Positions 1 to 64,000 of a DNA stretch of 64,000 bases are shown here, piece after piece. Position numbers and translations under genes: made by a program. The stretch spans positions 1,606,589-1,670,588 of the forward strand of contig NZ_VKKY01000001.1 of the NCBI RefSeq assembly GCF_008271695.1, read 5' to 3'. Within the stretch, counting starts at the first letter, position 1; every line of letters begins with the position of its first letter. This DNA is from Rufibacter hautae (GTDB lineage: Bacteria > Bacteroidota > Bacteroidia > Cytophagales > Hymenobacteraceae). The notes beneath the pieces are model-generated. The model did no database searches. It saw nothing but the letters and a program-made list of their open reading frames with translations, and was not told the origin of the DNA.

Positions 1-1047
1 CTGGCCTCGGTGACCAAGATCACCACTGCCTTGGCGGCGTTCATGAAACTGAACGGCGAGGGCAAGTTTGACGTGGACAAAACCCTGGGCGAGTACCTGC
101 CCCTGATGAAAGGCTCTAACAAAGAGAACCTCCGTTACCGCGACATCCTCACGCACCAGGCCCGCCTGAAATCCTGGATTCCGTTTTGGAGAGAGACCGT
201 GAAAGCCAACGGCGAGTTGAAACCGAATATCTTCAAGGCGGATTCTTCTGATAAATTCCCGTACCGCGTGGCCCAGAACCTGTTCATCCGGAAAGATTAC
301 GCCGAGGAGATTTACGAAGAAATCAAAAAATCGCCGCTAAACGACAAGCCGGGTTATGTATACAGTGACCTGTCTTTCATTCTGGCGCCGCTGGTAGTGA
401 AGAACATCACCGGCGAGGATTTTGAGACCTACCTGAAGAAGAACATCTACGGACCGCTGGGCGCTTCCACGCTCACGTTCAACCCTTACAAGTACTACCC
501 GCTCTCGCGCATTGTGCCTACCGAGGTAGACACTCTGTTCCGGAAGCAGTTGCTGCACGGCACCGTACACGATGAGGGTGCAGCCATGCTAGGCGGCATC
601 AGCGGGCACGCCGGCTTGTTTGGGACCGCGAATGACCTGGCCAAGGTGATGCAACTCTACCTCAACGATGGCATCTATGCCGGCAAGCGCTACATCGCCA
701 ACAAAACGGTGAGCACGTTTAGCAAATGCCAGTTCTGCCCAGACAACTACCGCGCCCTCGGGTTTGACCGTCCGTCCAAGCCGGGCACCGAGAACGGAAA
801 CGCCGCCAAGAGCGCCCCGGCCGAGAGCTTCGGGCACACTGGCTTCACGGGCATTTACACCTGGGTAGACCCAGTGAACCAATTGGTGTATGTGTTCCTG
901 TCTAACCGCGTGCACCCCACCCGCGAGAGCTCTGTCCTAAGCAAGCTGAACACCCGCACCAAGGTGATGCAGGTGGTATACGATGCCATTGACAAATCCC
1001 GCGTCTCGCCGCCTAAGCCAGACACTGTGGAAAGCAAGCGCAACTAA
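1..1047 (+). CDS. Serine hydrolase, beta-lactamase fold (C-terminal part, cut by window edge)
   Basis: The reading frame is open from base 1, so the N-terminus lies outside the window. The SxxK nucleophile motif (S-V-T-K) is at nt 7-18, a Y-S-D triad in place of the usual Y-x-N is at 361-369, and an H-T-G box matching the third motif is at 835-843. These three motifs define the class C beta-lactamase / penicillin-binding fold (Pfam Beta-lactamase). In Bacteroidota, sequences like this often form the C-terminal half of a long secreted protein whose N-terminal half is a family 3 glycoside hydrolase; that fusion is inferred, because the upstream part is missing. Likely periplasmic, acting on cell-wall or peptide substrates. 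A strong terminator follows. Confidence 0.85.
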   Translation: MASVTKITTALAAFMKLNGEGKFDVDKTLGEYLPLMKGSNKENLRYRDILTHQARLKSWIPFWRETVKANGELKPNIFKADSSDKFPYRVAQNLFIRKDYAEEIYEEIKKSPLNDKPGYVYSDLSFILAPLVVKNITGEDFETYLKKNIYGPLGASTLTFNPYKYYPLSRIVPTEVDTLFRKQLLHGTVHDEGAAMLGGISGHAGLFGTANDLAKVMQLYLNDGIYAGKRYIANKTVSTFSKCQFCPDNYRALGFDRPSKPGTENGNAAKSAPAESFGHTGFTGIYTWVDPVNQLVYVFLSNRVHPTRESSVLSKLNTRTKVMQVVYDAIDKSRVSPPKPDTVESKRN

Positions 1048-1073
1048 CCGCTTTTAATAGAAAGTCAAACAAA

Positions 1074-1110
1074 AGAGCCGCCTAGGTAACCCGGGGCGGC
1101 TCTTCTGTTT
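1074..1110 (+). terminator. Rho-independent terminator after the serine hydrolase
   Basis: Nine-base inverted repeat AGAGCCGCC (1074-1082) / GGCGGCTCT (1095-1103), followed by a short T-rich stretch. It begins 26 nt after the stop codon. Confidence 0.75.
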
Positions 1111-1130
1111 GGCGAGGTTTCTCAGTAATG

Positions 1131-1165
1131 GTTCTGACCTGATTTCAGGAAAAGAGGCCAGAAAC
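1131..1165. repeat. Dispersed 35-bp palindrome, copy 1
   Basis: Imperfect palindrome GTTCTGACCTGATTTC / GAAAAGAGGCCAGAAAC in the gap between the first two genes. It is a member of the window-wide family described in the findings. Confidence 0.6.
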
Positions 1166-1198
1166 AAAGCATCCTTTCAGGATTGTCCCTACCCGATT

Positions 1199-1285
1199 GT
1201 CATCTTGGAAAGATCTTGTGGGCAAGCTGTAATAGCGCTCACTCAAAGCTTGTCTAGTTCGCTCGCAAGGTCCTTTCAGGATGAC
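1199..1285. repeat. 87-bp imperfect inverted repeat (MITE-like)
   Basis: The ends GTCATCTTGGAAAGATCTTG and CAAGGTCCTTTCAGGATGAC are near-complementary over about 20 bp, and an inner pair (GCAAGCT / AGCTTG) lies around the loop. There is no coding frame and no transposase nearby. The structure resembles a small non-autonomous palindromic element. Confidence 0.5.
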
Positions 1286-1360
1286 AAAGTAGAGAGAAAG
1301 AGACGGAAAAGAAGAGAGAAGGCTTGGCGGGGAGTTTACGCCTTTCCCGGTTAACCCATC

Positions 1361-1384
1361 CCTACCCCTCCCAGGAGGGGAATT
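1361..1384. repeat. CCCCTCC/GGAGGGG palindrome, copy A
   Basis: Contains CCTACCCCTCCCAGGAGGGG followed by AAT. It matches the copies at 31362-31384 and 37628-37650 except for one base in the loop. All three lie in gene-free DNA and in the same orientation. Confidence 0.7.
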
Positions 1385-1410
1385 CTTGTTATTCCGATTC
1401 AATCAATCAA

Positions 1411-2301
1411 TCAATTACTTAGCGTAAGCTGGAATTGCGGGGTGGCGAAAGAGATGGCATCCCCTTCGCGTTGGCTGGTGCTTACCCATTTGCCTTGGTG
1501 GTAGATCCAGCCGTTGGGGGTGCGTTGGTCAGGGCCGTAGCATCTGATACTGGGCTCGTAGGAGATTCTGGCGGGTACTTCTTTGGCGCCGGTCTCAGGA
1601 TCAACGGCCTCATAGCGGTTCTGCTTGATCACGAGCCACTCAAACGCGATGAAGAAACCCTTGGCCGGCATCTGCAGGTCGTGCTGGCTTACATCCAGGG
1701 TCACGGTTTTGATGCCTTTCGGGGCTGTACCCAGGAGAGGTGTGGAAAGCAGATCGGGGCCGGGGGCACCGCCTTCGCCTATCCGCAGGAGGCGCAGTTT
1801 AAAGGAGGCATTTTTAAGGTTACTCAGGGTCACGAGCGAAATCTGGTCCAGGAAAGGCGTGGCAGCATAGCCGGGTTTGTAAGGAATGTACTGGGCTACA
1901 ATCCAGGGCGTGCCGTTGCTCCCGAAGGAATACTCCGTATTATCGTCGAGTTTGTTGATGACGAACTTGCTGCGTTTGGTGCTTTTCTTCACTGTGACCT
2001 CGTTGAGGGCCACCGCCGAAGGCACCAACGCAATGCGCAGGCTCCCGCCAGAGATGGGAAGGCGCATTCGCTCATAGCCTAAACAAGAAATGACCAAGGT
2101 TTTTCCCTGCAGCCCCACAGCGGCAAACCCGAACTCGCCCTTTTCAGAGGAAGTGGTACCCAAGTTCTCGTCCTCCACCCAGATGTTGGCGAAGGCCACC
2201 GGCTTGCCCGTGGCTCTGTCGGTGATGGTGCCTTTCACCTGGCCAAACCCGGTGCCGGCAAAAAACAAGAATACCAAGAACAGGGAGAAAACGTGTTTCA
2301 T
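1411..2301 (-). CDS. Secreted carboxypeptidase-like regulatory domain protein
   Basis: 296 residues if translation starts at the ATG at 2301. The longer frame to 2409 only adds residues ahead of a clear signal peptide (M-K-H-V-F, hydrophobic core, cleavage near G-F-G-Q). Residues 22-100 fit the CarboxypepD_reg-like beta-sandwich (Pfam PF13715): VKGTITDRATGKPVAFANIW, then G-T-T-S-S-E-K-G-E-F and C-L-G-Y-E. The remaining 190 residues match no family I can name. In Bacteroidota such domains occur on secreted or outer-membrane proteins and TonB receptors. There is no plug or barrel here, so a periplasmic or surface role is likely. It is probably transcribed alone. A dispersed palindrome sits 27 nt upstream of the start. 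Confidence 0.75.
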   Translation of the reverse strand: MKHVFSLFLVFLFFAGTGFGQVKGTITDRATGKPVAFANIWVEDENLGTTSSEKGEFGFAAVGLQGKTLVISCLGYERMRLPISGGSLRIALVPSAVALNEVTVKKSTKRSKFVINKLDDNTEYSFGSNGTPWIVAQYIPYKPGYAATPFLDQISLVTLSNLKNASFKLRLLRIGEGGAPGPDLLSTPLLGTAPKGIKTVTLDVSQHDLQMPAKGFFIAFEWLVIKQNRYEAVDPETGAKEVPARISYEPSIRCYGPDQRTPNGWIYHQGKWVSTSQREGDAISFATPQFQLTLSN

Positions 2302-2327
2302 GCAGCGCGAGAATGGGATAGAAACTA

Positions 2328-2362
2328 TTTCGGGGCTGCTTTGTAGAAAACAGCCCCGAAAC
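2328..2362. repeat. Dispersed palindrome, copy 2
   Basis: TTTCGGGGCTG and CAGCCCCGAAA form perfect 11-bp outer arms around a 13-nt centre. It lies just upstream of the minus-strand start at 2301. Confidence 0.65.
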
Positions 2363-2441
2363 GGCCATTGTTGATTGAAGAGAGTAATCTTTCTGTCAAC
2401 GCCGGGCAAGGCAACTTATTTAGAAACCGGCTCTAAATTTT

Positions 2442-3551
2442 TCATTCCTCTTTGATGCGGTACACATCGGCGGTGACAGCATTTTTATCTGTTTTACGTT
2501 CGTCTCTGGGGCTATCGAAAACCACTAGCAAATGCTCCTCGTCATAGATGCCCAGACCTTCAGCTTTGTCCAGGCCCGTATGGGAACCGCTGCCGTGGGG
2601 CACGTCAAAGAGGTGGTCCAGTTCTTTGCGGTGCACGATCTGCTCGCCCTCTACCGATTGCACCATGGCGTTAGGCCAGCGGTACACGGCAATAGTGCCA
2701 TCTAGGTCCATGGTGGGGCCCGCCAAGATATAGAGGTCATTGTCTTTCACGCGCAGTTCCCGCACGCCTTTGCCCACCATGTGCAGGAAGTGTTTTTTGT
2801 AGAGCGAGCCGTCTTTGTTGGCCTTGAGCTGCAGGGTGCCTTTCTCCTCCCCGTCTTCCAACTGAAGTTCCACCACCATTGACCAACCGCGCAACACCGG
2901 GCCGCGCAGCCCCACAAAGATGCGGTTCTCGTGTACGGCCAGGCCTTCAATGTCAAACCCGTTGTCTTTCCCCGGAATGGGCAGGAAATCTTTCAAGTGG
3001 ATGTCCTCCTGGAAGGCATCCATGAGTTGGTTTCCGTGCTTGGAGCTGGCTAGTTGGGCGGCACGTAGCTTTTTGGAGGAATCCTCGGGGTCAGCGCACT
3101 TTTTGGCCAGGGTATATTCGCCGGTCTCGGGGTCATGCACCAGCGGGATGCGGGCCAGCAGGTACCGGTTGGGGTCTGAGGAGACTTTGGCCAGCCGCTT
3201 GATCTGCTTTTCCACGGAATCTTCCTTGCGTGGTTTCTTGCGCTTGAGGCTGTGCGAACCCACGAGCCAAAGGTAGCCCCCGCCTTCGCCCAGGCCTTCA
3301 ATGTCAATCTCTGAGTTGGTGCCGTCGGGCAGGTCCAAGTACTGGCTCAGGTCAAAATGCACGTGCTCGCCAAAGGTCTGGTCACCGGTGAGTTTCAGGC
3401 GCTCCAGGGTGGTTTGCTCGTCGCAGCTCATCCAGAGGTAATCGCCGGTGCGAAGTACGGCGGAGAGACCGTCGCGCACGTGTTTGCCGGTGGCGGTGAT
3501 GCTGTGCTCAGACTCAAAGTGCAGTTGAACGGTGAAAGCGGGGCTTTTCAT
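2442..3551 (-). CDS. DUF3616 domain protein
   Basis: 369 residues from the ATG at 3551; an alternative in-frame start at 3590 would add 13 residues of unlikely composition. The pattern fits the DUF3616 family: a repeated 'DIEGLG...YLWLVGSHS' strand, then 'FDIEGLAVHENRIFVGLRGP' and 'KAEGLGIYDEEHLLVVFDSP'. The repeats of D/K-x-E-G-L followed by a hydrophobic strand suggest a beta-propeller. No signal peptide is seen, so it is probably cytoplasmic. No catalytic function is established for the family. It is preceded by a secreted small protein on the same strand, separated by a terminator-like hairpin, so the two are probably independent. Confidence 0.75.
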   Translation of the reverse strand: MKSPAFTVQLHFESEHSITATGKHVRDGLSAVLRTGDYLWMSCDEQTTLERLKLTGDQTFGEHVHFDLSQYLDLPDGTNSEIDIEGLGEGGGYLWLVGSHSLKRKKPRKEDSVEKQIKRLAKVSSDPNRYLLARIPLVHDPETGEYTLAKKCADPEDSSKKLRAAQLASSKHGNQLMDAFQEDIHLKDFLPIPGKDNGFDIEGLAVHENRIFVGLRGPVLRGWSMVVELQLEDGEEKGTLQLKANKDGSLYKKHFLHMVGKGVRELRVKDNDLYILAGPTMDLDGTIAVYRWPNAMVQSVEGEQIVHRKELDHLFDVPHGSGSHTGLDKAEGLGIYDEEHLLVVFDSPRDERKTDKNAVTADVYRIKEE

Positions 3552-3592
3552 GGTTGGTTTTTGGTTGGGTGAGCGCCTGTGTGACGGCAAGG

Positions 3593-3628
3593 GTTTTGAG
3601 GCCCTTTTCCCTGAAACAAGGCAGAAAC
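3593..3628. repeat. Dispersed palindrome, copy 3
   Basis: GTTTTGAGGCCCTTTTC / GAAACAAGGCAGAAAC, imperfect. It lies between two minus-strand genes and is followed by the hairpin at 3633. Confidence 0.5.
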
Positions 3629-3632
3629 AGAA

Positions 3633-3660
3633 CGCGACAACCCCGGGCAGAGTTGTCGCG
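3633..3660 (-). terminator. Hairpin terminator for the 3687-4172 gene
   Basis: CGCGACAAC (3633-3641) pairs perfectly with GTTGTCGCG (3652-3660). Read on the minus strand it is followed by TTCTGTTTCTG and lies 26 nt beyond the stop of the upstream minus-strand gene. Confidence 0.6.
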
Positions 3661-3686
3661 CTTAGGAGCAGAAGCGGAAAAAGAAT

Positions 3687-4172
3687 TTATCCCTCGTCAG
3701 ATTCAGAGGATTCTTCCAGGTTGCTATCCTCGGCGTTTTTAAAGTTGGGGAACGCTTTGTTGCCCTCTTTGATGGCTTTGTCAAGAGCCGGGTTCGCCTG
3801 CAGGCGTTGGGCCACGGCCGGGTTCAGCATCACCTCAAAGATGGTCTTGAAGTAAGGCTTGGCCTGGAACCGCTTTTCAAACGCCTCTTTCTCGGCGCCT
3901 TTTAAACCCTTGTGGTCTTGGGCCCACTTCTCCAGCTCGGGTTTGAGTTTGTGCATCTCGGCACCGGCCTCGTCTGAGGCGCTCTTGATCAGGGCGATGG
4001 TTTTCTGGTCGTTTTTCTCCAGAAAGGCCGCTTTCATCTTGGTGGCATAGGTGTTCAGGATCTTGTCCAGCTTCTGCTCGGTAGGGCTGATGCCCGCCGC
4101 CTGCGCCGTGAGCATGAACAGGGAGAAAACCATGCTTAGAAGCCCGGAGGCCATCCACTTTGTCTTTTTCAT
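3687..4172 (-). CDS. Small secreted protein of unknown function
   Basis: 161 residues from the ATG at 4172, which opens a typical signal peptide (M-K-K-T-K, hydrophobic core, cleavage near A-Q-A-A). The mature part is charged and predicted helical, rich in Lys, Glu and Ala, and ends in an acidic Glu/Ser/Asp tail. I do not recognise a family. It lies 72 nt downstream of the HlyD adaptor gene on the same strand, so it could be the last gene of that export operon. That suggests a periplasmic accessory role only by context. Confidence 0.6.
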   Translation of the reverse strand: MKKTKWMASGLLSMVFSLFMLTAQAAGISPTEQKLDKILNTYATKMKAAFLEKNDQKTIALIKSASDEAGAEMHKLKPELEKWAQDHKGLKGAEKEAFEKRFQAKPYFKTIFEVMLNPAVAQRLQANPALDKAIKEGNKAFPNFKNAEDSNLEESSESDEG

Positions 4173-4244
4173 CTGGTTTGTATTTGAGAGTTGATACACT
4201 GTTTTGACCCGGCGCCTGCGGCCGCGCCTACTTTCATTTATTCT

Positions 4245-5360
4245 TTACGAGGCCTTCTTTTCCTCATCCGGCGAAGCCGCCTCCACCACTTTCACTTTGT
4301 CATTGGCTTGGAGACCGTCTACCACCTGGATGTTGATGCCGTCAGACAGGCCGGTTTTGACCAGTTTCTTCTTGAACTGCTGCGGCCCCGTTTCCACCTC
4401 CACAAACACGCTGTCTTTGCCTTTCTTGCCGAACTGCAGCAAGCCTTCCTTAATAGCCAGCACGTTCTGTTTCTGGTCCAGCACAATGTCGGCGTTGGCA
4501 GAATAGCCGGCCCGCAGGAAATCGCCGGGCTGCAGCATCACCTGCGCCTTCACCTGGAACTTCACGGCGCCTTCCTCCAGCACGCCTTTGGGGGCGATGT
4601 ACTCCAGCTTGGCCTTGAACACTTTGTCCTCGATGGCCCCGATGGTGAGGTTCAAATCCATGCCTTCGCGCAGCTTGCCCACCTCAGACTCGTCAATCTT
4701 GCCCTCGAAGATGAGGCTTTTCATATCGGCCACGGCCGCGATGGTGGTGCCCTCGTTGAAGTTGTTGCGCTCAATCACCGAGGCCCCCACTTTCACGGGC
4801 ACGTCCAGCACCATGCCGTCCACGGTGGAGATGATGATGTTGGAGCCGCCCGTACGCCGCGACGTACCCGATTTCACCAGCTGGCGGTTGTTCTCGGCCG
4901 AGGTCAGGTCTTCCCGGCGCAGCTTGTAGTCCAGCACGAACTTGTTGTATTCCTGCTCCGCAATCACTTTCTGGTCATACAGCATCTTCTGGCGGGCCAG
5001 CTCGCGTTTGGCCTGCTCAAAGGCGATGCGGGCCGTCTGTACGCCGGTCTCGGCGTTGTTCACGCTCACCATGTTGGGCACAATCCTGATCTTGGCAATG
5101 GTTTGCCCGGCCCGCACCGTCTGGCCCGCCTCTACGTACAGTTCCTCCACAATGCCGCTCACCTGCGGCTTTATCTGGATTTCCTTGCGCGGCACAATGG
5201 AGCCCGTGGCCACGGTTTTCTTCACAATGTTGGTGTAGAACGGCTTCTCGGTCTTATACACCACCGGGTCTGCGTTTGACTTCTTGTAGAAGTAATAGCC
5301 AATCCAGACGCTGCCGGCCAGAAACAAGACGATGAACAACCCTAGAAATACCTTTTTCAT
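4245..5360 (-). CDS. HlyD/MacA-type periplasmic adaptor
   Basis: 371 residues. An N-terminal membrane anchor (residues 4-26) is followed by the adaptor layout: a lipoyl-like strand 'IQIKPQVSGIVEELYVEAGQTVRAGQTIAKI', a coiled-coil segment (about residues 110-155, rich in Arg, Glu, Gln), the second lipoyl half 'ISTVDGMVLDVPVKVGASV', and beta-barrel and membrane-proximal domains. Length and order fit the RND/MacA membrane-fusion family that bridges an inner-membrane ABC exporter to an outer-membrane channel. It is the fourth gene of the operon running from 8855. No TolC gene is adjacent, so the outer-membrane partner is encoded elsewhere. An unusual 33-bp repeat sits directly before its start codon. 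Confidence 0.9.
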   Translation of the reverse strand: MKKVFLGLFIVLFLAGSVWIGYYFYKKSNADPVVYKTEKPFYTNIVKKTVATGSIVPRKEIQIKPQVSGIVEELYVEAGQTVRAGQTIAKIRIVPNMVSVNNAETGVQTARIAFEQAKRELARQKMLYDQKVIAEQEYNKFVLDYKLRREDLTSAENNRQLVKSGTSRRTGGSNIIISTVDGMVLDVPVKVGASVIERNNFNEGTTIAAVADMKSLIFEGKIDESEVGKLREGMDLNLTIGAIEDKVFKAKLEYIAPKGVLEEGAVKFQVKAQVMLQPGDFLRAGYSANADIVLDQKQNVLAIKEGLLQFGKKGKDSVFVEVETGPQQFKKKLVKTGLSDGINIQVVDGLQANDKVKVVEAASPDEEKKAS

Positions 5361-5365
5361 TTTCT

Positions 5366-5398
5366 TAATGTGCTAATGTGTTAATGTGCTGATGTGCT
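5366..5398 (-). repeat. Start-proximal AGCACATCAGCAC element, copy 1
   Basis: On the minus strand it reads AGCACATCAGCAC, ATTAACAC, ATTAGCACATT and ends 6 nt before the ATG of the adaptor gene. It is built of four 8-mers related to TTAGCACA. The same arrangement is found before the gene starting at 21106. Confidence 0.75.
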
Positions 5399-5434
5399 AT
5401 GTCAAATCTCCGGTTTTTAAGATGCCGCAGAGGT

Positions 5435-5470
5435 GTTTTGGTGTCGTTTTCTAAAAATCAGGCGCTAAAC
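5435..5470. repeat. Dispersed palindrome, copy 4 (degenerate)
   Basis: GTTTTGGTGTCGTTTTC / AAAATCAGGCGCTAAAC. It starts 6 nt past the stop of the permease gene, inside the export operon. Confidence 0.4.
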
Positions 5471-5475
5471 AGAAT

Positions 5476-6726
5476 CTATTCGTCTTTTAAAGCCTCTACC
5501 GGGTTCACCCGCGCCGCTTTGGTGGCGGGAATGAGGCCGGCAATTGCCCCCATCACAATCAACAGCACCACCGCCATCAGAGCCACTTGCGGATCTACCT
5601 CAGGGCTGGCGAAGAAGCCGGCATCCACCTCGAAGCGCTCCATGAGGTAACTGATCAACGCCACCAACCCGGTGCCCACAATCAAACCCGAGATACCCGC
5701 GATGCTGGTAATTACCACCGATTCCTGCAGAATCAAGCTGATCACCGACCAAGGCGTGGCGCCCAGCGCCTTCCGGATGCCGATTTCCTTTGTGCGTTCC
5801 TTCACCACGATGAGCATGATGTTGCCCACCCCAATGATGCCCGCAATAATAGTCCCGATGCTCACGATCCAACTGAACCCCGAGATACCGGCAAACAGTC
5901 CCTGCACGTCTTTGAACTCCTTCTCCACGTTCGCTGAGCCGAAAGCCTTCAAATCTGTAGGCGCCACCTGGTGACGTTGGGCCAAAAGTTTTTTCACCTT
6001 CTCCTCCACCACCTCGGCGGGTACGCCCGGCGCAGGGATGATCTTGAAGTGCCCTATGCGGTTAGGCTGGTTGAAGGTCTGCTGCAGCGTAGTGTTGGGG
6101 ATGTAAATGGTCTGCGAGGCGTTGACAATGTCCTCCCCCTTGCCCACCGGCGTGAACTTGCCCACCACTTGGAAATAGCTACCCTTGATGTTGATGTATT
6201 TGCCAATAGGCTCTACGCCCTCCTTGAACAGCACCTCCTGCACGCGCGGCCCAATCACGGCTACTTTGCGTTTCTCCTCAATGTCAATGCGGTTGATGAA
6301 ACGCCCGGTAGAAATGGTAAGCGGGTCCACGTACAGCATCTCTGGGTAGTCGCCGCTCACGTTGAAGGACGAGTTTTTATTCGCGTAGCTGACGGTGAAC
6401 GTGCCGTCCAACCCGTTGCTGGGCGAGAGGATGCCCACCTCAGGCAGCTGCTCCTGAATGGCTTTCACGTCATCGTTGGTCAGGTGCACGAACCGGCCGG
6501 CCTTCAGCCCCATGTAAGGCACACTGGTGCGCTGCGTCCAGACGAAGACGGCGTTCTTGGCTACGTTGAAGTCTTTGGTGATGCCGTGTTCCAGCCCTTT
6601 GCCCGCGCCCAGCAAGAGCACCAGCATGAAGATGCCCCAGAACACGCCAAACGCCGTGAGCCCCGTCCGCAGCTTGTGCTTCTTGACGGTGGCGTAAATC
6701 TCAGCCCATTTGTCTACATCAATCAT
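5476..6726 (-). CDS. ABC transporter permease, MacB/FtsX type (second permease)
   Basis: 416 residues. One N-terminal helix (about 20-42, 'GLTAFGVFWGIFMLVLLLGAG') is followed by a large periplasmic MacB_PCD-like domain (about 45-265). Three C-terminal helices form the FtsX domain, including the coupling segment 'VVKERTKEIGIRKALGATPWSV'. This matches MacB/LolC-type permeases, which use the force of ATP hydrolysis to drive periplasmic work rather than moving substrate through the membrane themselves. It is a close paralogue of the preceding gene (6874-8118), and the pair probably forms a heterodimer with the ATPase at 8130-8855. Confidence 0.9.
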   Translation of the reverse strand: MIDVDKWAEIYATVKKHKLRTGLTAFGVFWGIFMLVLLLGAGKGLEHGITKDFNVAKNAVFVWTQRTSVPYMGLKAGRFVHLTNDDVKAIQEQLPEVGILSPSNGLDGTFTVSYANKNSSFNVSGDYPEMLYVDPLTISTGRFINRIDIEEKRKVAVIGPRVQEVLFKEGVEPIGKYINIKGSYFQVVGKFTPVGKGEDIVNASQTIYIPNTTLQQTFNQPNRIGHFKIIPAPGVPAEVVEEKVKKLLAQRHQVAPTDLKAFGSANVEKEFKDVQGLFAGISGFSWIVSIGTIIAGIIGVGNIMLIVVKERTKEIGIRKALGATPWSVISLILQESVVITSIAGISGLIVGTGLVALISYLMERFEVDAGFFASPEVDPQVALMAVVLLIVMGAIAGLIPATKAARVNPVEALKDE

Positions 6727-6773
6727 TTTTGGGAGTTCTGCGTCTTGAGTCTCTAGTTCTGAGTCTTTGGTAT

Positions 6774-6808
6774 CTTTAGGCCCGTTTTCCGGAAATCAGG
6801 TGGAAAAC
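6774..6808. repeat. Dispersed palindrome, copy 5 (intra-operonic)
   Basis: CTTTAGGCCCGTTTTCC / GGAAATCAGGTGGAAAAC. It lies in the 147-nt spacer between the two permease genes. Confidence 0.5.
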
Positions 6809-6873
6809 AGCTTCTGGGTTCAAGTAGAGGCAGGCGTGGGGGCGCCCTTCTGCAACCTCTTTTTAATTCCTGA

Positions 6874-8118
6874 TTATTCTGAGCGCAATGCTTCAATGGG
6901 TTTGATACTGGCGGCTTTCAAAGCGGGCATCAAGCCAGCCAGGGCTCCGGCCAACACCAACAGCACCGTCGCGGAAACCGCTACCCCCAGGTTCACGCCG
7001 GGGTTCGCGAAGAACGGCAAGTCGGCCCCGGATTTCTCTAGGGCGTAGCGCATCAGGTCCAGCAGACCCACACCGGCCAAAAGCCCCAGGTACCCCGAGA
7101 AAGCCGTAATCACCACTGATTCCTGCAAGATCATGCTCACGATGGACACCGGGGTAGCGCCCAGCGCCTTGCGCACGCCAATCTCGCGGGTGCGTTCCTT
7201 CACAATAATGAGCATGATGTTACTCACGCCCACAATTCCGGCAATGAGCGTTCCTATGCCCACCACCCACACAAACATGTTAATGCCGTTGAACAGCCCC
7301 ATGATCTGCTCGTATTCTTTCTCGCCGTTGTTGATGTCCAAGGCCTGCACATCCTCCTGGGAGAACTTGTGCCGCTGAGCCAGCAGGGCTTTCACTTTGT
7401 CTTCAATCACTACCGCCTTTACCCCGGGCTGGGCTACCATGGCTACCAACTGCACCTGGTTGGGTTGGTTGTAGGTGGTCTGCAGCGTGGAGAAAGGAAT
7501 GTAGGCCCGTTCCTCGCGGCGACCGCCGTTGTTGCCGCGCACCGTGAAGATGCCCACCACCTTGAAGTGAATGCCTTGGATGTTCACGTACTCTTCTAGA
7601 CCGGTTTTGTCTTTGAACAGCACCTCGCGCACCTTCTCGCCCAGCACAATGACCTTGCGTTTTTCTTTGATGTCGTTCTCGTTGAGCAGGCGGCCTACTT
7701 TCAGGCGCTCGCCGTTAACCTCCAGAAACTCGGGCGTAGCCCCGAACACCTGGTAAGAGCCGTTCTCGGTTTTGTAGTTGATGGTGTACTCGCCCCAAAG
7801 GCGGTTTCGCGGCGAGATGATCTGCACCTGAGGCACTTCGCGCGCAATGGTGGCCAGGTCCTCATTGGTGAGTTTGATCTCCCGGCCCGGTCCCAGGCCC
7901 TGGTAAGGCATGGAAGACTTGCCGCCCGAAAAGAAGATCCCGTTCTTGGCCCCGTCCCCGAAGCGGTTGAACACGCCGTTCTGTAAACCTTGCCCAAAAC
8001 CCAGCAGCATGACCAGCATGAAGATGCCCCAGAACACGCCAAAGGCCGTGAGGAAGGTACGGAGCCGGTTTTTCCGGATGGTGCCCAGAATCTCCTGCCA
8101 TTTGTCAACATCAAACAT
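6874..8118 (-). CDS. ABC transporter permease, MacB/FtsX type (first permease)
   Basis: 414 residues with the same layout as its neighbour: helix 1 ('FLTAFGVFWGIFMLVMLLGFG'), a periplasmic MacB_PCD-like domain, and an FtsX domain with 'VKERTREIGVRKALGATPVSIVSM' and two further helices. The start at 8118 lies 11 nt after the stop of the ATPase gene, so translation is probably coupled. The strong similarity to the 5476-6726 product, including the junction motifs, points to an old tandem duplication that was retained as two distinct subunits. Confidence 0.9.
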   Translation of the reverse strand: MFDVDKWQEILGTIRKNRLRTFLTAFGVFWGIFMLVMLLGFGQGLQNGVFNRFGDGAKNGIFFSGGKSSMPYQGLGPGREIKLTNEDLATIAREVPQVQIISPRNRLWGEYTINYKTENGSYQVFGATPEFLEVNGERLKVGRLLNENDIKEKRKVIVLGEKVREVLFKDKTGLEEYVNIQGIHFKVVGIFTVRGNNGGRREERAYIPFSTLQTTYNQPNQVQLVAMVAQPGVKAVVIEDKVKALLAQRHKFSQEDVQALDINNGEKEYEQIMGLFNGINMFVWVVGIGTLIAGIVGVSNIMLIIVKERTREIGVRKALGATPVSIVSMILQESVVITAFSGYLGLLAGVGLLDLMRYALEKSGADLPFFANPGVNLGVAVSATVLLVLAGALAGLMPALKAASIKPIEALRSE

Positions 8119-8129
8119 GCGCTGCGGGG

Positions 8130-8855
8130 TTAAGCTTGGGTATAGGCCACGGGCGTCAGGAATTCCTCGGTTCTGTTTCCCAGACCATCGTCGAGGATGA
8201 GGCCGTCTTTCAGGCGTATCACGCGTTCGGTCTGGTCTGCGATGTCGTTCTCGTGGGTCACAATCACCACCGTGATGCCTTGTTTGTGCACCTCCTTGAA
8301 GATCTCCATCACCTCGTAGGACGTGTTGGTGTCCAGGGCGCCGGTAGGTTCATCGGCGAGGATCAACTTGGGTTGGCTGATGAGCGCCCGGGCGATGGCC
8401 ACGCGCTGCCGCTGCCCCCCAGACATCTCGTTGGGCGAGTGCTCGGCCCACTCTTTCAGGCCCACGCGGTCTAGGTACTCCAGAGCCAGTTTGTTGCGCT
8501 CCTTGCGGCCCACTTTCTGGTAATAGAGCGGCAAGGCCACGTTCTCCATGGCGTTTTTGAAAGATAGCAGGTTAAAACTCTGGAAAACGAAGCCCAGGAA
8601 CTTGTTTCTATAATAGGCGGCTTTGGCTTGGGAAAGGTTCTTGATGGGCGTACCCGCCAGCGTGTAATCGCCGGTGTCAAAATCGTCCAGAATGCCCAGG
8701 ATGTTGAGCAGGGTGGATTTGCCAGACCCCGAGGAACCCATGATGGAGACCAGTTCCCCTTCCCGCACGTGCAGATCAATGCCCTTCAGCACATGGAGCT
8801 TGTTCTGCGCCATGGCGTAGTATTTATGGATGTTCTGGAGCTGTATCATGGTCAA
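8130..8855 (-). CDS. ABC transporter ATP-binding protein, MacB/LolD type
   Basis: 241 residues. Walker A is G-S-S-G-S-G-K-S-T at residues 40-48, the signature S-G-G-Q-R-Q at 145-150, Walker B L-I-L-A-D-E-P at 164-170, and the H-loop is in '[10 protein letters not shown]'. Insertions typical of LolD/MacB ATPases ('[10 protein letters not shown]') are present. It is the first gene of the operon with two permeases and a HlyD adaptor, so the complex is a MacAB-like tripartite exporter. Substrate is unknown; candidates in this family are peptides, siderophores, lipoproteins and macrolides. Confidence 0.93.
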
Positions 8856-8950
8856 CGCTGGTGAAATGCCCTAAACAAATGCCTTCTGCCGGAAAGCGTC
8901 ACCTGTATAGATGCAGGTTTACCGGCGGTGGTTGCCTGCACAAAAAATTT

Positions 8951-8992
8951 GCTGTTTTGGGCCCGATTTTCTTAAAACCTGCCCAAAACAGC
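8951..8992. repeat. Dispersed palindrome, copy 6 (perfect outer arms)
   Basis: GCTGTTTTGGG and CCCAAAACAGC are perfect 11-bp arms around GCCCGATTTTC and TTAAAACCTG. It lies upstream of the export operon. Confidence 0.7.
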
Positions 8993-9096
8993 CTCTGTGA
9001 AAGCGACTTACCTTATTTGTAGCAATCACCAATTATTTATTACAACTCTTTCAAGACAATTATAGAGCGTTTCTCCCCTATGCTGCGGCGGTAAAT

Positions 9097-9133
9097 TGTT
9101 TTAGGGCCTATTTTTTAAAAACAGCTTTGAAAT
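9097..9133. repeat. Dispersed palindrome, copy 7 (degenerate)
   Basis: TTGTTTTAGGGCCTATTTT / AAAAACAGCTTTGAAAT, imperfect. It lies in the 364-bp gene-free gap 8856-9219. Apart from copies 6 and 7 and the terminator at 9165, this gap holds an AT-rich stretch (9010-9065) in which I see no gene. Confidence 0.4.
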
Positions 9134-9164
9134 AGGCTATCGGCTACACAGCCATTAGGCCCAA

Positions 9165-9194
9165 CAAAAAAGCCGCTCCTGTTTAGGAGCGGCT
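9165..9194 (-). terminator. Rho-independent terminator of the 9220-10080 gene
   Basis: AGCCGCTCCT (9171-9180) and AGGAGCGGCT (9185-9194) form a perfect 10-bp stem with a 4-nt loop. Read on the minus strand it is followed by a run of T at 9166-9170. It lies 26 nt beyond the stop codon. Confidence 0.9.
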
Positions 9195-9219
9195 TCTCTG
9201 AAAATGGGCAGGAAACAGG

Positions 9220-10080
9220 TTATTTCGCCAACGTGATTTTGCGTTCAACCGTGTTGAAAGGACCCGGAATCATCTTGCCTGCGTTGTCAATCAGCTCTAG
9301 TTTGAAGGTGTTCTCGCCCATCGGCAGGCCTTCTACCAAATACGGCAGCCACTGGTCTAAGATGAACTCGTTGCCGTTGATGGTGGCGCGCACTTTATTT
9401 CCATCTTTGGCTAGTTCCGTATTCACCAGGTAGAAGTCCAGCATCACCTTGCGGGTATCGGCGCCTTTGTACTCGCCTTTGGGGCGGCTGTAGAACAGGT
9501 GCTGGCCACTCTCATCGAACTTGGCGGCGCTGGCTGGGGCGTTGCCCACGTTGATCACGCGCAGGTCATAGGCATCATCGTGCTTGATGCTCTCATGGTA
9601 AGACCGCGAAAGGAACGACAACACCACGTGCTGGCCTGGCTTGATGGCCTTCTTGAACGTTGGCTTATAATGCGCGGTATAAGGCTCGTTGTCCACGATG
9701 TTGTGGATGTGCTGGCCTTCTTTGGAGTTGGCGTGCTCGTGGGTACCGGCATCGGTGGTCTGCTGGCTCAGCTGGAAGTTCTTCACTTCGTAGTTGAACT
9801 GCACTGAGTCGCCGGTCACCTTGCCGTTTTTCTCGGGTTGGTTCAGGTCCAGGTCCGCATCTGGGAAATCAACGGAGTTGCTGTAAGAATACACTTTCAG
9901 GCCGCCTTTTTCCATGGGCGTGCCCATAGCGCCTTGGTGCTGTACGCCGGCAGTGTCATGCGCCATTGCCGTAGTGTCTGAGACAGTGGTTTCAGTGGTT
10001 TCAACAGCCCGTTTTCCGTCACAGGCAGAAGCCAGGAGCGTTACGGCTACTGCCATAAAAGATAGATGTTTCTTTTTCAT
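9220..10080 (-). CDS. Lipoprotein of unknown function, His-rich
   Basis: 286 residues from the ATG at 10080. The start is set by the lipoprotein signal (M-K-K-K-H, hydrophobic core, L-L-A-S-A-C, with lipid-attachment Cys20) and by the -7 promoter element about 35 nt upstream. The mature protein starts with a Thr/Ser-rich linker, then has 'THEHANSKEGQHIHNIVDN' (several His) and two beta-rich halves, the second ending in 'LPMGENTFKLELID', which resembles an immunoglobulin-like domain. Similar proteins in Bacteroidota are sometimes labelled phosphopeptide-binding, but I see nothing that proves it. Metal binding through the His cluster is possible. Confidence 0.6.
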   Translation of the reverse strand: MKKKHLSFMAVAVTLLASACDGKRAVETTETTVSDTTAMAHDTAGVQHQGAMGTPMEKGGLKVYSYSNSVDFPDADLDLNQPEKNGKVTGDSVQFNYEVKNFQLSQQTTDAGTHEHANSKEGQHIHNIVDNEPYTAHYKPTFKKAIKPGQHVVLSFLSRSYHESIKHDDAYDLRVINVGNAPASAAKFDESGQHLFYSRPKGEYKGADTRKVMLDFYLVNTELAKDGNKVRATINGNEFILDQWLPYLVEGLPMGENTFKLELIDNAGKMIPGPFNTVERKITLAK

Positions 10081-10113
10081 AGTTAGGTTTTCGTATAAAT
10101 ACGCAGAATGTTT

Positions 10114-10121
10114 CAAAGATA
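10114..10121 (-). promoter_or_regulatory. Bacteroidota -7 promoter element (TATCTTTG)
   Basis: On the minus strand TATCTTTG matches TAnnTTTG exactly. It lies 34 nt upstream of the lipoprotein ATG at 10080, which supports that start over the longer frame to 10143. Confidence 0.6.
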
Positions 10122-10181
10122 GAAATTTCGTAACTTGCGGCATATTTTAAAAGACATTCAAAAACACGTCAGGACAGGTTT

Positions 10182-11153
10182 ATGAACGATAAATTATTAG
10201 AGGAAATCCCATCGGTGGACCTCGCCGATTTCACTTCCGGCGATCCGGCCCGCAAAGCTGCTTTCGTACAGGCCATGGGCGATGCGCACCAGAACATCGG
10301 CTTTGCCGCCTTGAAAAACCATGGGCTGAGCGATGAGTTGACAGATCGTTTATACGCGGCCATCAAGAAGTTCTTCGCCCTGCCCGATGACGTGAAACAG
10401 AAATACGAAATCCCGGGTCTGGCCGGCCAGCGCGGCTACGTAGGCAAAGGCAAGGAGCACGCCAAAGGCCGCAACACCGGCGACCTGAAGGAGTTCTACC
10501 ACGTGGGCCAGGAAGTAACCGATAACGACCCGATCAAAGAAGAATACCCAGATAACGTGTGGCCTGCAGAGGTGACCGAGTTCCAGGAGGTGGCCCTGGA
10601 GGCGTACAGCCGCCTGGAGGCCGCCGGCAAGCAGGTTCTGCGCGCGTTGGCTCTATATTTAGGTCTTTCTGAAGACTATTTTGAGGCCAAAGTACACAAC
10701 GGAAACAGCATCCTGCGCGCTATCCACTACTTCCCCATCGAGAACCCGGATGCCGTTCCTGCCGATGCCGTTCGCGCCGCCGAGCACGGGGATATCAACC
10801 TGATCACCCTGTTGATGGGCGCCTCCGCCGATGGCCTGCAAGTGCTGCGCCGCGACGGAAAATGGATCCCGATCACAGCCTTGCCAGAGCAGATTATCGT
10901 GAACGTGGGCGACATGCTCTCGCGCCACACCAACAACAAACTGAAGTCCACTATCCACCGTGTAGTGAACCCGCCACGCGAGCTGATGCACACTTCCCGC
11001 TTCTCCATTCCGTTCTTCATGCACCCACGTTCTGAGATGGACCTGACCTGTCTGGAGGGCTGCATTGACGAGCAAAACCCGAAACAATTCCCAGACATCA
11101 CCGCCGGTGACTTCCTCAACGAGCGTCTGGTGGAGTTAGGGCTTAAGAAATAA
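10182..11153 (+). CDS. 2-oxoglutarate/Fe(II) oxygenase, isopenicillin-N-synthase family
   Basis: 323 residues. The N-terminal DIOX_N region starts 'IPSVDLADFTSGDPARKAAF'. The jelly-roll core carries the iron triad His202-x-Asp204 (E-H-G-D) and His259 (H-R-V-V-N-P), with the 2-oxoglutarate-binding R-F-S at 273-275. All catalytic positions are present, so the enzyme should be an active oxygenase. Substrate cannot be told from sequence; bacterial members of this family oxidise diverse small molecules and are not normally penicillin enzymes. It stands alone, divergent from the lipoprotein gene and followed by a terminator. Confidence 0.9.
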   Translation: MNDKLLEEIPSVDLADFTSGDPARKAAFVQAMGDAHQNIGFAALKNHGLSDELTDRLYAAIKKFFALPDDVKQKYEIPGLAGQRGYVGKGKEHAKGRNTGDLKEFYHVGQEVTDNDPIKEEYPDNVWPAEVTEFQEVALEAYSRLEAAGKQVLRALALYLGLSEDYFEAKVHNGNSILRAIHYFPIENPDAVPADAVRAAEHGDINLITLLMGASADGLQVLRRDGKWIPITALPEQIIVNVGDMLSRHTNNKLKSTIHRVVNPPRELMHTSRFSIPFFMHPRSEMDLTCLEGCIDEQNPKQFPDITAGDFLNERLVELGLKK

Positions 11154-11174
11154 GTTCTTCTTTTTGACTTTTGG

Positions 11175-11205
11175 AAGGAGCCTTTAGGGGCTCCTTTCGC
11201 ATTTT
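11175..11205 (+). terminator. Terminator of the oxygenase gene
   Basis: AAGGAGCC (11175-11182) and GGCTCCTT (11189-11196) form an 8-bp stem with a 6-nt loop, followed by TCGCATTTT. It begins 22 nt after the stop. Confidence 0.75.
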
Positions 11206-11232
11206 AAGTCTATTTTTATAAAACAGGCCTAA
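11202..11232. repeat. Dispersed palindrome, copy 8 (degenerate)
   Basis: TTTTAAGTCTATTTTTATAA / AACAGGCCTAAGAG, overlapping the tail of the terminator. Downstream, 11307-11321 holds a small CGTAGC/GCTACG palindrome. Confidence 0.4.
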
Positions 11233-11354
11233 GAGCACACTTAAAATTTGCCTATGGTGCTACAAAGGGCCATAGCAAGAACCGGCGTTCGCACTTTTAT
11301 CACCTTCGTAGCGCTGCTACGAGGCTCAAAAACTGATTTCGCAGAACCTTACTC

Positions 11355-12596
11355 TTGCCCTTTTCGCTTACCAATTCAACCTTTAAGAATGCTCTGAAAC
11401 GCTTCCAACCCTACCAGCTATTGCGCCCTCGTAATTACATTTTCCTGAAGGATGTGGCTTCGCTCTCGCTCACGGCGTTTGGCGGGCCTCAGGCGCATAT
11501 TGCCATGATGCTGCGCCTGCTGGTGGAAAAACGGCGCTACATCTCCGAGAAAGAACTGCTGGAACTCAATGCCCTGTGCCAGATTCTGCCCGGCCCCTCC
11601 TCTACCCAGACCATTACAGCCATTGGGTTCAAAGTAGGCGGACCTAACCTTGCTTACCTTACGCTCCTCGTCTGGATTGCCCCCGCTGCCATCATCATGA
11701 TTGCCGCGGCCCTCATCATCTCTTTTCTGGAAGGCAAAGGCGCGCCTTTAGGCTTCACAAGATTCATCCAGCCCATGGCCGTGGGGTTCGTGGCTTTCGC
11801 CGCCTGGCGGATCAGCTCAAAAGTGGTCTACACCAAAGGCGGTATCGTGATCATGGTGTTCTCCGCTATCCTAGCCTTCTTTTTCCGGTCGCCCTGGGTG
11901 TTTCCGGTGCTGTTGCTGATAGGTGGAAGTCTAACGGCACTCAGGTTCCAGAAGCAGCCCGTATTGGAGAAGAAACCGATGAAGGTGGAGTGGGCTAATT
12001 TCCTGCTGTTTATCGGGGTTCTCATTGCGGCGGCTTTGTTGGGGCGGTTCACGCAACTTCGGGCGGTGCTGCTTTTTGAGAACTTCTACCGAAACGGCAG
12101 CCTTATCTTTGGGGGGGGCCAAGTACTGATTCCTGTGATGTACACCGAGTTTGTGGAGTTTAAGGGCTATCTCAACTCCAAGGAGTTTTTGTCTGGGTTC
12201 GCGCTGGTGCAGGCCTTACCGGGTCCGGTTTTCTCTTTCTGTTCATATATCGGTACGCTGGCAATGCGCCCTTACGGTTGGGGCGGACAGATTCTGGGCG
12301 GCGTGGTATGTACCATCGCTATTTTCCTGCCAGGCACTTTTCTGATCTTCTTTGTGATTCGCTTCTGGGAAGAGCTCCGGAAGTACAGAGTCATTCAAGC
12401 TTCATTAGAAGGCATCAATGCCGTGGGTTGCGGAATGGTGTGCGCCGCCGCCATTATGCTGTACCATCCCATTGAGAATACCCCTTACAACTTCGGGTTG
12501 GTGGTGCTCACCTTTGCGCTGCTGCAATGGACGAAGATTCCGGCGCCCGCGCTTATCTTAGCTGGTTTGGTGATTGGCTTGATCTTCCCGGGGTAG
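11355..12596 (+). CDS. chrA: Chromate transporter, two-domain CHR family
   Basis: About 413 residues. The frame opens after a stop at 11334 and has no ATG before the conserved region, so the start is a TTG at 11355 or a nearby alternative. Two CHR halves are visible: N-half 'LTAFGGPQAHIAMM...NALCQILPGPSSTQ' and C-half 'SLIFGGGQVLIPVM...GFALVQALPGPVFSF'. The paired F-G-G-P/G-G-Q and P-G-P motifs are the family signature. About 10-12 membrane helices are expected. Characterised members export chromate using the proton motive force; many relatives have unproven substrates. No chrB or other metal gene is adjacent. Confidence 0.88.
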   Translation: MPFSLTNSTFKNALKRFQPYQLLRPRNYIFLKDVASLSLTAFGGPQAHIAMMLRLLVEKRRYISEKELLELNALCQILPGPSSTQTITAIGFKVGGPNLAYLTLLVWIAPAAIIMIAAALIISFLEGKGAPLGFTRFIQPMAVGFVAFAAWRISSKVVYTKGGIVIMVFSAILAFFFRSPWVFPVLLLIGGSLTALRFQKQPVLEKKPMKVEWANFLLFIGVLIAAALLGRFTQLRAVLLFENFYRNGSLIFGGGQVLIPVMYTEFVEFKGYLNSKEFLSGFALVQALPGPVFSFCSYIGTLAMRPYGWGGQILGGVVCTIAIFLPGTFLIFFVIRFWEELRKYRVIQASLEGINAVGCGMVCAAAIMLYHPIENTPYNFGLVVLTFALLQWTKIPAPALILAGLVIGLIFPG

Positions 12597-12600
12597 GAGT

Positions 12601-12636
12601 GCTTTCGGCCCGTTTCTCAGAAAACAATCTTAAAAC
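12601..12636. repeat. Dispersed palindrome, copy 9
   Basis: GCTTTCGGCCCGTTTCTC / GAAAACAATCTTAAAAC, starting 4 nt after the chrA stop codon. Confidence 0.45.
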
Positions 12637-12638
12637 AA

Positions 12639-12673
12639 AAAGCCCTGTAAAGATAAAATCCTCACAGGGCTTT
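12639..12673. terminator. Bidirectional terminator between chrA and rfbA
   Basis: AAAGCCCTGT (12639-12648) and ACAGGGCTTT (12664-12673) form a perfect 10-bp stem between two convergent genes. A-rich on the left and T-rich on the right, it can serve both strands. Confidence 0.8.
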
Positions 12674-12692
12674 CTGTCTATCTATACAGCCT

Positions 12693-13568
12693 TTACAAGC
12701 TGTTCTGTTCTCTCAAGACACTCAGCAGGTAATCGCCGTAACCGCTTTTGCGCAGGGGCTCGGCTACGCGCTGTAATTGCTCGGCATTGATGAAGCCCAT
12801 GCGGTAGGCCACCTCCTCAATAGACCCGATCTTCAGGCCCTGGCGCTCTTCAATTACCTGCACAAACGTAGCAGCTTGCATCAACGACTGGATGGTACCA
12901 GTATCTAACCAAGCGGTACCGCGGTCCAAAATACCAACTTTCAGTTTGCCTTGGCGGAGGTACTCTTTGTTCACATCGGTGATTTCGTACTCTCCGCGCG
13001 GGCTGGGCTCAAGATTTTTGGCGATCTCTACTACGTCGTTGTCATAGAAGTAAAGACCGGGCACCGCGTAGCTTGATTTCGGCTGCTTCGGTTTCTCTTC
13101 AATAGAGACGGCATTCATGTTCCCGTCAAACTCTACCACGCCGTAACGTTCCGGGTCTTGCACGTGGTAGGCATACACCACGCCGCCATCCGGGTCATTG
13201 TTAGCCTGCAGCAGTTTGCTCATGCCGGAGCCGTAGAAGATGTTATCTCCTAAAATCAAAGCGGCTTTGTCATTCCCGATGAAGTCGGCGCCTAACACGA
13301 AGGCTTGGGCGAGTCCGTTGGGAACTTCCTGTACCTGGTAGCTGAAATTGCACCCAATCTGGCTGCCATCGCCCAGCAGACGCTCAAACATAGGCAGGTC
13401 GTGCGGGGTGGAGATGATCAGGATGTCTCTGATACCGGCCAACATGAGCGTGGACAGCGGGTAATAGATCATGGGTTTGTCATACACGGGCATCAGTTGC
13501 TTGCTAACAGCGAGCGTGAGCGGGTGTAATCTTGTTCCTGAGCCTCCGGCTAAGACGATTCCTTTCAT
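12693..13568 (-). CDS. rfbA: Glucose-1-phosphate thymidylyltransferase
   Basis: 291 residues, the usual RmlA length. The nucleotide-binding loop is '[14 protein letters not shown]' (residues 3-16), followed by '[17 protein letters not shown]' and '[11 protein letters not shown]', all RmlA hallmarks. It makes dTDP-glucose from dTTP and glucose-1-phosphate in the cytoplasm, the first step towards dTDP-4-keto-6-deoxyglucose sugars. RfbB, the next enzyme, is encoded two genes upstream in the same operon; no rfbC or rfbD is present. It is the last gene of the operon, 4 nt from its upstream neighbour. Confidence 0.96.
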
Positions 13569-13572
13569 GGTC

Positions 13573-14580
13573 TTATTTCTGGTTGTAGATGAAATCTTGG
13601 TTATCGCGGAACCAGGCCAACGTCCTCTGCAGACCTTCCTGAATTCTGATTTGCGGATTGTAGCCCAACAGACGCTGCGCTTTAGAGATATCGGCTAAGC
13701 TGTCTCTAATGTCACCGGCACGCTCTGGGCCATATTCCGCCTGCACGTCCACGCCGGCTTCTGCTTTCAAGATATTGAACAGGTCGTTCAAAGAGGTCCT
13801 ATCGCCTACCGCGATGTTGTACACCTGGTTGATCGCTTCTGGGTTCTCCACCAAGGCGGCACGGATGTTCGCCTCCACGCAGTTCTCCACGAAGGTGAAG
13901 TCACGAGTTTGCCCGCCGTCGCCGTTCATTCTTGGTCCGCGGTTGTTCAGCACCGCGTCGATGAACAACGGAATTACCGCTGCATAGGCGCCATTCGGAT
14001 CTTGGCGGGGTCCGAAGATATTAAAGTACCGCAGCCCGATGATTTCCATGCCGTAGGTTTTCCCGAACACATCGGCATACAACTCATTGGCGTATTTGGT
14101 CACCGCATAAGGAGACAACGGCTTCCCGATCTTGTCTTCTACCTTGGGCAGCGACTTGCTGTCACCGTAGGTTGAGGAAGAGGCAGCATAGACAAAGCGC
14201 TTCACGTTCTGCTCTTTGGCAGCCATGAGCATGTTCACGAAACCGCCCACATTCACCTCGTTAGACGTCACCGGATCTTTCACGCTTCTCGGAACTGAGC
14301 CCAAAGCGGCCTGGTGCAACACCACGTCCATTCCCTCGCAGGCTTTCATGCAGGTATCCAGATTCCGGATGTCACCTTCCAATACTTCCAGTCTGTCATT
14401 GTCTTGGAAAGCCCTCAGGTTTTTGTGGAATCCGTTGGAATAATCATCCAGAACCCGCACTTTCTTGGCATTGTACTTTAATAGGTATTCTACTAGGTTA
14501 GAGCCAATAAATCCGGCGCCGCCAGTCACTAAAAAAGAGGTTTGCTCTAAAGAGCCGTTATGAAAAGGATGCTCGTACAC
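13573..14580 (-). CDS. UDP-N-acetylglucosamine 4-epimerase (WbpP-like)
   Basis: 335 residues, extended short-chain dehydrogenase. The NAD motif is '[17 protein letters not shown]', the active-site pair is in '[13 protein letters not shown]' (Y-x-x-x-K), and '[20 protein letters not shown]' is characteristic of WbpP-type epimerases. These prefer UDP-N-acetylated sugars (UDP-GlcNAc/UDP-GalNAc) over UDP-glucose. Paired with the TviB/WbpA-like dehydrogenase in the same operon, it could supply UDP-GalNAc for oxidation to UDP-GalNAcA, as in Vi antigen and O-antigen pathways. Confidence 0.85.
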
Positions 14581-14744
14581 AGGGGAATTGAATAAGGAAT
14601 TAAAAAATTAAAATACGTTTGAGAGTTACTTCAAGAAAACTGGCTTAAAAACACAGTTCCTTTTTCACCCAATTTGATTCTTTTGAATATGGTGTAATCC
14701 CATTTATAAGGAATCTTTATTCTGCTTTGTAGCCAGTTTAAACA

Positions 14745-14794
14745 AAGATGCGTTTACAGGCTGTTTCCATGAAAACAGCCTGTAAACGCATCTT
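14745..14794. repeat. Dispersed palindrome, copy 10 (22-bp perfect arms)
   Basis: The left arm starts AAGATGCGTTTACAGG and the right arm ends CCTGTAAACGCATCTT; 22 of 22 bases pair around a 6-nt loop. It is the strongest copy of the family. It lies between the WbpP-like gene and rfbB, inside the operon, 18 nt beyond the rfbB stop on the minus strand. The rest of the 231-bp spacer is AT-rich without a gene. Confidence 0.85.
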
Positions 14795-14811
14795 AACTTT
14801 GATTCAGCAAT

Positions 14812-15858
14812 TTAGCGGGCATACTGCTCATTGTAGTACTCCTGGTAGCTACCAGAGGTCACATTCTGCAACCACTCCTCGTTTTGCAGGTACCAATCTA
14901 CCGTTTTCTCCAGACCTTCCTCGAAAGTAACCGATGGTTTCCAGCCCAGCTCGTTCATGATTTTGGAAGAGTCAATGGCATAGCGTAAATCGTGGCCGGC
15001 TCTGTCGGTAACAAAGGTGATGAGTTTACGGGAGGTGCCCGGCTCACGGTCCAGTTTCTGGTCCATGATGTCGCAGAGCAGGTGAATAAGGTCTATGTTG
15101 CGCCACTCGTTCACGCCGCCGATGTTGTAAGTATCGCCTTCTTTGCCTTTGTGGAACACATCGTCGATGGCACGGGCGTGGTCTATCACGTACAACCAGT
15201 CGCGGATGTTCTCGCCTTTGCCGTATACTGGCACCGGTTTGTTGTTCTTAATGTTGTTCAACGCCAACGGAATCAGCTTCTCCGGAAAGTGATTGGGTCC
15301 GTAGTTATTAGAGCAGTTTGACACTTTCACCGGTAACCCATACGTGTGGTAATACGCCCGCACGAAATGGTCTGAACTGGCTTTAGAGGCGGAGTAAGGA
15401 GACCGAGGATCATATTTGGTTTCCTCGGTGAACATGCCTTCCTCGCCCAATGAACCGTACACCTCGTCAGTAGAGATGTGGTAGAACACTTTGTCGGTGA
15501 AATCAGATTTCCAGAGTTCTTTTGCGGCGTGCAACAGATTACAGGTTCCGTTTACGTTCGTGCGCACAAACGCCATGGGATCAGTAATGGAACGATCCAC
15601 GTGCGACTCGGCGGCCAGGTGCATCACAGCATCAAACTGATGCTCTTGAAACAACCCGTTGATGTATTCCTGATCGGTGATGTCGCCTTTGATGAAGGTG
15701 TAGTTAGGAGCATCTTCAATGTCCGTCAGGTTTTGAAGATTGCCCGCATAGGTAAGCTTATCCAGGTTGAAGATTTGATAGTTTGGATACTTGGTTACAA
15801 ATAACCGCACCACATGGGAACCGATGAAACCAGCGCCTCCAGTAATTAATATTTTCAT
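14812..15858 (-). CDS. rfbB: dTDP-glucose 4,6-dehydratase
   Basis: 348 residues, full RmlB length. '[18 protein letters not shown]' binds NAD; 'YHISTDEVYGSLG' holds the T-D-E catalytic triad typical of dehydratases; 'YSASKASSDHFVRAY' gives the Tyr/Lys pair; 'VSNCSNNYGPNHFPEKLIPL' is an RmlB signature. Converts dTDP-glucose to dTDP-4-keto-6-deoxyglucose. No later enzymes for rhamnose are in the window, so the final sugar is not defined here. Confidence 0.96.
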   Translation of the reverse strand: MKILITGGAGFIGSHVVRLFVTKYPNYQIFNLDKLTYAGNLQNLTDIEDAPNYTFIKGDITDQEYINGLFQEHQFDAVMHLAAESHVDRSITDPMAFVRTNVNGTCNLLHAAKELWKSDFTDKVFYHISTDEVYGSLGEEGMFTEETKYDPRSPYSASKASSDHFVRAYYHTYGLPVKVSNCSNNYGPNHFPEKLIPLALNNIKNNKPVPVYGKGENIRDWLYVIDHARAIDDVFHKGKEGDTYNIGGVNEWRNIDLIHLLCDIMDQKLDREPGTSRKLITFVTDRAGHDLRYAIDSSKIMNELGWKPSVTFEEGLEKTVDWYLQNEEWLQNVTSGSYQEYYNEQYAR

Positions 15859-15876
15859 CCTATTAGATATTAACTT

Positions 15877-16899
15877 CTATTTCTTCGTCAATTGCTGCTG
15901 CCACGCCCAGGAACTGCCTAAGCTGTCTTCCAGAGACAAGGAGGTTTTAAACCCGAGTTCCTGGGTGGCTTTGGTCACATCAGCGTAGATGGCCGGCACG
16001 TCACCGGCGCGACGAGGACCAATTTTGTAGTTAAATTTCTGCCCGGTAGCCTTTTCAAAAGCCTTGATCACTTCCAACACGCTGCTGCCTTGCCCGGTAC
16101 CGATGTTGAACACCTCGTAAGGCACGGCCTCTGGTTTCGCCAAGCGTTTGATGGCGGCTACGTGTGCTTTCGCCAAGTCCACTACGTGCACGTAATCCCG
16201 GATATTACTCCCATCCGGAGTGTCGTAGTCGGTACCGAACACGGTTAGACTCTCCCGGATGCCCGCGGCAGTTTGGGTGATGAAAGGCACTAAGTTACTT
16301 GGGACACCTAAGGGCAACTCTCCAATCAGGGCTGACTCATGCGCTCCCACTGGATTAAAGTACCGCAGAGCGATAGACTTCACAGAATAGCTTCCACTGT
16401 TGGCCACATCCTGCAAGATCTCCTCGTCGATCTTCTTGGTATTACCGTAAGGCGAGTTGGCTTTCTGCGTAGGGGTTTCCTCTGTTACCGGAAGTTGCTC
16501 CGGAATACCGTACACTGTGCAGGAAGAGGAGAACACCAATTGGGTTACCTTGTTGGCTTCCATCACCTGCAACAAGGTCACCAACCCGGCTACGTTGTTG
16601 TGGTAGTACTTTAACGGTTCCTTCACCGATTCTCCTACTGCTTTGTAGGCCGCGAAGTGGATCACGCCAGTGATGTCACCTTCTTTTGAGAAAACCTCCT
16701 GTAACGCAGCGGCATCAGTACAATCTACTTTATAGGAAGTTACCTCTTTGCCAATAATTTGGGAAAGGCCCTGTAATACCCGCTCTTCTGAGTTGCTGAA
16801 ATTATCAACGATAATGGGGGTATAGCCTGCTGCGGCCAGTTCTACCACGGTGTGGGAGCCGATATAGCCTGCTCCGCCGGTTACAAGAATTTTACTCAT
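15877..16899 (-). CDS. galE: UDP-glucose 4-epimerase
   Basis: 340 residues. 'ILVTGGAGYIGSHTVVELA' at the N-terminus, 'VIHFAAYKAVGESVKEPLKYY', 'SSSCTVYG' and 'SPYGNTKKIDEEIL' (Tyr/Lys pair) are diagnostic of GalE. It interconverts UDP-glucose and UDP-galactose. It lies 18 nt from rfbB and 9 nt from the dehydrogenase gene, so it is part of the same transcript. The second epimerase in this operon (13573-14580) is of the N-acetyl-sugar type, so the two are probably not redundant. Confidence 0.95.
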   Translation of the reverse strand: MSKILVTGGAGYIGSHTVVELAAAGYTPIIVDNFSNSEERVLQGLSQIIGKEVTSYKVDCTDAAALQEVFSKEGDITGVIHFAAYKAVGESVKEPLKYYHNNVAGLVTLLQVMEANKVTQLVFSSSCTVYGIPEQLPVTEETPTQKANSPYGNTKKIDEEILQDVANSGSYSVKSIALRYFNPVGAHESALIGELPLGVPSNLVPFITQTAAGIRESLTVFGTDYDTPDGSNIRDYVHVVDLAKAHVAAIKRLAKPEAVPYEVFNIGTGQGSSVLEVIKAFEKATGQKFNYKIGPRRAGDVPAIYADVTKATQELGFKTSLSLEDSLGSSWAWQQQLTKK

Positions 16900-16908
16900 A
16901 GTATGTGT

Positions 16909-18198
16909 TTATAAGCTCCAGTAAGGCAATGTATTGATTTTTCCCCGATAAATACCTTTCAAGTCAATCACGATAGGACTATCAGCGGAGATACTCTGGA
17001 AATAGCTCTCATCAAAACCTAAGTAATCCTTATGGTTCACAGCCACTACTACGGCGTCATAGTCGTTGCTTGGGTTTTCGGTCAGGGCAAAGCCGTACTC
17101 GTGCTCCAGTTCCTGTGAAGAGGCATAGGGGTCCACCACGTCTACCTGCACTCCGAAGCTCTTCAGCTCGTTGATCACGTCAGCCACCTTAGAGTTACGG
17201 ATGTCTTCCACGTTTTCTTTGAAGGTAGCACCCATCACCAAAACCTTGGCTTTGGAGATGGCTTTTCCTTCTTTAATCATCATCTTGATGGCTTTGCTGG
17301 CCACATAAGCGCCCATACCGTCATTGATGGTACGGCCGCTGAGGATGATTTTGGAATCGTAGCCTAATGCTTTCGCTTTGTAGGTCAAATAGTAAGGGTC
17401 CACGCCAATGCAGTGACCGCCTACCAGACCAGGGAAGAACTTCAGGAAGTTCCACTTGGTGCCGGAAGCCTCCAACACTTCGTAGGTATTGATGTTCATC
17501 CGGTCGAAGATGATAGACAGCTCGTTCATCAAGGCGATGTTCACGTCACGCTGGGTATTTTCAATGATCTTGGCAGCCTCGGCAACCTTGATGGATGAGG
17601 CGCGGTGCACACCCGCCTGAATCACTAATTCGTACACTTTCGCGATGATATCCAAGGACTCTTCATCACAACCAGAAACCACTTTCACGATCTTGGTCAA
17701 CGTGTGCTCTTTGTCGCCCGGGTTGATGCGCTCTGGGGAGTAACCAACTTTGAAATCAGTCGTGAACTTAAGGCCAGACTCGCGTTCCAAGATTGGAATA
17801 CAGTCTTCCTCGGTACAGCCTGGGTATACGGTAGATTCATACACCACGTAATCGCCTTCTTTCAGGACCTTGCCCACGGTGGTGGAGGCTCCCAGCAAAG
17901 GCTTCAGGTCTGGAAGAGCGTAAGCATCAATAGGGGTAGGAACCGCTACAATAAAGAAACGGGCCTCTCTAAGTACTTCCAAGTCGTTGGTGAAGGTGAT
18001 GTCACACCCTTCAAACGCAGAAGCCTCCAGCTCACCGCTAGGGTCCACGTTGTTTTTCATCAACTCTACCCGCTGAGCATTGATGTCAAACCCGATAACA
18101 CTGATTTGTTTGGCGAACTCCAGGGCAATGGGAAGTCCTACATATCCTAATCCGATCACAGCCAATTTGGCTTCTTTGTTGAGGAGTTGCTGGTACAC
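16909..18198 (-). CDS. UDP-N-acetyl-hexosamine 6-dehydrogenase (TviB/WbpA-like)
   Basis: 429 residues, UDP-glucose/GDP-mannose dehydrogenase superfamily. The N-terminal Rossmann motif is 'LAVIGLGYVGLPIALEFAK'. The catalytic Cys is in 'FFPGLVGGHCIGVDPYYLTYKA', and 'YSPERINPGDKEH' and 'GATFKENVEDIRNSK' are typical of the WbpA/TviB/WbpO branch. It oxidises the C6 hydroxyl of a UDP-N-acetylhexosamine to the uronic acid. It is separated by only 2 nt from the acetyltransferase gene upstream. Whether the substrate is UDP-GlcNAc or UDP-GalNAc is not decided by sequence; the WbpP-like partner favours GalNAc, and the WbpD-like partner favours GlcNAc. Confidence 0.9.
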   Translation of the reverse strand: MYQQLLNKEAKLAVIGLGYVGLPIALEFAKQISVIGFDINAQRVELMKNNVDPSGELEASAFEGCDITFTNDLEVLREARFFIVAVPTPIDAYALPDLKPLLGASTTVGKVLKEGDYVVYESTVYPGCTEEDCIPILERESGLKFTTDFKVGYSPERINPGDKEHTLTKIVKVVSGCDEESLDIIAKVYELVIQAGVHRASSIKVAEAAKIIENTQRDVNIALMNELSIIFDRMNINTYEVLEASGTKWNFLKFFPGLVGGHCIGVDPYYLTYKAKALGYDSKIILSGRTINDGMGAYVASKAIKMMIKEGKAISKAKVLVMGATFKENVEDIRNSKVADVINELKSFGVQVDVVDPYASSQELEHEYGFALTENPSNDYDAVVVAVNHKDYLGFDESYFQSISADSPIVIDLKGIYRGKINTLPYWSL

Positions 18199-18200
18199 AG

Positions 18201-18800
18201 TTAATCTATTTGAATGGATGATTTAGTTACTACGTTATTTTCTAATTTGTATTTCTCGCCTGTTTCTGGGCAAAGGGCTTCATTCTGGTCATTGAACACC
18301 AGTTTGTGTCCGGCTTCGCTGACCCAACCGTGCTGTTTGGAGGGGTTTCCGTAGACCAGCGCATAAGGGAGCACATCCTTGGTCACAACGGCTCCGGCAC
18401 CAATAAGGGCGTAGGCTCCAATGGTATGGCCGCACACCACAGTGGCATTGGCCCCGATGCTAGCGCCTTTCTGCACCAACGTTTTTAGGTACTCTCCCCG
18501 CCGGTTGATTGCGCTTCTGGGATTTAGCACGTTGGTGAACACCATAGAAGGTCCTAGGAAGACATCATCTTCGCACACCACTCCGGTGTAAACTGATACA
18601 TTGTTTTGGATTTTGACATTCTCCCCCAAGATGACACCTGGGGAGATCACTACGTTTTGCCCAATATTGCAACGCTTCCCAATGACACAATCAGACATAA
18701 TATGTGAGAAGTGCCAAATCTTGGTTCCCTCCCCAATGGTACAACCTTCGTCAATGACAGCGGTTTCATGGGCAGTGTACGCGGAAGCAGGTTGGTTCAT
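18201..18800 (-). CDS. Sugar N-acetyltransferase, WbpD/WlbB-like left-handed beta-helix
   Basis: 199 residues of hexapeptide repeats ([LIV]-G-x-x-x-x pattern from residue 12 to about 150), including 'IWHFSHIMSDCVIGKRCNIGQNVVI' and 'VFTNVLNPRSAINRRGEY', which are typical of WbpD/WlbB. Those enzymes acetylate the 3-amino group of UDP-2-acetamido-3-amino-glucuronate. The usual partners, the 3-dehydrogenase (WlbA/WbpB) and aminotransferase (WlbC/WbpE), are not in the window. It is the first gene of the operon; its promoter is at 18875-18882. Confidence 0.87.
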   Translation of the reverse strand: MNQPASAYTAHETAVIDEGCTIGEGTKIWHFSHIMSDCVIGKRCNIGQNVVISPGVILGENVKIQNNVSVYTGVVCEDDVFLGPSMVFTNVLNPRSAINRRGEYLKTLVQKGASIGANATVVCGHTIGAYALIGAGAVVTKDVLPYALVYGNPSKQHGWVSEAGHKLVFNDQNEALCPETGEKYKLENNVVTKSSIQID

Positions 18801-18874
18801 GGGTACTGGGCTTTTTCAAAGAGCCGTGCTCTTTACGGATAACCTTCTTATTTGGATATCATTTTTTGCAGCCG

Positions 18875-18882
18875 CAAAGGTA
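18875..18882 (-). promoter_or_regulatory. -7 promoter element (TACCTTTG) of the nucleotide-sugar operon
   Basis: The minus strand reads TACCTTTG, an exact TAnnTTTG match. It is 75 nt before the ATG at 18800, followed by the operon that runs to 12693. The upstream sequence is AT-rich. Confidence 0.65.
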
Positions 18883-18941
18883 GGGGTTTTTATAATAATT
18901 CCCTGTAACATGGTTATATTCATCACGCTTCTTATAGAAAA

Positions 18942-19799
18942 TCATTTCCATACGGCCCCAGACACCCGGTCTTTTCCCCGCAGATCCTTGTAAACCCTGA
19001 TTTCCTGATACCCCATTTCTCTCAGCATCTCAACTGTTTCTTCAGCAAAGCGCTCGTTTATCTCAAAGAACAGTTTCCCTCCTTTCTTCAGCAACTGCTG
19101 CGCCACCACCGCAATGCGACGGTAAAAAAGCAGGGGATCTTCATTAGGGACGAACAGCGCCAAGTGCGGTTCAAACGCCAGCACGTTCTGCCGCATCTGC
19201 TCTTTTTCCTCCTCCAGCACGTACGGCGGATTACTTATCACGGCATCCAAACTGTTCGGCGCTAGCGCGGGCATTTCCACCAGAATGTCTTGTTGCAGCC
19301 AGGTTACAGATTGCACCAGCTTTTCTGCGTTCGCCTTTGATACCTTCAATGCCGCTGAGGAGACATCCAGTCCCCACACTTGGGCACGAGGCAGTTCAGC
19401 AGCCAGGGTAATGGGAATACAACCACTGCCAGTTCCTATGTCCAACAGTTTAACTTCTGAATGATGCTGGTAGGTTTTGATGACCCGCTGTACTAATTCT
19501 TCTGTTTCGGGCCTGGGGATGAGCACTGCCGGGGTAACCATGAACTCACGTCCGTAGAACGAGGCCTCGCCTAACACATATTGCAGGGGCTCATGCCGCA
19601 AAAGCCGTTCCAGATAGCCCTGCACTTGTTTTTGCACCTCCTCGGGAGCCTCTTCTTTCCGGCGGCGCAGCAACTCAAACCTGCCTACGCCCAGCGCATG
19701 CTGCAGGGTCCACTCGGCCATTGTGCGGGCCTCCGGGGCTTCGTAGAGCGTTTCCAGTTGGTGAGCCAGGTGCTCTAAAATAGCTTCAAGGGTCTGCAT
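18942..19799 (-). CDS. prmC: Release factor glutamine methyltransferase
   Basis: 285 residues from the ATG at 19799; the frame extends to 19901 but the family starts at M-Q-T-L-E. The SAM-binding motif is 'LLDIGTGSGCIPITLA' and the catalytic N-P-P-Y is in 'AVISNPPYVLEEE'. It methylates the GGQ glutamine of peptide-chain release factors RF1 and RF2. It is divergent from ribD; a palindrome (19808-19840) lies right upstream. Confidence 0.95.
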   Translation of the reverse strand: MQTLEAILEHLAHQLETLYEAPEARTMAEWTLQHALGVGRFELLRRRKEEAPEEVQKQVQGYLERLLRHEPLQYVLGEASFYGREFMVTPAVLIPRPETEELVQRVIKTYQHHSEVKLLDIGTGSGCIPITLAAELPRAQVWGLDVSSAALKVSKANAEKLVQSVTWLQQDILVEMPALAPNSLDAVISNPPYVLEEEKEQMRQNVLAFEPHLALFVPNEDPLLFYRRIAVVAQQLLKKGGKLFFEINERFAEETVEMLREMGYQEIRVYKDLRGKDRVSGAVWK

Positions 19800-19807
19800 A
19801 AAGGTCA

Positions 19808-19840
19808 GTTTTGGGCAATTTCTGAAAAAACGCCCGATAT
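19808..19840. repeat. Dispersed palindrome, copy 11 (degenerate)
   Basis: GTTTTGGGCAATTTCTG / AAAAACGCCCGATAT, in the prmC-ribD divergent spacer. An extra CCCGATATTCGGG palindrome overlaps its right end (19833-19845). Confidence 0.4.
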
Positions 19841-19878
19841 TCGGGCAAAGAATTGACCAGAGCGCGTAAATACAGGTA

Positions 19879-20916
19879 ATGCACACAGAGGAGAAATACA
19901 TGCAGCGGGCGCTGGATTTGGCGGCCTTAGGCAGCGGTTACGCACGCCCTAACCCTATTGTGGGCTGCGTGGTAGTCCACAAACACAAGATCATTGGCGA
20001 AGGCTGGCACCAGCAGTACGGCGGCCCCCATGCCGAGGTCAATGCCATCAACAGCGTGAATGACAAAAGCTTGCTCCCCCACAGCCGTGTGTATGTCACC
20101 CTGGAACCCTGCTCCCACTACGGAAAGACTCCGCCCTGCGCCGATTTCTTAATTGAGCACGGTGTGCGCGATGTCATTATCTGCAACCCCGACCCCAATC
20201 CGCTAGTGGCGGGCAGAGGCGTCAAGAAACTGCTGGATGCCGGCTGTAAGGTGCACATTGGTGTACTGGAGGAGGAAGGTCTGGAATTGAACCGCCGCTT
20301 TTTCACCTTCCAGACCAAAAAGCGCCCTTACCTGGTATTGAAATGGGCAGAGTCGGCGGATGGGTTCATTGCCCTGCCAAATTACCAGGCTACCCAGATT
20401 TCTGGTCCTCTGGCGAAACAACTGGTGCATAAGTGGCGCACCCAGGAACAAGCCATTCTGGTGGGCACCCGCACGGCACTCCACGATAATCCGCAGCTTA
20501 ATGTCCGCCATTGGCCCGGACAAGTCCCCCTGAGGATAGCCATTGACAAGCAGTTGCAGATCCCTACTACGCACCACCTGCTGGATGACAACCAGCCTAC
20601 CCTCATTTACACTCTACAAGAAAAGGCCAGCACCGCCCATACAGAATTCATAAACTTATCTCCGGAGGGCGTTTTCCTGGACCAGATGTTAGCCGATCTT
20701 TTCCAGCGGAACATACAGTCGGTGCTGGTGGAAGGAGGCACGGTCCTGCTGGAGACGCTGCTGCAAAACAGTTTATGGGATGAAATCAGGGTCTTCAAGA
20801 GCACCAAAAGCCTATCGCACGGCATTAAGGCACCACAACTGCCGCCGCTTTCAATCGCCTCCAAAACAATGGTAGGGGACGACGAATTGACTATTTACCG
20901 AAACCGTCTTTCCTAG
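19879..20916 (+). CDS. ribD: Bifunctional riboflavin deaminase/reductase
   Basis: 345 residues. The N-terminal deaminase has the zinc site His51-Ala-Glu53 and Cys78/Cys87 in 'LEPCSHYGKTPPCADF'. The C-terminal reductase domain (about 150-345) contains 'LKWAESADGFIA', 'ILVGTRTALHDNPQLNVR' and 'VLVEGGTVLLE'. It catalyses two consecutive steps of riboflavin synthesis. It appears monocistronic, with no other rib genes and no visible FMN riboswitch in the 79 bp upstream. Confidence 0.96.
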   Translation: MHTEEKYMQRALDLAALGSGYARPNPIVGCVVVHKHKIIGEGWHQQYGGPHAEVNAINSVNDKSLLPHSRVYVTLEPCSHYGKTPPCADFLIEHGVRDVIICNPDPNPLVAGRGVKKLLDAGCKVHIGVLEEEGLELNRRFFTFQTKKRPYLVLKWAESADGFIALPNYQATQISGPLAKQLVHKWRTQEQAILVGTRTALHDNPQLNVRHWPGQVPLRIAIDKQLQIPTTHHLLDDNQPTLIYTLQEKASTAHTEFINLSPEGVFLDQMLADLFQRNIQSVLVEGGTVLLETLLQNSLWDEIRVFKSTKSLSHGIKAPQLPPLSIASKTMVGDDELTIYRNRLS

Positions 20917-20925
20917 AGACAGCCT

Positions 20926-20960
20926 CTTCTGGGCCTATTTAGAAAAAACAGCCTTAAAAC
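20926..20960. repeat. Dispersed palindrome, copy 12
   Basis: CTTCTGGGCCTATTTAG / AAAAACAGCCTTAAAAC, beginning 9 nt after the ribD stop codon. Confidence 0.45.
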
Positions 20961-21067
20961 AGGAAGCCTGTTCTTTCCGTTTCCTGCAGCATACCACCAA
21001 AAGTTGCGTCAGGGAACCCCTAAGGCTACCTTTGCCGTTCAAGAAAACGTTGTGCTACACAGATCAT

Positions 21068-21100
21068 TAGCACATCAGCACTTTTACAAATTAGCACATT
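21068..21100 (+). repeat. Start-proximal AGCACATCAGCAC element, copy 2
   Basis: AGCACATCAGCAC, then TTTTACAA, then ATTAGCACATT, ending 5 nt before the ATG at 21106. It matches the element before the HlyD adaptor gene (5366-5398) in sequence, orientation to the gene and distance to the start. Confidence 0.75.
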
Positions 21101-21105
21101 TCCCC

Positions 21106-21588
21106 ATGGCCGAAGACTTATTTATTGACACCACGCTCTCCAAAGAAGAGAAATACAAAACCCTGCTTCCGCAGATTGAAGCATTAGTAGCCCCGGAAAC
21201 CGACCTGGTTGCGAACCTTTCCAACGTGATGGCGGCCCTAAAAGAGACGTTCAACTTTTTCTGGGTGGGCGCTTACCTGGTGAAAGAAAACCAACTGGTG
21301 CTGGGGCCTTTCCAGGGACCCGTAGCTTGCACCCGCATCCCGTTCCACAAGGGCGTTTGTGGCGCCTGCTACACCCGCCGCGAAACCATCCTGGTACCGG
21401 ACGTAGAGGCTTTCCCCGGACATATCGCCTGCAGCAGCGCTTCGAAATCTGAGATCGTGGTACCGGTGATCAAAGACGGCGAGGTGAAAATGGTACTGGA
21501 CGTGGACAGCGACCAGTTGGATGACTTTGACGAGGTTGACCAGAAGTACCTGGAGCAACTGATGAAACTAGCCGAGAACTGGTTCTAG
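21106..21588 (+). CDS. msrC: Free methionine-(R)-sulfoxide reductase (GAF fold)
   Basis: 160 residues from the ATG at 21106; a longer frame from 21004 would run through the repeat element and is not supported. The single GAF domain has the three catalytic cysteines of the fRMsr family: Cys75 in 'VACTRIP', Cys85 in 'KGVCGAC' and Cys109 in 'FPGHIACSSASKSEIV'. It reduces free methionine-R-sulfoxide, with electrons from thioredoxin. It is followed by a strong terminator shared with psd on the other strand. Confidence 0.93.
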   Translation: MAEDLFIDTTLSKEEKYKTLLPQIEALVAPETDLVANLSNVMAALKETFNFFWVGAYLVKENQLVLGPFQGPVACTRIPFHKGVCGACYTRRETILVPDVEAFPGHIACSSASKSEIVVPVIKDGEVKMVLDVDSDQLDDFDEVDQKYLEQLMKLAENWF

Positions 21589-21629
21589 TACTTGGTACTA
21601 CGTATCAGGTAACACGACTCTAAACTTGC

Positions 21630-21664
21630 CGTTTTAGGCTCGATTTCTGAAAATACCCTTCAAA
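21630..21664. repeat. Dispersed palindrome, copy 13 (degenerate)
   Basis: CGTTTTAGGCTCGATTTCTG / AAAATACCCTTCAAA, directly before the terminator at 21665. Confidence 0.4.
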
Positions 21665-21706
21665 CGAAGAAGCCTCATCTTATCTAGATGAGGCTTCTTC
21701 GTTTTA
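21665..21706. terminator. Strong bidirectional terminator between msrC and psd
   Basis: CGAAGAAGCCTCATCT (21665-21680) and AGATGAGGCTTCTTCG (21686-21701) pair perfectly over 16 bp, with TTTTAT after it, between convergent genes. Confidence 0.92.
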
Positions 21707-21752
21707 TCAGAAACTAGAAAAGGTCTTATTACGTGATTCGCGCTACTTGATT

Positions 21753-22436
21753 CTAACCGAAGAAACCGGAGCTGCTGGTTTTCAGTTGGGCGATGATGGT
21801 TTGGCCGCCTTTGGTTTTCTGGCCCAGTTCTACTTTCACCTCGGTGTCTACCGGCACGAAGATGTCTACGCGGGACCCGAACTTGATAAAGCCGAACTCC
21901 TCGCCCTGGTTTACCTCGTCACCCTCGGTCACATACCACACAATACGGCGGGCCATGGCCCCGGCAATCTGGCGGAACAATACCTCGGGACCAGCCAGAG
22001 ACTCCACCACTACCGTGGTACGCTCGTTCTTGGTGCTGGACTTTGGGTGCCAGGCCACAAAGTAATTACCCGGGTGGTATTTGAAGTATTTCACTATCCC
22101 CGAAACCGGGTTACGTGTGATGTGCACGTTGATAGGCGACATAAAGATGGAGATCTGCTTGCGCACATCGTTGAAATACTCGGGTTCCTCCACGTTCTCA
22201 ATCACCACCACTTTGCCATCGGCGGGCGCCACCACCAAATCTTCATGCAGGAGAAGGTTGCGGTACGGGCTACGGAAGAACTGTAGAATGAGCAGAAAAA
22301 CGATAAAGGAAACGCCAGAGAAGATCCTGTTAAAGGTGATATGCTCGCTGTTGAAGTAGTAAAGCGCCATGTTCACGACCAACATGCCTAACAGGGTAAA
22401 AAACAGAATCTTTCGTCCTTCTTTATGAATTTTCAT
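21753..22436 (-). CDS. psd: Phosphatidylserine decarboxylase
   Basis: 227 residues, the short Psd type. Two N-terminal helices (about 10-26 and 38-54) are followed by 'VVAPADGKVV' and 'PINVHITRNPVSG' (conserved His). The self-cleavage site is Gly187-Ser188 in 'IKFGSRVD', where the Ser becomes the pyruvoyl group. Makes phosphatidylethanolamine in the inner membrane. CdsA, which makes CDP-diacylglycerol upstream in the same pathway, is encoded at 23944-24774 on the same strand, but gdhA and a terminator lie between them. Confidence 0.95.
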   Translation of the reverse strand: MKIHKEGRKILFFTLLGMLVVNMALYYFNSEHITFNRIFSGVSFIVFLLILQFFRSPYRNLLLHEDLVVAPADGKVVVIENVEEPEYFNDVRKQISIFMSPINVHITRNPVSGIVKYFKYHPGNYFVAWHPKSSTKNERTTVVVESLAGPEVLFRQIAGAMARRIVWYVTEGDEVNQGEEFGFIKFGSRVDIFVPVDTEVKVELGQKTKGGQTIIAQLKTSSSGFFG

Positions 22437-22459
22437 TAGATACTCTTTGGCTGATTAAG

Positions 22460-22467
22460 CAAAAATA
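22460..22467 (-). promoter_or_regulatory. -7 promoter element of psd (TATTTTTG)
   Basis: An exact TAnnTTTG match on the minus strand, 24 nt before the psd ATG. The upstream gdhA terminator overlaps the expected -33 region. Confidence 0.55.
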
Positions 22468-22469
22468 TA

Positions 22470-22509
22470 AAAAAAACCGCCTCCTGTCTAGAAAAAAGAC
22501 AGGAGGCGG
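22470..22509 (-). terminator. Terminator of gdhA
   Basis: CCGCCTCCTGTCT (22477-22489) and AGACAGGAGGCGG (22497-22509), a perfect 13-bp stem. Read on the minus strand it is followed by eight T residues. Confidence 0.92.
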
Positions 22510-22549
22510 CAAGTTTATATACTTCTGGCCGTTGCCGGAAAGCTTCTAC

Positions 22550-23845
22550 TTAGAAGCCACCCCGGAATTTATAGGTCTGTGCTACCTTGTCAATAGCCAC
22601 AATATAAGCGGCGATACGCATGGGCACGCTGTATTTCTGAGAGGTGGCATACACCTTGTTGAAGGCCTCGGTCATGATCCGGTCAGAACGCTCCGTCACC
22701 ATGTCCAGGCTCCATTTGTAGCCTAAACGGTTCTGCACCCACTCAAAGTAAGACACCGTCACCCCACCAGAGTTGGCCAGAATATCGGGCACCACCATGA
22801 TGCCTTTCTCGTTGATGATCTTATCGGCGTTGGCCGAGGTTGGGCCGTTGGCACCTTCCACAATCAGTTTGGCCTGGATCTGATCAGCGTTGCGGGCAGT
22901 GATCACGTCTTCCACAGCGGCAGGCACTAATAAATCCACAGCAGAGGTCAACAGCTCATCATTGCTGATAGGCTCTGCCCCCACGTATCCTTCCAGACGA
23001 CCGTTGTGGGCGTTCTTATAGGCAATGGCTTCTTCAATGTTGATACCGTTCTCGTTCCAATAGGCGCCGCTCACGTCGCTTACGCCCAGGATCTTCACCC
23101 CGCGCTCAGCCAGCAGTTTGGCCGCCCAGGAACCCACGTTCCCGAATCCCTGCACCGCAGCAGTGGATTGCGTTGGGTCCATGCCCAGTTTCTCCATCGC
23201 GGCCATGGCCGATACCATCACCCCGCGTCCGGTAGCCTCTACCCTACCCAACGAACCACCCAGTACCAACGGTTTACCCGTCACCACCGAGTTCACGGTC
23301 ATGCCCTTAGTTTTGGAGTATTCGTCCATGAGCCAGGCCATCTCGCGCGGACCGGTACCCATATCTGGGGCAGGAATATCCTGATCCGGGCCGAAGGTAT
23401 CAATCAAAGCCACGGTGTAAGCGCGGGTCAAGCGCTCAATCTCGCCGGCCGACATAGTAGTGGGATCACACACAATCCCGCCTTTGGCTCCGCCGTACGG
23501 AATATCCACCACGGCGCATTTCCAGGTCATCCAGGCGGCAAGGGCTTTTACCTCGTCCAGGAAAACACCTTTGTCATAGCGGATACCACCTTTAGACGGA
23601 CCTAATATATTAGAGTGCACCACCCTGAAACCCTCAAACACCCGCACGCTGCCATCGTCCATGGTAACGGGTAGGTTCACAATCACTTGCCGGGTAGGGG
23701 ATTTCAGAACTTCATACGTCTCATCATCCAGACCTAACACCTCCGCCGCAATGTTGAAACGGGACATCATAGACTCAAAGGGATTCTCTTTGTCTTTGAT
23801 AGGCGCTGGTTCTTTATAAGCCATCTTACTGTTGTATGCTGCCAT
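22550..23845 (-). CDS. gdhA: Glutamate dehydrogenase (Glu/Leu/Phe/Val dehydrogenase family)
   Basis: 431 residues. The catalytic lysine region is 'CAVVDIPYGGAKGGIVCDP', the substrate-side motif 'GPSKGGIRYDKGVFLDEVKALA' precedes it, and the C-terminal Rossmann domain carries 'AAVQGFGNVGSWAAKLLAERG'. It interconverts glutamate and 2-oxoglutarate plus ammonia; coenzyme preference is not certain from sequence. It has its own promoter and terminator. A second, divergent family member is encoded at 38064-39290. Confidence 0.94.
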   Translation of the reverse strand: MAAYNSKMAYKEPAPIKDKENPFESMMSRFNIAAEVLGLDDETYEVLKSPTRQVIVNLPVTMDDGSVRVFEGFRVVHSNILGPSKGGIRYDKGVFLDEVKALAAWMTWKCAVVDIPYGGAKGGIVCDPTTMSAGEIERLTRAYTVALIDTFGPDQDIPAPDMGTGPREMAWLMDEYSKTKGMTVNSVVTGKPLVLGGSLGRVEATGRGVMVSAMAAMEKLGMDPTQSTAAVQGFGNVGSWAAKLLAERGVKILGVSDVSGAYWNENGINIEEAIAYKNAHNGRLEGYVGAEPISNDELLTSAVDLLVPAAVEDVITARNADQIQAKLIVEGANGPTSANADKIINEKGIMVVPDILANSGGVTVSYFEWVQNRLGYKWSLDMVTERSDRIMTEAFNKVYATSQKYSVPMRIAAYIVAIDKVAQTYKFRGGF

Positions 23846-23884
23846 AAATTATAAATTTTGTAATTCAGGGGAATTTACTGGCGG

Positions 23885-23892
23885 CAAAATTA
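23885..23892 (-). promoter_or_regulatory. -7 promoter element of gdhA (TAATTTTG)
   Basis: An exact TAnnTTTG match on the minus strand, 40 nt before the ATG at 23845. A TTTAG lies about 16 nt further upstream, near the -33 position. Confidence 0.6.
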
Positions 23893-23943
23893 TCAAATTT
23901 ATAACACTAAACTATGATTAGCGGTTTTATAAGTAAGGAAATT

Positions 23944-24774
23944 TTACCGCACCAGTTCCAGGAAAGCCACCAGGAACGGCACAACCAGAATAAGGCTGTC
24001 AAATCGGTCAAGAATGCCGCCGTGGCCAGGAATGAGGGTGCCGGAGTCTTTCACGTCCAGGCTTCTTTTCAGCATAGATTCCACTAAATCGCCTAAAACG
24101 CCAAACACAGACACCAACACGGCCACACCTAGCCAGTGCACCAGCTCCAGGTCTTGGAAGTACAGTGACAATATCCATGCCACGCCCAAAGACAGAAGCA
24201 CGCCGCCAACCCAGCCCTCCCAGGTTTTGCCGGGCGAAATACGCGGAAATAATTTATTTTTCCCAAGGGTTTTGCCGGCCGCGTAGGCTCCCGTGTCTGA
24301 GGACCAGATGAGAAACATAACCCCCAGAATGATCTGCCAGCTGTATCTGTCTGGCAGGAAAGCCAGTACGTGCAGTAACGTAAACGGGGCTGCGATGTAA
24401 AAAACCCCAACCAGCGTAAGGGCCACATTGGTGAAAGGCTGCTCTTTCTTACGGTACAGCTCGGCCACCAGCGCCAGCAGCATCACAGGGGGCAAGAGAA
24501 AAAGCCAGTCACTAGCCAGATCACCGCGCTCTACCAGAAAACCCAAAACGTACAGGCCTACACCCAGCATCGCCCCAATGGCTTTGTTAGGCTGGAACCC
24601 CCGGTTGGCAAGCAGGCGGTAAAACTCCAGCAGGCCCAACACCGTGAGCACCAAAAACAGCAGGAAGAACGTCCATTCATGAAAGTAAATGGCGCCTATG
24701 AAGACTGCCCCGCCAATCACGCCCGCCAGAACGCGTAGCTGCAGATTGTTCAATTGTTTTTTCTCTGTTTCCAT
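23944..24774 (-). CDS. cdsA: Phosphatidate cytidylyltransferase
   Basis: 276 residues with about eight membrane helices. The family signature is near the C-terminus: 'GDLVESMLKRSLDVKDSGTLIPGHGGILDRFDS', with the conserved S-D-T-G-A-Y and 'KLFPRISPGKTWEG' upstream. It converts phosphatidic acid and CTP to CDP-diacylglycerol, the precursor of phosphatidylserine and cardiolipin. It follows the CPBP protease gene by 75 nt on the same strand and is probably co-transcribed with it. Confidence 0.95.
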   Translation of the reverse strand: METEKKQLNNLQLRVLAGVIGGAVFIGAIYFHEWTFFLLFLVLTVLGLLEFYRLLANRGFQPNKAIGAMLGVGLYVLGFLVERGDLASDWLFLLPPVMLLALVAELYRKKEQPFTNVALTLVGVFYIAAPFTLLHVLAFLPDRYSWQIILGVMFLIWSSDTGAYAAGKTLGKNKLFPRISPGKTWEGWVGGVLLSLGVAWILSLYFQDLELVHWLGVAVLVSVFGVLGDLVESMLKRSLDVKDSGTLIPGHGGILDRFDSLILVVPFLVAFLELVR

Positions 24775-24820
24775 TTAAAAGGATTGGTAAGACGGCGTAA
24801 GGCAGCAAAAGGCCCGCGGC

Positions 24821-24856
24821 TGTTTAAAGGCTGATTTCAGGAAAAGGGCTTAGAAA
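24821..24856. repeat. Dispersed palindrome, copy 14
   Basis: GTTTAAAGGCTGATTTC / GAAAAGGGCTTAGAAAC, overlapping the C-terminal end of the CPBP gene and its short spacer. Confidence 0.45.
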
Positions 24857-25794
24857 CGGGATTCTTCCTCTGCGGGAACCGGCAAGCGCCGGAAAGAGGT
24901 GTACAGGCCGTATAACAGTACAGCGGTAAGCCCCAAAGAAATCAAAGACAAAGACCAGGAGTTAGGCTCCGTGGATTCCACGTTCATGGTTACGGCCTGG
25001 CGTTGCGCCAGGAACATCATGAGCACCATGAACCCGTTATTCATGAAGTGCCCGATGATAGGCACCCAGATATTCCCAGACCACCAGTACAGGTACCCGA
25101 AGAGCAGGCCCAGCATAATACGCGGCACCACGCCGTAGAACTGCAAGTGAATGATCCCGAAGATGATAGCAGACACCCAGATGGCTAGGTGTGGGTTGCG
25201 CCACCAGCGCTGCAGTTCCTGCTGCACAATGCCCCTGAACGCCAGTTCCTCGCCAATGGCGGGCAGCACCGCAAACACCACCATGCCCAGAACCAATTGC
25301 GGGATGGTGTTGATCTTGGTCAGCTCCAGGGTCAGTTCCCGCAGGGCATCTTCCTTGGCTTTGGCCCAGCGCTCAAACCCTTCCAGAAAAGCCGGAAAGT
25401 CTACGGTAGCATTCCAGTGCACCACCCAGGAGGAAGCCGGCAGAATCACTAGCAGCAACACAGCGCTACCTAAAAGCAGGTAAAACGGCACCACGGCCCT
25501 AGGCGACAGAAAAGCGGCAGGTTTGTAAGCATTCACCCGCAGGAAAGCCAGTGAGGCCACCGTGAACCCCACAAAGTGCACCATCCCCTGAAACAGCACC
25601 AACGCGCTGCGGCTCTCAGGGTAAGCACTCGGTTTGGAAAGCATCTCGGCGGTCTCCACCACCCCGTAGCCCCAGATCATTTTCACCAGCACCACCGCCA
25701 GGAAATTCCCGATGAACAGCCCTGCCACCACGAACACGATAAACAACAAAAGTGACTTTAACGGATGCAGGGTTGGGGAGATGAAACCTTTCAT
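24850..25794 (-). CDS. CPBP-family intramembrane glutamic endopeptidase
   Basis: 314 residues, about eight helices. The catalytic motifs are Glu182-Glu183 and Arg187 in 'GEELAFRG', His216 in 'GIIHLQFYG', and His249/Asn253 in 'GHFMNNGF'. These define the Abi/CAAX-protease (CPBP) superfamily. Substrates of bacterial members are mostly unknown; Rce1-like prenyl-protein processing, bacteriocin immunity and self-processing are all known in the family. It shares a symmetric divergent promoter region with dusB. Confidence 0.88.
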   Translation of the reverse strand: MKGFISPTLHPLKSLLLFIVFVVAGLFIGNFLAVVLVKMIWGYGVVETAEMLSKPSAYPESRSALVLFQGMVHFVGFTVASLAFLRVNAYKPAAFLSPRAVVPFYLLLGSAVLLLVILPASSWVVHWNATVDFPAFLEGFERWAKAKEDALRELTLELTKINTIPQLVLGMVVFAVLPAIGEELAFRGIVQQELQRWWRNPHLAIWVSAIIFGIIHLQFYGVVPRIMLGLLFGYLYWWSGNIWVPIIGHFMNNGFMVLMMFLAQRQAVTMNVESTEPNSWSLSLISLGLTAVLLYGLYTSFRRLPVPAEEESRF

Positions 25795-25818
25795 ATAGGC
25801 GGTGTGGTTTTAATGAGG

Positions 25819-25826
25819 TAAATTTA
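25819..25826. promoter_or_regulatory. Symmetric divergent -7 element (TAAATTTA)
   Basis: TAAATTTA is its own reverse complement and fits TAnnTTTG at 7 of 8 positions on both strands. It lies 25 nt from the dusB start (25851) and 25 nt from the CPBP start (25794), so one site may serve both promoters. Confidence 0.45.
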
Positions 25827-25850
25827 CGCGAAATATTTAAACTCATTCAC

Positions 25851-26849
25851 GTGGTAAAAATCGGTCAGATAGAGCTGCCGGACTTCCCGCTGCTGCTGGC
25901 ACCTATGGAAGACGTCAGCGATCCGCCATTCCGGGCAGTGTGCAAGGCCAACGGCGCCGACTTAATGTATACGGAGTTCATCTCCTCAGAGGGCCTAATC
26001 CGCGATGCGGCCAAAAGCCGCCAAAAACTGGACATCTTTGACTACGAGCAGCCCATCGGGATCCAGATCTTCGGTTCCGATATAGATTCCATGCGCGAAT
26101 CGGCGGTAATCTCGGCGCAGGTGGGCCCAGATTTGATAGACATCAACTACGGCTGCCCGGTGAAGAACGTGGCCTGCAAAGGCGCTGGCGCGGCCCTGCT
26201 GCGCGATATCCCCAAGATGGTGGCCATGACCTCGGCCATTGTGAAGGCGGTAGAGCCTTTCGGGTTGCCGGTGACGGTGAAGACCCGTTTGGGCTGGGAC
26301 GAATCCACGAAGAACGTGGAGGAAGTGGCCGAGCGACTGCAGGACATCGGGATCAAAGCCTTGACGGTACACGGCCGCACCCGCGTGCAGATGTACAAAG
26401 GCGAGGCCGACTGGACCCTCATCCGGAAAATCAAAGAGAATGCGCGCATCCAGATCCCCATCTTCGGGAACGGCGACATTGACACGCCTGAGAAAGCCGT
26501 TGCCTACAAAGAGCAGTTTGGGGTGGACGGAATCATGATCGGTCGGGCCTCCATTGGGTACCCCTGGATTTTCCGGGAGATCAAGCATTACGTACAGACC
26601 GGCGAGTTGCTGGCGCCGCCCACCATCCAGGAGCGCATTGACATGTGCAAGATGCACTTTGACAAGGGCTTGGAGTGGAAAGGTCCGCGTCTGGGCATTT
26701 TTGAGATGCGCCGCCACTACGCCAATTACTTCCGGGGCTTGCCCAACGTGAAAGGTTACCGCACGCGCTTGGTACAGACTGAGGACCCGCAGGAGATCTA
26801 CGCCATTCTGGACGAGATTGCAAACTCCATGGAGTACGCCGAGGCGTAA
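25851..26849 (+). CDS. dusB: tRNA-dihydrouridine synthase, DusB-like
   Basis: 332 residues. The start is a GTG at 25851, since the conserved N-terminus 'LLLAPMEDVSDPPFR' begins at residue 14. The FMN TIM barrel has 'DINYGCPVKNVACKGAGAALL' (conserved Cys102 and Cys109), 'TVKTRLGWD', 'ALTVHGRTR' and 'GIMIGRASIGYPWIF'. It reduces uridine to dihydrouridine in the D-loop of tRNA. The 3' end is closely followed by a large palindrome. Confidence 0.95.
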   Translation: MVKIGQIELPDFPLLLAPMEDVSDPPFRAVCKANGADLMYTEFISSEGLIRDAAKSRQKLDIFDYEQPIGIQIFGSDIDSMRESAVISAQVGPDLIDINYGCPVKNVACKGAGAALLRDIPKMVAMTSAIVKAVEPFGLPVTVKTRLGWDESTKNVEEVAERLQDIGIKALTVHGRTRVQMYKGEADWTLIRKIKENARIQIPIFGNGDIDTPEKAVAYKEQFGVDGIMIGRASIGYPWIFREIKHYVQTGELLAPPTIQERIDMCKMHFDKGLEWKGPRLGIFEMRRHYANYFRGLPNVKGYRTRLVQTEDPQEIYAILDEIANSMEYAEA

Positions 26850-26864
26850 ACTTCATATATCATA

Positions 26865-26918
26865 CAAAGAAGCGCTTTAGGGCTGATTTCCAAAAATCGG
26901 CCCTGAAGCGCTTCTTTG
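26865..26918. repeat. Dispersed palindrome, copy 15 (25-bp arms)
   Basis: The outer arms CAAAGAAGCGCTT and AAGCGCTTCTTTG are perfect and the inner arms AGGGCTGATTT / AAATCGGCCCT have one mismatch. It starts 15 nt after the dusB stop and is followed by TTTTC, so it could also terminate transcription. Confidence 0.85.
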
Positions 26919-26949
26919 TTTTCAGGGACATCAGTTTTTGGCAGAGACA

Positions 26950-27095
26950 CTCGTAGGACCTTCGGACACTACGAGGTCTTAGAGCCGACGATGTCACTGT
27001 ACCAAACCTCACATTTTTTTTCTCTAAGAACTCTTGAAAGTCACCACAACACCCTTTACTCAAAAGACTTCGTAGCGCCCGAAGGCCCTACGAAT
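26950..27095. repeat. Two CGTAG/CTACG palindromes
   Basis: CTCGTAGGACC / GGACACTACGAG (26950-26975) and TTCGTAGCGCC / GGCCCTACGAA (27069-27094) are two imperfect inverted repeats with the same CGTAG...CTACG ends. Between them is no gene. Related ends occur at 11307-11321. Confidence 0.55.
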
Positions 27096-27111
27096 GTCTG
27101 CGCCAGTTCCT

Positions 27112-27145
27112 TTTACAAGCTGTTTTACAAAATCAGGGCTAAAAC
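27112..27145. repeat. Dispersed palindrome, copy 16
   Basis: TTTTACAAGCTGTTTTAC / AAAATCAGGGCTAAAAC, upstream of the EamA promoter. Confidence 0.5.
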
Positions 27146-27199
27146 AGATTCAGTCCTTCTATCCTTCACTCAATCTCTCATTCGTTTAGAAGCTTCCCT

Positions 27200-27207
27200 T
27201 ATCTTTG
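27200..27207 (+). promoter_or_regulatory. -7 promoter element (TATCTTTG) of the EamA gene
   Basis: An exact TAnnTTTG match. Transcription should begin about 7 nt later, which excludes the TTG at 27205 and favours the GTG at 27232 as the translation start. Confidence 0.65.
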
Positions 27208-27231
27208 CACCTCCATTTTCAAGCTCCTGCT

Positions 27232-28146
27232 GTGTCTACTCAAGTCCCTTCTCCTGCCCTCTCCAAACCTGACGCTTCTACTCCCGCGCTGGCGTGGATC
27301 ATCTTGACCGGATTGGCCCTTATCTGGGGCACCTCGTTTATTCTGATCAAGAAAGGGTTGGAAGTTTTCTCCTCTGATGAACTGGGCGCCATCAGGATCA
27401 CCATTGCGATGCTGGCTTTGCTGCCCTTCGCGCTGAAGGGATTGAAAGCACCCAAACCCGGCCAATGGAAGTTTCTGCTGCTGAGCGGCCTGATTGGCAA
27501 CCTGATTCCGGCTTTTCTTTTTGCGTACGCTGAAACCAGACTGGCCAGCGGCCTGGCGGGCGTGTTGAATTCGTTGACGGCTTTGTTCACTCTTATCATA
27601 GGCGCCATTTTCTTCCAGCAGAAGATCACGTTGCTGCGGGTGCTGGGAATTCTGATCGGGATTGCAGGAACGGCGGTGCTTATCTTCTCGGGCAGCGCCC
27701 AGGAGACTTCCTCCAATTCATTTTACGGCTTGTATGTGGTCCTGGCCACGGTGCTGTACGGCGGCAGTCTGAACATTATCAAGCACTGTCTGGCGGGCAT
27801 CAAGCCGTTGACCATGGCTAGCCTGGCTTTACTGACGGTGGGACCGCTGGCGTTTATCTATCTCTGCACCACGCCGGCATTTGAGAAACTGGCCACGCAA
27901 CCAGCGGCCTGGGAAGCCTTGGGGTATATCACGCTGCTGGCCGTGTTCAGCACCGCCATCGGGTTGGTGTTTTACAACAAGCTCATCCACATGACCAATA
28001 CGCTTTTCGCGAGCACCTCTACCTACCTCATGCCTGTTGTGGCCTTGATCTGGGGCGTAGCCGATGGCGAGAGCATTCATCTGATGCACTACGTGGGCAT
28101 GGCCATCATTCTAGGAGGGGTCCTGCTGGTGAACCGGGCGAAATAG
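27232..28146 (+). CDS. EamA/DMT-family transporter
   Basis: 304 residues from the GTG at 27232. Ten membrane helices fall in two homologous EamA halves: 'ALIWGTSFILIKKGLEVFSSDELGAIRI' opens the first and 'SFYGLYVVLATVLYGGSLNIIK' the second. The 'VLILGG..' type end is 'MAIILGGVLLVNRAK'. Members export amino acids, nucleosides or other metabolites, and the substrate cannot be predicted. It appears to stand alone. Confidence 0.9.
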   Translation: MSTQVPSPALSKPDASTPALAWIILTGLALIWGTSFILIKKGLEVFSSDELGAIRITIAMLALLPFALKGLKAPKPGQWKFLLLSGLIGNLIPAFLFAYAETRLASGLAGVLNSLTALFTLIIGAIFFQQKITLLRVLGILIGIAGTAVLIFSGSAQETSSNSFYGLYVVLATVLYGGSLNIIKHCLAGIKPLTMASLALLTVGPLAFIYLCTTPAFEKLATQPAAWEALGYITLLAVFSTAIGLVFYNKLIHMTNTLFASTSTYLMPVVALIWGVADGESIHLMHYVGMAIILGGVLLVNRAK

Positions 28147-28161
28147 AGGAAAAAAAACCAA

Positions 28162-28584
28162 CTACCGGTCGGCGCGGCTTTTCAGGAGCCAGGCTACGGC
28201 ATCCTGTTCAGACAGGAAGATACCCATCTTGGTAAGGTCACTGTATTGGTCAAGGTACTCAAACCCTACTTTGTCTCTGATATGGTTGAAATGGGTAGGG
28301 GTAACCAGGTTGGCGCAGTAGCTTTTATGGCTGCACTCTTCCTCCATTGAGGGAAAAAAACGCTGGAGCAACCAAGCCTCATCCTCAGCAGACACCTGTC
28401 CCCGGCTGCGCAGGTCAAACATATAGTAGGCCGTTTTCACTTCTTTGGCCATGTCCAGCGCCTGCAAATACCCCTGCCGCAACTGCGTGGAATCGGGGCT
28501 CCTATACCAGCGCAGGAACAGGATGTCCAGATCCCTGCGGTAAGTCAGGTGCAGATTACTTTCTATGATCTCTCTCTCAACCAC
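28162..28584 (-). CDS. STAS/SpoIIAA-like hypothetical protein
   Basis: About 140 residues from a GTG at 28584; the frame is open to 28716 but the conserved part begins at 'ESNLHLTYRRDLDILFLRW'. The pattern of an alternating strand, then 'YLQALDMAKEVKTAYYMFDLRSRG' and 'DEAWLLQRFFPSME', fits a SpoIIAA/STAS-like alpha/beta fold common in Bacteroidota. No catalytic residues are seen. A second member of the same kind is encoded at 49992-50426. Its role is unknown; related folds act as phospho-switch or protein-binding modules. Confidence 0.55.
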   Translation of the reverse strand: MVEREIIESNLHLTYRRDLDILFLRWYRSPDSTQLRQGYLQALDMAKEVKTAYYMFDLRSRGQVSAEDEAWLLQRFFPSMEEECSHKSYCANLVTPTHFNHIRDKVGFEYLDQYSDLTKMGIFLSEQDAVAWLLKSRADR

Positions 28585-28731
28585 GGCCTCAGCTTTTCCT
28601 TTTACAAGGCAGACACAGCTCGGCCTACCTAAAGTATAGGAAAGGTACCACCCAAAAGGGAAGAAAGAAAATTTTTGAAACCTTTTAGCAACAATAGCGT
28701 AGTTGCCGCAGCGCAAGAAAATTTGTACGCC

Positions 28732-30477
28732 CTATACTACTTGCCGGCGCACCGCCAGTTTGCTGTGTTTGTAGCTGTACCCGAAGTAGATAGCCAGACC
28801 AATCAGCAGCCAAACGGTGAATAACAGCCAGTTGTTCACCCCTAATTGCGTCATGAGGTAGAGGTTGGTCAAAAGTCCCAGCACCGGCAGCAAAGACAGG
28901 TTCTTTTTAAAAGAAACCCAGGCCATGAGCACACAGGAAATCAGGAACACCAGCATAGGGATTTGGTGACGGAACTCCTCATAGCCGCCACTCCAAGCCA
29001 CCGCACTCCAGAACTCATCAATGGCTTCCCGGTTGTACAGCAATACCAACACCCCAATTATCCCCAGAATCACCGGCACCAGGAATTTCCCGTTGAGGTA
29101 AGGCACCTTAAAACGGGCCTCAGAAGTACCATGCGGATCAATCATGAGAATACCGCCGCACACCAGGGCAAACGCGAAGAGCGTCCCAATGCTGGTCAGG
29201 TCAATCACCAAGTCCATGTTGAGCAGCAAGGCAGGCACGCCCACAAAGAAACCGGTCACCAACGTAGAGAAAGATGGGGTTCTGAAGCGCGGATGCACTT
29301 TAGAGAACACAGGAGGTAACAAGCCGTCGCGGGACATGGTCATCCAGATACGGGGCTGTCCAATCTGGAACACCAGCAGCACCGAGGCCATGGCAAAGAT
29401 GGCACTCACGGCTACCACACCGGCCAGCCAGTCAACGCCTACTTTGGTAAACACATACGCCAACGGATCGCCTACGGCCAGTTCTTTATAAGATACCATT
29501 CCCGTAAGCACCAACGTGATGATCACGTACAGAATAGTACAGATGATAAGCGCATAGATCATGGCGCGGGGCAAATCGCGCTGCGGATTCTTACATTCTT
29601 CTGCGGTGGTACTGATGGCGTCAAACCCGATATAGGCAAAAAACACCGCCGATACGCCTTTGAGCACGCCGCCAATCCCGTTAGGGGCAAACGGGCTCCA
29701 GTTGGCTGGGGTAACGTAGAAAATCCCCACGGCAATCACCACCAACACCACGGCCATTTTCAACAGCACCAGCAGGTTAGAGGCGTTTTTGGACTCTTTT
29801 ATCCCAACGTACACCAAAGTAGTAATTACGGCATTGATGAGGAAAGCAGGCAAGTCTATCACCAGCTTCCCGCCCAGGAAATTAGGGGCCGCCAGCCAGG
29901 TGTTGTATGCCTCCAACTGCACCGGATCTGCCGCTGAAAGCGGTTGCCCGGCCTGCAGCAGCGCCACTACCTCGTAGTAGCCTTTATGGGCGCTTTGGGT
30001 TCCCATGGTTAACCAGGCCGGAATATCCAGCCCTACCCCACTCATCAGACCGGTAAAATAATCGCTCCAGGAGATGGCCACCACAATGTTCCCCACCGTG
30101 TATTCCATAATCAAGGCCCAACCAATGATCCAGGCCGCCAGCTCCCCGAAGGAAGTGTACGCGTAGGTGTACGCCGAGCCGCTCACCGGGATGGTGGCCG
30201 CAAACTGGGCATAGCACAGCGCCGAGAACGCGCACGCAATGGCCGTGAAAACAAACAGCAGCGATACCGCCGGACCACCCTCATAACTCGCATTCCCGAT
30301 GGTACTGAAAATACCGGCTCCAATGATGGCGGCAATTCCCAGGGAAGTCAAGTCCCTTACGGTTAGGTTACGCTCCAGCCCCTCCTCCACAGCCCCCGGG
30401 TGGGTGGCTACATCGGCGGACGGGGTATGCAAAACAGCGGTTAAACTCTTGCGGCGGAAAAGACTTTTTAAATTCAC
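28732..30477 (-). CDS. Amino-acid permease, APC superfamily
   Basis: 581 residues from the GTG at 30477 ('[14 protein letters not shown]'), which fits the family start better than the upstream TTG at 30519. Twelve or more helices. The APC signature is '[28 protein letters not shown]' in helix 1, followed by '[20 protein letters not shown]'. C-terminal helices continue past the core 12, as in the cationic amino-acid transporter group. It probably imports amino acids with protons. It lies downstream of nothing on its strand and diverges from the 30570 gene. Confidence 0.9.
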
Positions 30478-30546
30478 TTGGTCTGTTGGGTGTAAAAATT
30501 CAGGTGAAAAGTTAAGCAAAATATTCTGAAAGCGGCGAAACCACCC

Positions 30547-30554
30547 TATATTTA
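30547..30554 (+). promoter_or_regulatory. Probable -7 element (TATATTTA) of the 30570 gene
   Basis: Seven of eight positions fit TAnnTTTG; it is 16 nt upstream of the ATG at 30570. Confidence 0.4.
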
Positions 30555-30569
30555 GACAAACCCACCCTT

Positions 30570-31310
30570 ATGCCCAACCGCCGCCTCACCGTCTCCGTGC
30601 CCCAACCCTGCCACCAGGATTGGCACGCCATGTCACCTGAGCTTCAGGGCCGTTTTTGCCAAAACTGCGCTAAAACAGTAGTGGATTTCACCGCTATGTC
30701 TGACGCCGAAGTGGTGAATTGGCTTACTAAGCAGGAAGGTCGTACCTGTGGAAGGCTCAGTGAAAAGCAGTTAGGAAGAGAGTTAGTCGCCACTGCCCCA
30801 AGGAACCGATGGACTTGGCGAGCTGCGGTACTGGGTTTATCGGTGTGGTTAAGCACGAAGACAGTAGAGGCACACCCCTCTCCTGCTTTCCCATTGTCTA
30901 TCAGAGACGCAGCGCCCAAATCAGAAATTCCTCAAAAAGCTTTCGCCGCAGATAGCTTAGTAGTACTTAAAGGAAGAATACTGGATGCGACAACTAATAC
31001 CCCAATGCCAGGCACAACGGTACTACTCAAAGGCACTACCGTGTCCACCCCCACAGATGTGAACGGGTATTTTTCTTTGGGACTTCCCATAGGAATACAA
31101 CCCGAAGAACAAACGGTTATTTTCTCTTTCATCGGCTACCAAACTCAGGAGAGAAAGGTGGCGGAATTATTGAGAACCTCAGAAGTAACCATTCTCCTCT
31201 CCCAAGACACAAGCTTCATGGGAGAAACTGTTATAGTCGGTGGCGCCTTCTGGTATAAGTGGTATTCTCCACGTGGTCTTTACTACAGGGTTAAAAACCT
31301 ATTCCGCTGA
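30570..31310 (+). CDS. Regulatory-domain protein with Cys-rich N-terminus
   Basis: 246 residues. The N-terminus 'PCHQDWHAMSPELQGRFCQNCAKTVVDFTAMSD' has a C-x(12-16)-C-x2-C pattern typical of a Bacteroidota family that joins this motif to a single membrane helix (here about 83-98) and a carboxypeptidase-like regulatory domain (about 130-215: 'LKGRILDATTNTPMPGTTVL', 'IGYQTQERK'). It is likely anchored in the inner membrane with the Ig-like domain outside. Function is unknown; relatives are often described only as regulatory-domain proteins. Confidence 0.7.
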   Translation: MPNRRLTVSVPQPCHQDWHAMSPELQGRFCQNCAKTVVDFTAMSDAEVVNWLTKQEGRTCGRLSEKQLGRELVATAPRNRWTWRAAVLGLSVWLSTKTVEAHPSPAFPLSIRDAAPKSEIPQKAFAADSLVVLKGRILDATTNTPMPGTTVLLKGTTVSTPTDVNGYFSLGLPIGIQPEEQTVIFSFIGYQTQERKVAELLRTSEVTILLSQDTSFMGETVIVGGAFWYKWYSPRGLYYRVKNLFR

Positions 31311-31361
31311 TTGCGTTTCTAGGGTGTTTTAGGGTAAACAAGCCAAAAGCACTACCCACTC

Positions 31362-31384
31362 CCTACCCCTCCGAGGAGGGGAAT
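31362..31384. repeat. CCCCTCC/GGAGGGG palindrome, copy B
   Basis: CCTACCCCTCCGAGGAGGGG followed by AAT; identical to the copy at 37628-37650. Confidence 0.75.
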
Positions 31385-31937
31385 CCCACAATGCGTCAAG
31401 AAGCGGCTGAACGGCAGTTTTGGTTGTCGGTGATAACACCAACAACGGCGAGGAAAGCTGAAGCAAGATATGCAAGGGCTCTCTTGAGAGGTCCTTGTAG
31501 GGGTTATGTTCTTTGCGGCAGAACTAGGGAGACAAGGCAGTGCCTGGTCTCTACATTGTAAAATAACCCAGAATGAATAACCCATCCAAACGCTAAGGCT
31601 GTATGTTTCCTGCGGCAGGTCGGGGCGAAGGCCTACAGTGAGGCCGAGCACCGGCCTGACGCACGCTTTAACAGCTCAAGCAGTAATGGCCTACGTGTGC
31701 TATGAAACAAAGGACGGCAGCGGGGTGGTACCTTTACTGAAGAAAAGACTGTTTGAGCGTCAGCGAGTTTCTTTTCTTCTTGATTCTTTTGGTTACTTTT
31801 CTCATCAAGGAGAAAAGTGACAAACGCCCGCAGACCGCATCTGCAGCCCCGAGGCTTGATAAGGAAGGGAGTAGGAAGTAGAGGCAGAAGGAAAGTCACG
31901 AAAGTAAATCCGCGCCAAAGTTGTGCAAGGCAGTTTT

Positions 31938-32004
31938 GAGGCTTGCGCCTCACTGAAGTTGCAAACTTCAGCCCAAAGTAGGTCCAAGTTAAAAACTTGA
32001 ACCA
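31938..32004. repeat. Three-hairpin 67-bp element, copy 1
   Basis: Three consecutive inverted repeats: GAGGC/GCCTC, TGAAGTT/AACTTCA and GGTCCAAGTT/AACTTGAACC. The copy at 37544-37610 has the same length and order, with compensatory base changes in the stems. Confidence 0.75.
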
Positions 32005-32033
32005 GGAGATAGAAAATAGAATACAAACTTTCT

Positions 32034-32070
32034 GTTTAGCACCTCTTTTCCAGAAAACAGTCCTAAAACA
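32034..32070. repeat. Dispersed palindrome, copy 17
   Basis: TGTTTAGCACCTCTTTTCC / GAAAACAGTCCTAAAAC, ending 3 nt before the stop of the sensor kinase gene on the minus strand. Confidence 0.5.
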
Positions 32071-32072
32071 AC

Positions 32073-33260
32073 TTACCTATTCAACACTACCCTAAACGTA
32101 GTACCCTTGCCTACCTCAGAGGATTTCACGAACAGGCGGCCCTGGTGGTAGTTCTCTATAATCCGCTTGGCGAGAGCCAGACCTAAGCCCCAGCCCCGCT
32201 TTTTGGTAGTGTAGCCAGGAACGAAAACTTCTTCCTGTTTCGTCTTGGGGATGCCTTTGCCGGTATCCTGAATGTCCAGCGCGATGGCGTCTTTTACGTT
32301 GGATTTCACCAGGCGCAGCGTGATGCTGCCTTTGCCTTCCATGGCGTCCACAGCGTTCTTGCAGATGTTCTCAATGACCCACTCAAACAGCGGGATGTTC
32401 ACTTTGGCCGTGGTCTCGGGCGGAAACTCAGATTCTATAGAGAAGGCTACTTTGTTGGAAACACGGTTGCGCAGATACCCGATGGCGTTTTCCAGCACCC
32501 GCTGCAGCGGCTCGTCTTTGAGCACCGGCACCGACCCGATGTTGGAGAACCGTTCGGTAATGATCTCCAGCCGGCGCACGTCTTTGCCTAGTTCTTCTAT
32601 GATGGGCTCGTTCTCAAACCGGGGGCTGCCTTTGAGGTACTCATACCAGGCCATCAAAGATGAAAGGGGCGTGCCCAACTGGTGGGCGGTCTCCTTCGCC
32701 AAACCCACCCAAACACGGTTCTGCTCGGCTTTGCGCGAGTAACTGAAGGCATAATAGGCAATCACCGAGAGGCACGCAATAACTGTAAGCTGCACGTACG
32801 GGTAGTAGCGCAACTGCGTGAGTAGCTCAGAATCTTTGTAGAAAATATAGTTCTTGAACTCCTGCTGGTAAGACACCACAATGGGCTTGTGCTGCGCCTT
32901 CATCTTGGCTATTTCGCGCTGCAAAAGCCTTTTTTTGCGGTTTTCTGAAATTTTTTCGGGGATATCTAGGTTCTTATAGGCGATGACGTTCTCTTTCTCG
33001 TCGGTCTGGATCACGGGCACCGAGCGGTTCGCGTCAATGATCTCCTCCTGGATGAACACCAGGTTGTCTGAGTCAATCTCGGCGTTGATCATGTAGCGCA
33101 GCCCCTTGGCGTACAAGTCAATGAGTTGCTGTTCACGCTCAGAAAGCTTGGCTACCAACAGGTTAGTATAGATCACGGTTGCCGCACCAATAAATAGTGC
33201 AATGGCAATAATGAGCAGCTTTAACCTGGATTTCCTGGAATAAATGGAGGTCGGGATCAT
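32073..33260 (-). CDS. Sensor histidine kinase (membrane-bound)
   Basis: 395 residues from the ATG at 33260; the frame could start at a TTG at 33272. Two membrane helices (about 14-38 and 150-172) flank an extracytoplasmic loop. The phospho-accepting His193 is in 'AKETAHQLGTPLSSLMAW', and the ATPase domain has N-box 'ENICKNAVDAME', 'DTGKGIP' and 'TTKKRGWGLGLALAKRI'. There is no response regulator next to it, so it is an orphan in this window. The neighbour on the other side is hemA on the opposite strand; a link to heme synthesis is not shown. Confidence 0.92.
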   Translation of the reverse strand: MIPTSIYSRKSRLKLLIIAIALFIGAATVIYTNLLVAKLSEREQQLIDLYAKGLRYMINAEIDSDNLVFIQEEIIDANRSVPVIQTDEKENVIAYKNLDIPEKISENRKKRLLQREIAKMKAQHKPIVVSYQQEFKNYIFYKDSELLTQLRYYPYVQLTVIACLSVIAYYAFSYSRKAEQNRVWVGLAKETAHQLGTPLSSLMAWYEYLKGSPRFENEPIIEELGKDVRRLEIITERFSNIGSVPVLKDEPLQRVLENAIGYLRNRVSNKVAFSIESEFPPETTAKVNIPLFEWVIENICKNAVDAMEGKGSITLRLVKSNVKDAIALDIQDTGKGIPKTKQEEVFVPGYTTKKRGWGLGLALAKRIIENYHQGRLFVKSSEVGKGTTFRVVLNR

Positions 33261-33412
33261 GTACAAAGGCAACGGTAGAGAAAATACGCCCGTCTAGGGA
33301 TTGGGTTCTCTCTTAACGAAGATAGTAGCCCAAGCGTCTGTTATCAGCAATTTGTAATGAGTATAAATAAAAGAAAGATACAAAAGTAATTCATTATTAA
33401 AAGTATGTGCTG

Positions 33413-33420
33413 TAATTTTG
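33413..33420 (+). promoter_or_regulatory. -7 promoter element of hemA (TAATTTTG)
   Basis: An exact TAnnTTTG match, 22 nt before the ATG at 33442. It overlaps the TTG at 33418, which therefore cannot be the translation start. Confidence 0.65.
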
Positions 33421-33441
33421 CATGCTATTTCAAACTGCCGT

Positions 33442-34716
33442 ATGCTTCACAACTTTAGAGCCGTCAGTCTTTCTTATAAAAAAGCTCCCTTAGACATAAG
33501 AGAGCTTATCGCCTTGGATGAGGGGTCGTGCCGACAGTTCCTGCAAACGCTCAAAAATTTCATTCAGGCAACTGACATTTTAGTGCTTTCCACGTGCAAC
33601 CGCACGGAGGTGTATTATACCTCTGATGATGACTACAGCCACGAGATCGTGAAGCTGTTGGGCATCAGCAAAGGCATTTCCAATATTTCCCAGTACCTGG
33701 ATTACTTCACCATCGTAAACGAGCACGCTGATGCCGTGCAGCACCTGTTCAACGTGGCCATGGGCCTAGACGCGCAGGTGGTGGGTGACATGCAAATCTC
33801 TAACCAGGTAAAACAAGCCTACCAGTGGAGTGTAGACAACGAGGCTGCCGGACCTTTCCTGCACCGCCTGCTGCACACCATCTTCTTCACCAACAAGCGC
33901 GTAGTACAGGAGACCTCGTTCCGTGACGGAGCCGCTTCCACGTCTTACGCCGCCCTGGAACTGGTAGAGAGCCTGACCGCTGACATCGCCAACCCGAAAG
34001 TACTGGTAGTTGGTTTAGGCGAAATCGGCGCCGATGTGTGCCGCCACTTATCTGACTCAGACTTCCAGAACGTGAAAATCTCTAACCGCACCAAAGCCAA
34101 AGCCGAGATTCTGGCCGAGGAGTGTGGCCTGGAGGTAGTTCCGTTCGAGAACCTGGTGGAAGCCATGAAAGAGGCCGATGTCATCATCTCCTCCGTAGCC
34201 CGCGAGGAGCCGTTCTTCACCAAAGAGATGGTGAGCCGCCTGAACGTGCTCACCTACAAGTTCTTTATTGACCTGAGCGTACCGCGCAGCGTTGAGCCGC
34301 AGGTAGAGCAGATTCCGGGCGTGCTGGTGTACAACATTGACACCATCCAGAACAAAGCCTCTGAAGCCCTGCAACGCCGCCTGGATGCCGTACCGCAGGT
34401 GAAGCAGATCATCAAGGAATCCATTGCCGGATTTGAGGATTGGAGCAAGGAGATGAACGTGTCGCCTACCATCCAGAAGCTGAAGAACGCGCTGGAGACC
34501 ATCCGCCAGGAAGAGATGGCCCGCTACATGAAGAAACTCTCTCCGCAGGAAGCCAAGCACATGGATGACGTGACCAAGTCCATGATGCAGAAGATCATCA
34601 AGCTGCCGGTACTGCAACTCAAAGCCGCCTGCAAACGCGGCGAGGCCGAAACCCTCATTGACGTGCTCACCGACCTCTTCGACCTGGAGAAACAATCCGC
34701 TGAGAGCCACAGCTAG
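33442..34716 (+). CDS. hemA: Glutamyl-tRNA reductase
   Basis: 424 residues. The catalytic Cys52 lies in 'LSTCNRTEVYY', 'GREPQILGQ' is replaced by the variant 'AMGLDAQVVGDMQI', and the NADPH domain carries 'VLVVGLGEIGADVCRHL'. The C-terminal dimerisation domain is a long helix ending near residue 424. It catalyses the first committed step of tetrapyrrole synthesis, glutamyl-tRNA to glutamate-1-semialdehyde. It is followed by a good terminator, so it is probably monocistronic. Confidence 0.94.
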   Translation: MLHNFRAVSLSYKKAPLDIRELIALDEGSCRQFLQTLKNFIQATDILVLSTCNRTEVYYTSDDDYSHEIVKLLGISKGISNISQYLDYFTIVNEHADAVQHLFNVAMGLDAQVVGDMQISNQVKQAYQWSVDNEAAGPFLHRLLHTIFFTNKRVVQETSFRDGAASTSYAALELVESLTADIANPKVLVVGLGEIGADVCRHLSDSDFQNVKISNRTKAKAEILAEECGLEVVPFENLVEAMKEADVIISSVAREEPFFTKEMVSRLNVLTYKFFIDLSVPRSVEPQVEQIPGVLVYNIDTIQNKASEALQRRLDAVPQVKQIIKESIAGFEDWSKEMNVSPTIQKLKNALETIRQEEMARYMKKLSPQEAKHMDDVTKSMMQKIIKLPVLQLKAACKRGEAETLIDVLTDLFDLEKQSAESHS

Positions 34717-34745
34717 AAAAGAATCCTTTTCATAATATCACCCTG

Positions 34746-34786
34746 AAAACGGGACGTTCCTCCAAGAGCGTCCCGTTTTTATTTTG
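34746..34786 (+). terminator. Terminator of hemA
   Basis: AAAACGGGACG (34746-34756) pairs with CGTCCCGTTTT (34769-34779), followed by TATTTTG. Confidence 0.85.
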
Positions 34787-34803
34787 TGGTTTTGCTGATG
34801 AAC

Positions 34804-34877
34804 GTAGGGGCAATCCCTTGTGGTTGCCCTAATACAGGAGCAGACACAAAAGGGCAACCACAAGGGATTGCCCCTAC
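34804..34877. repeat. 27-bp element as a perfect inverted pair
   Basis: GTAGGGGCAATCCCTTGTGG plus TTGCCCT (34804-34830) and its exact reverse complement (34851-34877) flank a 20-nt loop. A third exact copy is at 41055-41081. Confidence 0.85.
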
Positions 34878-34880
34878 ATC

Positions 34881-34916
34881 CGTTTTAAGCCTGTTTTCCT
34901 AAAAATAGGCTTGATA
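34881..34916. repeat. Dispersed palindrome, copy 18
   Basis: CGTTTTAAGCCTGTTTTCC / AAAAATAGGCTTGATA, 36 nt before the phosphodiester glycosidase gene. Confidence 0.5.
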
Positions 34917-34952
34917 CAGACAACATGATTGCCTACGCTTTATCTTGGCGGA

Positions 34953-35906
34953 ATGAAAACGTTGCTCCCCCTCTTATTCTCCGCTTTACTGTCTCTCCCA
35001 AGCCTTGCGCAGGTGAACTGGACCCTCTCCCAACCGCACCAAACAGGCTTGCCATCATCGGTGAAAGTGTTCACCACCTCAGACTCACTGGACGGCAAGC
35101 CGTTTAGAGCCTACTATCTGGAAGCAGACCTGAAAGACCCCAAACTGGAGATCGTGGCCCGAGTGGGCAACGGCCAGCGCTTTACGCACAAGCAGTACTA
35201 TGAACAGGAAACCGGCAACGTCCTGGCCGTGGTGAACACCACCTTCTTCTCCTTCGCAGACAACAGCAACCTGAACCTAGTCATCAACAAAGGCAAAGTG
35301 CTGGCTACGCAGGCACCGGTCAGGCGCAAGAACCCCAACGGCCCAGACACGCTCACCTATTACCCTACCACGGGGGTCATCGGGTTTTTCCGAAACCGCA
35401 CCGCCGATGTAGCCTGGGCTTACAACGTGGGCAAGAAAAAGAAAACCATGGAACTAGCGGCACCTTATGCAGCTGGAACCAACGGACAGCCGGCGCCGGC
35501 ACCTTCTAAGCGCATCGCCAAGCACATGAAACGCTGGAAACCTCAAACTGCCGTAGGCGGGGGACCGGTACTGGTGCAAGACGGGAAGGTGAAGATTACG
35601 GCGGAGGAGGAGATGCGCGCCGGCGCCAGCTTCGTCGGGCCCAATCCGCGCACGGTGATGGGTTATACTCCAGATCAGAAACTGATCATCTTGATGGTGG
35701 AAGGCCGTAACAAAGGCGTAGCCGAGGGTGCCAGTTTAGACCAGTTGGCACAGCTGATGGTGCGCCTGGGCTGCCAAGAGGCCGTGAACCTAGATGGCGG
35801 CGGCTCCAGCGCATTGTATGTGAAAGGGAAAGACACCATCAAACCCTCAGACAAAGAGGGGCAGCGGCCAGTGCCGGCCGTGCTGGTGCTCAAATACAAG
35901 GAGTAG
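34953..35906 (+). CDS. Secreted phosphodiester glycosidase-domain protein (NAGPA family)
   Basis: 317 residues from the ATG at 34953, which opens a signal peptide (M-K-T-L-L, cleavage near S-L-A-Q). The domain fits the NAGPA/phosphodiester glycosidase family (PF09992): 'AVVNTTFFSF', 'AVGGGPVLVQDGKVKI', 'NPRTVMGYTPDQKLIILMVEGR' and 'LGCQEAVNLDGGGSSALYV'. In animals the family removes GlcNAc from lysosomal-enzyme mannose phosphates; bacterial substrates are mostly unknown and may be cell-wall or capsule phosphodiesters. Confidence 0.85.
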   Translation: MKTLLPLLFSALLSLPSLAQVNWTLSQPHQTGLPSSVKVFTTSDSLDGKPFRAYYLEADLKDPKLEIVARVGNGQRFTHKQYYEQETGNVLAVVNTTFFSFADNSNLNLVINKGKVLATQAPVRRKNPNGPDTLTYYPTTGVIGFFRNRTADVAWAYNVGKKKKTMELAAPYAAGTNGQPAPAPSKRIAKHMKRWKPQTAVGGGPVLVQDGKVKITAEEEMRAGASFVGPNPRTVMGYTPDQKLIILMVEGRNKGVAEGASLDQLAQLMVRLGCQEAVNLDGGGSSALYVKGKDTIKPSDKEGQRPVPAVLVLKYKE

Positions 35907-35926
35907 GGGAAAGCCTAAAAAATTAA

Positions 35927-35970
35927 AACCGTTTCTGGCCTACTTTCTTGAAAACAGGCTGGAAACGGTT
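35927..35970. repeat. Dispersed palindrome, copy 19
   Basis: AACCGTTTCTGGCC / GGCTGGAAACGGTT arms around TACTTTCTTGAAAACA, 20 nt after the stop codon. Confidence 0.7.
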
Positions 35971-36013
35971 CCGGGGATACTTACTTGACGGGGGAAACTG
36001 ACAAAGGGAAATG

Positions 36014-36322
36014 TTACAGGTCGCCGCAACACTCCTCCAGGCAGTCAATCACATCAATCAGCTTAGGGATGGAAAGCGAATAATAGATCTTGGTGCCAAC
36101 CTTGAAAGACGAGAGCACCCCCTTGTCTTTCAGCGTGATCAAGTGCTGTGAGGCAATGGCTTGCGGTAAATCCAGGTATTGGTAGATCTCCGTCACAGTC
36201 ATCTTGTCTTCCTTACCCAGAAGATCCACGATGGCCAACCTTTTTGGGTGCGCCAATACCTTCAGCATTGAGGCAGCCTTATCAATCTTCTTAGATTCCA
36301 CTCTGGATAATAAACTTTTCAT
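36014..36322 (-). CDS. ArsR-family transcriptional regulator
   Basis: 102 residues from the ATG at 36322; the GTG at 36334 coincides with a possible -7 element and is unlikely. Winged helix-turn-helix: 'MLKVLAHPKRLAIVDLLGKE', 'TVTEIYQYLDLPQAIASQHLITLKDKGVL' (recognition helix) and 'KIYYSLSIPKL'. The C-terminal 'CLEECC' has three cysteines within six residues, which may bind a metal or a redox signal, but the position differs from the classical ArsR/SmtB sites. It is divergent from anmK with a 104-nt gap, so it may regulate that gene or itself. Confidence 0.88.
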   Translation of the reverse strand: MKSLLSRVESKKIDKAASMLKVLAHPKRLAIVDLLGKEDKMTVTEIYQYLDLPQAIASQHLITLKDKGVLSSFKVGTKIYYSLSIPKLIDVIDCLEECCGDL

Positions 36323-36426
36323 AAGGACACACAAAAATCAATACTACAATAGACACGTCTCCGTGCCTTTAAACCCGCCCTGCAACCCGTTTTGCTTCAT
36401 ACCTGAACATTACGTTACTTTAACGC

Positions 36427-37500
36427 ATGGCGACTTACCATGTTATAGGTATTATGTCGGGCACTTCGTTAGACGGAGTTGACTTGGCTTATTGCAGATT
36501 TACGTATAATGACGACAATTGGATATATAAAATACTTAATACTGAAACAGTTCCATATTCAAATATTTGGGAAAAGCGCCTGGCGGGCCTCACGGAGGTC
36601 TCGGCCGCTGAAATAATCGCCACAGATCGCGCCTACGGCCACTATCTAGGCGAGCTGACCAAAGACTTTGTCACGAAAAATAATTTGGAGGTGGACTTCA
36701 TCGCCTCGCACGGGCACACGGTTTTCCACCAGCCCCAGCTGCACATCACGTTCCAGGTGGGCAGCGGCGCCTACCTGGCCGCCGAGGCCGGTTTGCCCGT
36801 GGTCTGCGACTTCAGAGCCCTGGACATCGCCCTGGGCGGACAAGGTGCTCCATTGGTACCTATTGGCGACCGACTGTTGTTCTCTGCGTATGATTTCTGC
36901 CTGAACCTGGGCGGCATCTCCAATATCTCGCAGGAAGGCCCAGACCACCGCGTGGCGTTTGACATTTCCTGCTGCAACATGCTCCTGAACCCCCTGGCCG
37001 AGCAGCTAGGACAGCCCTATGACAAAAACGGAGACATCGCCCGCACCGGCCAGTTTGACCAGGACCTCTTCGATCAACTCAACGAGCCCGCCTATTTTAC
37101 GGCTCCTTCCCCAAAATCAATCGGAAAAGAGTGGGCCGATACTTACAGTCTCAAAGCACTGCAGGCCTCTAACGCCACCGTAGAGGACAAATTGCACACC
37201 GCCTGTCACCACATTGCCTGGCAAATAGCGCAATCGGTGCGGCGCTACACGCCTCAGGGCCAGGGCAAACTCCTGCTTACTGGTGGCGGCGCCTTCAACT
37301 CTTTTTTGGTGGAGCAGATCAGGTATTACCTAGGCCCCAACTTTGAGGTAGTAGTACCCGAGCCCGAGCTGGTCAACTTCAAAGAAGCCCTCATCTTTGC
37401 GTTTCTGGGCGTACTGCGCTGGCGCCAGGAACCCAACTGCCTCCGCAGCGTCACCGGTGCCCGCCACGACAACTGCGGCGGCGCCATCTATTGGAACTGA
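36427..37500 (+). CDS. anmK: Anhydro-N-acetylmuramic acid kinase
   Basis: 357 residues. 'VIGIMSGTSLDGVDLAY' is the phosphate-binding motif of the family; 'IASHGHTVFHQPQ', 'CDFRALDIALGGQGAPLVPIGD', 'LNLGGISNIS' and 'LLLTGGGAFNSFL' follow in order. It phosphorylates 1,6-anhydro-MurNAc while cleaving the anhydro ring, for cell-wall recycling. The first 100-150 bp are notably AT-rich against the rest of the gene. The gene is followed at once by a dispersed palindrome. Confidence 0.94.
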   Translation: MATYHVIGIMSGTSLDGVDLAYCRFTYNDDNWIYKILNTETVPYSNIWEKRLAGLTEVSAAEIIATDRAYGHYLGELTKDFVTKNNLEVDFIASHGHTVFHQPQLHITFQVGSGAYLAAEAGLPVVCDFRALDIALGGQGAPLVPIGDRLLFSAYDFCLNLGGISNISQEGPDHRVAFDISCCNMLLNPLAEQLGQPYDKNGDIARTGQFDQDLFDQLNEPAYFTAPSPKSIGKEWADTYSLKALQASNATVEDKLHTACHHIAWQIAQSVRRYTPQGQGKLLLTGGGAFNSFLVEQIRYYLGPNFEVVVPEPELVNFKEALIFAFLGVLRWRQEPNCLRSVTGARHDNCGGAIYWN

Positions 37501-37535
37501 GTTTTTGGGATGTTTTTCGGGAAACGGGTCTAAAT
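37501..37535. repeat. Dispersed palindrome, copy 20 (degenerate)
   Basis: GTTTTTGGGATGTTTTTC / GGGAAACGGGTCTAAA, directly after the anmK stop codon. Confidence 0.45.
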
Positions 37536-37543
37536 GAGATTCG

Positions 37544-37610
37544 GAGGCTCTCGCCTCACGGCAGTTGCAAACTGCCGGTCATGTTGGGTCCAATTCACAG
37601 ACTTGAACCA
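37544..37610. repeat. Three-hairpin 67-bp element, copy 2
   Basis: The same three-stem layout as 31938-32004: GAGGC/GCCTC, CGGCAGTT/AACTGCCG and GGGTCCAA/TTGAACC. Stem 2 differs by several bases on each side that keep pairing. Confidence 0.75.
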
Positions 37611-37627
37611 GGTAAAGTTAACCCACC

Positions 37628-37650
37628 CCTACCCCTCCGAGGAGGGGAAT
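37628..37650. repeat. CCCCTCC/GGAGGGG palindrome, copy C
   Basis: CCTACCCCTCCGAGGAGGGG followed by AAT, 17 bp after the three-hairpin element. The rest of 37651-38030 holds no supported gene. Confidence 0.75.
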
Positions 37651-38030
37651 AAAACCTATCCATGGTTCCCTCCTTGGCAAATGTTAGGCGGGTATATCGC
37701 TGTTTCGGAAAGCAAAGGCTTTGGCCGAGTACACCAATTCCAGCCTTTCGATTGAGCGCCTTGTCAGGTTCCGGTGCCGTCAGGCATTGCGACTGAAAGG
37801 AGCAAAGGAAGCTTGCGCAGCGCGAGGCCGGAAGGCGGGGCCTCGCGGCCGTGAGCGCACGGAGCCCAGCCATGCAACAACACAGCTTATGCACCCACGC
37901 AAACAGCAACGCCACACCAGCAAAAGCGGACTACACAAACAAAAGAATCGGTAAACACTAGATACCCACGGCACAGCCATTAGAGGAGAATAATCTTAAA
38001 ATTCCCATTAGGCTAACAAGCGTTATCCCG

Positions 38031-38038
38031 TACCTTTG
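38031..38038 (+). promoter_or_regulatory. -7 promoter element (TACCTTTG)
   Basis: An exact TAnnTTTG match, 26 nt before the ATG at 38064. Confidence 0.6.
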
Positions 38039-38063
38039 CGGGAGAACGCAACCCCAACCCCTT

Positions 38064-39290
38064 ATGAAAGACCTCCTCGCCAAGTTTGAGAACAAGCGCC
38101 CCGAAATCGTTTTTGAGTGGAAAGATGCCGAGACCGAAGCCGAGGGCTGGGTAGTCATCAATTCGTTGCGCGGCGGGGCAGCCGGCGGAGGAACGCGCAT
38201 GCGCAAGGGCTTGGACAAACGTGAGGTGGAATCGCTGGCCAAAACCATGGAAGTGAAGTTCACGGTGTCGGGGCCGACCATTGGCGGCGCTAAATCTGGG
38301 ATTAACTTTGACCCGGCAGACCCCAGAAAGCAAGGCGTGCTGGAGCGTTGGTACCGGGCGGTGTACCCGTTGCTGAAGAACTATTACGGCACCGGCGGCG
38401 ACCTGAACATAGACGAGATCCATGAAGTAATTCCCATCACGGAGGAATACGGCTTGTGGCATCCGCAGGAAGGCATTGTGAACGGACACTTCAAGGCCAC
38501 TGAGCCGCAGAAGATAAACAAGCTAGGCCAGTTGCGCCAAGGCGTAAGCAAGGTGCTGGAAGACGCGCACTACTCCCCTTCCCTCGCGCGCAAGTACACG
38601 GTGGCCGACATGATTACCGGCTACGGTGTGGCCAAAGCGGTAGCGCACTACTATGAACTGTGGGGCGGTGAGTTGCAAGGCAAGCGCGCCATCATCCAAG
38701 GCTGGGGGAACGTAGGTGCCGCGGCTGCTTACTACCTGGCTTCTGAAGGCGCGAAAATCGTGGGCATCATAGACCGCGTGGGCGGACTCATCAAGGAAGA
38801 AGGTTTTTCTTTTGAGGAGGTCAACAGTTTGTTCCAGAACCGGGTAGGCAACACCTTAACGGCGGATAGTCTTCTTTCCTTTGAGGAAACGAACAACCGC
38901 ATCTGGGATCTGGAGGCTGAGATCTTCATTCCGGCGGCGGCATCACGGTTGGTGTCCACGGAGCAGATAGAACGCATGAGGCAGCACGGCCTGGAGGTAA
39001 TCTCCAGCGGGGCCAACGTACCATTTAAAGACCCAGAGATTTTCTTCGGGGCTACAGGCGAGTTCGCTGATCAGCAGGTATCTGTCATCCCTGATTTTGT
39101 GGCGAACTGCGGCATGGCGCGCGTTTTTGCCTACCTCATGGAGCAGGACGTGGAAATCACCGATGAAGCTATCTTCACCGATATCTCCCGCACTATCCGG
39201 CAGGCACTGGAGAAAGCCCACGAGCGTAACCCTAAGAAAACCGAGATCGCGAAGACCTGCTTTGAAATTGCGTTGAGCCAATTATTGTAA
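38064..39290 (+). CDS. Glu/Leu/Phe/Val dehydrogenase family protein (second copy)
   Basis: 408 residues. The catalytic region is 'VSGPTIGGAKSGINFDPADP', with K in place at G-G-A-K-S-G, and the C-terminal Rossmann fold is 'AIIQGWGNVGAAAAYYLASEG'. It is clearly related to the gdhA product at 22550-23845, but the N-terminal motif is 'GGTRMRKGLDKREVESLAKTM' and the insert 'KNYYGTGGDLNIDEI' differs. It may therefore be a leucine/phenylalanine-type or anabolic glutamate dehydrogenase. The substrate is not decided by sequence. Confidence 0.85.
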   Translation: MKDLLAKFENKRPEIVFEWKDAETEAEGWVVINSLRGGAAGGGTRMRKGLDKREVESLAKTMEVKFTVSGPTIGGAKSGINFDPADPRKQGVLERWYRAVYPLLKNYYGTGGDLNIDEIHEVIPITEEYGLWHPQEGIVNGHFKATEPQKINKLGQLRQGVSKVLEDAHYSPSLARKYTVADMITGYGVAKAVAHYYELWGGELQGKRAIIQGWGNVGAAAAYYLASEGAKIVGIIDRVGGLIKEEGFSFEEVNSLFQNRVGNTLTADSLLSFEETNNRIWDLEAEIFIPAAASRLVSTEQIERMRQHGLEVISSGANVPFKDPEIFFGATGEFADQQVSVIPDFVANCGMARVFAYLMEQDVEITDEAIFTDISRTIRQALEKAHERNPKKTEIAKTCFEIALSQLL

Positions 39291-39342
39291 AGACTTTGAC
39301 AAGGCTGGCAGTTAACTTTTCTGCTCGTCGGCTAACCTATAT

Positions 39343-39408
39343 CCAAACACCCCAACCGTTTTGCCCCTGTTTTTATGAAATCGGGTTAAAAACGGCTGGG
39401 GTGTTTGG
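39343..39408. repeat. Dispersed palindrome, copy 21 (long, 20-bp arms)
   Basis: CCAAACACCCCAACCGTTTT and AAAACGGCTGGGGTGTTTGG pair with a single mismatch around CCCCTGTTTTTATGAAATCG-like centre. It is 52 nt after the dehydrogenase stop. Confidence 0.8.
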
Positions 39409-39462
39409 CGTTTGAATCATTGCAAAGCAATCCTGTTAGGCAAGGCTTACACTAAAGCTTTG

Positions 39463-39831
39463 TTACTGCTTCTTGAAGCCGGCGGCCAGCAGTTTGGCAA
39501 CGTCTTGCTCTGCCACCCTTACTTTGAAGCTGCGGCCAGTGGGACAAGAACAGGCGGCGCAGGTGATCAGATCGGCGGGAGCCGGCGTCATACCCACCTC
39601 CAGAACCGTGAATCCCTGGTCCTGCACGTACTTTTTCACACAGACTTTCACGTCTGGGTTGTTGTTGCAGTAGCCCCAGGGGTTATTGTTGCACTGCAGC
39701 TCTGCGTAAACGACCCATTGCCCGGTGGAAATGCCGCCGCCCTCTTCTGCGGCCTCAGACGGCATCTGGCAGGCCACCGCGTTGAGAAACAGACCCAGGG
39801 CAAAAATCTGGAATAAGACTTTTCGTTTCAT
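39463..39831 (-). CDS. Small Cys-rich lipoprotein
   Basis: 122 residues. The signal ends at 'LNAVAC', the lipid-attachment Cys. The mature part has nine or so cysteines in all ('LQCNNNPWGYCNNNPDVKVCVKKY', 'LITCAACSCPTGRSF'), suggesting disulfides or metal binding. I recognise no family. It has no co-directional partner within 1 kb; the MscS gene starts 72 nt away on the other strand. Confidence 0.55.
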   Translation of the reverse strand: MKRKVLFQIFALGLFLNAVACQMPSEAAEEGGGISTGQWVVYAELQCNNNPWGYCNNNPDVKVCVKKYVQDQGFTVLEVGMTPAPADLITCAACSCPTGRSFKVRVAEQDVAKLLAAGFKKQ

Positions 39832-39903
39832 AGATTTGCTGGTTCATTTACAAGATGACCCTTGCGCCAAAGCTTTGGTTGCAAGCTCCTTTAACTTTTA
39901 TAG

Positions 39904-41016
39904 ATGCAAGCGCAAGTTTCTGATATCCTTAGATTCGTCTTCCTGGGCAACACCGTGCAGCAGTACCTCATTTTTGTGGGCATCATGCTGTCTGGCTTCC
40001 TGTTCAAAACCGTGGTCTCGCGGCTGCTTTCCACCATTCTCTTCCGGGGCATCATTAAACGCATTAACCAGGACGTAACCAAGGAGGAGTTCAAGCGCCT
40101 GCTGGTGACCCCGCTGGAGGTACTCGCGTTTCTGGTGTTCCTCTACATCGCCTTTGACCGCCTCAATTATCCGCCGGAGCTGGGCTTGCCCGGCAAGGAG
40201 GAACTGGGCCTCAAGCGTATTCTACAACGCATTTACACCATTTTCCTTATCTGTTCGCTTACGTGGGTCATCCTGCGGTTGGTGGATTTCATTGGGATGA
40301 TGTTTTCCAAAAGGGCCGCCAAAACGCTCTCCAAACTGGATGACCAGCTGGTGCCGTTCTTCGTGGATTTCACCAAGGTGATCATCGTCATCATCGGGTT
40401 CTTCGTGATTCTGGGCACGGTGTTCAAGGTGAACGTGGCCGGTTTGGTGGCCGGTCTGGGAGTGGGTGGTTTGGCCATCGCGTTTGCCGCCAAGGAAAGC
40501 TTGGAGAACCTACTGGCCTCCTTCACCATTTTCCTGGACCATCCGTTTGTGGTAGGCGATCTGGTGCAGGTGGGCGAGATTACCGGCACCATAGAGAAAA
40601 TAGGCTTTAGGAGTACCCGCATCCGGACGCTGGAGAAAAGCTACGTGACGCTGCCCAACAAAAGCATGATTGACAAGCCCCTGGATAACCTCACGCTGCG
40701 CACCTTCCGGCGGGTGAAATTTGACCTGACGCTTACTTACAGCACCACTTCAGAGCAGCTGAAAGCCATTGTAGCGGACATCCAGCACCTCATAGACGCC
40801 TACCCGCGCACCAACCAGGACGGCCGCGTGCGTTTCTTCAACTTGGGTCCGCACTCCAAAGACATCATGGTCCTCTACTTCATTGACACCCTGGACTACG
40901 ACCAGTACATAGACGTGAAAGAGGAAATCAACTACCAGATTGTGGAGATCGTGGAAAAACACGGCGCCGAGTTCGCTTTCCCAACGCAAACGGTGTACAT
41001 GAAGCAGGAAGCGTAG
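39904..41016 (+). CDS. Small-conductance mechanosensitive channel (MscS family)
   Basis: 370 residues. Helices at about 18-40, 68-84, 110-130 and 150-175 precede the pore helix 'VAGLVAGLGVGGLAIAFAAKESLENLLASF', the MscS signature with alternating Gly and Ala. The beta domain follows ('HPFVVGDLVQVGEITGTIEKIGFRSTRIRTLEKSYVTLPNKSM'), then the alpha/beta C-terminal vestibule. It opens on membrane tension to release osmolytes. The ATG is only a few bases after a TTTAACTTTTA stretch. Confidence 0.93.
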   Translation: MQAQVSDILRFVFLGNTVQQYLIFVGIMLSGFLFKTVVSRLLSTILFRGIIKRINQDVTKEEFKRLLVTPLEVLAFLVFLYIAFDRLNYPPELGLPGKEELGLKRILQRIYTIFLICSLTWVILRLVDFIGMMFSKRAAKTLSKLDDQLVPFFVDFTKVIIVIIGFFVILGTVFKVNVAGLVAGLGVGGLAIAFAAKESLENLLASFTIFLDHPFVVGDLVQVGEITGTIEKIGFRSTRIRTLEKSYVTLPNKSMIDKPLDNLTLRTFRRVKFDLTLTYSTTSEQLKAIVADIQHLIDAYPRTNQDGRVRFFNLGPHSKDIMVLYFIDTLDYDQYIDVKEEINYQIVEIVEKHGAEFAFPTQTVYMKQEA

Positions 41017-41054
41017 GAGATTTGGGGATGTGGGGATTTGAAGATGGTTTGAAT

Positions 41055-41081
41055 GTAGGGGCAATCCCTTGTGGTTGCCCT
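41055..41081 (+). repeat. 27-bp element, third copy
   Basis: Identical over 27 bp to the arm at 34804-34830, but without an inverted partner. It lies 38 nt after the MscS stop. Confidence 0.8.
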
Positions 41082-41146
41082 GGCGCATTCCTGCACAGTT
41101 GTTGGTGAGAACAACGTAACTTGAACCATTTCCCCTATAGTACCAC

Positions 41147-41205
41147 CTCGTTACATTGTAACGAGGCTACATTTTAGTTCTGTAGCGACGTTACAGTGTA
41201 ACGTC
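41147..41205. repeat. Two CGTTACA/TGTAACG palindromes
   Basis: CCTCGTTACATTGTAACGAG (plus G, 41147-41167) and GACGTTACAGTGTAACGTC (41187-41205) share the 15-bp core CGTTACA-x-TGTAACG. Neither lies in a gene. Confidence 0.7.
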
Positions 41206-41238
41206 GTACGCATTCCTTCTTAACCTGATGCAAAACAA

Positions 41239-41288
41239 AATCCCTGTTTCAGAGCCGATTACTCAAAATCAGCCCTGAAACAGGGATT
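41239..41288. repeat. Dispersed palindrome, copy 22
   Basis: AATCCCTGTTTCAG and CTGAAACAGGGATT form perfect 14-bp outer arms; centre AGCCGATTACTCAAAATCAGC. It lies 21 nt beyond the 3' end of the minus-strand TerB-like gene and is followed by TATTTTA. Confidence 0.8.
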
Positions 41289-41309
41289 CTTATTTTATCT
41301 GAAAGGCTT

Positions 41310-42179
41310 TTACCAGCCGGAGCCTCTGCGGCCTCCACCTAGGATGCCGCCCAGCAGACCGCCTAAGCCGCCGCCGCTCATGCCACGGCCATAACCTCCC
41401 CTGCCACCCAGGCTGCCCAAGATAGAAGCCATAGAGCCTAAGCCGCCCATACGGCCACCGCCGTACATGCCGCCTCTGCCACCCATCATACCGCCTGCCA
41501 TTCCGCCGCCTAACAGGCCGCCCAGCAAACCGCCTAGGCCTCCGCCCATGCCGCCTCCCATCATGCCGCCTCCCATCATGCCACCGCCCATCATGCCGCC
41601 ATGCCCGTATCCGCCACGCCGGCGGTTCATCATGCTGCTGATCACGATAGGAGCCAATACGCCCAGCATACCCGTCACCATACCTGGTGAGATGCCTGAG
41701 TTCTTGAACATGTCGCCGAAGCCGCTTTTATTCATAAACGACTGCGAGGTAGGGTCTTCGCCCTGTTCCTGGGCCTGGTTGGCTTTATCTACAAACTGAT
41801 CCAGGATGCTAAACTGCTTTTGGTCAATGCCTAGGTATTTGCTTACCTCCGCAATGCGCTGCTGTTCCTCTGTGGTGTATTGCCCGTCAGACTTCGCGAA
41901 GCTGATGATATCAGTGATGAAGGAGAAGCGCAAGGGACTGTTTTTGAGCACGTCAAGACAACGCTGCAGGCTTATCTGTGATGGGTTTTTCGCAATGGAA
42001 ATAATTTCCTGCTGCAGGTTCTCAGGCAGTTCTGCCGCTTCGCTGGTGAGTTGCAGAAACTGTAATTCTTCTTCAGACACATGTCCGTCTGCCGAGGCAA
42101 TGGTGGCCAATGCGCCCAGGTATGCTCCCTTTTCCTGATCAGAGTAATCTTTCAGAAGGATGGTGTTTTCTTCAGCCAT
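41310..42179 (-). CDS. TerB-like domain protein with Gly/Met-rich tail
   Basis: 289 residues from the ATG at 42179; a longer frame to 42284 crosses a dispersed palindrome and is rejected. Residues 8-125 contain the TerB-like helical pattern: 'EKGAYLGALATIASADGHVSEEELQFL' and 'SFAKSDGQYTTEEQQRIAE', each with a D-G-x-hydrophobic loop. The C-terminal 100 residues are a low-complexity tail of G-G-M-M and G-G-L-L-G units, with a hydrophobic stretch 'VTGMLGVLAPIVISSMM' before it. TerB domains occur in tellurite resistance and stress proteins, but the tail is not typical. Location and function are unknown. Confidence 0.7.
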   Translation of the reverse strand: MAEENTILLKDYSDQEKGAYLGALATIASADGHVSEEELQFLQLTSEAAELPENLQQEIISIAKNPSQISLQRCLDVLKNSPLRFSFITDIISFAKSDGQYTTEEQQRIAEVSKYLGIDQKQFSILDQFVDKANQAQEQGEDPTSQSFMNKSGFGDMFKNSGISPGMVTGMLGVLAPIVISSMMNRRRGGYGHGGMMGGGMMGGGMMGGGMGGGLGGLLGGLLGGGMAGGMMGGRGGMYGGGRMGGLGSMASILGSLGGRGGYGRGMSGGGLGGLLGGILGGGRRGSGW

Positions 42180-42230
42180 AGTTTCAGTGTGTTGGTGTAG
42201 AATTACACAAACGACAAGGCTAAAAACGAG

Positions 42231-42276
42231 TTGGCGTTTAGGGGCTGTTTTCTCTAAAACAGCCCTTAAACGCCAA
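42231..42276. repeat. Dispersed palindrome, copy 23 (perfect outer arms)
   Basis: TTGGCGTTTAGGGGCTGTTT and AAACAGCCCTTAAACGCCAA are near-perfect 20-bp arms (one mismatch) around TCTCTA. Confidence 0.85.
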
Positions 42277-42306
42277 CCCACCACTTTCTATTTTCTACTG
42301 TATTTT

Positions 42307-43482
42307 CTACTGTTTCACCGCCGCGATGATGCGCTTGAAGAACTCATCGCCGTTGGTGCCGTGCCAGCGCCAGACCACCACCAGGTCATGCTCGGGGTCT
42401 ACCCAGATGGTGTTGGAACCCGCCCCCAGGGCCGCGAAACTGGTGGACGGTGCGTTGGGCCACTGCTTTTTCTGGGTGTTCAGCCACCACAAGTACCCGT
42501 AATCGGGGCCGTGCGGACTTGGGGTGGTAGCTTCCCTCACCCATTCATTAGACACGATCTGCTTGTTTTTCCATTTGCCCTGCCGCAGGAACAGGTACCC
42601 AAAGCGGGCCTCGTCGCGGGTGTTGATCCAGAGGCCGCCGCCCCAGCGGGTACCGCCGCTCACGCTGGGCAGCTGCTTGCCGTCTACCTCCACCAATGAG
42701 TTACGGTAGGGCAGGTATTGCCACGTCTCCGAGGCGCCAATGGGGTCCATGACTCTTTCTTTGAGCACCTGCGGCAATGGTTTCTCCCAGAGCCGCAGCA
42801 GAGACAGAGACATGCGGTTAATGCGCACATCGTTGTACTCATAGAAGGTGCCGGGCTCTTTGAGCTCCCGCGGTTTGCGCTCGCCGCTGCCAAATTCCTC
42901 TTTGCCCACAAAGGTGTGCGTCTTCCCGAAGAGCGCTCCCTCCCACTCGCTCGTCTGTTGGGCGTGGTGCTGCCAGGTAACCTTGCGGTTGTGCTCAGAG
43001 TCATAGCCGCCGTCTTTGATGTATTGGCCCACCGGATCTTGGATGTCCTTGATCATGCCTTTGTCCACGGTGATACCTAGGATGGTAGACAGAAAACTCT
43101 TGGCGATGCTGTAGGTGGGGTCCACGCTCTTGGTATCGCCCCACTCGGCCACAATGTAGCCGTGCCGCAGGATGATGCCGTTGGTACCCGCCCGGCTTGC
43201 GGGGATGGGCCCCAGCAACTTCCCGAAGACCTCTTCCTGGTTGGAGAAGTCGCGCGGCCATTTGGTTTCCTGCGTCTGGGCGTACAGCACCGCCTGGGCC
43301 AGCAGCTCGGGGTCCATGCCTACCTGCTCCGGGGTACGTTGTTGCCAATCATCGCCTTTCTCTGGGTAATAGACTTTGGCGTTCGCCGATGCGCTATGCG
43401 GGAGGGTGGTGCTGGTATTGCTCTGGCAGGCAAGGAAACCCAGGAATACCAAGGGAAGCAACGGGCGGAGATATTTTTTCAT
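42307..43482 (-). CDS. Serine hydrolase lipoprotein, beta-lactamase family
   Basis: 391 residues from the ATG at 43482. Lipobox 'LGFLAC' with Cys18 or so. The nucleophile motif is S-I-A-K in 'DPTYSIAKSFLSTILG', the Tyr motif is Y-E-Y-N-D, and the third region is 'GAGSNTIWVDPEHDLVVVWRW'. The layout with a C-terminal 'R-W-x-G' part resembles the 6-aminohexanoate-dimer hydrolase (NylB-like) group of this fold. Likely an esterase or peptidase anchored in the outer or inner membrane; substrate unknown. Confidence 0.85.
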   Translation of the reverse strand: MKKYLRPLLPLVFLGFLACQSNTSTTLPHSASANAKVYYPEKGDDWQQRTPEQVGMDPELLAQAVLYAQTQETKWPRDFSNQEEVFGKLLGPIPASRAGTNGIILRHGYIVAEWGDTKSVDPTYSIAKSFLSTILGITVDKGMIKDIQDPVGQYIKDGGYDSEHNRKVTWQHHAQQTSEWEGALFGKTHTFVGKEEFGSGERKPRELKEPGTFYEYNDVRINRMSLSLLRLWEKPLPQVLKERVMDPIGASETWQYLPYRNSLVEVDGKQLPSVSGGTRWGGGLWINTRDEARFGYLFLRQGKWKNKQIVSNEWVREATTPSPHGPDYGYLWWLNTQKKQWPNAPSTSFAALGAGSNTIWVDPEHDLVVVWRWHGTNGDEFFKRIIAAVKQ

Positions 43483-43496
43483 GCAGACGGGTGCGT

Positions 43497-43536
43497 TCGT
43501 TTTCAGCTTGTTTTCGGGAAAATACGACAAAAACGG
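43497..43536. repeat. Dispersed palindrome, copy 24
   Basis: TCGTTTTCAGCTTGTTTTC / GAAAATACGACAAAAACG, 15 nt upstream of the serine hydrolase start. The rest of 43540-43800 has no gene. Confidence 0.5.
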
Positions 43537-43804
43537 TTCACTCCTCTTTTCTATTCAGTGGGAAAACCAGGGCATCCAACTTCTAACAGATTTTGTATTT
43601 GGAATGAAAACCTAGTTACTTAGCCCGGCTACCTCAAGACATTGCCTGCCTCGTCCTCCTTTCCTTTGACCTCCGCAGAAATTTTCACCAGAAACTTACT
43701 CACCGGCTAGCATGATAGGTTCTTGCAAATGAATCTTTTACCGCTTTTCTAGCCACCTACGCCTTCGTTTTACTTAAAATTTTATCTACTTTTTTGGGCC
43801 AGCA

Positions 43805-43836
43805 TTTGGTGATTAAAATTCTACCTGCCATATTTG
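43805..43836 (+). promoter_or_regulatory. Promoter of the tRNA-Val pair
   Basis: TTTG (43805-43808) and CATATTTG (43829-43836) are separated by 20 nt, the spacing of the Bacteroidota -33/-7 promoter. The first tRNA begins 38 nt later. Confidence 0.6.
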
Positions 43837-43873
43837 CATCATCAAACGGAGACAGCAGGTCTCCTACTGATAG

Positions 43874-43948
43874 GGGATGTTAGCTCAGCTGGTTCAGAGC
43901 ATCTGCCTTACAAGCAGAGGGTCGCTGGTTCGAATCCAGCACGTCCCA
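43874..43948 (+). tRNA. tRNA-Val (anticodon TAC), copy 1
   Basis: 75 nt. Acceptor GGGATGT / ACGTCCC, anticodon stem TCTGC / GCAGA with loop CTTACAA (anticodon TAC), T-loop TTCGAAT. CCA is not encoded. Followed by its own hairpin terminator. Confidence 0.97.
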
Positions 43949-43954
43949 CTCAGG

Positions 43955-43981
43955 AAAACCTCTCTTTGGAGAGGTTTTTTT
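43955..43981 (+). terminator. Terminator between the tRNA-Val genes
   Basis: AAAACCTCTC and GAGAGGTTTT around TTTG, followed by a run of T. Confidence 0.85.
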
Positions 43982-44030
43982 ATGGAGAGATTACCCTTGA
44001 AGACACACGGTCTTCAACCACCACAAGTTT

Positions 44031-44105
44031 GGGATGTTAGCTCAGCTGGTTCAGAGCATCTGCCTTACAAGCAGAGGGTCGCTGGTTCGAATCCAGCACG
44101 TCCCA
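44031..44105 (+). tRNA. tRNA-Val (anticodon TAC), copy 2
   Basis: Identical over all 75 nt to the copy at 43874. The spacer between the copies is unrelated to any gene, apart from the terminator. Confidence 0.97.
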
Positions 44106-44113
44106 CTTAAGTA

Positions 44114-44156
44114 AAAAGCACTTATCAGGTTCGCCTGGTAAGTGCTTTTTCGTTTT
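44114..44156 (+). terminator. Terminator after the second tRNA-Val
   Basis: AAAAAGCACTTA (44114-44125) and TAAGTGCTTTTT (44139-44150) form a 12-bp stem followed by CGTTTTT. The gap 44157-44500 beyond it shows no gene and no repeat. Confidence 0.92.
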
Positions 44157-44500
44157 TGGCCAAATGCAAATTTCTGACTTAATCCAATCTGAAATAAGTC
44201 TATCATTTCCTTGAATCTGACTTACTTCTACCTCAGCAAGATTTGCAAACACCTTTCTCTACTAACCTTGGGCAAGAAGCCTTTTATGATGACAAAAATT
44301 ATTGTTCTTCTCTGATGAGCCAACCCAAGACCATCCGTTTAAGAAAAATGGTAGATACTAAGAGTTCCTTAGTAACTAGTATAATGCTCAAGACTGTGAT
44401 TAACTAAACATTTGAGGATTGGCGGCAATGAATCTACCAGCATGAGCACACCATTGCAATAAATAAGATTAGGAGTGATTGCATATGGCGGACCTGAATA

Positions 44501-45301
44501 TCATCTCAAGGAAAATCCCTTATACTCCAACTCTTGGAGATACCCGTTCACCATCACCTCAGAAGGATAGCCACGTCCATTGTATTTATAATGAATTTTC
44601 ACCTCGTGCTCTGACCCGTCAAAAGATGGTCCCTTGAACTGGGTTGACTTCACCCAAATAGGATTGTTGGGGCTCAGGAAAGGTACGAATCTGGTGAAAA
44701 AGAAGGTGAACGTTGTAGTGCTGTAGTAAAAGTGATGTCCAAAACCACCTACTCCACGCATGGGGTTCGGGTTAGAATCGAAAGCCGCCTCAAGCACAGC
44801 GCTGTGCCGCAGAGGGTTTCCCGAAGCATCAGAGGCATACCAATCCTCCTTGGTGACATTACCCAAACCGTCATAGGACAGGACGACTAATTGGTATACG
44901 GGGTGACTTTCGCCCCTTCTTATAAGGACCCTCGTCAGTATCCCCGTCGCATCATAGGTAAAGGTATATTGGTGGGTATCGTCGGGAAAGAATTCCTCCC
45001 GGGTAATGGAGGACGCCAATCTGCCAGAGGCATCGTAGGCGAGCAACTCCTCTTTCCTATTAGAGAGCACCTTCGTCAGCCTTCCTTCCCGGTCATATTC
45101 ATGGTGTACATCCTCTGGGTTGGAGTGAACCAACAACCCCTCTTTGCTGTAGGCCATCTCAAAGTCGCTCACCTTACTTTGGCTGACATTATAGATCTGG
45201 ACCCTCGTTAGCAAAAGGCCCGTCTCCCCGAGTTCGTCATCAGAGCAGGACAGGAAAATCAAAGGAGCCAAGACGCAGAAAAGGAGCAGGGTATATCTCA
45301 T
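44501..45301 (-). CDS. Lipoprotein with YD/RHS-like repeats
   Basis: 266 residues. Lipoprotein signal with 'LIFLSC' (lipid Cys19). The body has several strand-turn units like 'YDREGRLTKVLSNR', 'YDASGRLASSIT', 'YDATGILTRVLIRRG' and 'YDGLGNVTKEDWY', which match the YD/RHS spacing (Y-D-x-x-G-x-L/N). The number of units is small, and the protein lacks the long RHS shell and C-terminal toxin, so it is probably a short, surface-anchored beta-sheet protein. The 440-bp gap upstream (45302-45742) holds no supported gene. Confidence 0.6.
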   Translation of the reverse strand: MRYTLLLFCVLAPLIFLSCSDDELGETGLLLTRVQIYNVSQSKVSDFEMAYSKEGLLVHSNPEDVHHEYDREGRLTKVLSNRKEELLAYDASGRLASSITREEFFPDDTHQYTFTYDATGILTRVLIRRGESHPVYQLVVLSYDGLGNVTKEDWYASDASGNPLRHSAVLEAAFDSNPNPMRGVGGFGHHFYYSTTTFTFFFTRFVPFLSPNNPIWVKSTQFKGPSFDGSEHEVKIHYKYNGRGYPSEVMVNGYLQELEYKGFSLR

Positions 45302-45742
45302 TAAAAAAAACAGGTAGATTCTGGTTGAAAACGATATTAGTTTGAATGGTATAGTCCAACAAAGGCAAGGAAATGAAATCTCATGGCGGCCAGCTACTGC
45401 CTCATTAGCATTCCATGAAAACTTCCTTTTTTGTCTCGGGCCGGACCGGGTAAATGCCGGAGGTTCTAACCTTCAGATCTACTATATTACCTCGCCAGGG
45501 ACTAAAGTCAAGCAGTTTCTATCGCAAAAGCTATCAGTATAGATAGAGCTTAAATTGCCCCAACAGGCCTTATAGACACCCCGAAATATAGGCATAAAAT
45601 CCTATTTAGAGAAAAGCACCCTCTGCCTTCCAATCCGTAAATAACCAAAGCCTTCCGTTGGTCTTAGCCCCTGTTTCCTTTCCAGTTTTTACCAAAGGCG
45701 GAGTATCTAATCATTTCTTCACCAAAGCAATCTCTATATAAG

Positions 45743-47113
45743 TCATCTCGTACGACTCAGGCCTGAACGGCTTCCCTTTTTCATCAGGAATTCTACCACG
45801 TATCTCCCCAATTCTCTGCCCATGGTAAGGCCTACCTCATTGTCTGTCCGGAAATGGATGCCGGCGTAGAACCTGGAATCGGCGCAGTCTTTGGCTAGTT
45901 TCCGGAACTGTTCCGCATCGGCGGGGAAGAAGTAAGACAGGACCTCGCAGGAGGTGGCCGCCGCCGCGGCATGCCCCGACGGATAGCCGGGAAAGGGCGG
46001 CGTGGAAATCAGGGGCTTGTAGGTGGAGTCATACTGGCTGGGCCTGATTCCCCAGTAGGCGTACTTGGCATCCATGATGGCGATGGCCGCGTCATGGTAA
46101 GCGGTACTCAGCACGCAGTAAATGCGGGCGGCAGCCGGGGCGTCCTCATGCAGGCGGTACTCAAACATTTTCTGGCTCGCCAGATCGGTCCAGGTATCTC
46201 CGCTGTTGGCCCAGAAGTAAGCGGCGGCGGCAGTTTTGAACGTCTGCTTGAACTCCTTCATCTCCTTCATGTCGGCGGCGAAGTCTGGGGGCGCGGGCGG
46301 CTGGAACTGGTTCGCCGATTTCAGCACCAAGGGCACATAGGAAACCAGGTTGATGCCCAAGGGGTACTTGCCGGTCCATTTCTTCGGGTCTTTGTTTATA
46401 TCGCCTTTCCACACCATCGCCGATCCGTCTTGCTTCGCTTTCTCTATGATCTGCCGGGCCACCTGCTCGCCCAACTTCCAACCGGCTTCCACATCGCTGG
46501 GGAACTGGACGCCCGCGTCTATGCGTGATTGGGCGGCAGCCCGGCCCATCTGCAGAATGGAATCGGCCTTGGCCGGGAAGAAATAAGCCAGCACGTGGGC
46601 GGCTGCGGCGGCTGTTACTGAATGCTCACAGGGGTACGAAAAGGTAAGCGGCGCAGGAATGGCGGGTTTCAGGGAAGGATCTACCTGGTGGGGGCGTTTT
46701 CGCTGGTGCTTGGCTTTCTCTCGCCAGGCCAGGACCGTGGCATCATAGATGGCCATGTTCATCCACGCCGAAGGCATCCTGAGGGCTACCTCAAACTTCT
46801 GGGCGGTTAACTTAGGCACCAACTGGTTCCAGCGGTAAGCCGGCGCGCCCGCATCCCAATATTTCACCACCTGCAGTTTGGCATCGGTTAGCTTCCCCAG
46901 GTGCTGCTTCACGGTGCGCAGCTCCGCTTTTGACGCTGCCGGCGTAGGCGGTGGCGGCACCATTATCGGCTGGGCCTTGTCCACCAGCCAGGTATTCCAG
47001 TGGGCCGCTTCGTATCTCTGGGACTGGGACACACCTGGGAAAAATACGCCATTCGTGAAGAATAGAACAAGGAAGAGGAGCCTGATTTTTCTGAGAGGAT
47101 TTGTAATGGGCAT
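45743..47113 (-). CDS. PAP2/vanadium-haloperoxidase-like protein with duplicated domain
   Basis: 456 residues, signal peptide at the N-terminus. The C-terminal half has a full PAP2 signature: Lys350 and Arg357-Pro358, then P-S-G-H at 378-381, and Ser413-Arg414 with His420. The N-terminal half repeats the same order and spacing (Lys133, Arg140-Pro141, P-C-E-H at 161-164, Ser196-Arg197) but has Gln203 in place of the last His. That suggests an internal duplication in which the first copy lost activity. Family members are acid phosphatases or vanadium-dependent haloperoxidases; this one is periplasmic by its signal. The C-terminal end may be out of frame (see findings). Confidence 0.8.
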   Translation of the reverse strand: MPITNPLRKIRLLFLVLFFTNGVFFPGVSQSQRYEAAHWNTWLVDKAQPIMVPPPPTPAASKAELRTVKQHLGKLTDAKLQVVKYWDAGAPAYRWNQLVPKLTAQKFEVALRMPSAWMNMAIYDATVLAWREKAKHQRKRPHQVDPSLKPAIPAPLTFSYPCEHSVTAAAAAHVLAYFFPAKADSILQMGRAAAQSRIDAGVQFPSDVEAGWKLGEQVARQIIEKAKQDGSAMVWKGDINKDPKKWTGKYPLGINLVSYVPLVLKSANQFQPPAPPDFAADMKEMKEFKQTFKTAAAAYFWANSGDTWTDLASQKMFEYRLHEDAPAAARIYCVLSTAYHDAAIAIMDAKYAYWGIRPSQYDSTYKPLISTPPFPGYPSGHAAAAATSCEVLSYFFPADAEQFRKLAKDCADSRFYAGIHFRTDNEVGLTMGRELGRYVVEFLMKKGSRSGLSRTR

Positions 47114-47304
47114 AACGTTTAGGCTAAAGGCGTTGGACTAAAATGTTGGCGCAGTTTGACTCCGGTCTTCATATATTAAAACGTATATATTGACACGGAT
47201 TTCTGGTGATCAGCTGGAGCTCCCGGGGATGATGACACAAGGATATACAATTAAACCGAAGCCAAAAGCCGCCGTCAACAGACAGCACGCTTTGGTCAAC
47301 CAAC

Positions 47305-47346
47305 AGCGTTTTTAAGCTGATTAGCGGAAAACAGCCCCAAAACGGA
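47305..47346. repeat. Dispersed palindrome, copy 25
   Basis: GCGTTTTTAAGCTGATTAGC / GGAAAACAGCCCCAAAACG, in the 375-bp divergent gap between the PAP2-like and LytS-like genes. No other gene is seen in this gap. Confidence 0.5.
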
Positions 47347-47488
47347 GCGTGCCATTACGTAGAGCATGCTATCTGAGGGTCAGTTATTTATGAACCTTGA
47401 CGGGTTGTCTATAGATGCCGAACCCCATTTCATAGACAGGTAAAAGAATGGAGAGAGATTTACCGAAATAAATCTCCTACTTAGCAGC

Positions 47489-48526
47489 ATGAAGAGCATA
47501 CTGGACAGGAAGCGGGCGACACTCTATGCATGGATAGGGCTTGTCTTTCTGTTGCTCTGGCTGTTTTCTGACTTGGCCAATAATCCCGATACCTTTGGGG
47601 AAAGGGCTGTCAACAATATCTGGCGGGTGGCCTATGTGGTAGTGCTCAACTACGTGCTGTTTGAGTTTACCCTGGCCAGAGCAAGCCGGAAAAGGATCTT
47701 CAGCTCGCTGTTTCTCTTAGTGGCCCACATCATGCTCTACTCCTGGGGCTTGTATGCCTGGCGGTTCATAGGCATTCAGTTGGGGGCTTACACTGCGCTG
47801 ACCACCTTTTCTTCGGCGGAAGCAGGGGCTACGAAGCAGATGGAGTTCAGCGTGATGTCTATCTTCTTCTTTGGGATTCTTCGGCACATTTATGACTATA
47901 TCCAGTTGAAGCATGCCGCCCAGCAACTGCGCATTGAAAAGCAGGAGGCCGAGCTGAACTATCTCAAGTCGCAGACAAACCCGCACTTTCTTTTCAACAC
48001 CCTGAACAACATCTATTCCCTGGCTCGGGACAAGTCTGACCTAGCCCCGGAATCCATCCTGCGCCTTTCCAAGATCCTGCGTTTTATGCTGTATGAGGCC
48101 GGCGGCTCCTTCGTAGCCATAGAACAGGAACTGAAGATCATCAGCGACTACCTTGCCCTGGAACAACTGCGCTACGATGAGTCTTTGCGGGTCAACTTCA
48201 ACCATGACGTGGAAGACATGAAACAGGCCCTGCCGCCGCTCCTGCTCATGCCCCTGGTGGAGAACGCGTTCAAACATGGGGTGTCCGAGACCAGGAACCA
48301 GCCTTTCGTAGACATCCACTTATCTGTAAACAAGCGGCAACTAACGTTTATCGTAAAGAACTCTACGGAGGCAACCCTTGAGGAGAGGCAGGCAAAAGAG
48401 AACATCGGGCTTTCTAACCTCAGGCGACAACTGGAACTGCTTTACACAGAGTACAGTCTTTCTGTGCAGCAAGGCGATTACGTGTTTACGGCAACTTTGA
48501 AAATAAACCTCGCCAGCCATGTCTAA
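47489..48526 (+). CDS. LytS-type sensor histidine kinase
   Basis: 345 residues. Four membrane helices at about 12-28, 46-62, 72-92 and 120-138, then the His_kinase domain: His166 in 'LKSQTNPHFLFNTLNNIYSLA' and an ATPase 'LPPLLLMPLVENAFKHGV...FIVKNST...IGLSNLRRQLELLY'. This is the LytS/YehU histidine-kinase class. Its stop overlaps the start of the regulator gene by 8 nt, so the two are translated together. Confidence 0.93.
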   Translation: MKSILDRKRATLYAWIGLVFLLLWLFSDLANNPDTFGERAVNNIWRVAYVVVLNYVLFEFTLARASRKRIFSSLFLLVAHIMLYSWGLYAWRFIGIQLGAYTALTTFSSAEAGATKQMEFSVMSIFFFGILRHIYDYIQLKHAAQQLRIEKQEAELNYLKSQTNPHFLFNTLNNIYSLARDKSDLAPESILRLSKILRFMLYEAGGSFVAIEQELKIISDYLALEQLRYDESLRVNFNHDVEDMKQALPPLLLMPLVENAFKHGVSETRNQPFVDIHLSVNKRQLTFIVKNSTEATLEERQAKENIGLSNLRRQLELLYTEYSLSVQQGDYVFTATLKINLASHV

Positions 48527-49211
48527 CATCACATGCATCATAGTGGAAGATGAGCCTCTGGCCGTGAAAATCTTGTCTGACTACGTGTCGCAGGTGCCAT
48601 TTCTTGACCTGAAGGGAATCTTCAAAGACGCAATCCTGGCCACGGACTACCTGCGCAACCACGCCGTTGACCTCATCTTCCTGGACATCCATCTACCAAA
48701 ACTGAAAGGCATGGCTTTCCTGAAAACACTGGTCAATCCGCCGGAGATCATTATCACCACTGCCTACCATCAATATGCCGTGGAGGGATTCAACCTGAAC
48801 GTCACCGATTACCTTTTGAAGCCCATTGAGTTTGAGCGCTTTCTGGTAGCGGTGAACAAAGTAAAGTCAGCCGAAAGAGATAAACCAGGGACGCCGGCGT
48901 TGCAGGAAACCAAAGATTATCTTTTCCTGAATGTGCAGAAGAAGAAGGTGAAAATCCTGTTCTCTGATATCCTGTACATAGAAAGTCAGAAGGAATACAT
49001 CAAGCTCGTGACCACCAAGGGGGAGCATCTTTCCAAGATGAGCACCCATGAAATGGAGACGCTGTTGCCGGCTCACCTTTTCAAGAGAATCCACCGCTCC
49101 TTCATCGTGTCCAAAAACAAGATTGACTCTTACACCATAGAAGAGGTAGAGGTGAACGGCGTATCAATCCCTATTGGACGGGGCTACCGGGATATTCTGA
49201 CGGAACTGTAA
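48519..49211 (+). CDS. LytTR-family response regulator
   Basis: 230 residues. Receiver domain with the acidic pocket 'VEDEPLAV' (residues 9-16) and phospho-accepting Asp56 in 'DLIFLDIHLP'; conserved Thr and Lys in 'TTAYHQYAV' and 'DYLLKPI'. The LytTR DNA-binding domain covers about 130-230 ('ILYIESQKEYIKLVTTKGEHL', 'FKRIHRSFIVSKNKID'). Partner of the kinase at 47489-48526. Target genes are not known. Confidence 0.95.
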   Translation: MSNITCIIVEDEPLAVKILSDYVSQVPFLDLKGIFKDAILATDYLRNHAVDLIFLDIHLPKLKGMAFLKTLVNPPEIIITTAYHQYAVEGFNLNVTDYLLKPIEFERFLVAVNKVKSAERDKPGTPALQETKDYLFLNVQKKKVKILFSDILYIESQKEYIKLVTTKGEHLSKMSTHEMETLLPAHLFKRIHRSFIVSKNKIDSYTIEEVEVNGVSIPIGRGYRDILTEL

Positions 49212-49267
49212 TATTGAGGAATGAGGCTTATCTGTGTTTAGGCAAGGCTATCTATAGGAAAAACCGT

Positions 49268-49310
49268 GTTACAGAATTTGCCCGATTTTAAAAAAACAGG
49301 CCTTAAAACA
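49268..49310. repeat. Dispersed palindrome, copy 26
   Basis: TTGCCCGATTTTAAAA / AAACAGGCCTTAAAACAG, about 57 nt after the regulator stop codon and before the convergent H-NOX gene. Confidence 0.4.
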
Positions 49311-49375
49311 GATTGCTTGTCCGCAGTTTTCCCACAAACCGGTTTCATGGATGAGCATCATGGATGCCTGCTATT

Positions 49376-49924
49376 TTAGGCTCGTTTTAGGAAATCCACC
49401 ACAATCTGAACCCGCTCGGCATGCGGTTCGGTGAGGCGGGTAACGCTTACTTCTTCGCCTTCGTGGTAGTACTTGGCAATTCCTTTTATGATTCCTACGG
49501 CCACGCCGGCCATGCGGCGCTTAGAATGGTAATCTACGATCAATCTGCTGGGCCCCTGTTTGGTCACCAACAACTTGGGCGGCGAGGTTCTGCCATCTTC
49601 CTTCTTCACCGCGCCGTGCATGGCTTCCTCGGTGTTGAGCAGCATCTCATAGGTGCGCCACTCAGGCTTCACGTACTTCTTATAGACAAGCAGCAGGTCT
49701 GGGACCAGGAACTCGCCATAGCTTTCCATCAGGTCATAGATGGGGATACCGGTTGCCTCAGAAGCCTTGTTCACGATGCCAAACAGCTCATCCGTTGGAT
49801 ACATCTCGTGCATGTGGTAAGCCGTCCGCTCTATGCCCGCCGACTCCACCAGCCTCACCCAGGTGCTATAGTCAAAAGCGTTCTCTACGTACCGCTTCAA
49901 TAGCACGAAAATGGAACCATGCAT
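49376..49924 (-). CDS. H-NOX domain protein (heme nitric-oxide sensor)
   Basis: 182 residues from the second of two adjacent ATGs (49924); the frame is open to 49954. It starts M-H-G, as H-NOX proteins do, and has the proximal heme ligand His103 ('EEAMHGAV') and the porphyrin-binding Y-x-S-x-R as Tyr132, Ser134 and Arg136 ('DYHSKRR'). These positions correspond to His102, Tyr131, Ser133 and Arg135 of the Thermoanaerobacter H-NOX. The distal Tyr that gives O2 binding is not seen at the matching position, so NO selectivity is expected. H-NOX proteins usually control a kinase or cyclase. Here the nearest candidates are the convergent LytS/LytTR pair and the STAS-like gene upstream. Confidence 0.88.
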   Translation of the reverse strand: MHGSIFVLLKRYVENAFDYSTWVRLVESAGIERTAYHMHEMYPTDELFGIVNKASEATGIPIYDLMESYGEFLVPDLLLVYKKYVKPEWRTYEMLLNTEEAMHGAVKKEDGRTSPPKLLVTKQGPSRLIVDYHSKRRMAGVAVGIIKGIAKYYHEGEEVSVTRLTEPHAERVQIVVDFLKRA

Positions 49925-49991
49925 CATGTCTGACCTACCTACTCTTGCTTCCATTGTATCTCTATTCTAAGGGTAACGTTATTGCACCTGC

Positions 49992-50426
49992 TTATGCAGG
50001 GGCAGATGAGCTTTGATCTGCCTTCAACCAGTCCAGCGCCTCGGCCTTGGCCCTGAAGTTTCGCAGCGCAAAGGGAAGTTGCTGCGCTGCCTTGATTTGT
50101 TCTATATTACGCTCAGACACCTTTTCTACCCCCTCGCTGGAGGACTGCAGCCTTGCCACCTTCTGGAGGCGCGTTCTGGACAAACCGGCTGCCAGGTACA
50201 TAGAAATCTCCCGGCTCTCCTCCTCTCCCACCGATATAATCGTTTGGGTAGAGTCTAGCAGGAGTTTCTTTACGTCGTAATTCTTGATGATGTCTACCAT
50301 CTTGTTGATGGTATGCTTTATTTCAGGCAGCAGGTACCCATGAAGGTCAGGGTAAGCAACCTCCAGAATGTCAGTTCCGGGGTCATAGTTTAGTCTCACA
50401 ATGCTGTTCTCAAACAGGATCATCAA
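49992..50426 (-). CDS. STAS/SpoIIAA-like protein
   Basis: 144 residues. 'FENSIVRLNYDPGTDILEVAYPD', 'INKMVDIIKNYDVKKLLLDSTQTIISVGEEE' and 'REISMYLAAGL' fit the same alpha/beta pattern as the product of 28162-28584. The gene lies 67 nt upstream of the H-NOX gene on the same strand, so they are probably one transcript. No known catalytic motif is seen. It could be a protein-binding partner, which is an inference from the fold and context. Confidence 0.6.
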   Translation of the reverse strand: MMILFENSIVRLNYDPGTDILEVAYPDLHGYLLPEIKHTINKMVDIIKNYDVKKLLLDSTQTIISVGEEESREISMYLAAGLSRTRLQKVARLQSSSEGVEKVSERNIEQIKAAQQLPFALRNFRAKAEALDWLKADQSSSAPA

Positions 50427-50535
50427 TGCGTTTTTTTTAATGGATCGTTAATCAAGCGATTTACTCTGCAACGTGCATCGCTGGTTTTTAGTGGCAAACC
50501 CGGGTTTTAATTTCCCATAACCCCATCTCGGTTGC

Positions 50536-50676
50536 TTAGGCCGTCTCAATATCATCAATGATAATAGACGCCAGGTTCTCCAGTATTTTTTGGTCCATCA
50601 CAGAGAATTCCCTGAACTCTTCCGAATGTATTTTCCATCCTAAGTGTAGGCGTGAAGCACCGCCTTTTGCCTCCAT
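50536..50676 (-). CDS. Candidate 46-residue small protein
   Basis: A frame of 46 codons begins at the ATG at 50676, 41 nt downstream of an exact TAnnTTTG promoter element. The protein starts M-E-A-K and ends 'NLASIIIDDIETA'; it has no signal and no recognised family. It could be a real small protein or just an open frame in a leader of the STAS-like/H-NOX transcript, whose start lies 109 nt downstream of its stop. No other gene is seen in 50427-50909. Confidence 0.35.
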   Translation of the reverse strand: MEAKGGASRLHLGWKIHSEEFREFSVMDQKILENLASIIIDDIETA

Positions 50677-50716
50677 GCTAATCAGCCTTGTTAGCAACGG
50701 GTTCAACAGGGGACTA

Positions 50717-50724
50717 CAAAGGTA
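50717..50724 (-). promoter_or_regulatory. -7 promoter element (TACCTTTG) of the STAS/H-NOX transcript
   Basis: The minus strand reads TACCTTTG, an exact TAnnTTTG match, with TTG about 15 nt further upstream. It is the only good promoter found ahead of the small frame, the STAS-like gene and the H-NOX gene. Confidence 0.6.
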
Positions 50725-50909
50725 ACCCATTGTTTTTTACAATTCCCTTATTTCAGGATTAACCAACAATACTGCCACAGATTATTTATTTACAGGCTGA
50801 TGGTTACCCAGACTATAAATAAATCCTACTGCAGCTGAGGCAAACACCAAAAAGGCCCTGGAATTGGATTTCAGCTGATTAGCGAAGACGGAAACTAGAG
50901 AGGAGCAGC

Positions 50910-51722
50910 CTAAACCCGATGGGCACCCGGCTTCTTTTTCGCTTGCCGCACGGCAGACGAGGACACAAAGTAGAGCAGAAACCCAGACAAGACTGTTAGC
51001 AGCCCGAAAAACGAAAAAGCCTTCAAAAGGACATTTCCTATGTTGTCACGGCTTTGGAAATCCATGGTGTGCAGCATCCAGAGGAAGTCAAACACGCGCC
51101 ACTGGTTGTGCCGGATGGCCTGGAAAGTACCCAGTTCCGCGGAAACGTACGCCGTGCAGTTAGGCTCACGGAAGGTGATGGCCCAGGCAGGCAAAGGCTT
51201 CTCGCGGTATTCATGGTGGCCGCCTACCTGGGTGAGGTATTCCACTTTCTGCACCTGGGCGGGTTCCACCACGTTGCTTAAGGCTACCTGCACCGCCGAC
51301 TCCTTGCTGAGCGGCGCTACCAATTGCCCTGTGGTGGCATTGGCCAGTTGCACCTTGCTGGTGGCACCCGCGTGCCCGCCGCCATGGCTGCCTCCTTCTT
51401 GCGTACGCTGGGCACCGGCATCGGTGGAGAAATAACGGATTTGGTACGTGGGCACGCCCAGCACCTCTATTAGCTGAATGGAGTTGAGCGAATCTACCAC
51501 AGTGGTGGTCTGCAGATGTTTCAGGGCAACTTGCGGGGAAACCAGGTCCAGAGAAGCGGGCAGATACCTTTTCTCTTTCCGCAGATGGTCTCCGTGCACC
51601 TTGTCTATGTCATTCCAGCTGAAATACAAACCTCCCAGGGTCCAGAAAAGGAACTGAACGCCTAACACGAGCCCAAAATACCGATGGAACCTGCGGATAT
51701 AGTAGTGTCTGCTTCTTGCCAT
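50910..51722 (-). CDS. PepSY-domain membrane protein
   Basis: 270 residues. Helix 1 at about 12-32 ('FHRYFGLVLGVQFLFWTLGGLYFSW') is typical of PepSY-associated membrane proteins, and a C-terminal helix lies at about 230-252. The external part holds two PepSY-like segments ('VSPQVALKHLQTTTVVDS' and 'SKESAVQVALSNVV') and a His/Gly-rich loop ('GGSHGGGHAGATS'). It lies downstream of the metal-efflux operon on the same strand, separated from it by a dispersed palindrome. A role in metal handling or as a ferric-reductase-like helper is suggested by context only. Confidence 0.75.
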   Translation of the reverse strand: MARSRHYYIRRFHRYFGLVLGVQFLFWTLGGLYFSWNDIDKVHGDHLRKEKRYLPASLDLVSPQVALKHLQTTTVVDSLNSIQLIEVLGVPTYQIRYFSTDAGAQRTQEGGSHGGGHAGATSKVQLANATTGQLVAPLSKESAVQVALSNVVEPAQVQKVEYLTQVGGHHEYREKPLPAWAITFREPNCTAYVSAELGTFQAIRHNQWRVFDFLWMLHTMDFQSRDNIGNVLLKAFSFFGLLTVLSGFLLYFVSSSAVRQAKKKPGAHRV

Positions 51723-51762
51723 ACCGCCAATTTACAACAAGACACAGATTAGCCGCAGCCTT

Positions 51763-51812
51763 TGCCAGTTTTAGGGCTGTTTTCTGTAAATCGGGCCTAA
51801 AACGGCTTTGCC
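51763..51812. repeat. Dispersed palindrome, copy 27
   Basis: CCAGTTTTAGGGCTGTTTTC / AAATCGGGCCTAAAACGG arms, 10 nt beyond the stop of the CusB-like gene. Confidence 0.7.
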
Positions 51813-51821
51813 TTGTTTGGC

Positions 51822-53138
51822 TTAGTGGTTATGTCCGGCCATGGGGTCTGAGCCCTTCTTCAGCACATATTCGCTGTAGAGCAGGTAGGCGCCCGTCACC
51901 ACCACGGTGTCTTTCTGGGTGAGGCCGCTCAGGATGGCCACCTGGTTTGCGCTTTCCTCGCCCAGCGTCACCGTCTTTGGCGCAAACGTATTCTTACCTA
52001 TCTGCACCCAGACGTGGGCTCCTTTGGAATCCCTGATCACGGCATCCAGCGGCAGGGTCAACGCTTCATTTGCAACAGCCGGCAAGGAAATGGTGGCCTG
52101 GGTTCCCGGAATCAATCGCCCTTGCGGATTAGGCAAGGTCGCCCGCGCCACCACTACCTGGCTGTTCTGCCGGAACTCGGGGTTAATGAAGGAGATTTTG
52201 GTTTTGATGGGCGCTGTGGTGCCGGCCACCGAAACCTCCACCTGCGTACCGACTTTCAGCTGGTTGGCTTCCTGCGCGTAGAGTTCCGCCTCGGCCCAGA
52301 TACTCCCGAAGCGGCTCAGCCGGTACAGCGGACTTCCCTCGGCCACGTACATTCCTTCAGCGGCGGAGATTTCCGTCACCGTACCGGAGGTAGGCGCCAC
52401 AAACGTGATGCGGGAATCAAACTTTCTGGTTCGGCCAATCCGATTGATCTGGGCGTTGGTAAGGCCGGTGAGTTGAAGCTTTCTTTTGGCGGCGCTCAGG
52501 ATAGAGGCAAACTGCTTTTCGCCGGGGAACGCTTGCACTTGGTCCAAAGCCAACAGGTATTCCTGCTCCAGCGTGAGCAAGGTTTCGCTGTACAGGTCAT
52601 AAAGCGGTTGCCCTTTCCGGATGGGCTGGCCCGTTTCCTTCACATAAAGCCTTTCAATCCGGCCCGCTGTCCGGCTGCTGATCAGATCGGCTTGGGTCTG
52701 GTCCACGACCAGCCTTCCGGTGAGCACGGTATTGCTGCCTACCTGCCCCAGCCTGGCCGGCCGGGTAGTGATGTTGCCTAGCTGAATCTGGTTATCGCTG
52801 AGCATGATGCTACCCGTTTCTGAGCCGTTTTCCTGACTTTGCGTCGGAATCAGGTCCATCCCGCAGATGGGACATGAACCCTGCTTGTCCTGCACAATCT
52901 GCGGGTGCATGGGGCAAGTGTAGGATCTGGCCGTTTTGGCCTCGGTTTTCTGTTTCTGCACCGGAACCAGATCCATGCCGCAGACCGGACAGGAGCCGGG
53001 CTCATCTTCCACTATCTGCGGGTGCATAGGGCAGGTATAGGTGGTGCCCGCCTCGGCATGCTGGTGCTCGTCTTTTGCGGTGCAGGCCACCACCAAGACG
53101 GCCAGCAACATGAGCAATAGGTTCTTTAAAGTTCTCAT
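51822..53138 (-). CDS. CusB-like adaptor with two heavy-metal-binding domains
   Basis: 438 residues. Lipoprotein signal with 'VVAC' (lipid Cys19). Two HMBD/YHS-like modules stand at residues 34-60 and 73-98, each of the form Y-T-C-P-M-H-P-x-I-V and C-P-x-C-G-M-D-L (Cys and Met/His ligands). Then the periplasmic adaptor core: 'RLVVDQTQADLISSRTAGRIERLYV' and a helical hairpin around residues 200-260, with 'LNPQGRLIPGTQATISLP' further on. It links the inner-membrane CusA-type pump to the TolC channel. It overlaps the next adaptor gene by 4 nt. Confidence 0.9.
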   Translation of the reverse strand: MRTLKNLLLMLLAVLVVACTAKDEHQHAEAGTTYTCPMHPQIVEDEPGSCPVCGMDLVPVQKQKTEAKTARSYTCPMHPQIVQDKQGSCPICGMDLIPTQSQENGSETGSIMLSDNQIQLGNITTRPARLGQVGSNTVLTGRLVVDQTQADLISSRTAGRIERLYVKETGQPIRKGQPLYDLYSETLLTLEQEYLLALDQVQAFPGEKQFASILSAAKRKLQLTGLTNAQINRIGRTRKFDSRITFVAPTSGTVTEISAAEGMYVAEGSPLYRLSRFGSIWAEAELYAQEANQLKVGTQVEVSVAGTTAPIKTKISFINPEFRQNSQVVVARATLPNPQGRLIPGTQATISLPAVANEALTLPLDAVIRDSKGAHVWVQIGKNTFAPKTVTLGEESANQVAILSGLTQKDTVVVTGAYLLYSEYVLKKGSDPMAGHNH

Positions 53139-54487
53139 CGGTTAGTCTCCTTCACCCTGATAAAGCTTTCACTGTCTACCAGGAACTGCGCATTGGCGGC
53201 AATCACATCCTGCGCCGTCAGCCCTTGCACTACTTCCACCTTTCCATCGGCGCGTTGGCCCACCTGCACGGAAACTGGCTTAAACACGCCATCGACTTTC
53301 AGGAAAGCCACAGACTGCGTACCCAGGTCCAGCACCGCCTCCTTGGGCACCCACAGGGCCGAGCCGGTGCTGTAGCTGGTTCTCCCGGTGATGACCTGTC
53401 CGATTAAAGCGGAATTTCCCTGGGCCGGCAAGGAGACCCGCACCCGGGCAAAGTTCTCATTCGCCTCGAAAACCGGCTCCACTAGGTTCACGGATGACTG
53501 CAGCGTTTTCCCGGGCAGTTGGTTGAAGGTGATGGTCACCGGCGCTCCTTTCCTGAGTTGGCCTACCAGGTTGCTGGCCACGTTGAACTGGGCCCATACC
53601 TGCGAGGCGTCCACCACTTTGAGCAGCGCTTGCCCAGTGGTCACGTACATGCCTTCCCGGATGGCAAACCCGCCGCCTTGCCCCGGCACCGAAGCCGCAC
53701 TTCCGCTACCCGTAGCCCCGCCTGCGCTGGCCGCACTGCCACTCATACCACCCATTCCGTCTCCCCCACCTGCAGACGCCGCGGCAGAAGGAGCCACGGT
53801 GGGTGCTGCGGTAACGGCAGGGTCCAGCACGTAGCCGTTGTAAGGACTGAAGACCGGGAACGTGTAAGATTCGCGGCCGGTCCGGGTGAGTTGTTTGATC
53901 TGGCCTTCGGTAACCCCTAAGAGCCGCAGCTTTTGCCGGGCCCCAGAGATAAGGGCGGTGTTGCCGGGGTCATTCTGCAATAGGTAAAGGAGTTCTTTCT
54001 GGGCGGTGACAAGTTCGGGGCTGTAGATGTCGTAGAGCCGTTGGCCATTACGCACCGGCTGGTAATTGAATTTCACGTACAGTTTTTCAATTCTGCCCCC
54101 AAAACGCGCCGGGATCATGTACTGCCTCCGCGTATCATAGGTCACCACACCGCTCATGGTGATCTCCTTCTCTACCTGCTTCTGCACCGGCTGCGTGGTT
54201 TGGATGGAAGAGACCACCGTCTGGTTTGCGGGCTGCAATAGGTAGTTCAGATCCGTGGAAACGGCGACGGCAGGCGTGTTGGTGGGCTGCTTGGCTACGA
54301 GGTCCATGCCGCAGATGGGGCAAGAACCCGGCTTGTCCTGCACAATCTGCGGGTGCATGGGGCAGGTGTATTCCATTGCGTGGGCGATCCCAGTTTCCGT
54401 GCCGTGCTTGTCTTGGCAGGCCGAGAAGGTGAACGGCAGCAGCAGCAGCAGCAACCCGAGGACCTTATTTTTCCAGTTCTTTCTCAT
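53135..54487 (-). CDS. CusB-like adaptor with one heavy-metal-binding domain
   Basis: 450 residues. Lipoprotein signal with lipid Cys24 ('FTFSACQD'). One HMBD at residues 40-65 (Y-T-C-P-M-H-P and C-P-I-C-G-M-D-L). The adaptor core follows ('VVTYDTRRQYMIPARFGGRIEKLYV'), with an unusual Gly/Ser/Ala-rich insertion at about residues 235-285. It overlaps the TolC gene by 23 nt at its start and the second adaptor by 4 nt at its end, so translation is coupled. Two adaptors in one operon suggest a heteromeric adaptor ring or two alternative complexes. Confidence 0.88.
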   Translation of the reverse strand: MRKNWKNKVLGLLLLLLPFTFSACQDKHGTETGIAHAMEYTCPMHPQIVQDKPGSCPICGMDLVAKQPTNTPAVAVSTDLNYLLQPANQTVVSSIQTTQPVQKQVEKEITMSGVVTYDTRRQYMIPARFGGRIEKLYVKFNYQPVRNGQRLYDIYSPELVTAQKELLYLLQNDPGNTALISGARQKLRLLGVTEGQIKQLTRTGRESYTFPVFSPYNGYVLDPAVTAAPTVAPSAAASAGGGDGMGGMSGSAASAGGATGSGSAASVPGQGGGFAIREGMYVTTGQALLKVVDASQVWAQFNVASNLVGQLRKGAPVTITFNQLPGKTLQSSVNLVEPVFEANENFARVRVSLPAQGNSALIGQVITGRTSYSTGSALWVPKEAVLDLGTQSVAFLKVDGVFKPVSVQVGQRADGKVEVVQGLTAQDVIAANAQFLVDSESFIRVKETNR

Positions 54488-55730
54488 AGTTCACACCAAT
54501 CAGGTAGAGTTGCTCCAGGTTGTTGAGGTATTCCATCTGCGCCATATTCAAGGCTTCCCAGGCGTCAATGACCAGGGGCAGCTGGCTTGTGTTCTGCTCG
54601 TAGCTCAGGAGCGTGGTCTCGTAGTTACGCCTAAGCGCGGGAATGATCTTCTTCTCGTAGTTCTGCACCTGCGTGCGCTTGGTCTGCAACTCCAGGCCCA
54701 TGCTGGCTACCATGTTGCGGGCCTCGTTCAAAAGGTTCTCGCGGCCTTTCTGCATGCCCTGGATCTCCAGGTTCATGGCCTTGAGGTTAGCCTTGTACAT
54801 CTTGGAAGACCACGGCGCGATAGGAATGGACACCATGCCCATAAGCGTGTACACCTGCGGCATCATTCTGTCGCGTGGCATCATGTTCTCAAACCGCACC
54901 CCAAACTCCGGTTTGCGCTCCATGTTCTCCAGCCGCAGGTTCAATTGTATAGATTCAATGGTGCGGTCCAGTCGGCGCACATCGCTACGGGTCACCCGCA
55001 GCGCCGCGGTGTCTGGCAAAGGTGTAAGCTCCGGGACCTGCACCGTGGTGTCTATTTTGAAACGGGTTTCGGCGGGCAGATTCATGAGCATGTTCAGCTG
55101 GAGGTTCTTCATCGTGATCTCGCTATCGGTCATGGTGAGCATGTTTTCCACTTCGCCCAGGCGGCCCTCGGCTTTGTAGATACTGCCCAGGGAGCTTTGA
55201 TTGTAAGGGTAGCGGACTTTGCTCAATTTGAGCATGAACTGCATGATGCGCTGGCTCTCGCGCAGCACAGACTTTTTCTTTTCCAGCACCACCCATTGGT
55301 AATATGCGGTTTTGGCCTGCGCCCGAAACTGATTTGCCATCACCTCGTGCTCCTCCTCTTCTATGGCGGCCCTAGACAACAGGTATTTTTCCTTCGCCTT
55401 CAACTTCGCCGGGTTAGGGATGTCCTGCTCAATAGCGGTCATCAGCATGCCTTTGTCACGGTCTTCCATGACGGTTTGGCCCGGGTACGGGAGCATGAAC
55501 ACCCCCGCTCCTACCATGGGCGCCATCCAGCTGCGGGCACCTTCGGCGGAGGTTCTCAAGGCTTTGGTCTGGAGGTCGTGCTCCTGCAGCATGAGGTTGT
55601 TATGGTGCACCGTATGGATAACAGTCTCCAGGGTATACACCTCATTTGCTTGCGTCTGGGCAACTGCACCAAGGGCAGACAGCAGCAACAGCCCCGCCAG
55701 TAGGCAGTTTTTATAGTTAATGGGTAACAT
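54465..55730 (-). CDS. TolC-family outer-membrane channel protein
   Basis: 421 residues. Signal peptide (about residues 1-24), then long amphipathic helices: 'VYTLETVIHTVHHNNLMLQEHDLQTKAL' in the first half and 'NLLNEARNMVASMGLELQTKRTQVQNYEKKII' in the second. Two OEP-type halves are seen. It forms the outer-membrane exit of the efflux complex. Its start overlaps the 3' end of the cusA C-terminal frame by 14 nt. Confidence 0.88.
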   Translation of the reverse strand: MLPINYKNCLLAGLLLLSALGAVAQTQANEVYTLETVIHTVHHNNLMLQEHDLQTKALRTSAEGARSWMAPMVGAGVFMLPYPGQTVMEDRDKGMLMTAIEQDIPNPAKLKAKEKYLLSRAAIEEEEHEVMANQFRAQAKTAYYQWVVLEKKKSVLRESQRIMQFMLKLSKVRYPYNQSSLGSIYKAEGRLGEVENMLTMTDSEITMKNLQLNMLMNLPAETRFKIDTTVQVPELTPLPDTAALRVTRSDVRRLDRTIESIQLNLRLENMERKPEFGVRFENMMPRDRMMPQVYTLMGMVSIPIAPWSSKMYKANLKAMNLEIQGMQKGRENLLNEARNMVASMGLELQTKRTQVQNYEKKIIPALRRNYETTLLSYEQNTSQLPLVIDAWEALNMAQMEYLNNLEQLYLIGVNYEKELEK

Positions 55731-57630
55731 CGTAGATCTCTAATTTGCCGTGTTTCTTCAGCTCGTATTCTTTGGTCATTTCAAACACCACGGGGGTCAC
55801 CAGCAGAATGTGGATGGAAGAGGAAAATACCCCGCCAATCAAGGGCAGCACAATGGGCAGCATCACATCGGTGCCCACGCCGGTGGCCCACAGAATAGGA
55901 ATCAACCCGAAAAGCGAGACGGAGACGGTCATGATTTTAGGTCGCAACCGCTTGGCCGCCCCCTGGAACACATACTCCCGGATGTCCTGTTTGGTGATGG
56001 TCTGGCTGGAGTTTCCTTTCTTGGCGACCAACTCATGCATGGCTTCGTTCAGGTACACCACCATCAGCATTCCCGTCTCCACCGCCATCCCGAACAAGGC
56101 AATGAAGCCCACCGCCACTGCCACCGACAGGTTGATGCCGTAGAAGTACAAAATGAACACCCCGCCCACCAGCGCGAAGGGAATGGTGACCAGGTTGAGC
56201 AACGCCTCCTTGAACGATTTAAAGGAGAAGTACAGAATCAGGAAGATGATCACGAACACCAGCGGGATGATGATCTTCAAGGTCTGGTTCGCCCTGATCT
56301 GGTTTTCCCACTGCCCGCTCCACTCCAGGTGGTAGCCGTTGGGCATGCCCGTTACCTGCTGGTTGATGGTGTTGATGGCCTCCTGCACGGTGCTGCCCAG
56401 ATCACGGTCCCGCACGTTGAACAGGACGGCGCCCCGCAGCTGCGCGTTCTCCGAGGCAATCATGGGCGGCCCGTCCACAAACCGGACATCGGCCACGGCC
56501 GAAAGCGGCACCGTTCCTGCCGTCCCAGATTGGATGGGAATGCGGCGGATGCGGTCCAGGCTGTTGCGGTATTCCTGTGCCAGGCGCAGGTTAATGGAGA
56601 AGCGTTGGCGGCCTTCAATGGTGTTGCCAATGGTCATGCCTCCCAGCGCCGACTCCACCACACTGTTCACATCATCCACGGAGAGGCCGTAGCGCCCCAG
56701 TTCCTCGCGCCGAGTCTGGATCTCCAGGTACCGGCCTCCGGTTACCGGCTCAATGTACAGGTCCTTCACGCCTTCCACCTTTTGCAGGGCGTTGCGCACC
56801 TTCTCGGAGACCACCGCAATGGAATCAAGGCTCTGCCCGTAGACCTTCACGCCCACATCCGTCCGGATGCCGGTAGCCAGCATGTTGATGCGGTTGATGA
56901 TGGGTTGGGTCCAGCCGTTGATCACGCCCGGAATCTGCAGTTTCTGGTCCAGCTCCGCGATGATCTTGGCTTTGGTCATGCCCTCGCGCCACTGCGACTG
57001 CGGCTTCAACTGAATAATGGTCTCAATCATGCTGATGGGCGAGTTATCCGTGGCGGTGCTGGCCCTACCAGCCTTCCCTAAAACTTGCGCCACCTCGGGC
57101 ACCGATTTGATGATCTTGTCCTGCACCTGCAGAATGCGCTTGGCCTCGGTGTTGGAGATATCGGGTAGGGTGACGGGCATGAACAGGATGGAGCTCTCGT
57201 CCAGTGGCGGCATGAACTCTGAGCCCAAACTCATGAGCATGGGAATACTCACCAGTAGCGCTAGCAGGTTCACCCCGATGGTGGTTTTCCGCCAGTTGAG
57301 GCACCAGCGCAGAATAGGCGCGTACACCCGCTCCAGCCCGCGGTTGATGGGGTTGGCACTCTCGGGCTTGAACTTGCCTTTGAGCAGCAATGACAGCAGC
57401 ACCGGCGTCACGGTAATGGCCACAAAGGCATCCACGATCAAGATGAAGGTCTTGGTCCAGGCCAGCGGGCTGAACAGGCGTCCTTCTTGCCCAGTTAACA
57501 AAAAAACTGGCAAAAACGACGTGATAATAATGATGGTGCTCCAAAACACGCTGGGGCCAACCTGCTTGGAGGCTTTCTCTATAATGGTCAGACGCGTTTG
57601 CTTATCCATTTTCTTCGGTTTGTTGGGCAT
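55717..57630 (-). pseudogene. cusA: CusA/CzcA-type RND pump, C-terminal fragment (frameshifted)
   Basis: 637 residues. It carries the second half of a heavy-metal RND pump: helix 'VFWSTIIIITSFLPVFLLTGQEG', the second porter domain, the conserved 'YFSFKSFKEALLNLVTIPFALVGG' helix and the final helices ending in 'IYDVTH'. It is in the +1 frame relative to the N-terminal fragment (57602-58879); the two overlap by 29 nt. If the one-base shift in the A/T run at 57609-57612 is removed, they join into one protein of about 1050 residues, the normal CusA length. It could be a real break, a sequencing error, or two peptides that assemble. Confidence 0.85.
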
Positions 57631-58879
57631 CGGCGAGATGCCGGTAAGCGTTCTCCACCATCACAATGGCGTCATCCACAATCACCCCAATGGACAGGGC
57701 AATACCGGTAAGCGACATGATGTTGGACGTGATATCAAAGACATTCAATAAGATGAACCCGATGGCCACCGACAAAGGCAGCTGGATGATGATGATGAGC
57801 GCGCTTCGCCAGTGGAACAGGAACAAAAACACAATCGCCGAGGCGACCAGCATCTCCTCAATGAGGGTGGTTTTGATGGAGTCCACTGATTCATTGATGA
57901 GCCCGCTGCGGTCATAGACAATGTTGAACTTCACGCCCTTGGGCAAGCCCGCAGACACCTCTTCCATTTTGGCCTTCACGTTCCGGATCACCTCTTCGGC
58001 GTTCTCGCCGTAGCGCATGACCACGATGCCACCTACCGCTTCGCCCTCTCCGTTGAGGTCGAAGATGCCCAGGCGGCTCTCGCCCGTCATCTGCACGGTG
58101 GCAATGTCCCGCACGCTCACCGGAATGGTGTTCTGGGTGACGATGGGGATGTTCTCTATCTCCTCGGTTGATTTAAGATAGCCGGTGGTTTTGATGATGT
58201 ACCCGATGTCGCTCATCTCAAACTTGCGGCCGCCGCTCTCATTGTTGTTGGCCCTTACCGCCGCCATGACCTGCGGCACCGACAGGTTGTAATAGGTCAA
58301 TTTGTTAGGGTCCACCGTGATCTGGTACTGCTTCTGAAAGCCCCCAAACGAGGCGATCTCGCTCACGCCCGGCACGTTCTGCAGCGCAAACTTCACGTAC
58401 CAGTCCTGCACCGCCCGTTGCTCGCCTAAGTCCATGCCTTGGGCATCCAGCGTGTACCACAGGATGTGCCCCACGCCTGTTCCGTCCGGTCCTAGGGTAG
58501 GAATGGCACCCTCGGGTAGGAGGCGGTTGGCGTAGTTGAGGCGTTCCAGCACCCGTTCGCGCGCCCAATAGATATCGGTCTGGTCCTGGAAGATGACGTA
58601 GATGAAGCTCATCCCGAACATGGAGACGCCCCGCACATATTTCACCTGGGGCATGCCCTGCAGGTTGGTCACCAGCGGGTAGGTCACCTGGTCCTCCATA
58701 ATCTGCGGACTACGGCCCATCCACTCGGTAAAAACGATCACCTGGTTCTCGGAGAGATCCGGGATGGCGTCTACCTTGCTGGTGGTCACCGAGTACACGC
58801 CCCACCCGAACAAACCGGCCGCGATGAGCAGCACAATCATCCGGTTCCGGAGCGAGAAAGAAATTAAGTTGCCAATCAT
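57602..58879 (-). pseudogene. cusA: CusA/CzcA-type RND pump, N-terminal fragment (frameshifted)
   Basis: 425 residues, ending in 'RHLADAQQTEENG' right after helix 4. The first helix 'FSLRNRMIVLLIAAGLFGWGVY', the periplasmic porter region, and the proton-relay Asp402/Asp403 and Glu409 in 'VIVDDAIVMVEN' are present, so all the sites of the first half are intact. It is the first gene of the pump set, 141 nt downstream of the HMBD lipoprotein gene on the same strand. Confidence 0.85.
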
Positions 58880-58925
58880 AGAAAGAAGGAATTATCCTGC
58901 CAGCGGCCGGCCCATAGCCCTGGTA

Positions 58926-58963
58926 CGTTTTCGGCCTGTTTAGATGAAAACAGACCGAAAACA
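58926..58963. repeat. Dispersed palindrome, copy 28
   Basis: CGTTTTCGGCCTGTTTAG / GAAAACAGACCGAAAAC, between the HMBD lipoprotein gene and cusA within the operon. Confidence 0.7.
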
Positions 58964-59020
58964 GCAAACTAGTTTTGGGCATCGAGGGAACCGGAACCGC
59001 TTGGGGCAAGACCTTAAGAC

Positions 59021-59305
59021 TTAGTGTTGATCACCTTCGTGGTGCTGCTGGGCAGCCGCGGCCGAGTCAAGTTTCTCGCCGGGTTTTGCCTCTTCCAGGA
59101 ACATGCCGCACTTAGGGCATTTGCCTTTCTCCTGGCTCACCACCTCAGGGTGCATGGGACAGGTGTAAGAGACGCCCGCCACCTGGGCTTCTGTGGTAGT
59201 GGTAGTTCCTTCGGCGGCTTTCTGTTCCGTTCCGGAACCGTTACAGGCAGTAAATAGAGTCAGGCCGAAGAAGGCCAGCGCGAGGTTTACTTTCAGAGAT
59301 TTCAT
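59021..59305 (-). CDS. Small HMBD lipoprotein
   Basis: 94 residues. Lipoprotein signal with 'TLFTAC' (lipid Cys21). One heavy-metal-binding module '[10 protein letters not shown]' with 'KCPKCGMFL' follows, then a His-rich tail ('QQHHEGDQH'). It is the fourth HMBD of the locus. It probably binds copper or silver in the periplasm and hands it to the pump. It is followed by cusA 141 nt later on the same strand. Confidence 0.8.
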
Positions 59306-59649
59306 AAATATGGGTAGGATTTAAATAGATTAGAAACAATCGGGTTACCGCACGGAAACACGTTTCCCGGCGGGGCATTTGAAAGTCACTCCTGGACCAA
59401 AGCAGCGTTGAAGCCGGAGAAAGGAAGGGCAGGAAAACAGATTGGTGAGATGCTGTAAAATCAGGTTGCGGAAAGCCTCTAAGCCAGAACGCATGTTCCG
59501 AAGCGCGCTAGATAGAAAATAGCGCTAGGCACTCGCCGCCACGGCTTAAAAGCCAGCCGCGCAGGTCATCAAGACAGAACTGATTTTACAGAACAGAAGG
59601 CAGCCGAAGAAAGCAGAATAGCGGCCGCTTCTGAGAAAAGAGGGGAAAA

Positions 59650-60048
59650 CTAGATAAGGAAACGCTGGTGCAGGATACCGATGTCACGGCCCGAGATGGG
59701 CGGCGGCAAAGCCACCTGCGGAAGGGTCTCCAACAGTACCGGCCTGATGCTTTGCGTGAAGCTTGGATAGATTACTGGCTTGGTTGCAGTCTTCACCACC
59801 TGCTGGGAAGAGGCGCTGAAGGTACTTGTAGAGGCTACGCTCCGCTGCATCACGCAGGTAGCGTCATTGCAGGGGGCTTGCTTTTCCTTGGCTTTTTTGC
59901 TGCAGCAGCAGCCAGACTCCATGGAAAGGCTTAGCGCTGCACCACTCTTCTTGCCAGCGCAGCGCATAGGATCCACACGGAAGCCGAAGGAGCCCATCAA
60001 GAGGGCTACTACCAAGCTGAGGTGAATAAATCTGTGCATTGCCTTCAT
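59650..60048 (-). CDS. Cys-rich secreted protein at the head of the efflux locus
   Basis: 132 residues. A short hydrophobic N-terminus (about 8-22) is followed by Cys-rich parts 'MRCAGKKSG', 'ESGCCCSKKAKEKQAPCNDATC' and a C-terminal 'PQVALPPPISGR'. The CC cluster and the PP motif resemble small secreted proteins found with metal-efflux genes in Bacteroidota, but I cannot prove family membership. It has the best promoter of the locus (60147-60154) and a 20-bp direct repeat in its leader. The gap 59306-59649 to the next gene has no frame I can support. Confidence 0.6.
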   Translation of the reverse strand: MKAMHRFIHLSLVVALLMGSFGFRVDPMRCAGKKSGAALSLSMESGCCCSKKAKEKQAPCNDATCVMQRSVASTSTFSASSQQVVKTATKPVIYPSFTQSIRPVLLETLPQVALPPPISGRDIGILHQRFLI

Positions 60049-60064
60049 CTGGCTTGAGATTCAA

Positions 60065-60104
60065 CTGTTTACTGCCTTAACGCGCTGTTTACTGCCTTAA
60101 CGCG
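60065..60104 (-). repeat. Tandem 20-bp repeat in the leader of the efflux locus
   Basis: CTGTTTACTGCCTTAACGCG occurs twice back to back (60065-60084 and 60085-60104). It lies between the promoter at 60147 and the start codon at 60048, so it is inside the transcript. Confidence 0.7.
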
Positions 60105-60146
60105 CTCTGTTGGCCAGAGTTGTGCAAGACATTACTTTATTACCTG

Positions 60147-60154
60147 CAAAAGTA
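60147..60154 (-). promoter_or_regulatory. -7 promoter element of the efflux locus (TACTTTTG)
   Basis: An exact TAnnTTTG match on the minus strand, 99 nt before the ATG at 60048, with a TTG about 15 nt upstream. Confidence 0.6.
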
Positions 60155-60420
60155 AGGACCTCCCCACAACTGCTGTTATACAATTTTATTCAGTTGTTAC
60201 ATAAATCAGATCACCGCGCTTGAAGACTGAACATCCTTCAGCATCTCTAAAATATGTAAAACCAAATATTAACTCAACCTATTCACGCTTGCTTTTGGGT
60301 TCTCTATAAATGCTTAGAAGCGCAACTTTGTTTCTAAATTACAGGGTCATGCCTGATTAAAGTTCCTGCGTTGACTTGCCTTGCAGAATTTCCGCGCCAC
60401 TAACCATGTCATTAGCTGAG

Positions 60421-60456
60421 GCTGTTTAGCGCCTGTTTTTCTAAAATCCGCCTGTT
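60421..60456. repeat. Dispersed palindrome, copy 29
   Basis: GCTGTTTAGCGCCTGTTTTTC / AAAATCCGCCTGTTTT, in the gene-free divergent region 60155-60615. This region has no gene that I can support. Confidence 0.4.
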
Positions 60457-60615
60457 TTTACTGGATGTAGTTTCCCCTTTGCAAGACCAAGCCAAGCCTT
60501 CTAACAGCGGTATGGTTTGCCAATAGAACCAGCTTGGGACCTACCCGTATAGCATCCGCTGATCTGTCTCATGTTCCTGCAGGAACCAAGGAGCATTACA
60601 ATTCAGCAAATTTGA

Positions 60616-60623
60616 TATCTTCG
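60616..60623 (+). promoter_or_regulatory. Probable -7 element (TATCTTCG) of the APC permease
   Basis: Seven of eight positions fit TAnnTTTG. It is 142 nt before the ATG at 60765, leaving a leader of about 130 nt. Confidence 0.4.
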
Positions 60624-60764
60624 TCTCAGACTTCCCTCGTATAGGGGTTGGGTTGGAGACACGCTTACCAAATCTTTGCCTGTTTAGCTTTCCTAGGTGC
60701 TGAAAAGCGCCTGGTGCTTGGGTCCATAAGCTGCTACGCTGTAGGCTTGTTACAAAAAAGACGG

Positions 60765-62531
60765 ATGAAAAAAGACCTTACAAACTCAATCTCGCCTACG
60801 CACGCGCCTAAACTGAAAGAGTTGGCGGCCACTGCCATATGCGGGAACGATATTACCTCCTCCTGCCTGTATGTATCGGCGTTGGCCATCATCTATTCGG
60901 GCCAGTATGCCTGGGTTGCGCTCCTGATGGTGGGCGGAGTGCTGTTCCTGTTCCGGAGCATCTACGCGGAGGTGGTGGGCGCCTTGCCCCTGAACGGCGG
61001 GGCCTACAACGCGCTGCTGAACACCACCAGCAAGAGCACGGCCTCTATGGCGGCCTGTCTCACCCTGCTGTCTTACATGGCTACCGCCGTGATCTCGGCC
61101 AGCGAGGCCATGCACTACGTGCACCATCTGTGGGAAGGGCTCCCCATTATCTATGCGACCATTGGGTTGCTGGCGTTTTTCATGGGCCTGACCATCATGG
61201 GTATTGGTGAGTCATCTATTGTAGCCATCGTCATTTTCATCACGCACATTTCCACGCTCACCCTGCTGGTGCTGGTAGGGTTCTTCTACCTGTTCAACCA
61301 CGGGTTTGACACGCTGGCCCTGAACTACAGCCAACCACTGCAGGGCAGCATCTGGCGAGCCCTTTTCTATGGATTTGCGGCAGCCATGCTGGGGATTTCG
61401 GGGTTTGAGAGCTCGGCTAACTTTGTGGAGGAGCAGGCCCCTGGCGTATTCGCCAAGACCTTGCGCAACATGTGGCTGGCCGTTACCATCTTCAACCCGC
61501 TTACGGCTTTCCTGGCCATCGCCATTATTCCCATGGCCGAGGTAGCCGAGAACCAGACCGCTCTGCTGGCTTACCTGGGAGAAATCTCGGGCGGCCATTG
61601 GCTTTCCATCCTGGTCTCTGTCAATGCCGCCATGGTGCTGAGCGGGGCAGTGCTCACGTCTTACGTGGGCGTGACCGGCCTGGTGCACCGCATGACGCTG
61701 GACCGCTGTCTGCCCCAGTTCCTCCTGATCACGAACAAAAGAGGATCGGCGTTCCTGATCATGATCAGTTTCTTCCTGCTGTGCGTGTCCATCCTGTTGA
61801 TTACCGGCGGAGACATAGCAGCCCTGGCAGGGGTGTACACCATCTCGTTCCTGGCCGTGATGACCTTGTTTGGGGTGGGCAATATCCTGCTCAAGATGCG
61901 CCGCAACCGCCTGCCCCGCCCGGTGCGTGCGCGGGGTATTACGGTCTTCATCGCCATCTTGGCTGTTTTAGCGGCGCTGGTGGGCAATGCCCTCTTAAAC
62001 CCAGAGTATGTGTGGGTGTTCCTGAAGTATTTCATCCCAACGGTTTCGGTGGTGTTCATCATGCTGTTCCGGATCAGGCTGCTCCGGCTCTTCGCGTACC
62101 TGTTGCAGAAGATTGAGAAGCCCCTGGCTAAGATTATCCCCATCACCTCCTACGCCACCAAGCGCCTCATCACCGATATCCGCTCGCAGGAGTTCGTCTT
62201 CTTCACCCGCGGTGATAACATTGCCAACATCAACCAGGTCATGCGCTACATTATTGAGAACGAGCAAACCAGCCGCATCAAAATAGTGAACGTGCTGCGG
62301 GAGGGCGAGGAACCGCCCAAAAAGCTGATGCACGAGGTGGAGGTGCTGGATCGGGCCTATCCTGAACTGGAGGTGGATTTTATTGTCATCAGAGGGCACT
62401 TCGGGCCCGATCTTATCCAGGAGCTGTCTTCCAAGTGGCAAATCCCGAAAAACTTCATGTTCATCGGCTCGCCCGGAGACCGTTTCATCTACGGTTTGCA
62501 GGAACTGGGCGGCGTGCGACTAGTAATTTAA
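60765..62531 (+). CDS. APC-family amino-acid permease with cytoplasmic C-terminal domain
   Basis: 588 residues from the ATG at 60765; the longer frame from a TTG at 60648 has no support. Twelve helices, starting with 'LAATAICGNDITSSCLYVSALAIIYSG'; helix 1 and 'VVGALPLNGGAYNALLNTTSKS' fit the APC superfamily. The last 130 residues ('SYATKRLITDIRSQEFVFFTRGDNIANINQVMRYI...') form a soluble domain of universal-stress-like type with 'FMFIGSPGDRFIYGL'. It is probably a proton-coupled amino-acid transporter with a nucleotide-binding-like sensor domain. Substrate unknown. Confidence 0.85.
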   Translation: MKKDLTNSISPTHAPKLKELAATAICGNDITSSCLYVSALAIIYSGQYAWVALLMVGGVLFLFRSIYAEVVGALPLNGGAYNALLNTTSKSTASMAACLTLLSYMATAVISASEAMHYVHHLWEGLPIIYATIGLLAFFMGLTIMGIGESSIVAIVIFITHISTLTLLVLVGFFYLFNHGFDTLALNYSQPLQGSIWRALFYGFAAAMLGISGFESSANFVEEQAPGVFAKTLRNMWLAVTIFNPLTAFLAIAIIPMAEVAENQTALLAYLGEISGGHWLSILVSVNAAMVLSGAVLTSYVGVTGLVHRMTLDRCLPQFLLITNKRGSAFLIMISFFLLCVSILLITGGDIAALAGVYTISFLAVMTLFGVGNILLKMRRNRLPRPVRARGITVFIAILAVLAALVGNALLNPEYVWVFLKYFIPTVSVVFIMLFRIRLLRLFAYLLQKIEKPLAKIIPITSYATKRLITDIRSQEFVFFTRGDNIANINQVMRYIIENEQTSRIKIVNVLREGEEPPKKLMHEVEVLDRAYPELEVDFIVIRGHFGPDLIQELSSKWQIPKNFMFIGSPGDRFIYGLQELGGVRLVI

Positions 62532-62541
62532 CCTAGGCTGG

Positions 62542-62580
62542 TCGTTTTACGCCTGTTTTTCTGAATACAGGGTGAAAACA
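62542..62580. repeat. Dispersed palindrome, copy 30
   Basis: GTCGTTTTACGCCTGTTTTTC / GAATACAGGGTGAAAACA, 11 nt after the permease stop codon. Confidence 0.5.
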
Positions 62581-62589
62581 ACCCGCCAC

Positions 62590-62632
62590 AAAAAGCCCGG
62601 ACTGCCATGGAGCAGTCCGGGCTTTTTGCCTT
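62590..62632 (+). terminator. Terminator of the APC permease
   Basis: AAAAAGCCCGGACTGC (62590-62605) and GCAGTCCGGGCTTTTT (62612-62627), a perfect 16-bp stem with a 6-nt loop, followed by GCCTT. Confidence 0.92.
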
Positions 62633-62634
62633 CT

Positions 62635-62679
62635 TTCCTGAAAAGGCCCGCAAAACGTTTGTGGCCCTTTTCAGGAAAA
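62635..62679. repeat. Inverted palindrome between the permease and the propeller gene
   Basis: TTCCTGAAAAGGCCCGCAAA and GTGGCCCTTTTCAGGAAAA form near-perfect arms of about 18 bp around AACGTTT. It resembles the dispersed family read inside out. Confidence 0.6.
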
Positions 62680-62719
62680 TACCCTATCTTATTGGTAAAT
62701 GGATAACCACCAACCCGAT

Positions 62720-64000
62720 ATGAAAAAGAACTCCTGCAGTATGCTTCTGTTTTGCACGGCTTTGTTTGCCCTCCTCCGTCTGCCCGCCTTCGCGCAGGTG
62801 AAACCGGTGGGGGTGTTTGACAGCAGCAAAGACATTGGCAGCGTGCTTAAACCCGGCTCCGCTTCCTACAACCCCAAAACCCAGGAGTACACTATCGCCG
62901 GCTCGGGCTACAACATCTGGTTTGACAAAGACGAGTTCCACTACCTTTACAAGCGCATGTCCGGGGATTTTATTCTGTATACCCACGCTAGGTTTGTGGG
63001 CGAAGGCGTGGACCCGCACCGGAAGGTAGGCTGGATGGTACGCAAAGACCTGGAAGGGAACTCTGCGCACATCAATGCCGTCGTGCACGGCGATGGCCTG
63101 ACCTCGCTGCAATACCGCAAAGCCAAAGGCGACAGCACCCAGGAAATCAAATCAAGCCTTACCGGTGCCGATGTGATCCAACTGGAGCGGAAAGGCAACA
63201 CCTTCACCATGCGGGTGGCAAAATTCGGGCAGCCGTTTGTCACACAGGAGGTGTCTAACCTGGACTTGGGCAAGGACATCTATGTTGGGCTGTTTGTAGG
63301 ATCGCATAACAAAGACGTGCTGGAGAAAGGAATCTTCCGGGATGTGCGCCTTACCGTGCCCGCACCGGATAACCTGGTGCAGTACCGCCAATACCTGGGC
63401 AGCAACCTGGAGATTCTGGACGTGGCCACCGGCAACCGCGAGACCATCTACACCTCGCCCAAGTCACTGCAAGCTCCTAACTGGACACCCAACGGCAAAA
63501 CCCTCATCTACAACAGCGATGGCCTCATGTACACCTTTGATCTGGCCAGCCGCAAGCCCAAACTGCTGAACACCGGCAACGTCAAGAACAACAACAATGA
63601 CCATGTGCTATCCTTCGGGGGCAAGATGCTGGGCCTGAGCAGCGGCGTGGAGGAACTGGGCGGCTCCATTATCTACACCGTGCCGGTCACCGGCGGAACT
63701 CCCAAACAGATCACACCGCGGGGCCCCTCCTACCTGCACGGCTGGTCACCCGATAACAAGACGCTGACCTTTACCGCCGAGCGTAACGGCGAGTACGACA
63801 TCTACACCGTCCCTGCTAACGGTGGCCCGGAGAAACGCCTGACCACCGCCAAAGGCCTGGACGACGGCTCTGAATACTCGCCAGACGGCAAATACATCTA
63901 CTTCAACTCCAACCGCACCGGCACCATGCAGATCTGGCGCATGAAACCCGATGGCACCGCCCAGGAACCCGTTACCAAAGGCGACTTCCATGACTGGTTT
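62720..64000 (+). CDS. TolB-like beta-propeller protein (N-terminal part, cut by window edge)
   Basis: 427 codons are visible; the frame runs to the end of the window. A signal peptide ('MKKNSCSMLLFCTALFALL') ends near 'AFAQ'. The first 215 residues form a beta-rich domain ('SGSYNIWFDKDEFHYLYKRMSGDFILYTHARFVG' like DUF1349 laminin-type folds). From about residue 225 on are WD40/TolB-like repeats, e.g. 'APNWTPNGKTLIYNSDGLMYTFDLASRK', 'GWSPDNKTLTFTAERNGEYDIYTVPANGG' and 'EYSPDGKYIYFNSNRTGTMQIWRM'. Similar proteins in Bacteroidota are secreted and often linked to glycan use; that link is inferred. Confidence 0.78.
   Translation, partial: MKKNSCSMLLFCTALFALLRLPAFAQVKPVGVFDSSKDIGSVLKPGSASYNPKTQEYTIAGSGYNIWFDKDEFHYLYKRMSGDFILYTHARFVGEGVDPHRKVGWMVRKDLEGNSAHINAVVHGDGLTSLQYRKAKGDSTQEIKSSLTGADVIQLERKGNTFTMRVAKFGQPFVTQEVSNLDLGKDIYVGLFVGSHNKDVLEKGIFRDVRLTVPAPDNLVQYRQYLGSNLEILDVATGNRETIYTSPKSLQAPNWTPNGKTLIYNSDGLMYTFDLASRKPKLLNTGNVKNNNNDHVLSFGGKMLGLSSGVEELGGSIIYTVPVTGGTPKQITPRGPSYLHGWSPDNKTLTFTAERNGEYDIYTVPANGGPEKRLTTAKGLDDGSEYSPDGKYIYFNSNRTGTMQIWRMKPDGTAQEPVTKGDFHDWF

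Follow-up and report, generated by a model that had tools for sequence, protein, structure and literature searches.

The 64,000-nucleotide stretch of the Rufibacter hautae genome analysed here (the window) is dotted with copies of a short palindrome, which raises the question of whether these are RNA hairpins, mobile repeats or sites read by a protein. Palindromic sites were called with a trained half-site model, and copies scoring at least 25 were taken as good; the window holds 35 (Table 1). Of the 32 places listed in the initial annotation, 31 carry or overlap such a call, while the place near 19808 (19804) scores only 21. The listed copy at 60421 is called but weak, the one at 62635 overlaps a call and is mainly a separate hairpin, and four calls were missing from the list. 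In a 464-kb sample made up of the window and 20 stretches of the same genome (G000), 232 sites were found at score 25 versus 0 in shuffled DNA, and 340 versus 9 at score 13, which bears out the proposed dense family. The density at score 25 is about one site per 2 kb, or by extrapolation about 3,000 sites per genome, and many copies are degenerate. The core sequence first proposed, GTTTTAGGCCTGTTTTC, does not occur exactly in the window, but genome-wide its half-arm has 5 exact matches and 374 with at most two mismatches, compared with 1 for a reversed control.

Table 1. Palindromic sites called in the window at a score of at least 25 (all unstranded; dagger, absent from the list in the initial annotation)
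Coordinates	Score	Context
1127..1168	36.8	
2324..2365	40.8	
3590..3631	33.6	
5432..5473	39.5	
6770..6811	35.3	
8951..8992	40.7	
9095..9136	39.9	
9178..9219 †	31.4	overlaps hairpin 9165-9200
11198..11239	27.7	immediately after hairpin 11172-11199
12598..12639	36.6	adjoins hairpin 12635-12677
14614..14655 †	25.5	weak
14749..14790	40.4	also extended hairpin 14745-14794; arms 96% complementary
20922..20963	36.4	
21628..21668	33.3	adjoins hairpin 21662-21704
24819..24860	40.3	
26871..26912	37.3	also extended hairpin; fold including flanks -43.6 kcal/mol
27108..27148	35.7	centre 1 base shorter
30638..30679 †	35.6	within poorly conserved ORF 30570-31310
31312..31353	34.2	
32031..32072	41.4	convergent gap; gap with site in 15/15 other Rufibacter compared
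34879..34920	45.0	adjoins 27-bp inverted repeat 34804-34877
35928..35969	41.5	convergent gap; gap with site in 12/13 other Rufibacter
37091..37132 †	28.0	inside gene
37498..37539	35.8	on stop codon (gene end 37500)
39355..39396	42.8	outer arms paired; gap with site in 13/13 others
41243..41284	38.1	also extended hairpin; cross-species compensatory changes; gap with site in 14/14 others
42233..42274	43.8	also extended hairpin; cross-species compensatory changes; gap with site in 10/10 others
43496..43537	39.0	
47305..47346	41.9	
49271..49312	26.4	degenerate
51765..51806	45.3	
58924..58965	39.9	
60421..60462	25.3	degenerate
62541..62582	41.1	9 nt 3' of gene end 62531
62618..62659	28.5	overlaps hairpins 62589-62628 and 62634-62678

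The family is restricted to the genus. Strict copies number 188-1825 per genome in all 16 Rufibacter genomes and 0-3 in 188 genomes of sister genera, and no hidden relative of the motif was found in four 80-kb samples from sister genera, where calls at score 12 (9, 0, 2 and 8) matched those in shuffles (10, 1, 3 and 6). The earlier impression that no named family matches was upheld, as Rfam returned nothing in the window above the gathering score except two tRNAs; the titles and abstract openings retrieved in a literature search likewise describe neither this palindrome family nor relatives of it. The palindromes were also considered as termini of longer repeats and rejected as such, since the alignments of the 400-bp and 650-bp dispersed repeats of the window with their copies do not extend into the full palindrome. 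An exception among these repeat copies is L220, which begins within a palindrome, at 37523.

In Rufibacter, the motif is a mirror-image palindrome of 36 letters with the consensus yGTTTtnrGsCyGTTTTy-nn-mirror. Each half contains two GTTTT blocks 11 bp apart, and the halves are joined via a fixed 2-bp centre; along the motif, TT and G+C-rich blocks succeed one another roughly every half helical turn, the inner TT-to-AA step is 8 bp, and T, not A, is needed on each arm. The whole forms a rigid, two-fold-symmetric double-strand unit with four TT/AA steps as its conserved feature. TT steps are 89-97% conserved against 55-83% at adjoining positions; the half-site model itself favours TT. Deviation in centre spacing was 0 in 177 hits, -1 in 27, +1 in 25, -2 in 1 and never larger (overlapping hits unmerged). 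The 11-bp spacing within a half is less well tested than the centre, because the 53-85 hits at score 28 that remain after a one-base indel within one half may include ordinary copies matched in a shifted register, from which they were not told apart. Half-sites occur as pairs: 284 lie within full sites at score 16 and only 5 beyond them, against a shuffled mean of 2.3, and single half-sites being no more frequent than chance, the half-site was rejected as a lone tag. Neither left-right strand asymmetry nor a T-tract 3' of the site was seen in 161 gene-oriented sites from tandem gaps. An unpaired GTAG or CGTC end tag was not found either, no base exceeding 0.37 at 12 positions outside either end and the end columns being symmetric. 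Position-specific conservation, two-fold symmetry and fixed centre spacing (the within-half spacing less firmly) are traits of operator-like protein-binding sites. We favour, with a probability of roughly 0.55, docking sites for a putative symmetric DNA-binding protein, placed mostly at the ends of transcription units and most likely serving there as boundaries.

It had been suggested at the outset that the outer arms stay complementary, and that what is maintained is the pairing and not the sequence. As family properties neither holds. Across five genomes (n=244, 68, 70, 32 and 22 sites), the two arms vary independently at the majority of the variable core positions, and in most copies the TT/AA steps are kept by sequence. 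Among 62 orthologous site pairs of G000 and G295, TT steps had changed in 0-6% on both arms, compared with 24-53% for flanks and 11-45% for the rest of the site, and single changes broke a pair (143) as often as they restored one (138). Both suggestions do apply to a minority. Positions 7 and 8 (z 6.5 and 4.2) and some outer positions pair above chance in G000, and pairing at orthologous loci exceeds 1000 shuffles at four of seven. Extended hairpins, with at least 14 of 18 variable positions paired, make up 15 of 219 sites in G000 (0.5 expected), 5 of 54 in G291 (0.1 expected), 8 of 46 in G196 and G228 together (0.6 expected) and, weakly above chance, 10 of 65 in G299 (5.0 expected). Compensatory changes across species were detected at 41243 and 42233, and 24 of 265 site-bearing ends have the site within a terminator-like stem followed by a T-tract. 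The hairpin excess, the compensatory changes and the ends with stem and T-tract speak for a family of RNA hairpins, serving as intrinsic terminators or 3'-end stabilisers. However, the other copies combine independent arms with a fixed centre, show neither a T-tract nor strand asymmetry, and coexist with ordinary terminators. The arm-independence test refutes the RNA hairpin reading for most copies, and with TT-step conservation it excludes generally covarying hairpins outside the minority, so that as an account of the family this explanation is highly improbable. The sites share with intrinsic (Rho-independent) terminators their 3'-end position, and a minority doubles as such hairpins, whereas most copies have neither paired arms nor a T-tract and separate terminators occur beside them.

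Most sites are found where a transcription unit ends, especially between convergent genes. Based on gene calls from a home-made gene caller, gaps of 50-200 bp in the G000 sample contain a site in 29 of 36 convergent versus 1 of 20 divergent cases (p = 2.5e-8), and in other Rufibacter in 30 of 37 versus 5 of 35. The reported preference for places after stop codons is confirmed. A site was present in 27 of 43 divergent gaps longer than 200 bp and, at the loose score of 12, in 42 of 64 divergent gaps; called genes contain 31 of the 232 sites. Separate terminators accompany 47 of 137 tandem-gap ends with a site versus 13 of 108 without, and in convergent gaps they are rarer at ends with a site (53/128) than without (13/22). 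Replacement of ordinary terminators by the site was not seen, terminator-like 3' ends at score 12 amounting to 0.41 in G000, 0.26 in other Rufibacter and 0.23-0.60 in sister genera.

The same double-strand site could instead dock a chromosome-structuring or topoisomerase-type protein, with 3' ends occupied as places harmless to promoters and genes. Gyrase binds BIMEs. PMC2817692 presents BIMEs as sites bound by proteins, with organisation of the chromosome as a suggested function. Site density fits this nucleoid or topological role. Sites are nearly missing from short divergent gaps but do occur in long ones, and few lie in genes, as would be expected if promoters and coding sequence were avoided; the alternation of TT and G+C-rich blocks may resemble bendable DNA. 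Against it, the need for T rather than A on each arm points to direct reading of the sequence, and the 8-bp inner step breaks helical phase. The terminator excess at tandem-gap ends with a site also indicates that transcription-unit ends are marked beyond mere free space, although convergent gaps differ. We regard this alternative as unlikely.

Sites have been kept in place across the genus. In orthologues of window gaps from 15 Rufibacter (site score at least 11), four convergent gaps had a site in 54 of 55 cases and four divergent gaps in 2 of 58. Between G000 and G295, presence or absence was concordant in 102 of 107 gaps, 69 of 80 G000 sites had a counterpart at the same aligned place, and 10 of 23 divergent gaps had sites in both. 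In G302 the consensus has shifted throughout, with C (0.94) and A (0.69) at half-positions 14-15 instead of G and T and the TT unchanged, and orthologous loci whose outer arms are shared show the shift as well. The least probable explanation is that the copies are a neutral relic, left by a palindromic mobile element that underwent a burst long ago in the ancestor of Rufibacter. Genus-wide occurrence, absence from the sampled sister genera, orthologous places and the many degenerate copies would suit such a relic, but neutral decay would be even, and the decay seen here is not, TT steps being conserved beside variable neighbours and rarely substituted; the concordance between gaps also counts against it.

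A further idea in the initial annotation was a REP-like element mobilised in trans, for which a RAYT (REP-associated tyrosine transposase) would be the agent. Y1_Tnp matches are present in 15 of 16 Rufibacter genomes, and four Rufibacter proteins that were checked score as RAYTs, exceeding the NCBIfam cut-off. Sites flank both sides in 6 of 8 RAYT stretches and in 3 of 6 other Y1_Tnp stretches, on a high background site density. REPs, comprising GTAG and CGTC superfamilies with CGTC repeats in Bacteroidetes among other phyla, carry an unpaired tag of either kind at one end, and REPs and BIMEs resemble the Rufibacter sites as short, high-copy extragenic palindromes found mainly between convergent and co-directional genes, according to PMC3733652. 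REP abundance correlates with the presence of rayt genes, which are flanked by two inverted copies, according to PMC2817692. In Rufibacter, by contrast, no Y1_Tnp or RAYT match was found in G240 despite its 1016 strict copies. Of the 54 sister-genus genomes searched, 36 encode RAYT relatives yet contain 0-3 strict copies. RAYT presence thus does not track site abundance, and RAYT-driven spread was rejected as the present driver. The sites are moreover symmetric, without tag or orientation, mostly without co-varying arms and in place genus-wide; none of the 107 gaps showed a clean insertion or empty site, and contigs C4 and C5 contain just 5 sites across 107 kb. Overall, mobilisation by a RAYT is unsupported and appears improbable.

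If the motif were a tag by which cells recognise or take up their own DNA in natural transformation, as with the DUS of Neisseria, this would account for thousands of copies in a single genus with a lineage dialect and a lean to 3' ends, and for the scarcity of sites on C4, C5 and also C2 of G302. The DUS of Neisseria and Haemophilus form inverted pairs near gene ends, and single motif copies are frequent in the genome. DUS are likewise genus-level, high-copy motifs with dialects; the Rufibacter unit, in contrast, is a 36-bp double site whose lone halves do not exceed chance, and its copies are degenerate, with few of them in genes. A tag of this kind is hence very doubtful. Spaced motif pairs in single genomes, such as the Bradyrhizobium pair GAATCCAT(N)23ATGGATTC with 52 copies, are described in PMC5217627 as palindromic pairs in intergenic DNA close to the 3' ends of genes, with no assigned role. 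They number 9-125 copies there, compared with thousands in Rufibacter, genus-wide and with a comparison between species.

Among the roles first listed, a DNA-binding site fits best, and a hairpin or terminator fits the minority only. Binding of a protein and its action at the sites are what we infer. Each copy would be read as double-stranded DNA by one putative protein, specific to the genus, that recognises the sequence as a dimer or tetramer and for which the four TT/AA steps may be the main contacts. Once bound, it would most likely act as a boundary, blocking read-through transcription or separating the supercoiling of neighbouring units, and a minority of copies would additionally have been turned into hairpins, probably terminators. 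Of the terminators preceding a site, 27 of 93 end 0-6 bp before it, which is awkward for a roadblock. More tentatively, the sites could form a genome-wide punctuation system, in which a genus-specific protein on the 36-bp palindrome after most transcription units sets a two-way transcription boundary, and a specificity change in one lineage dragged thousands of sites along.

If one protein does bind them, Rufibacter would have a bacterial system with a dedicated double-stranded DNA site at most transcription-unit ends, kept genus-wide; insulators or roadblock termination would then be a closer comparison than REPs. The family offers thousands of natural replicates for testing the co-evolution of a trans-acting factor with its sites, and it indicates that extragenic palindromes need be neither hairpins nor mobile.

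The palindrome family observed in the initial annotation is real. When trained on the window and 20 further stretches of the same genome (464 kb in total), a half-site model converged on the consensus yGTTTtnrGsCyGTTTTyn and its mirror, with the two halves adjoining. At score 13, 340 sites were called in these 464 kb, against 9 in a dinucleotide shuffle, and at score 25, 232 against 0. The density of 0.50–0.57 sites per kb extrapolates to about 3,000 per genome. Within the window, 35 calls scored 25 or more, and these covered or overlapped 31 of the 32 places originally listed, the exception being 19804 (score 21).

The genome containing the window measures 5.84 Mb. A strict pattern search allowing up to three mismatches retrieved 188–1825 copies per genome in all 16 Rufibacter genomes searched, and 0–3 each in 188 other genomes of the family, only 10 of which had any. 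In a class-level draw of 198 genomes, matches were found in two: the source genome itself and another, which had just one copy. Among the matches listed for named genome contigs, 119 stretches belonged to Rufibacter species and a single one to Sabulibacter ruber. With a weaker model, no excess of palindromes was found in samples from four sister genera, and literature searches aimed at the family found no description of it.

Gaps between genes were defined with a home-made gene caller. Among R. hautae gaps of 50–200 bp, those holding a site that scored at least 25 numbered 29 of 36 when convergent and 1 of 20 when divergent (p = 2.5e-8); stretches from other Rufibacter gave 30/37 and 5/35 for the same size class. 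In tandem gaps shorter than 500 bp, the median distance from stop codon to site was 35 nt in R. hautae and 55 nt in other Rufibacter. However, divergent gaps run counter to a pure 3'-end rule: 27 of 43 longer than 200 bp held a site, 42 of 64 divergent gaps did so at the loose score of 12, and 10 of 23 divergent gaps common to R. hautae and the Rufibacter genome G295 had sites in both. Genes missed by the caller may explain part of these. Sites within called genes amounted to 31 of 232 in R. hautae and 11 of 344 in other Rufibacter.

Occupancy is largely kept at orthologous places. The gaps of window 28147-42306 were compared in 15 other Rufibacter, counting sites from score 11. For four convergent gaps, 54 of 55 comparisons showed a site, and for a 15-bp convergent gap 2 of 14; tandem gaps were occupied in 10/14, 11/13, 10/10 and 0/15. 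The four divergent gaps (72–185 bp in the window) had a site in 2 of 58 comparisons, both with some 700–800 extra bases. Among 107 gaps compared between R. hautae and G295, 61 had sites in both, 41 in neither and five in one. Sixty-nine of 80 sites lay at the same aligned place; of the other 11, one reflected a short deletion, and the rest had borderline scores or fell in gaps that were misaligned or rebuilt. No clean insertion of a site was seen among those compared.

A REP-like family mobilised in trans had been listed as one possibility, with a REP-associated tyrosine transposase (RAYT) to be looked for. RAYT proteins are present in Rufibacter: they or their relatives were detected in 15 of 16 genomes, with up to seven matches per genome (stretches L235-L242), and relatives occur in 36 of 54 sister-genus genomes. 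No repeat family matching the Rufibacter RAYTs was identified, and genome G240 gave no RAYT match despite its 1016 strict copies of the palindrome. Sites tend to be scarce on small contigs. In R. hautae, contig C4 had two in 66.6 kb and C5 three in 40 of 41.8 kb, with 1/12 and 1/8 suitable gaps filled, against 113/157 in a chromosome sample; C7 had none in 5.3 kb, and contig C2 of genome G302 had one in 20 kb. Contrary to this scarcity, C6 of R. hautae held three in 7.5 kb.

Maintained pairing of the outer arms, as initially claimed, holds for a hairpin-type minority, the kind of copy that had been compared; elsewhere the arms are mostly independent. Sites with at least 14 of 18 variable positions paired numbered 15 of 219 in R. 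hautae (0.5 expected), 5 of 54 in G291 (0.1), 8 of 46 in G196 and G228 together (0.6) and 10 of 65 in G299 (5.0). Pairing exceeded 1000 shuffles at four of seven orthologous loci, a figure inflated by the relatedness of the species. At 41243 and 42233, however, several different pair types occupied the same position across orthologues.

A terminator role was also among the possibilities listed. In R. hautae, about 41% of the 142 3' ends carried a terminator-like hairpin with a T-tract (score 12). In tandem gaps, a separate terminator accompanied 47 of 137 ends with a site and 13 of 108 without (p = 5e-5); convergent gaps showed the opposite trend (53/128 against 13/22). Site and terminator lay within 8 bp of each other in 59 of 151 cases, where random placement predicts 34 and gave at most 45 in 500 rounds, and the site itself was terminator-like at 24 of 265 ends. 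Thus, the two share places, yet most sites are not the terminator.

Coordinates of further features near or among the palindromes (window positions unless a stretch is named)
Feature	Position	Observation
Intergenic repeat, ~400 bp	37544-37956	at least 11 more whole or partial copies in R. hautae, 82-93% identity
Intergenic repeat, ~650 bp	31351-32021	six further R. hautae copies examined, 71-90% identity in pieces; further copies in other Rufibacter
Perfect 27-bp inverted repeat	34804-34877	20-nt loop; directly 5' of palindrome 34879
Two tRNA genes	43874-43948; 44031-44105	equal-scoring
Hairpin	44113-44150	follows the tRNA genes
Palindromic site	L013, ~4154	score 38; deep in a long called gene
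Palindromic site	L015, ~17518	score 39; deep in a long called gene

Within the sites, conservation falls on two TT steps per half, one at half-positions 5-6 and the other at 16-17. Across 62 orthologous pairs from R. hautae and G295, these were changed in 0–6% in both arms, against 24–53% in the flanks, and T occupied these positions in 88–100% of model-chosen sites in seven genomes. Outside the TT steps, pairing at positions 9-18 was near the arm-shuffled expectation in five genomes; between R. hautae and G295, pair-breaking changes (143) equalled pair-making ones (138), and 15 of 92 double changes kept a pair. The spacing between halves at the centre stayed within one base for all hits except one. 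Lone half-sites did not exceed chance, and sites oriented by their upstream gene were symmetric, with no T-tract 3' of them. The steady TT steps, mostly independent arms, fixed centre, symmetry and lack of surplus half-sites are marks of a double-stranded DNA site read by a symmetric protein.

G302 uses a dialect of the site. Half-positions 14-15 are C (0.94) and A (0.69) there, in 32 sites found by a model that penalises the shifted bases, and mostly G and T in the other six genomes compared. In its stretches L259-L261 and L179, the inner block CTGTTTT reads CTCATTT, a lineage-specific form. At 42233 and 41243, the orthologues differ in the inner block but still have their outer arms and some flanking sequence in common, so the change arose within sites already there. 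Such a shift suggests a trans-acting reader whose specificity has moved. Inferring the protein and its action, we read the palindromes as sites where a protein docks, a family confined to the genus and placed for the most part at the ends of genes.
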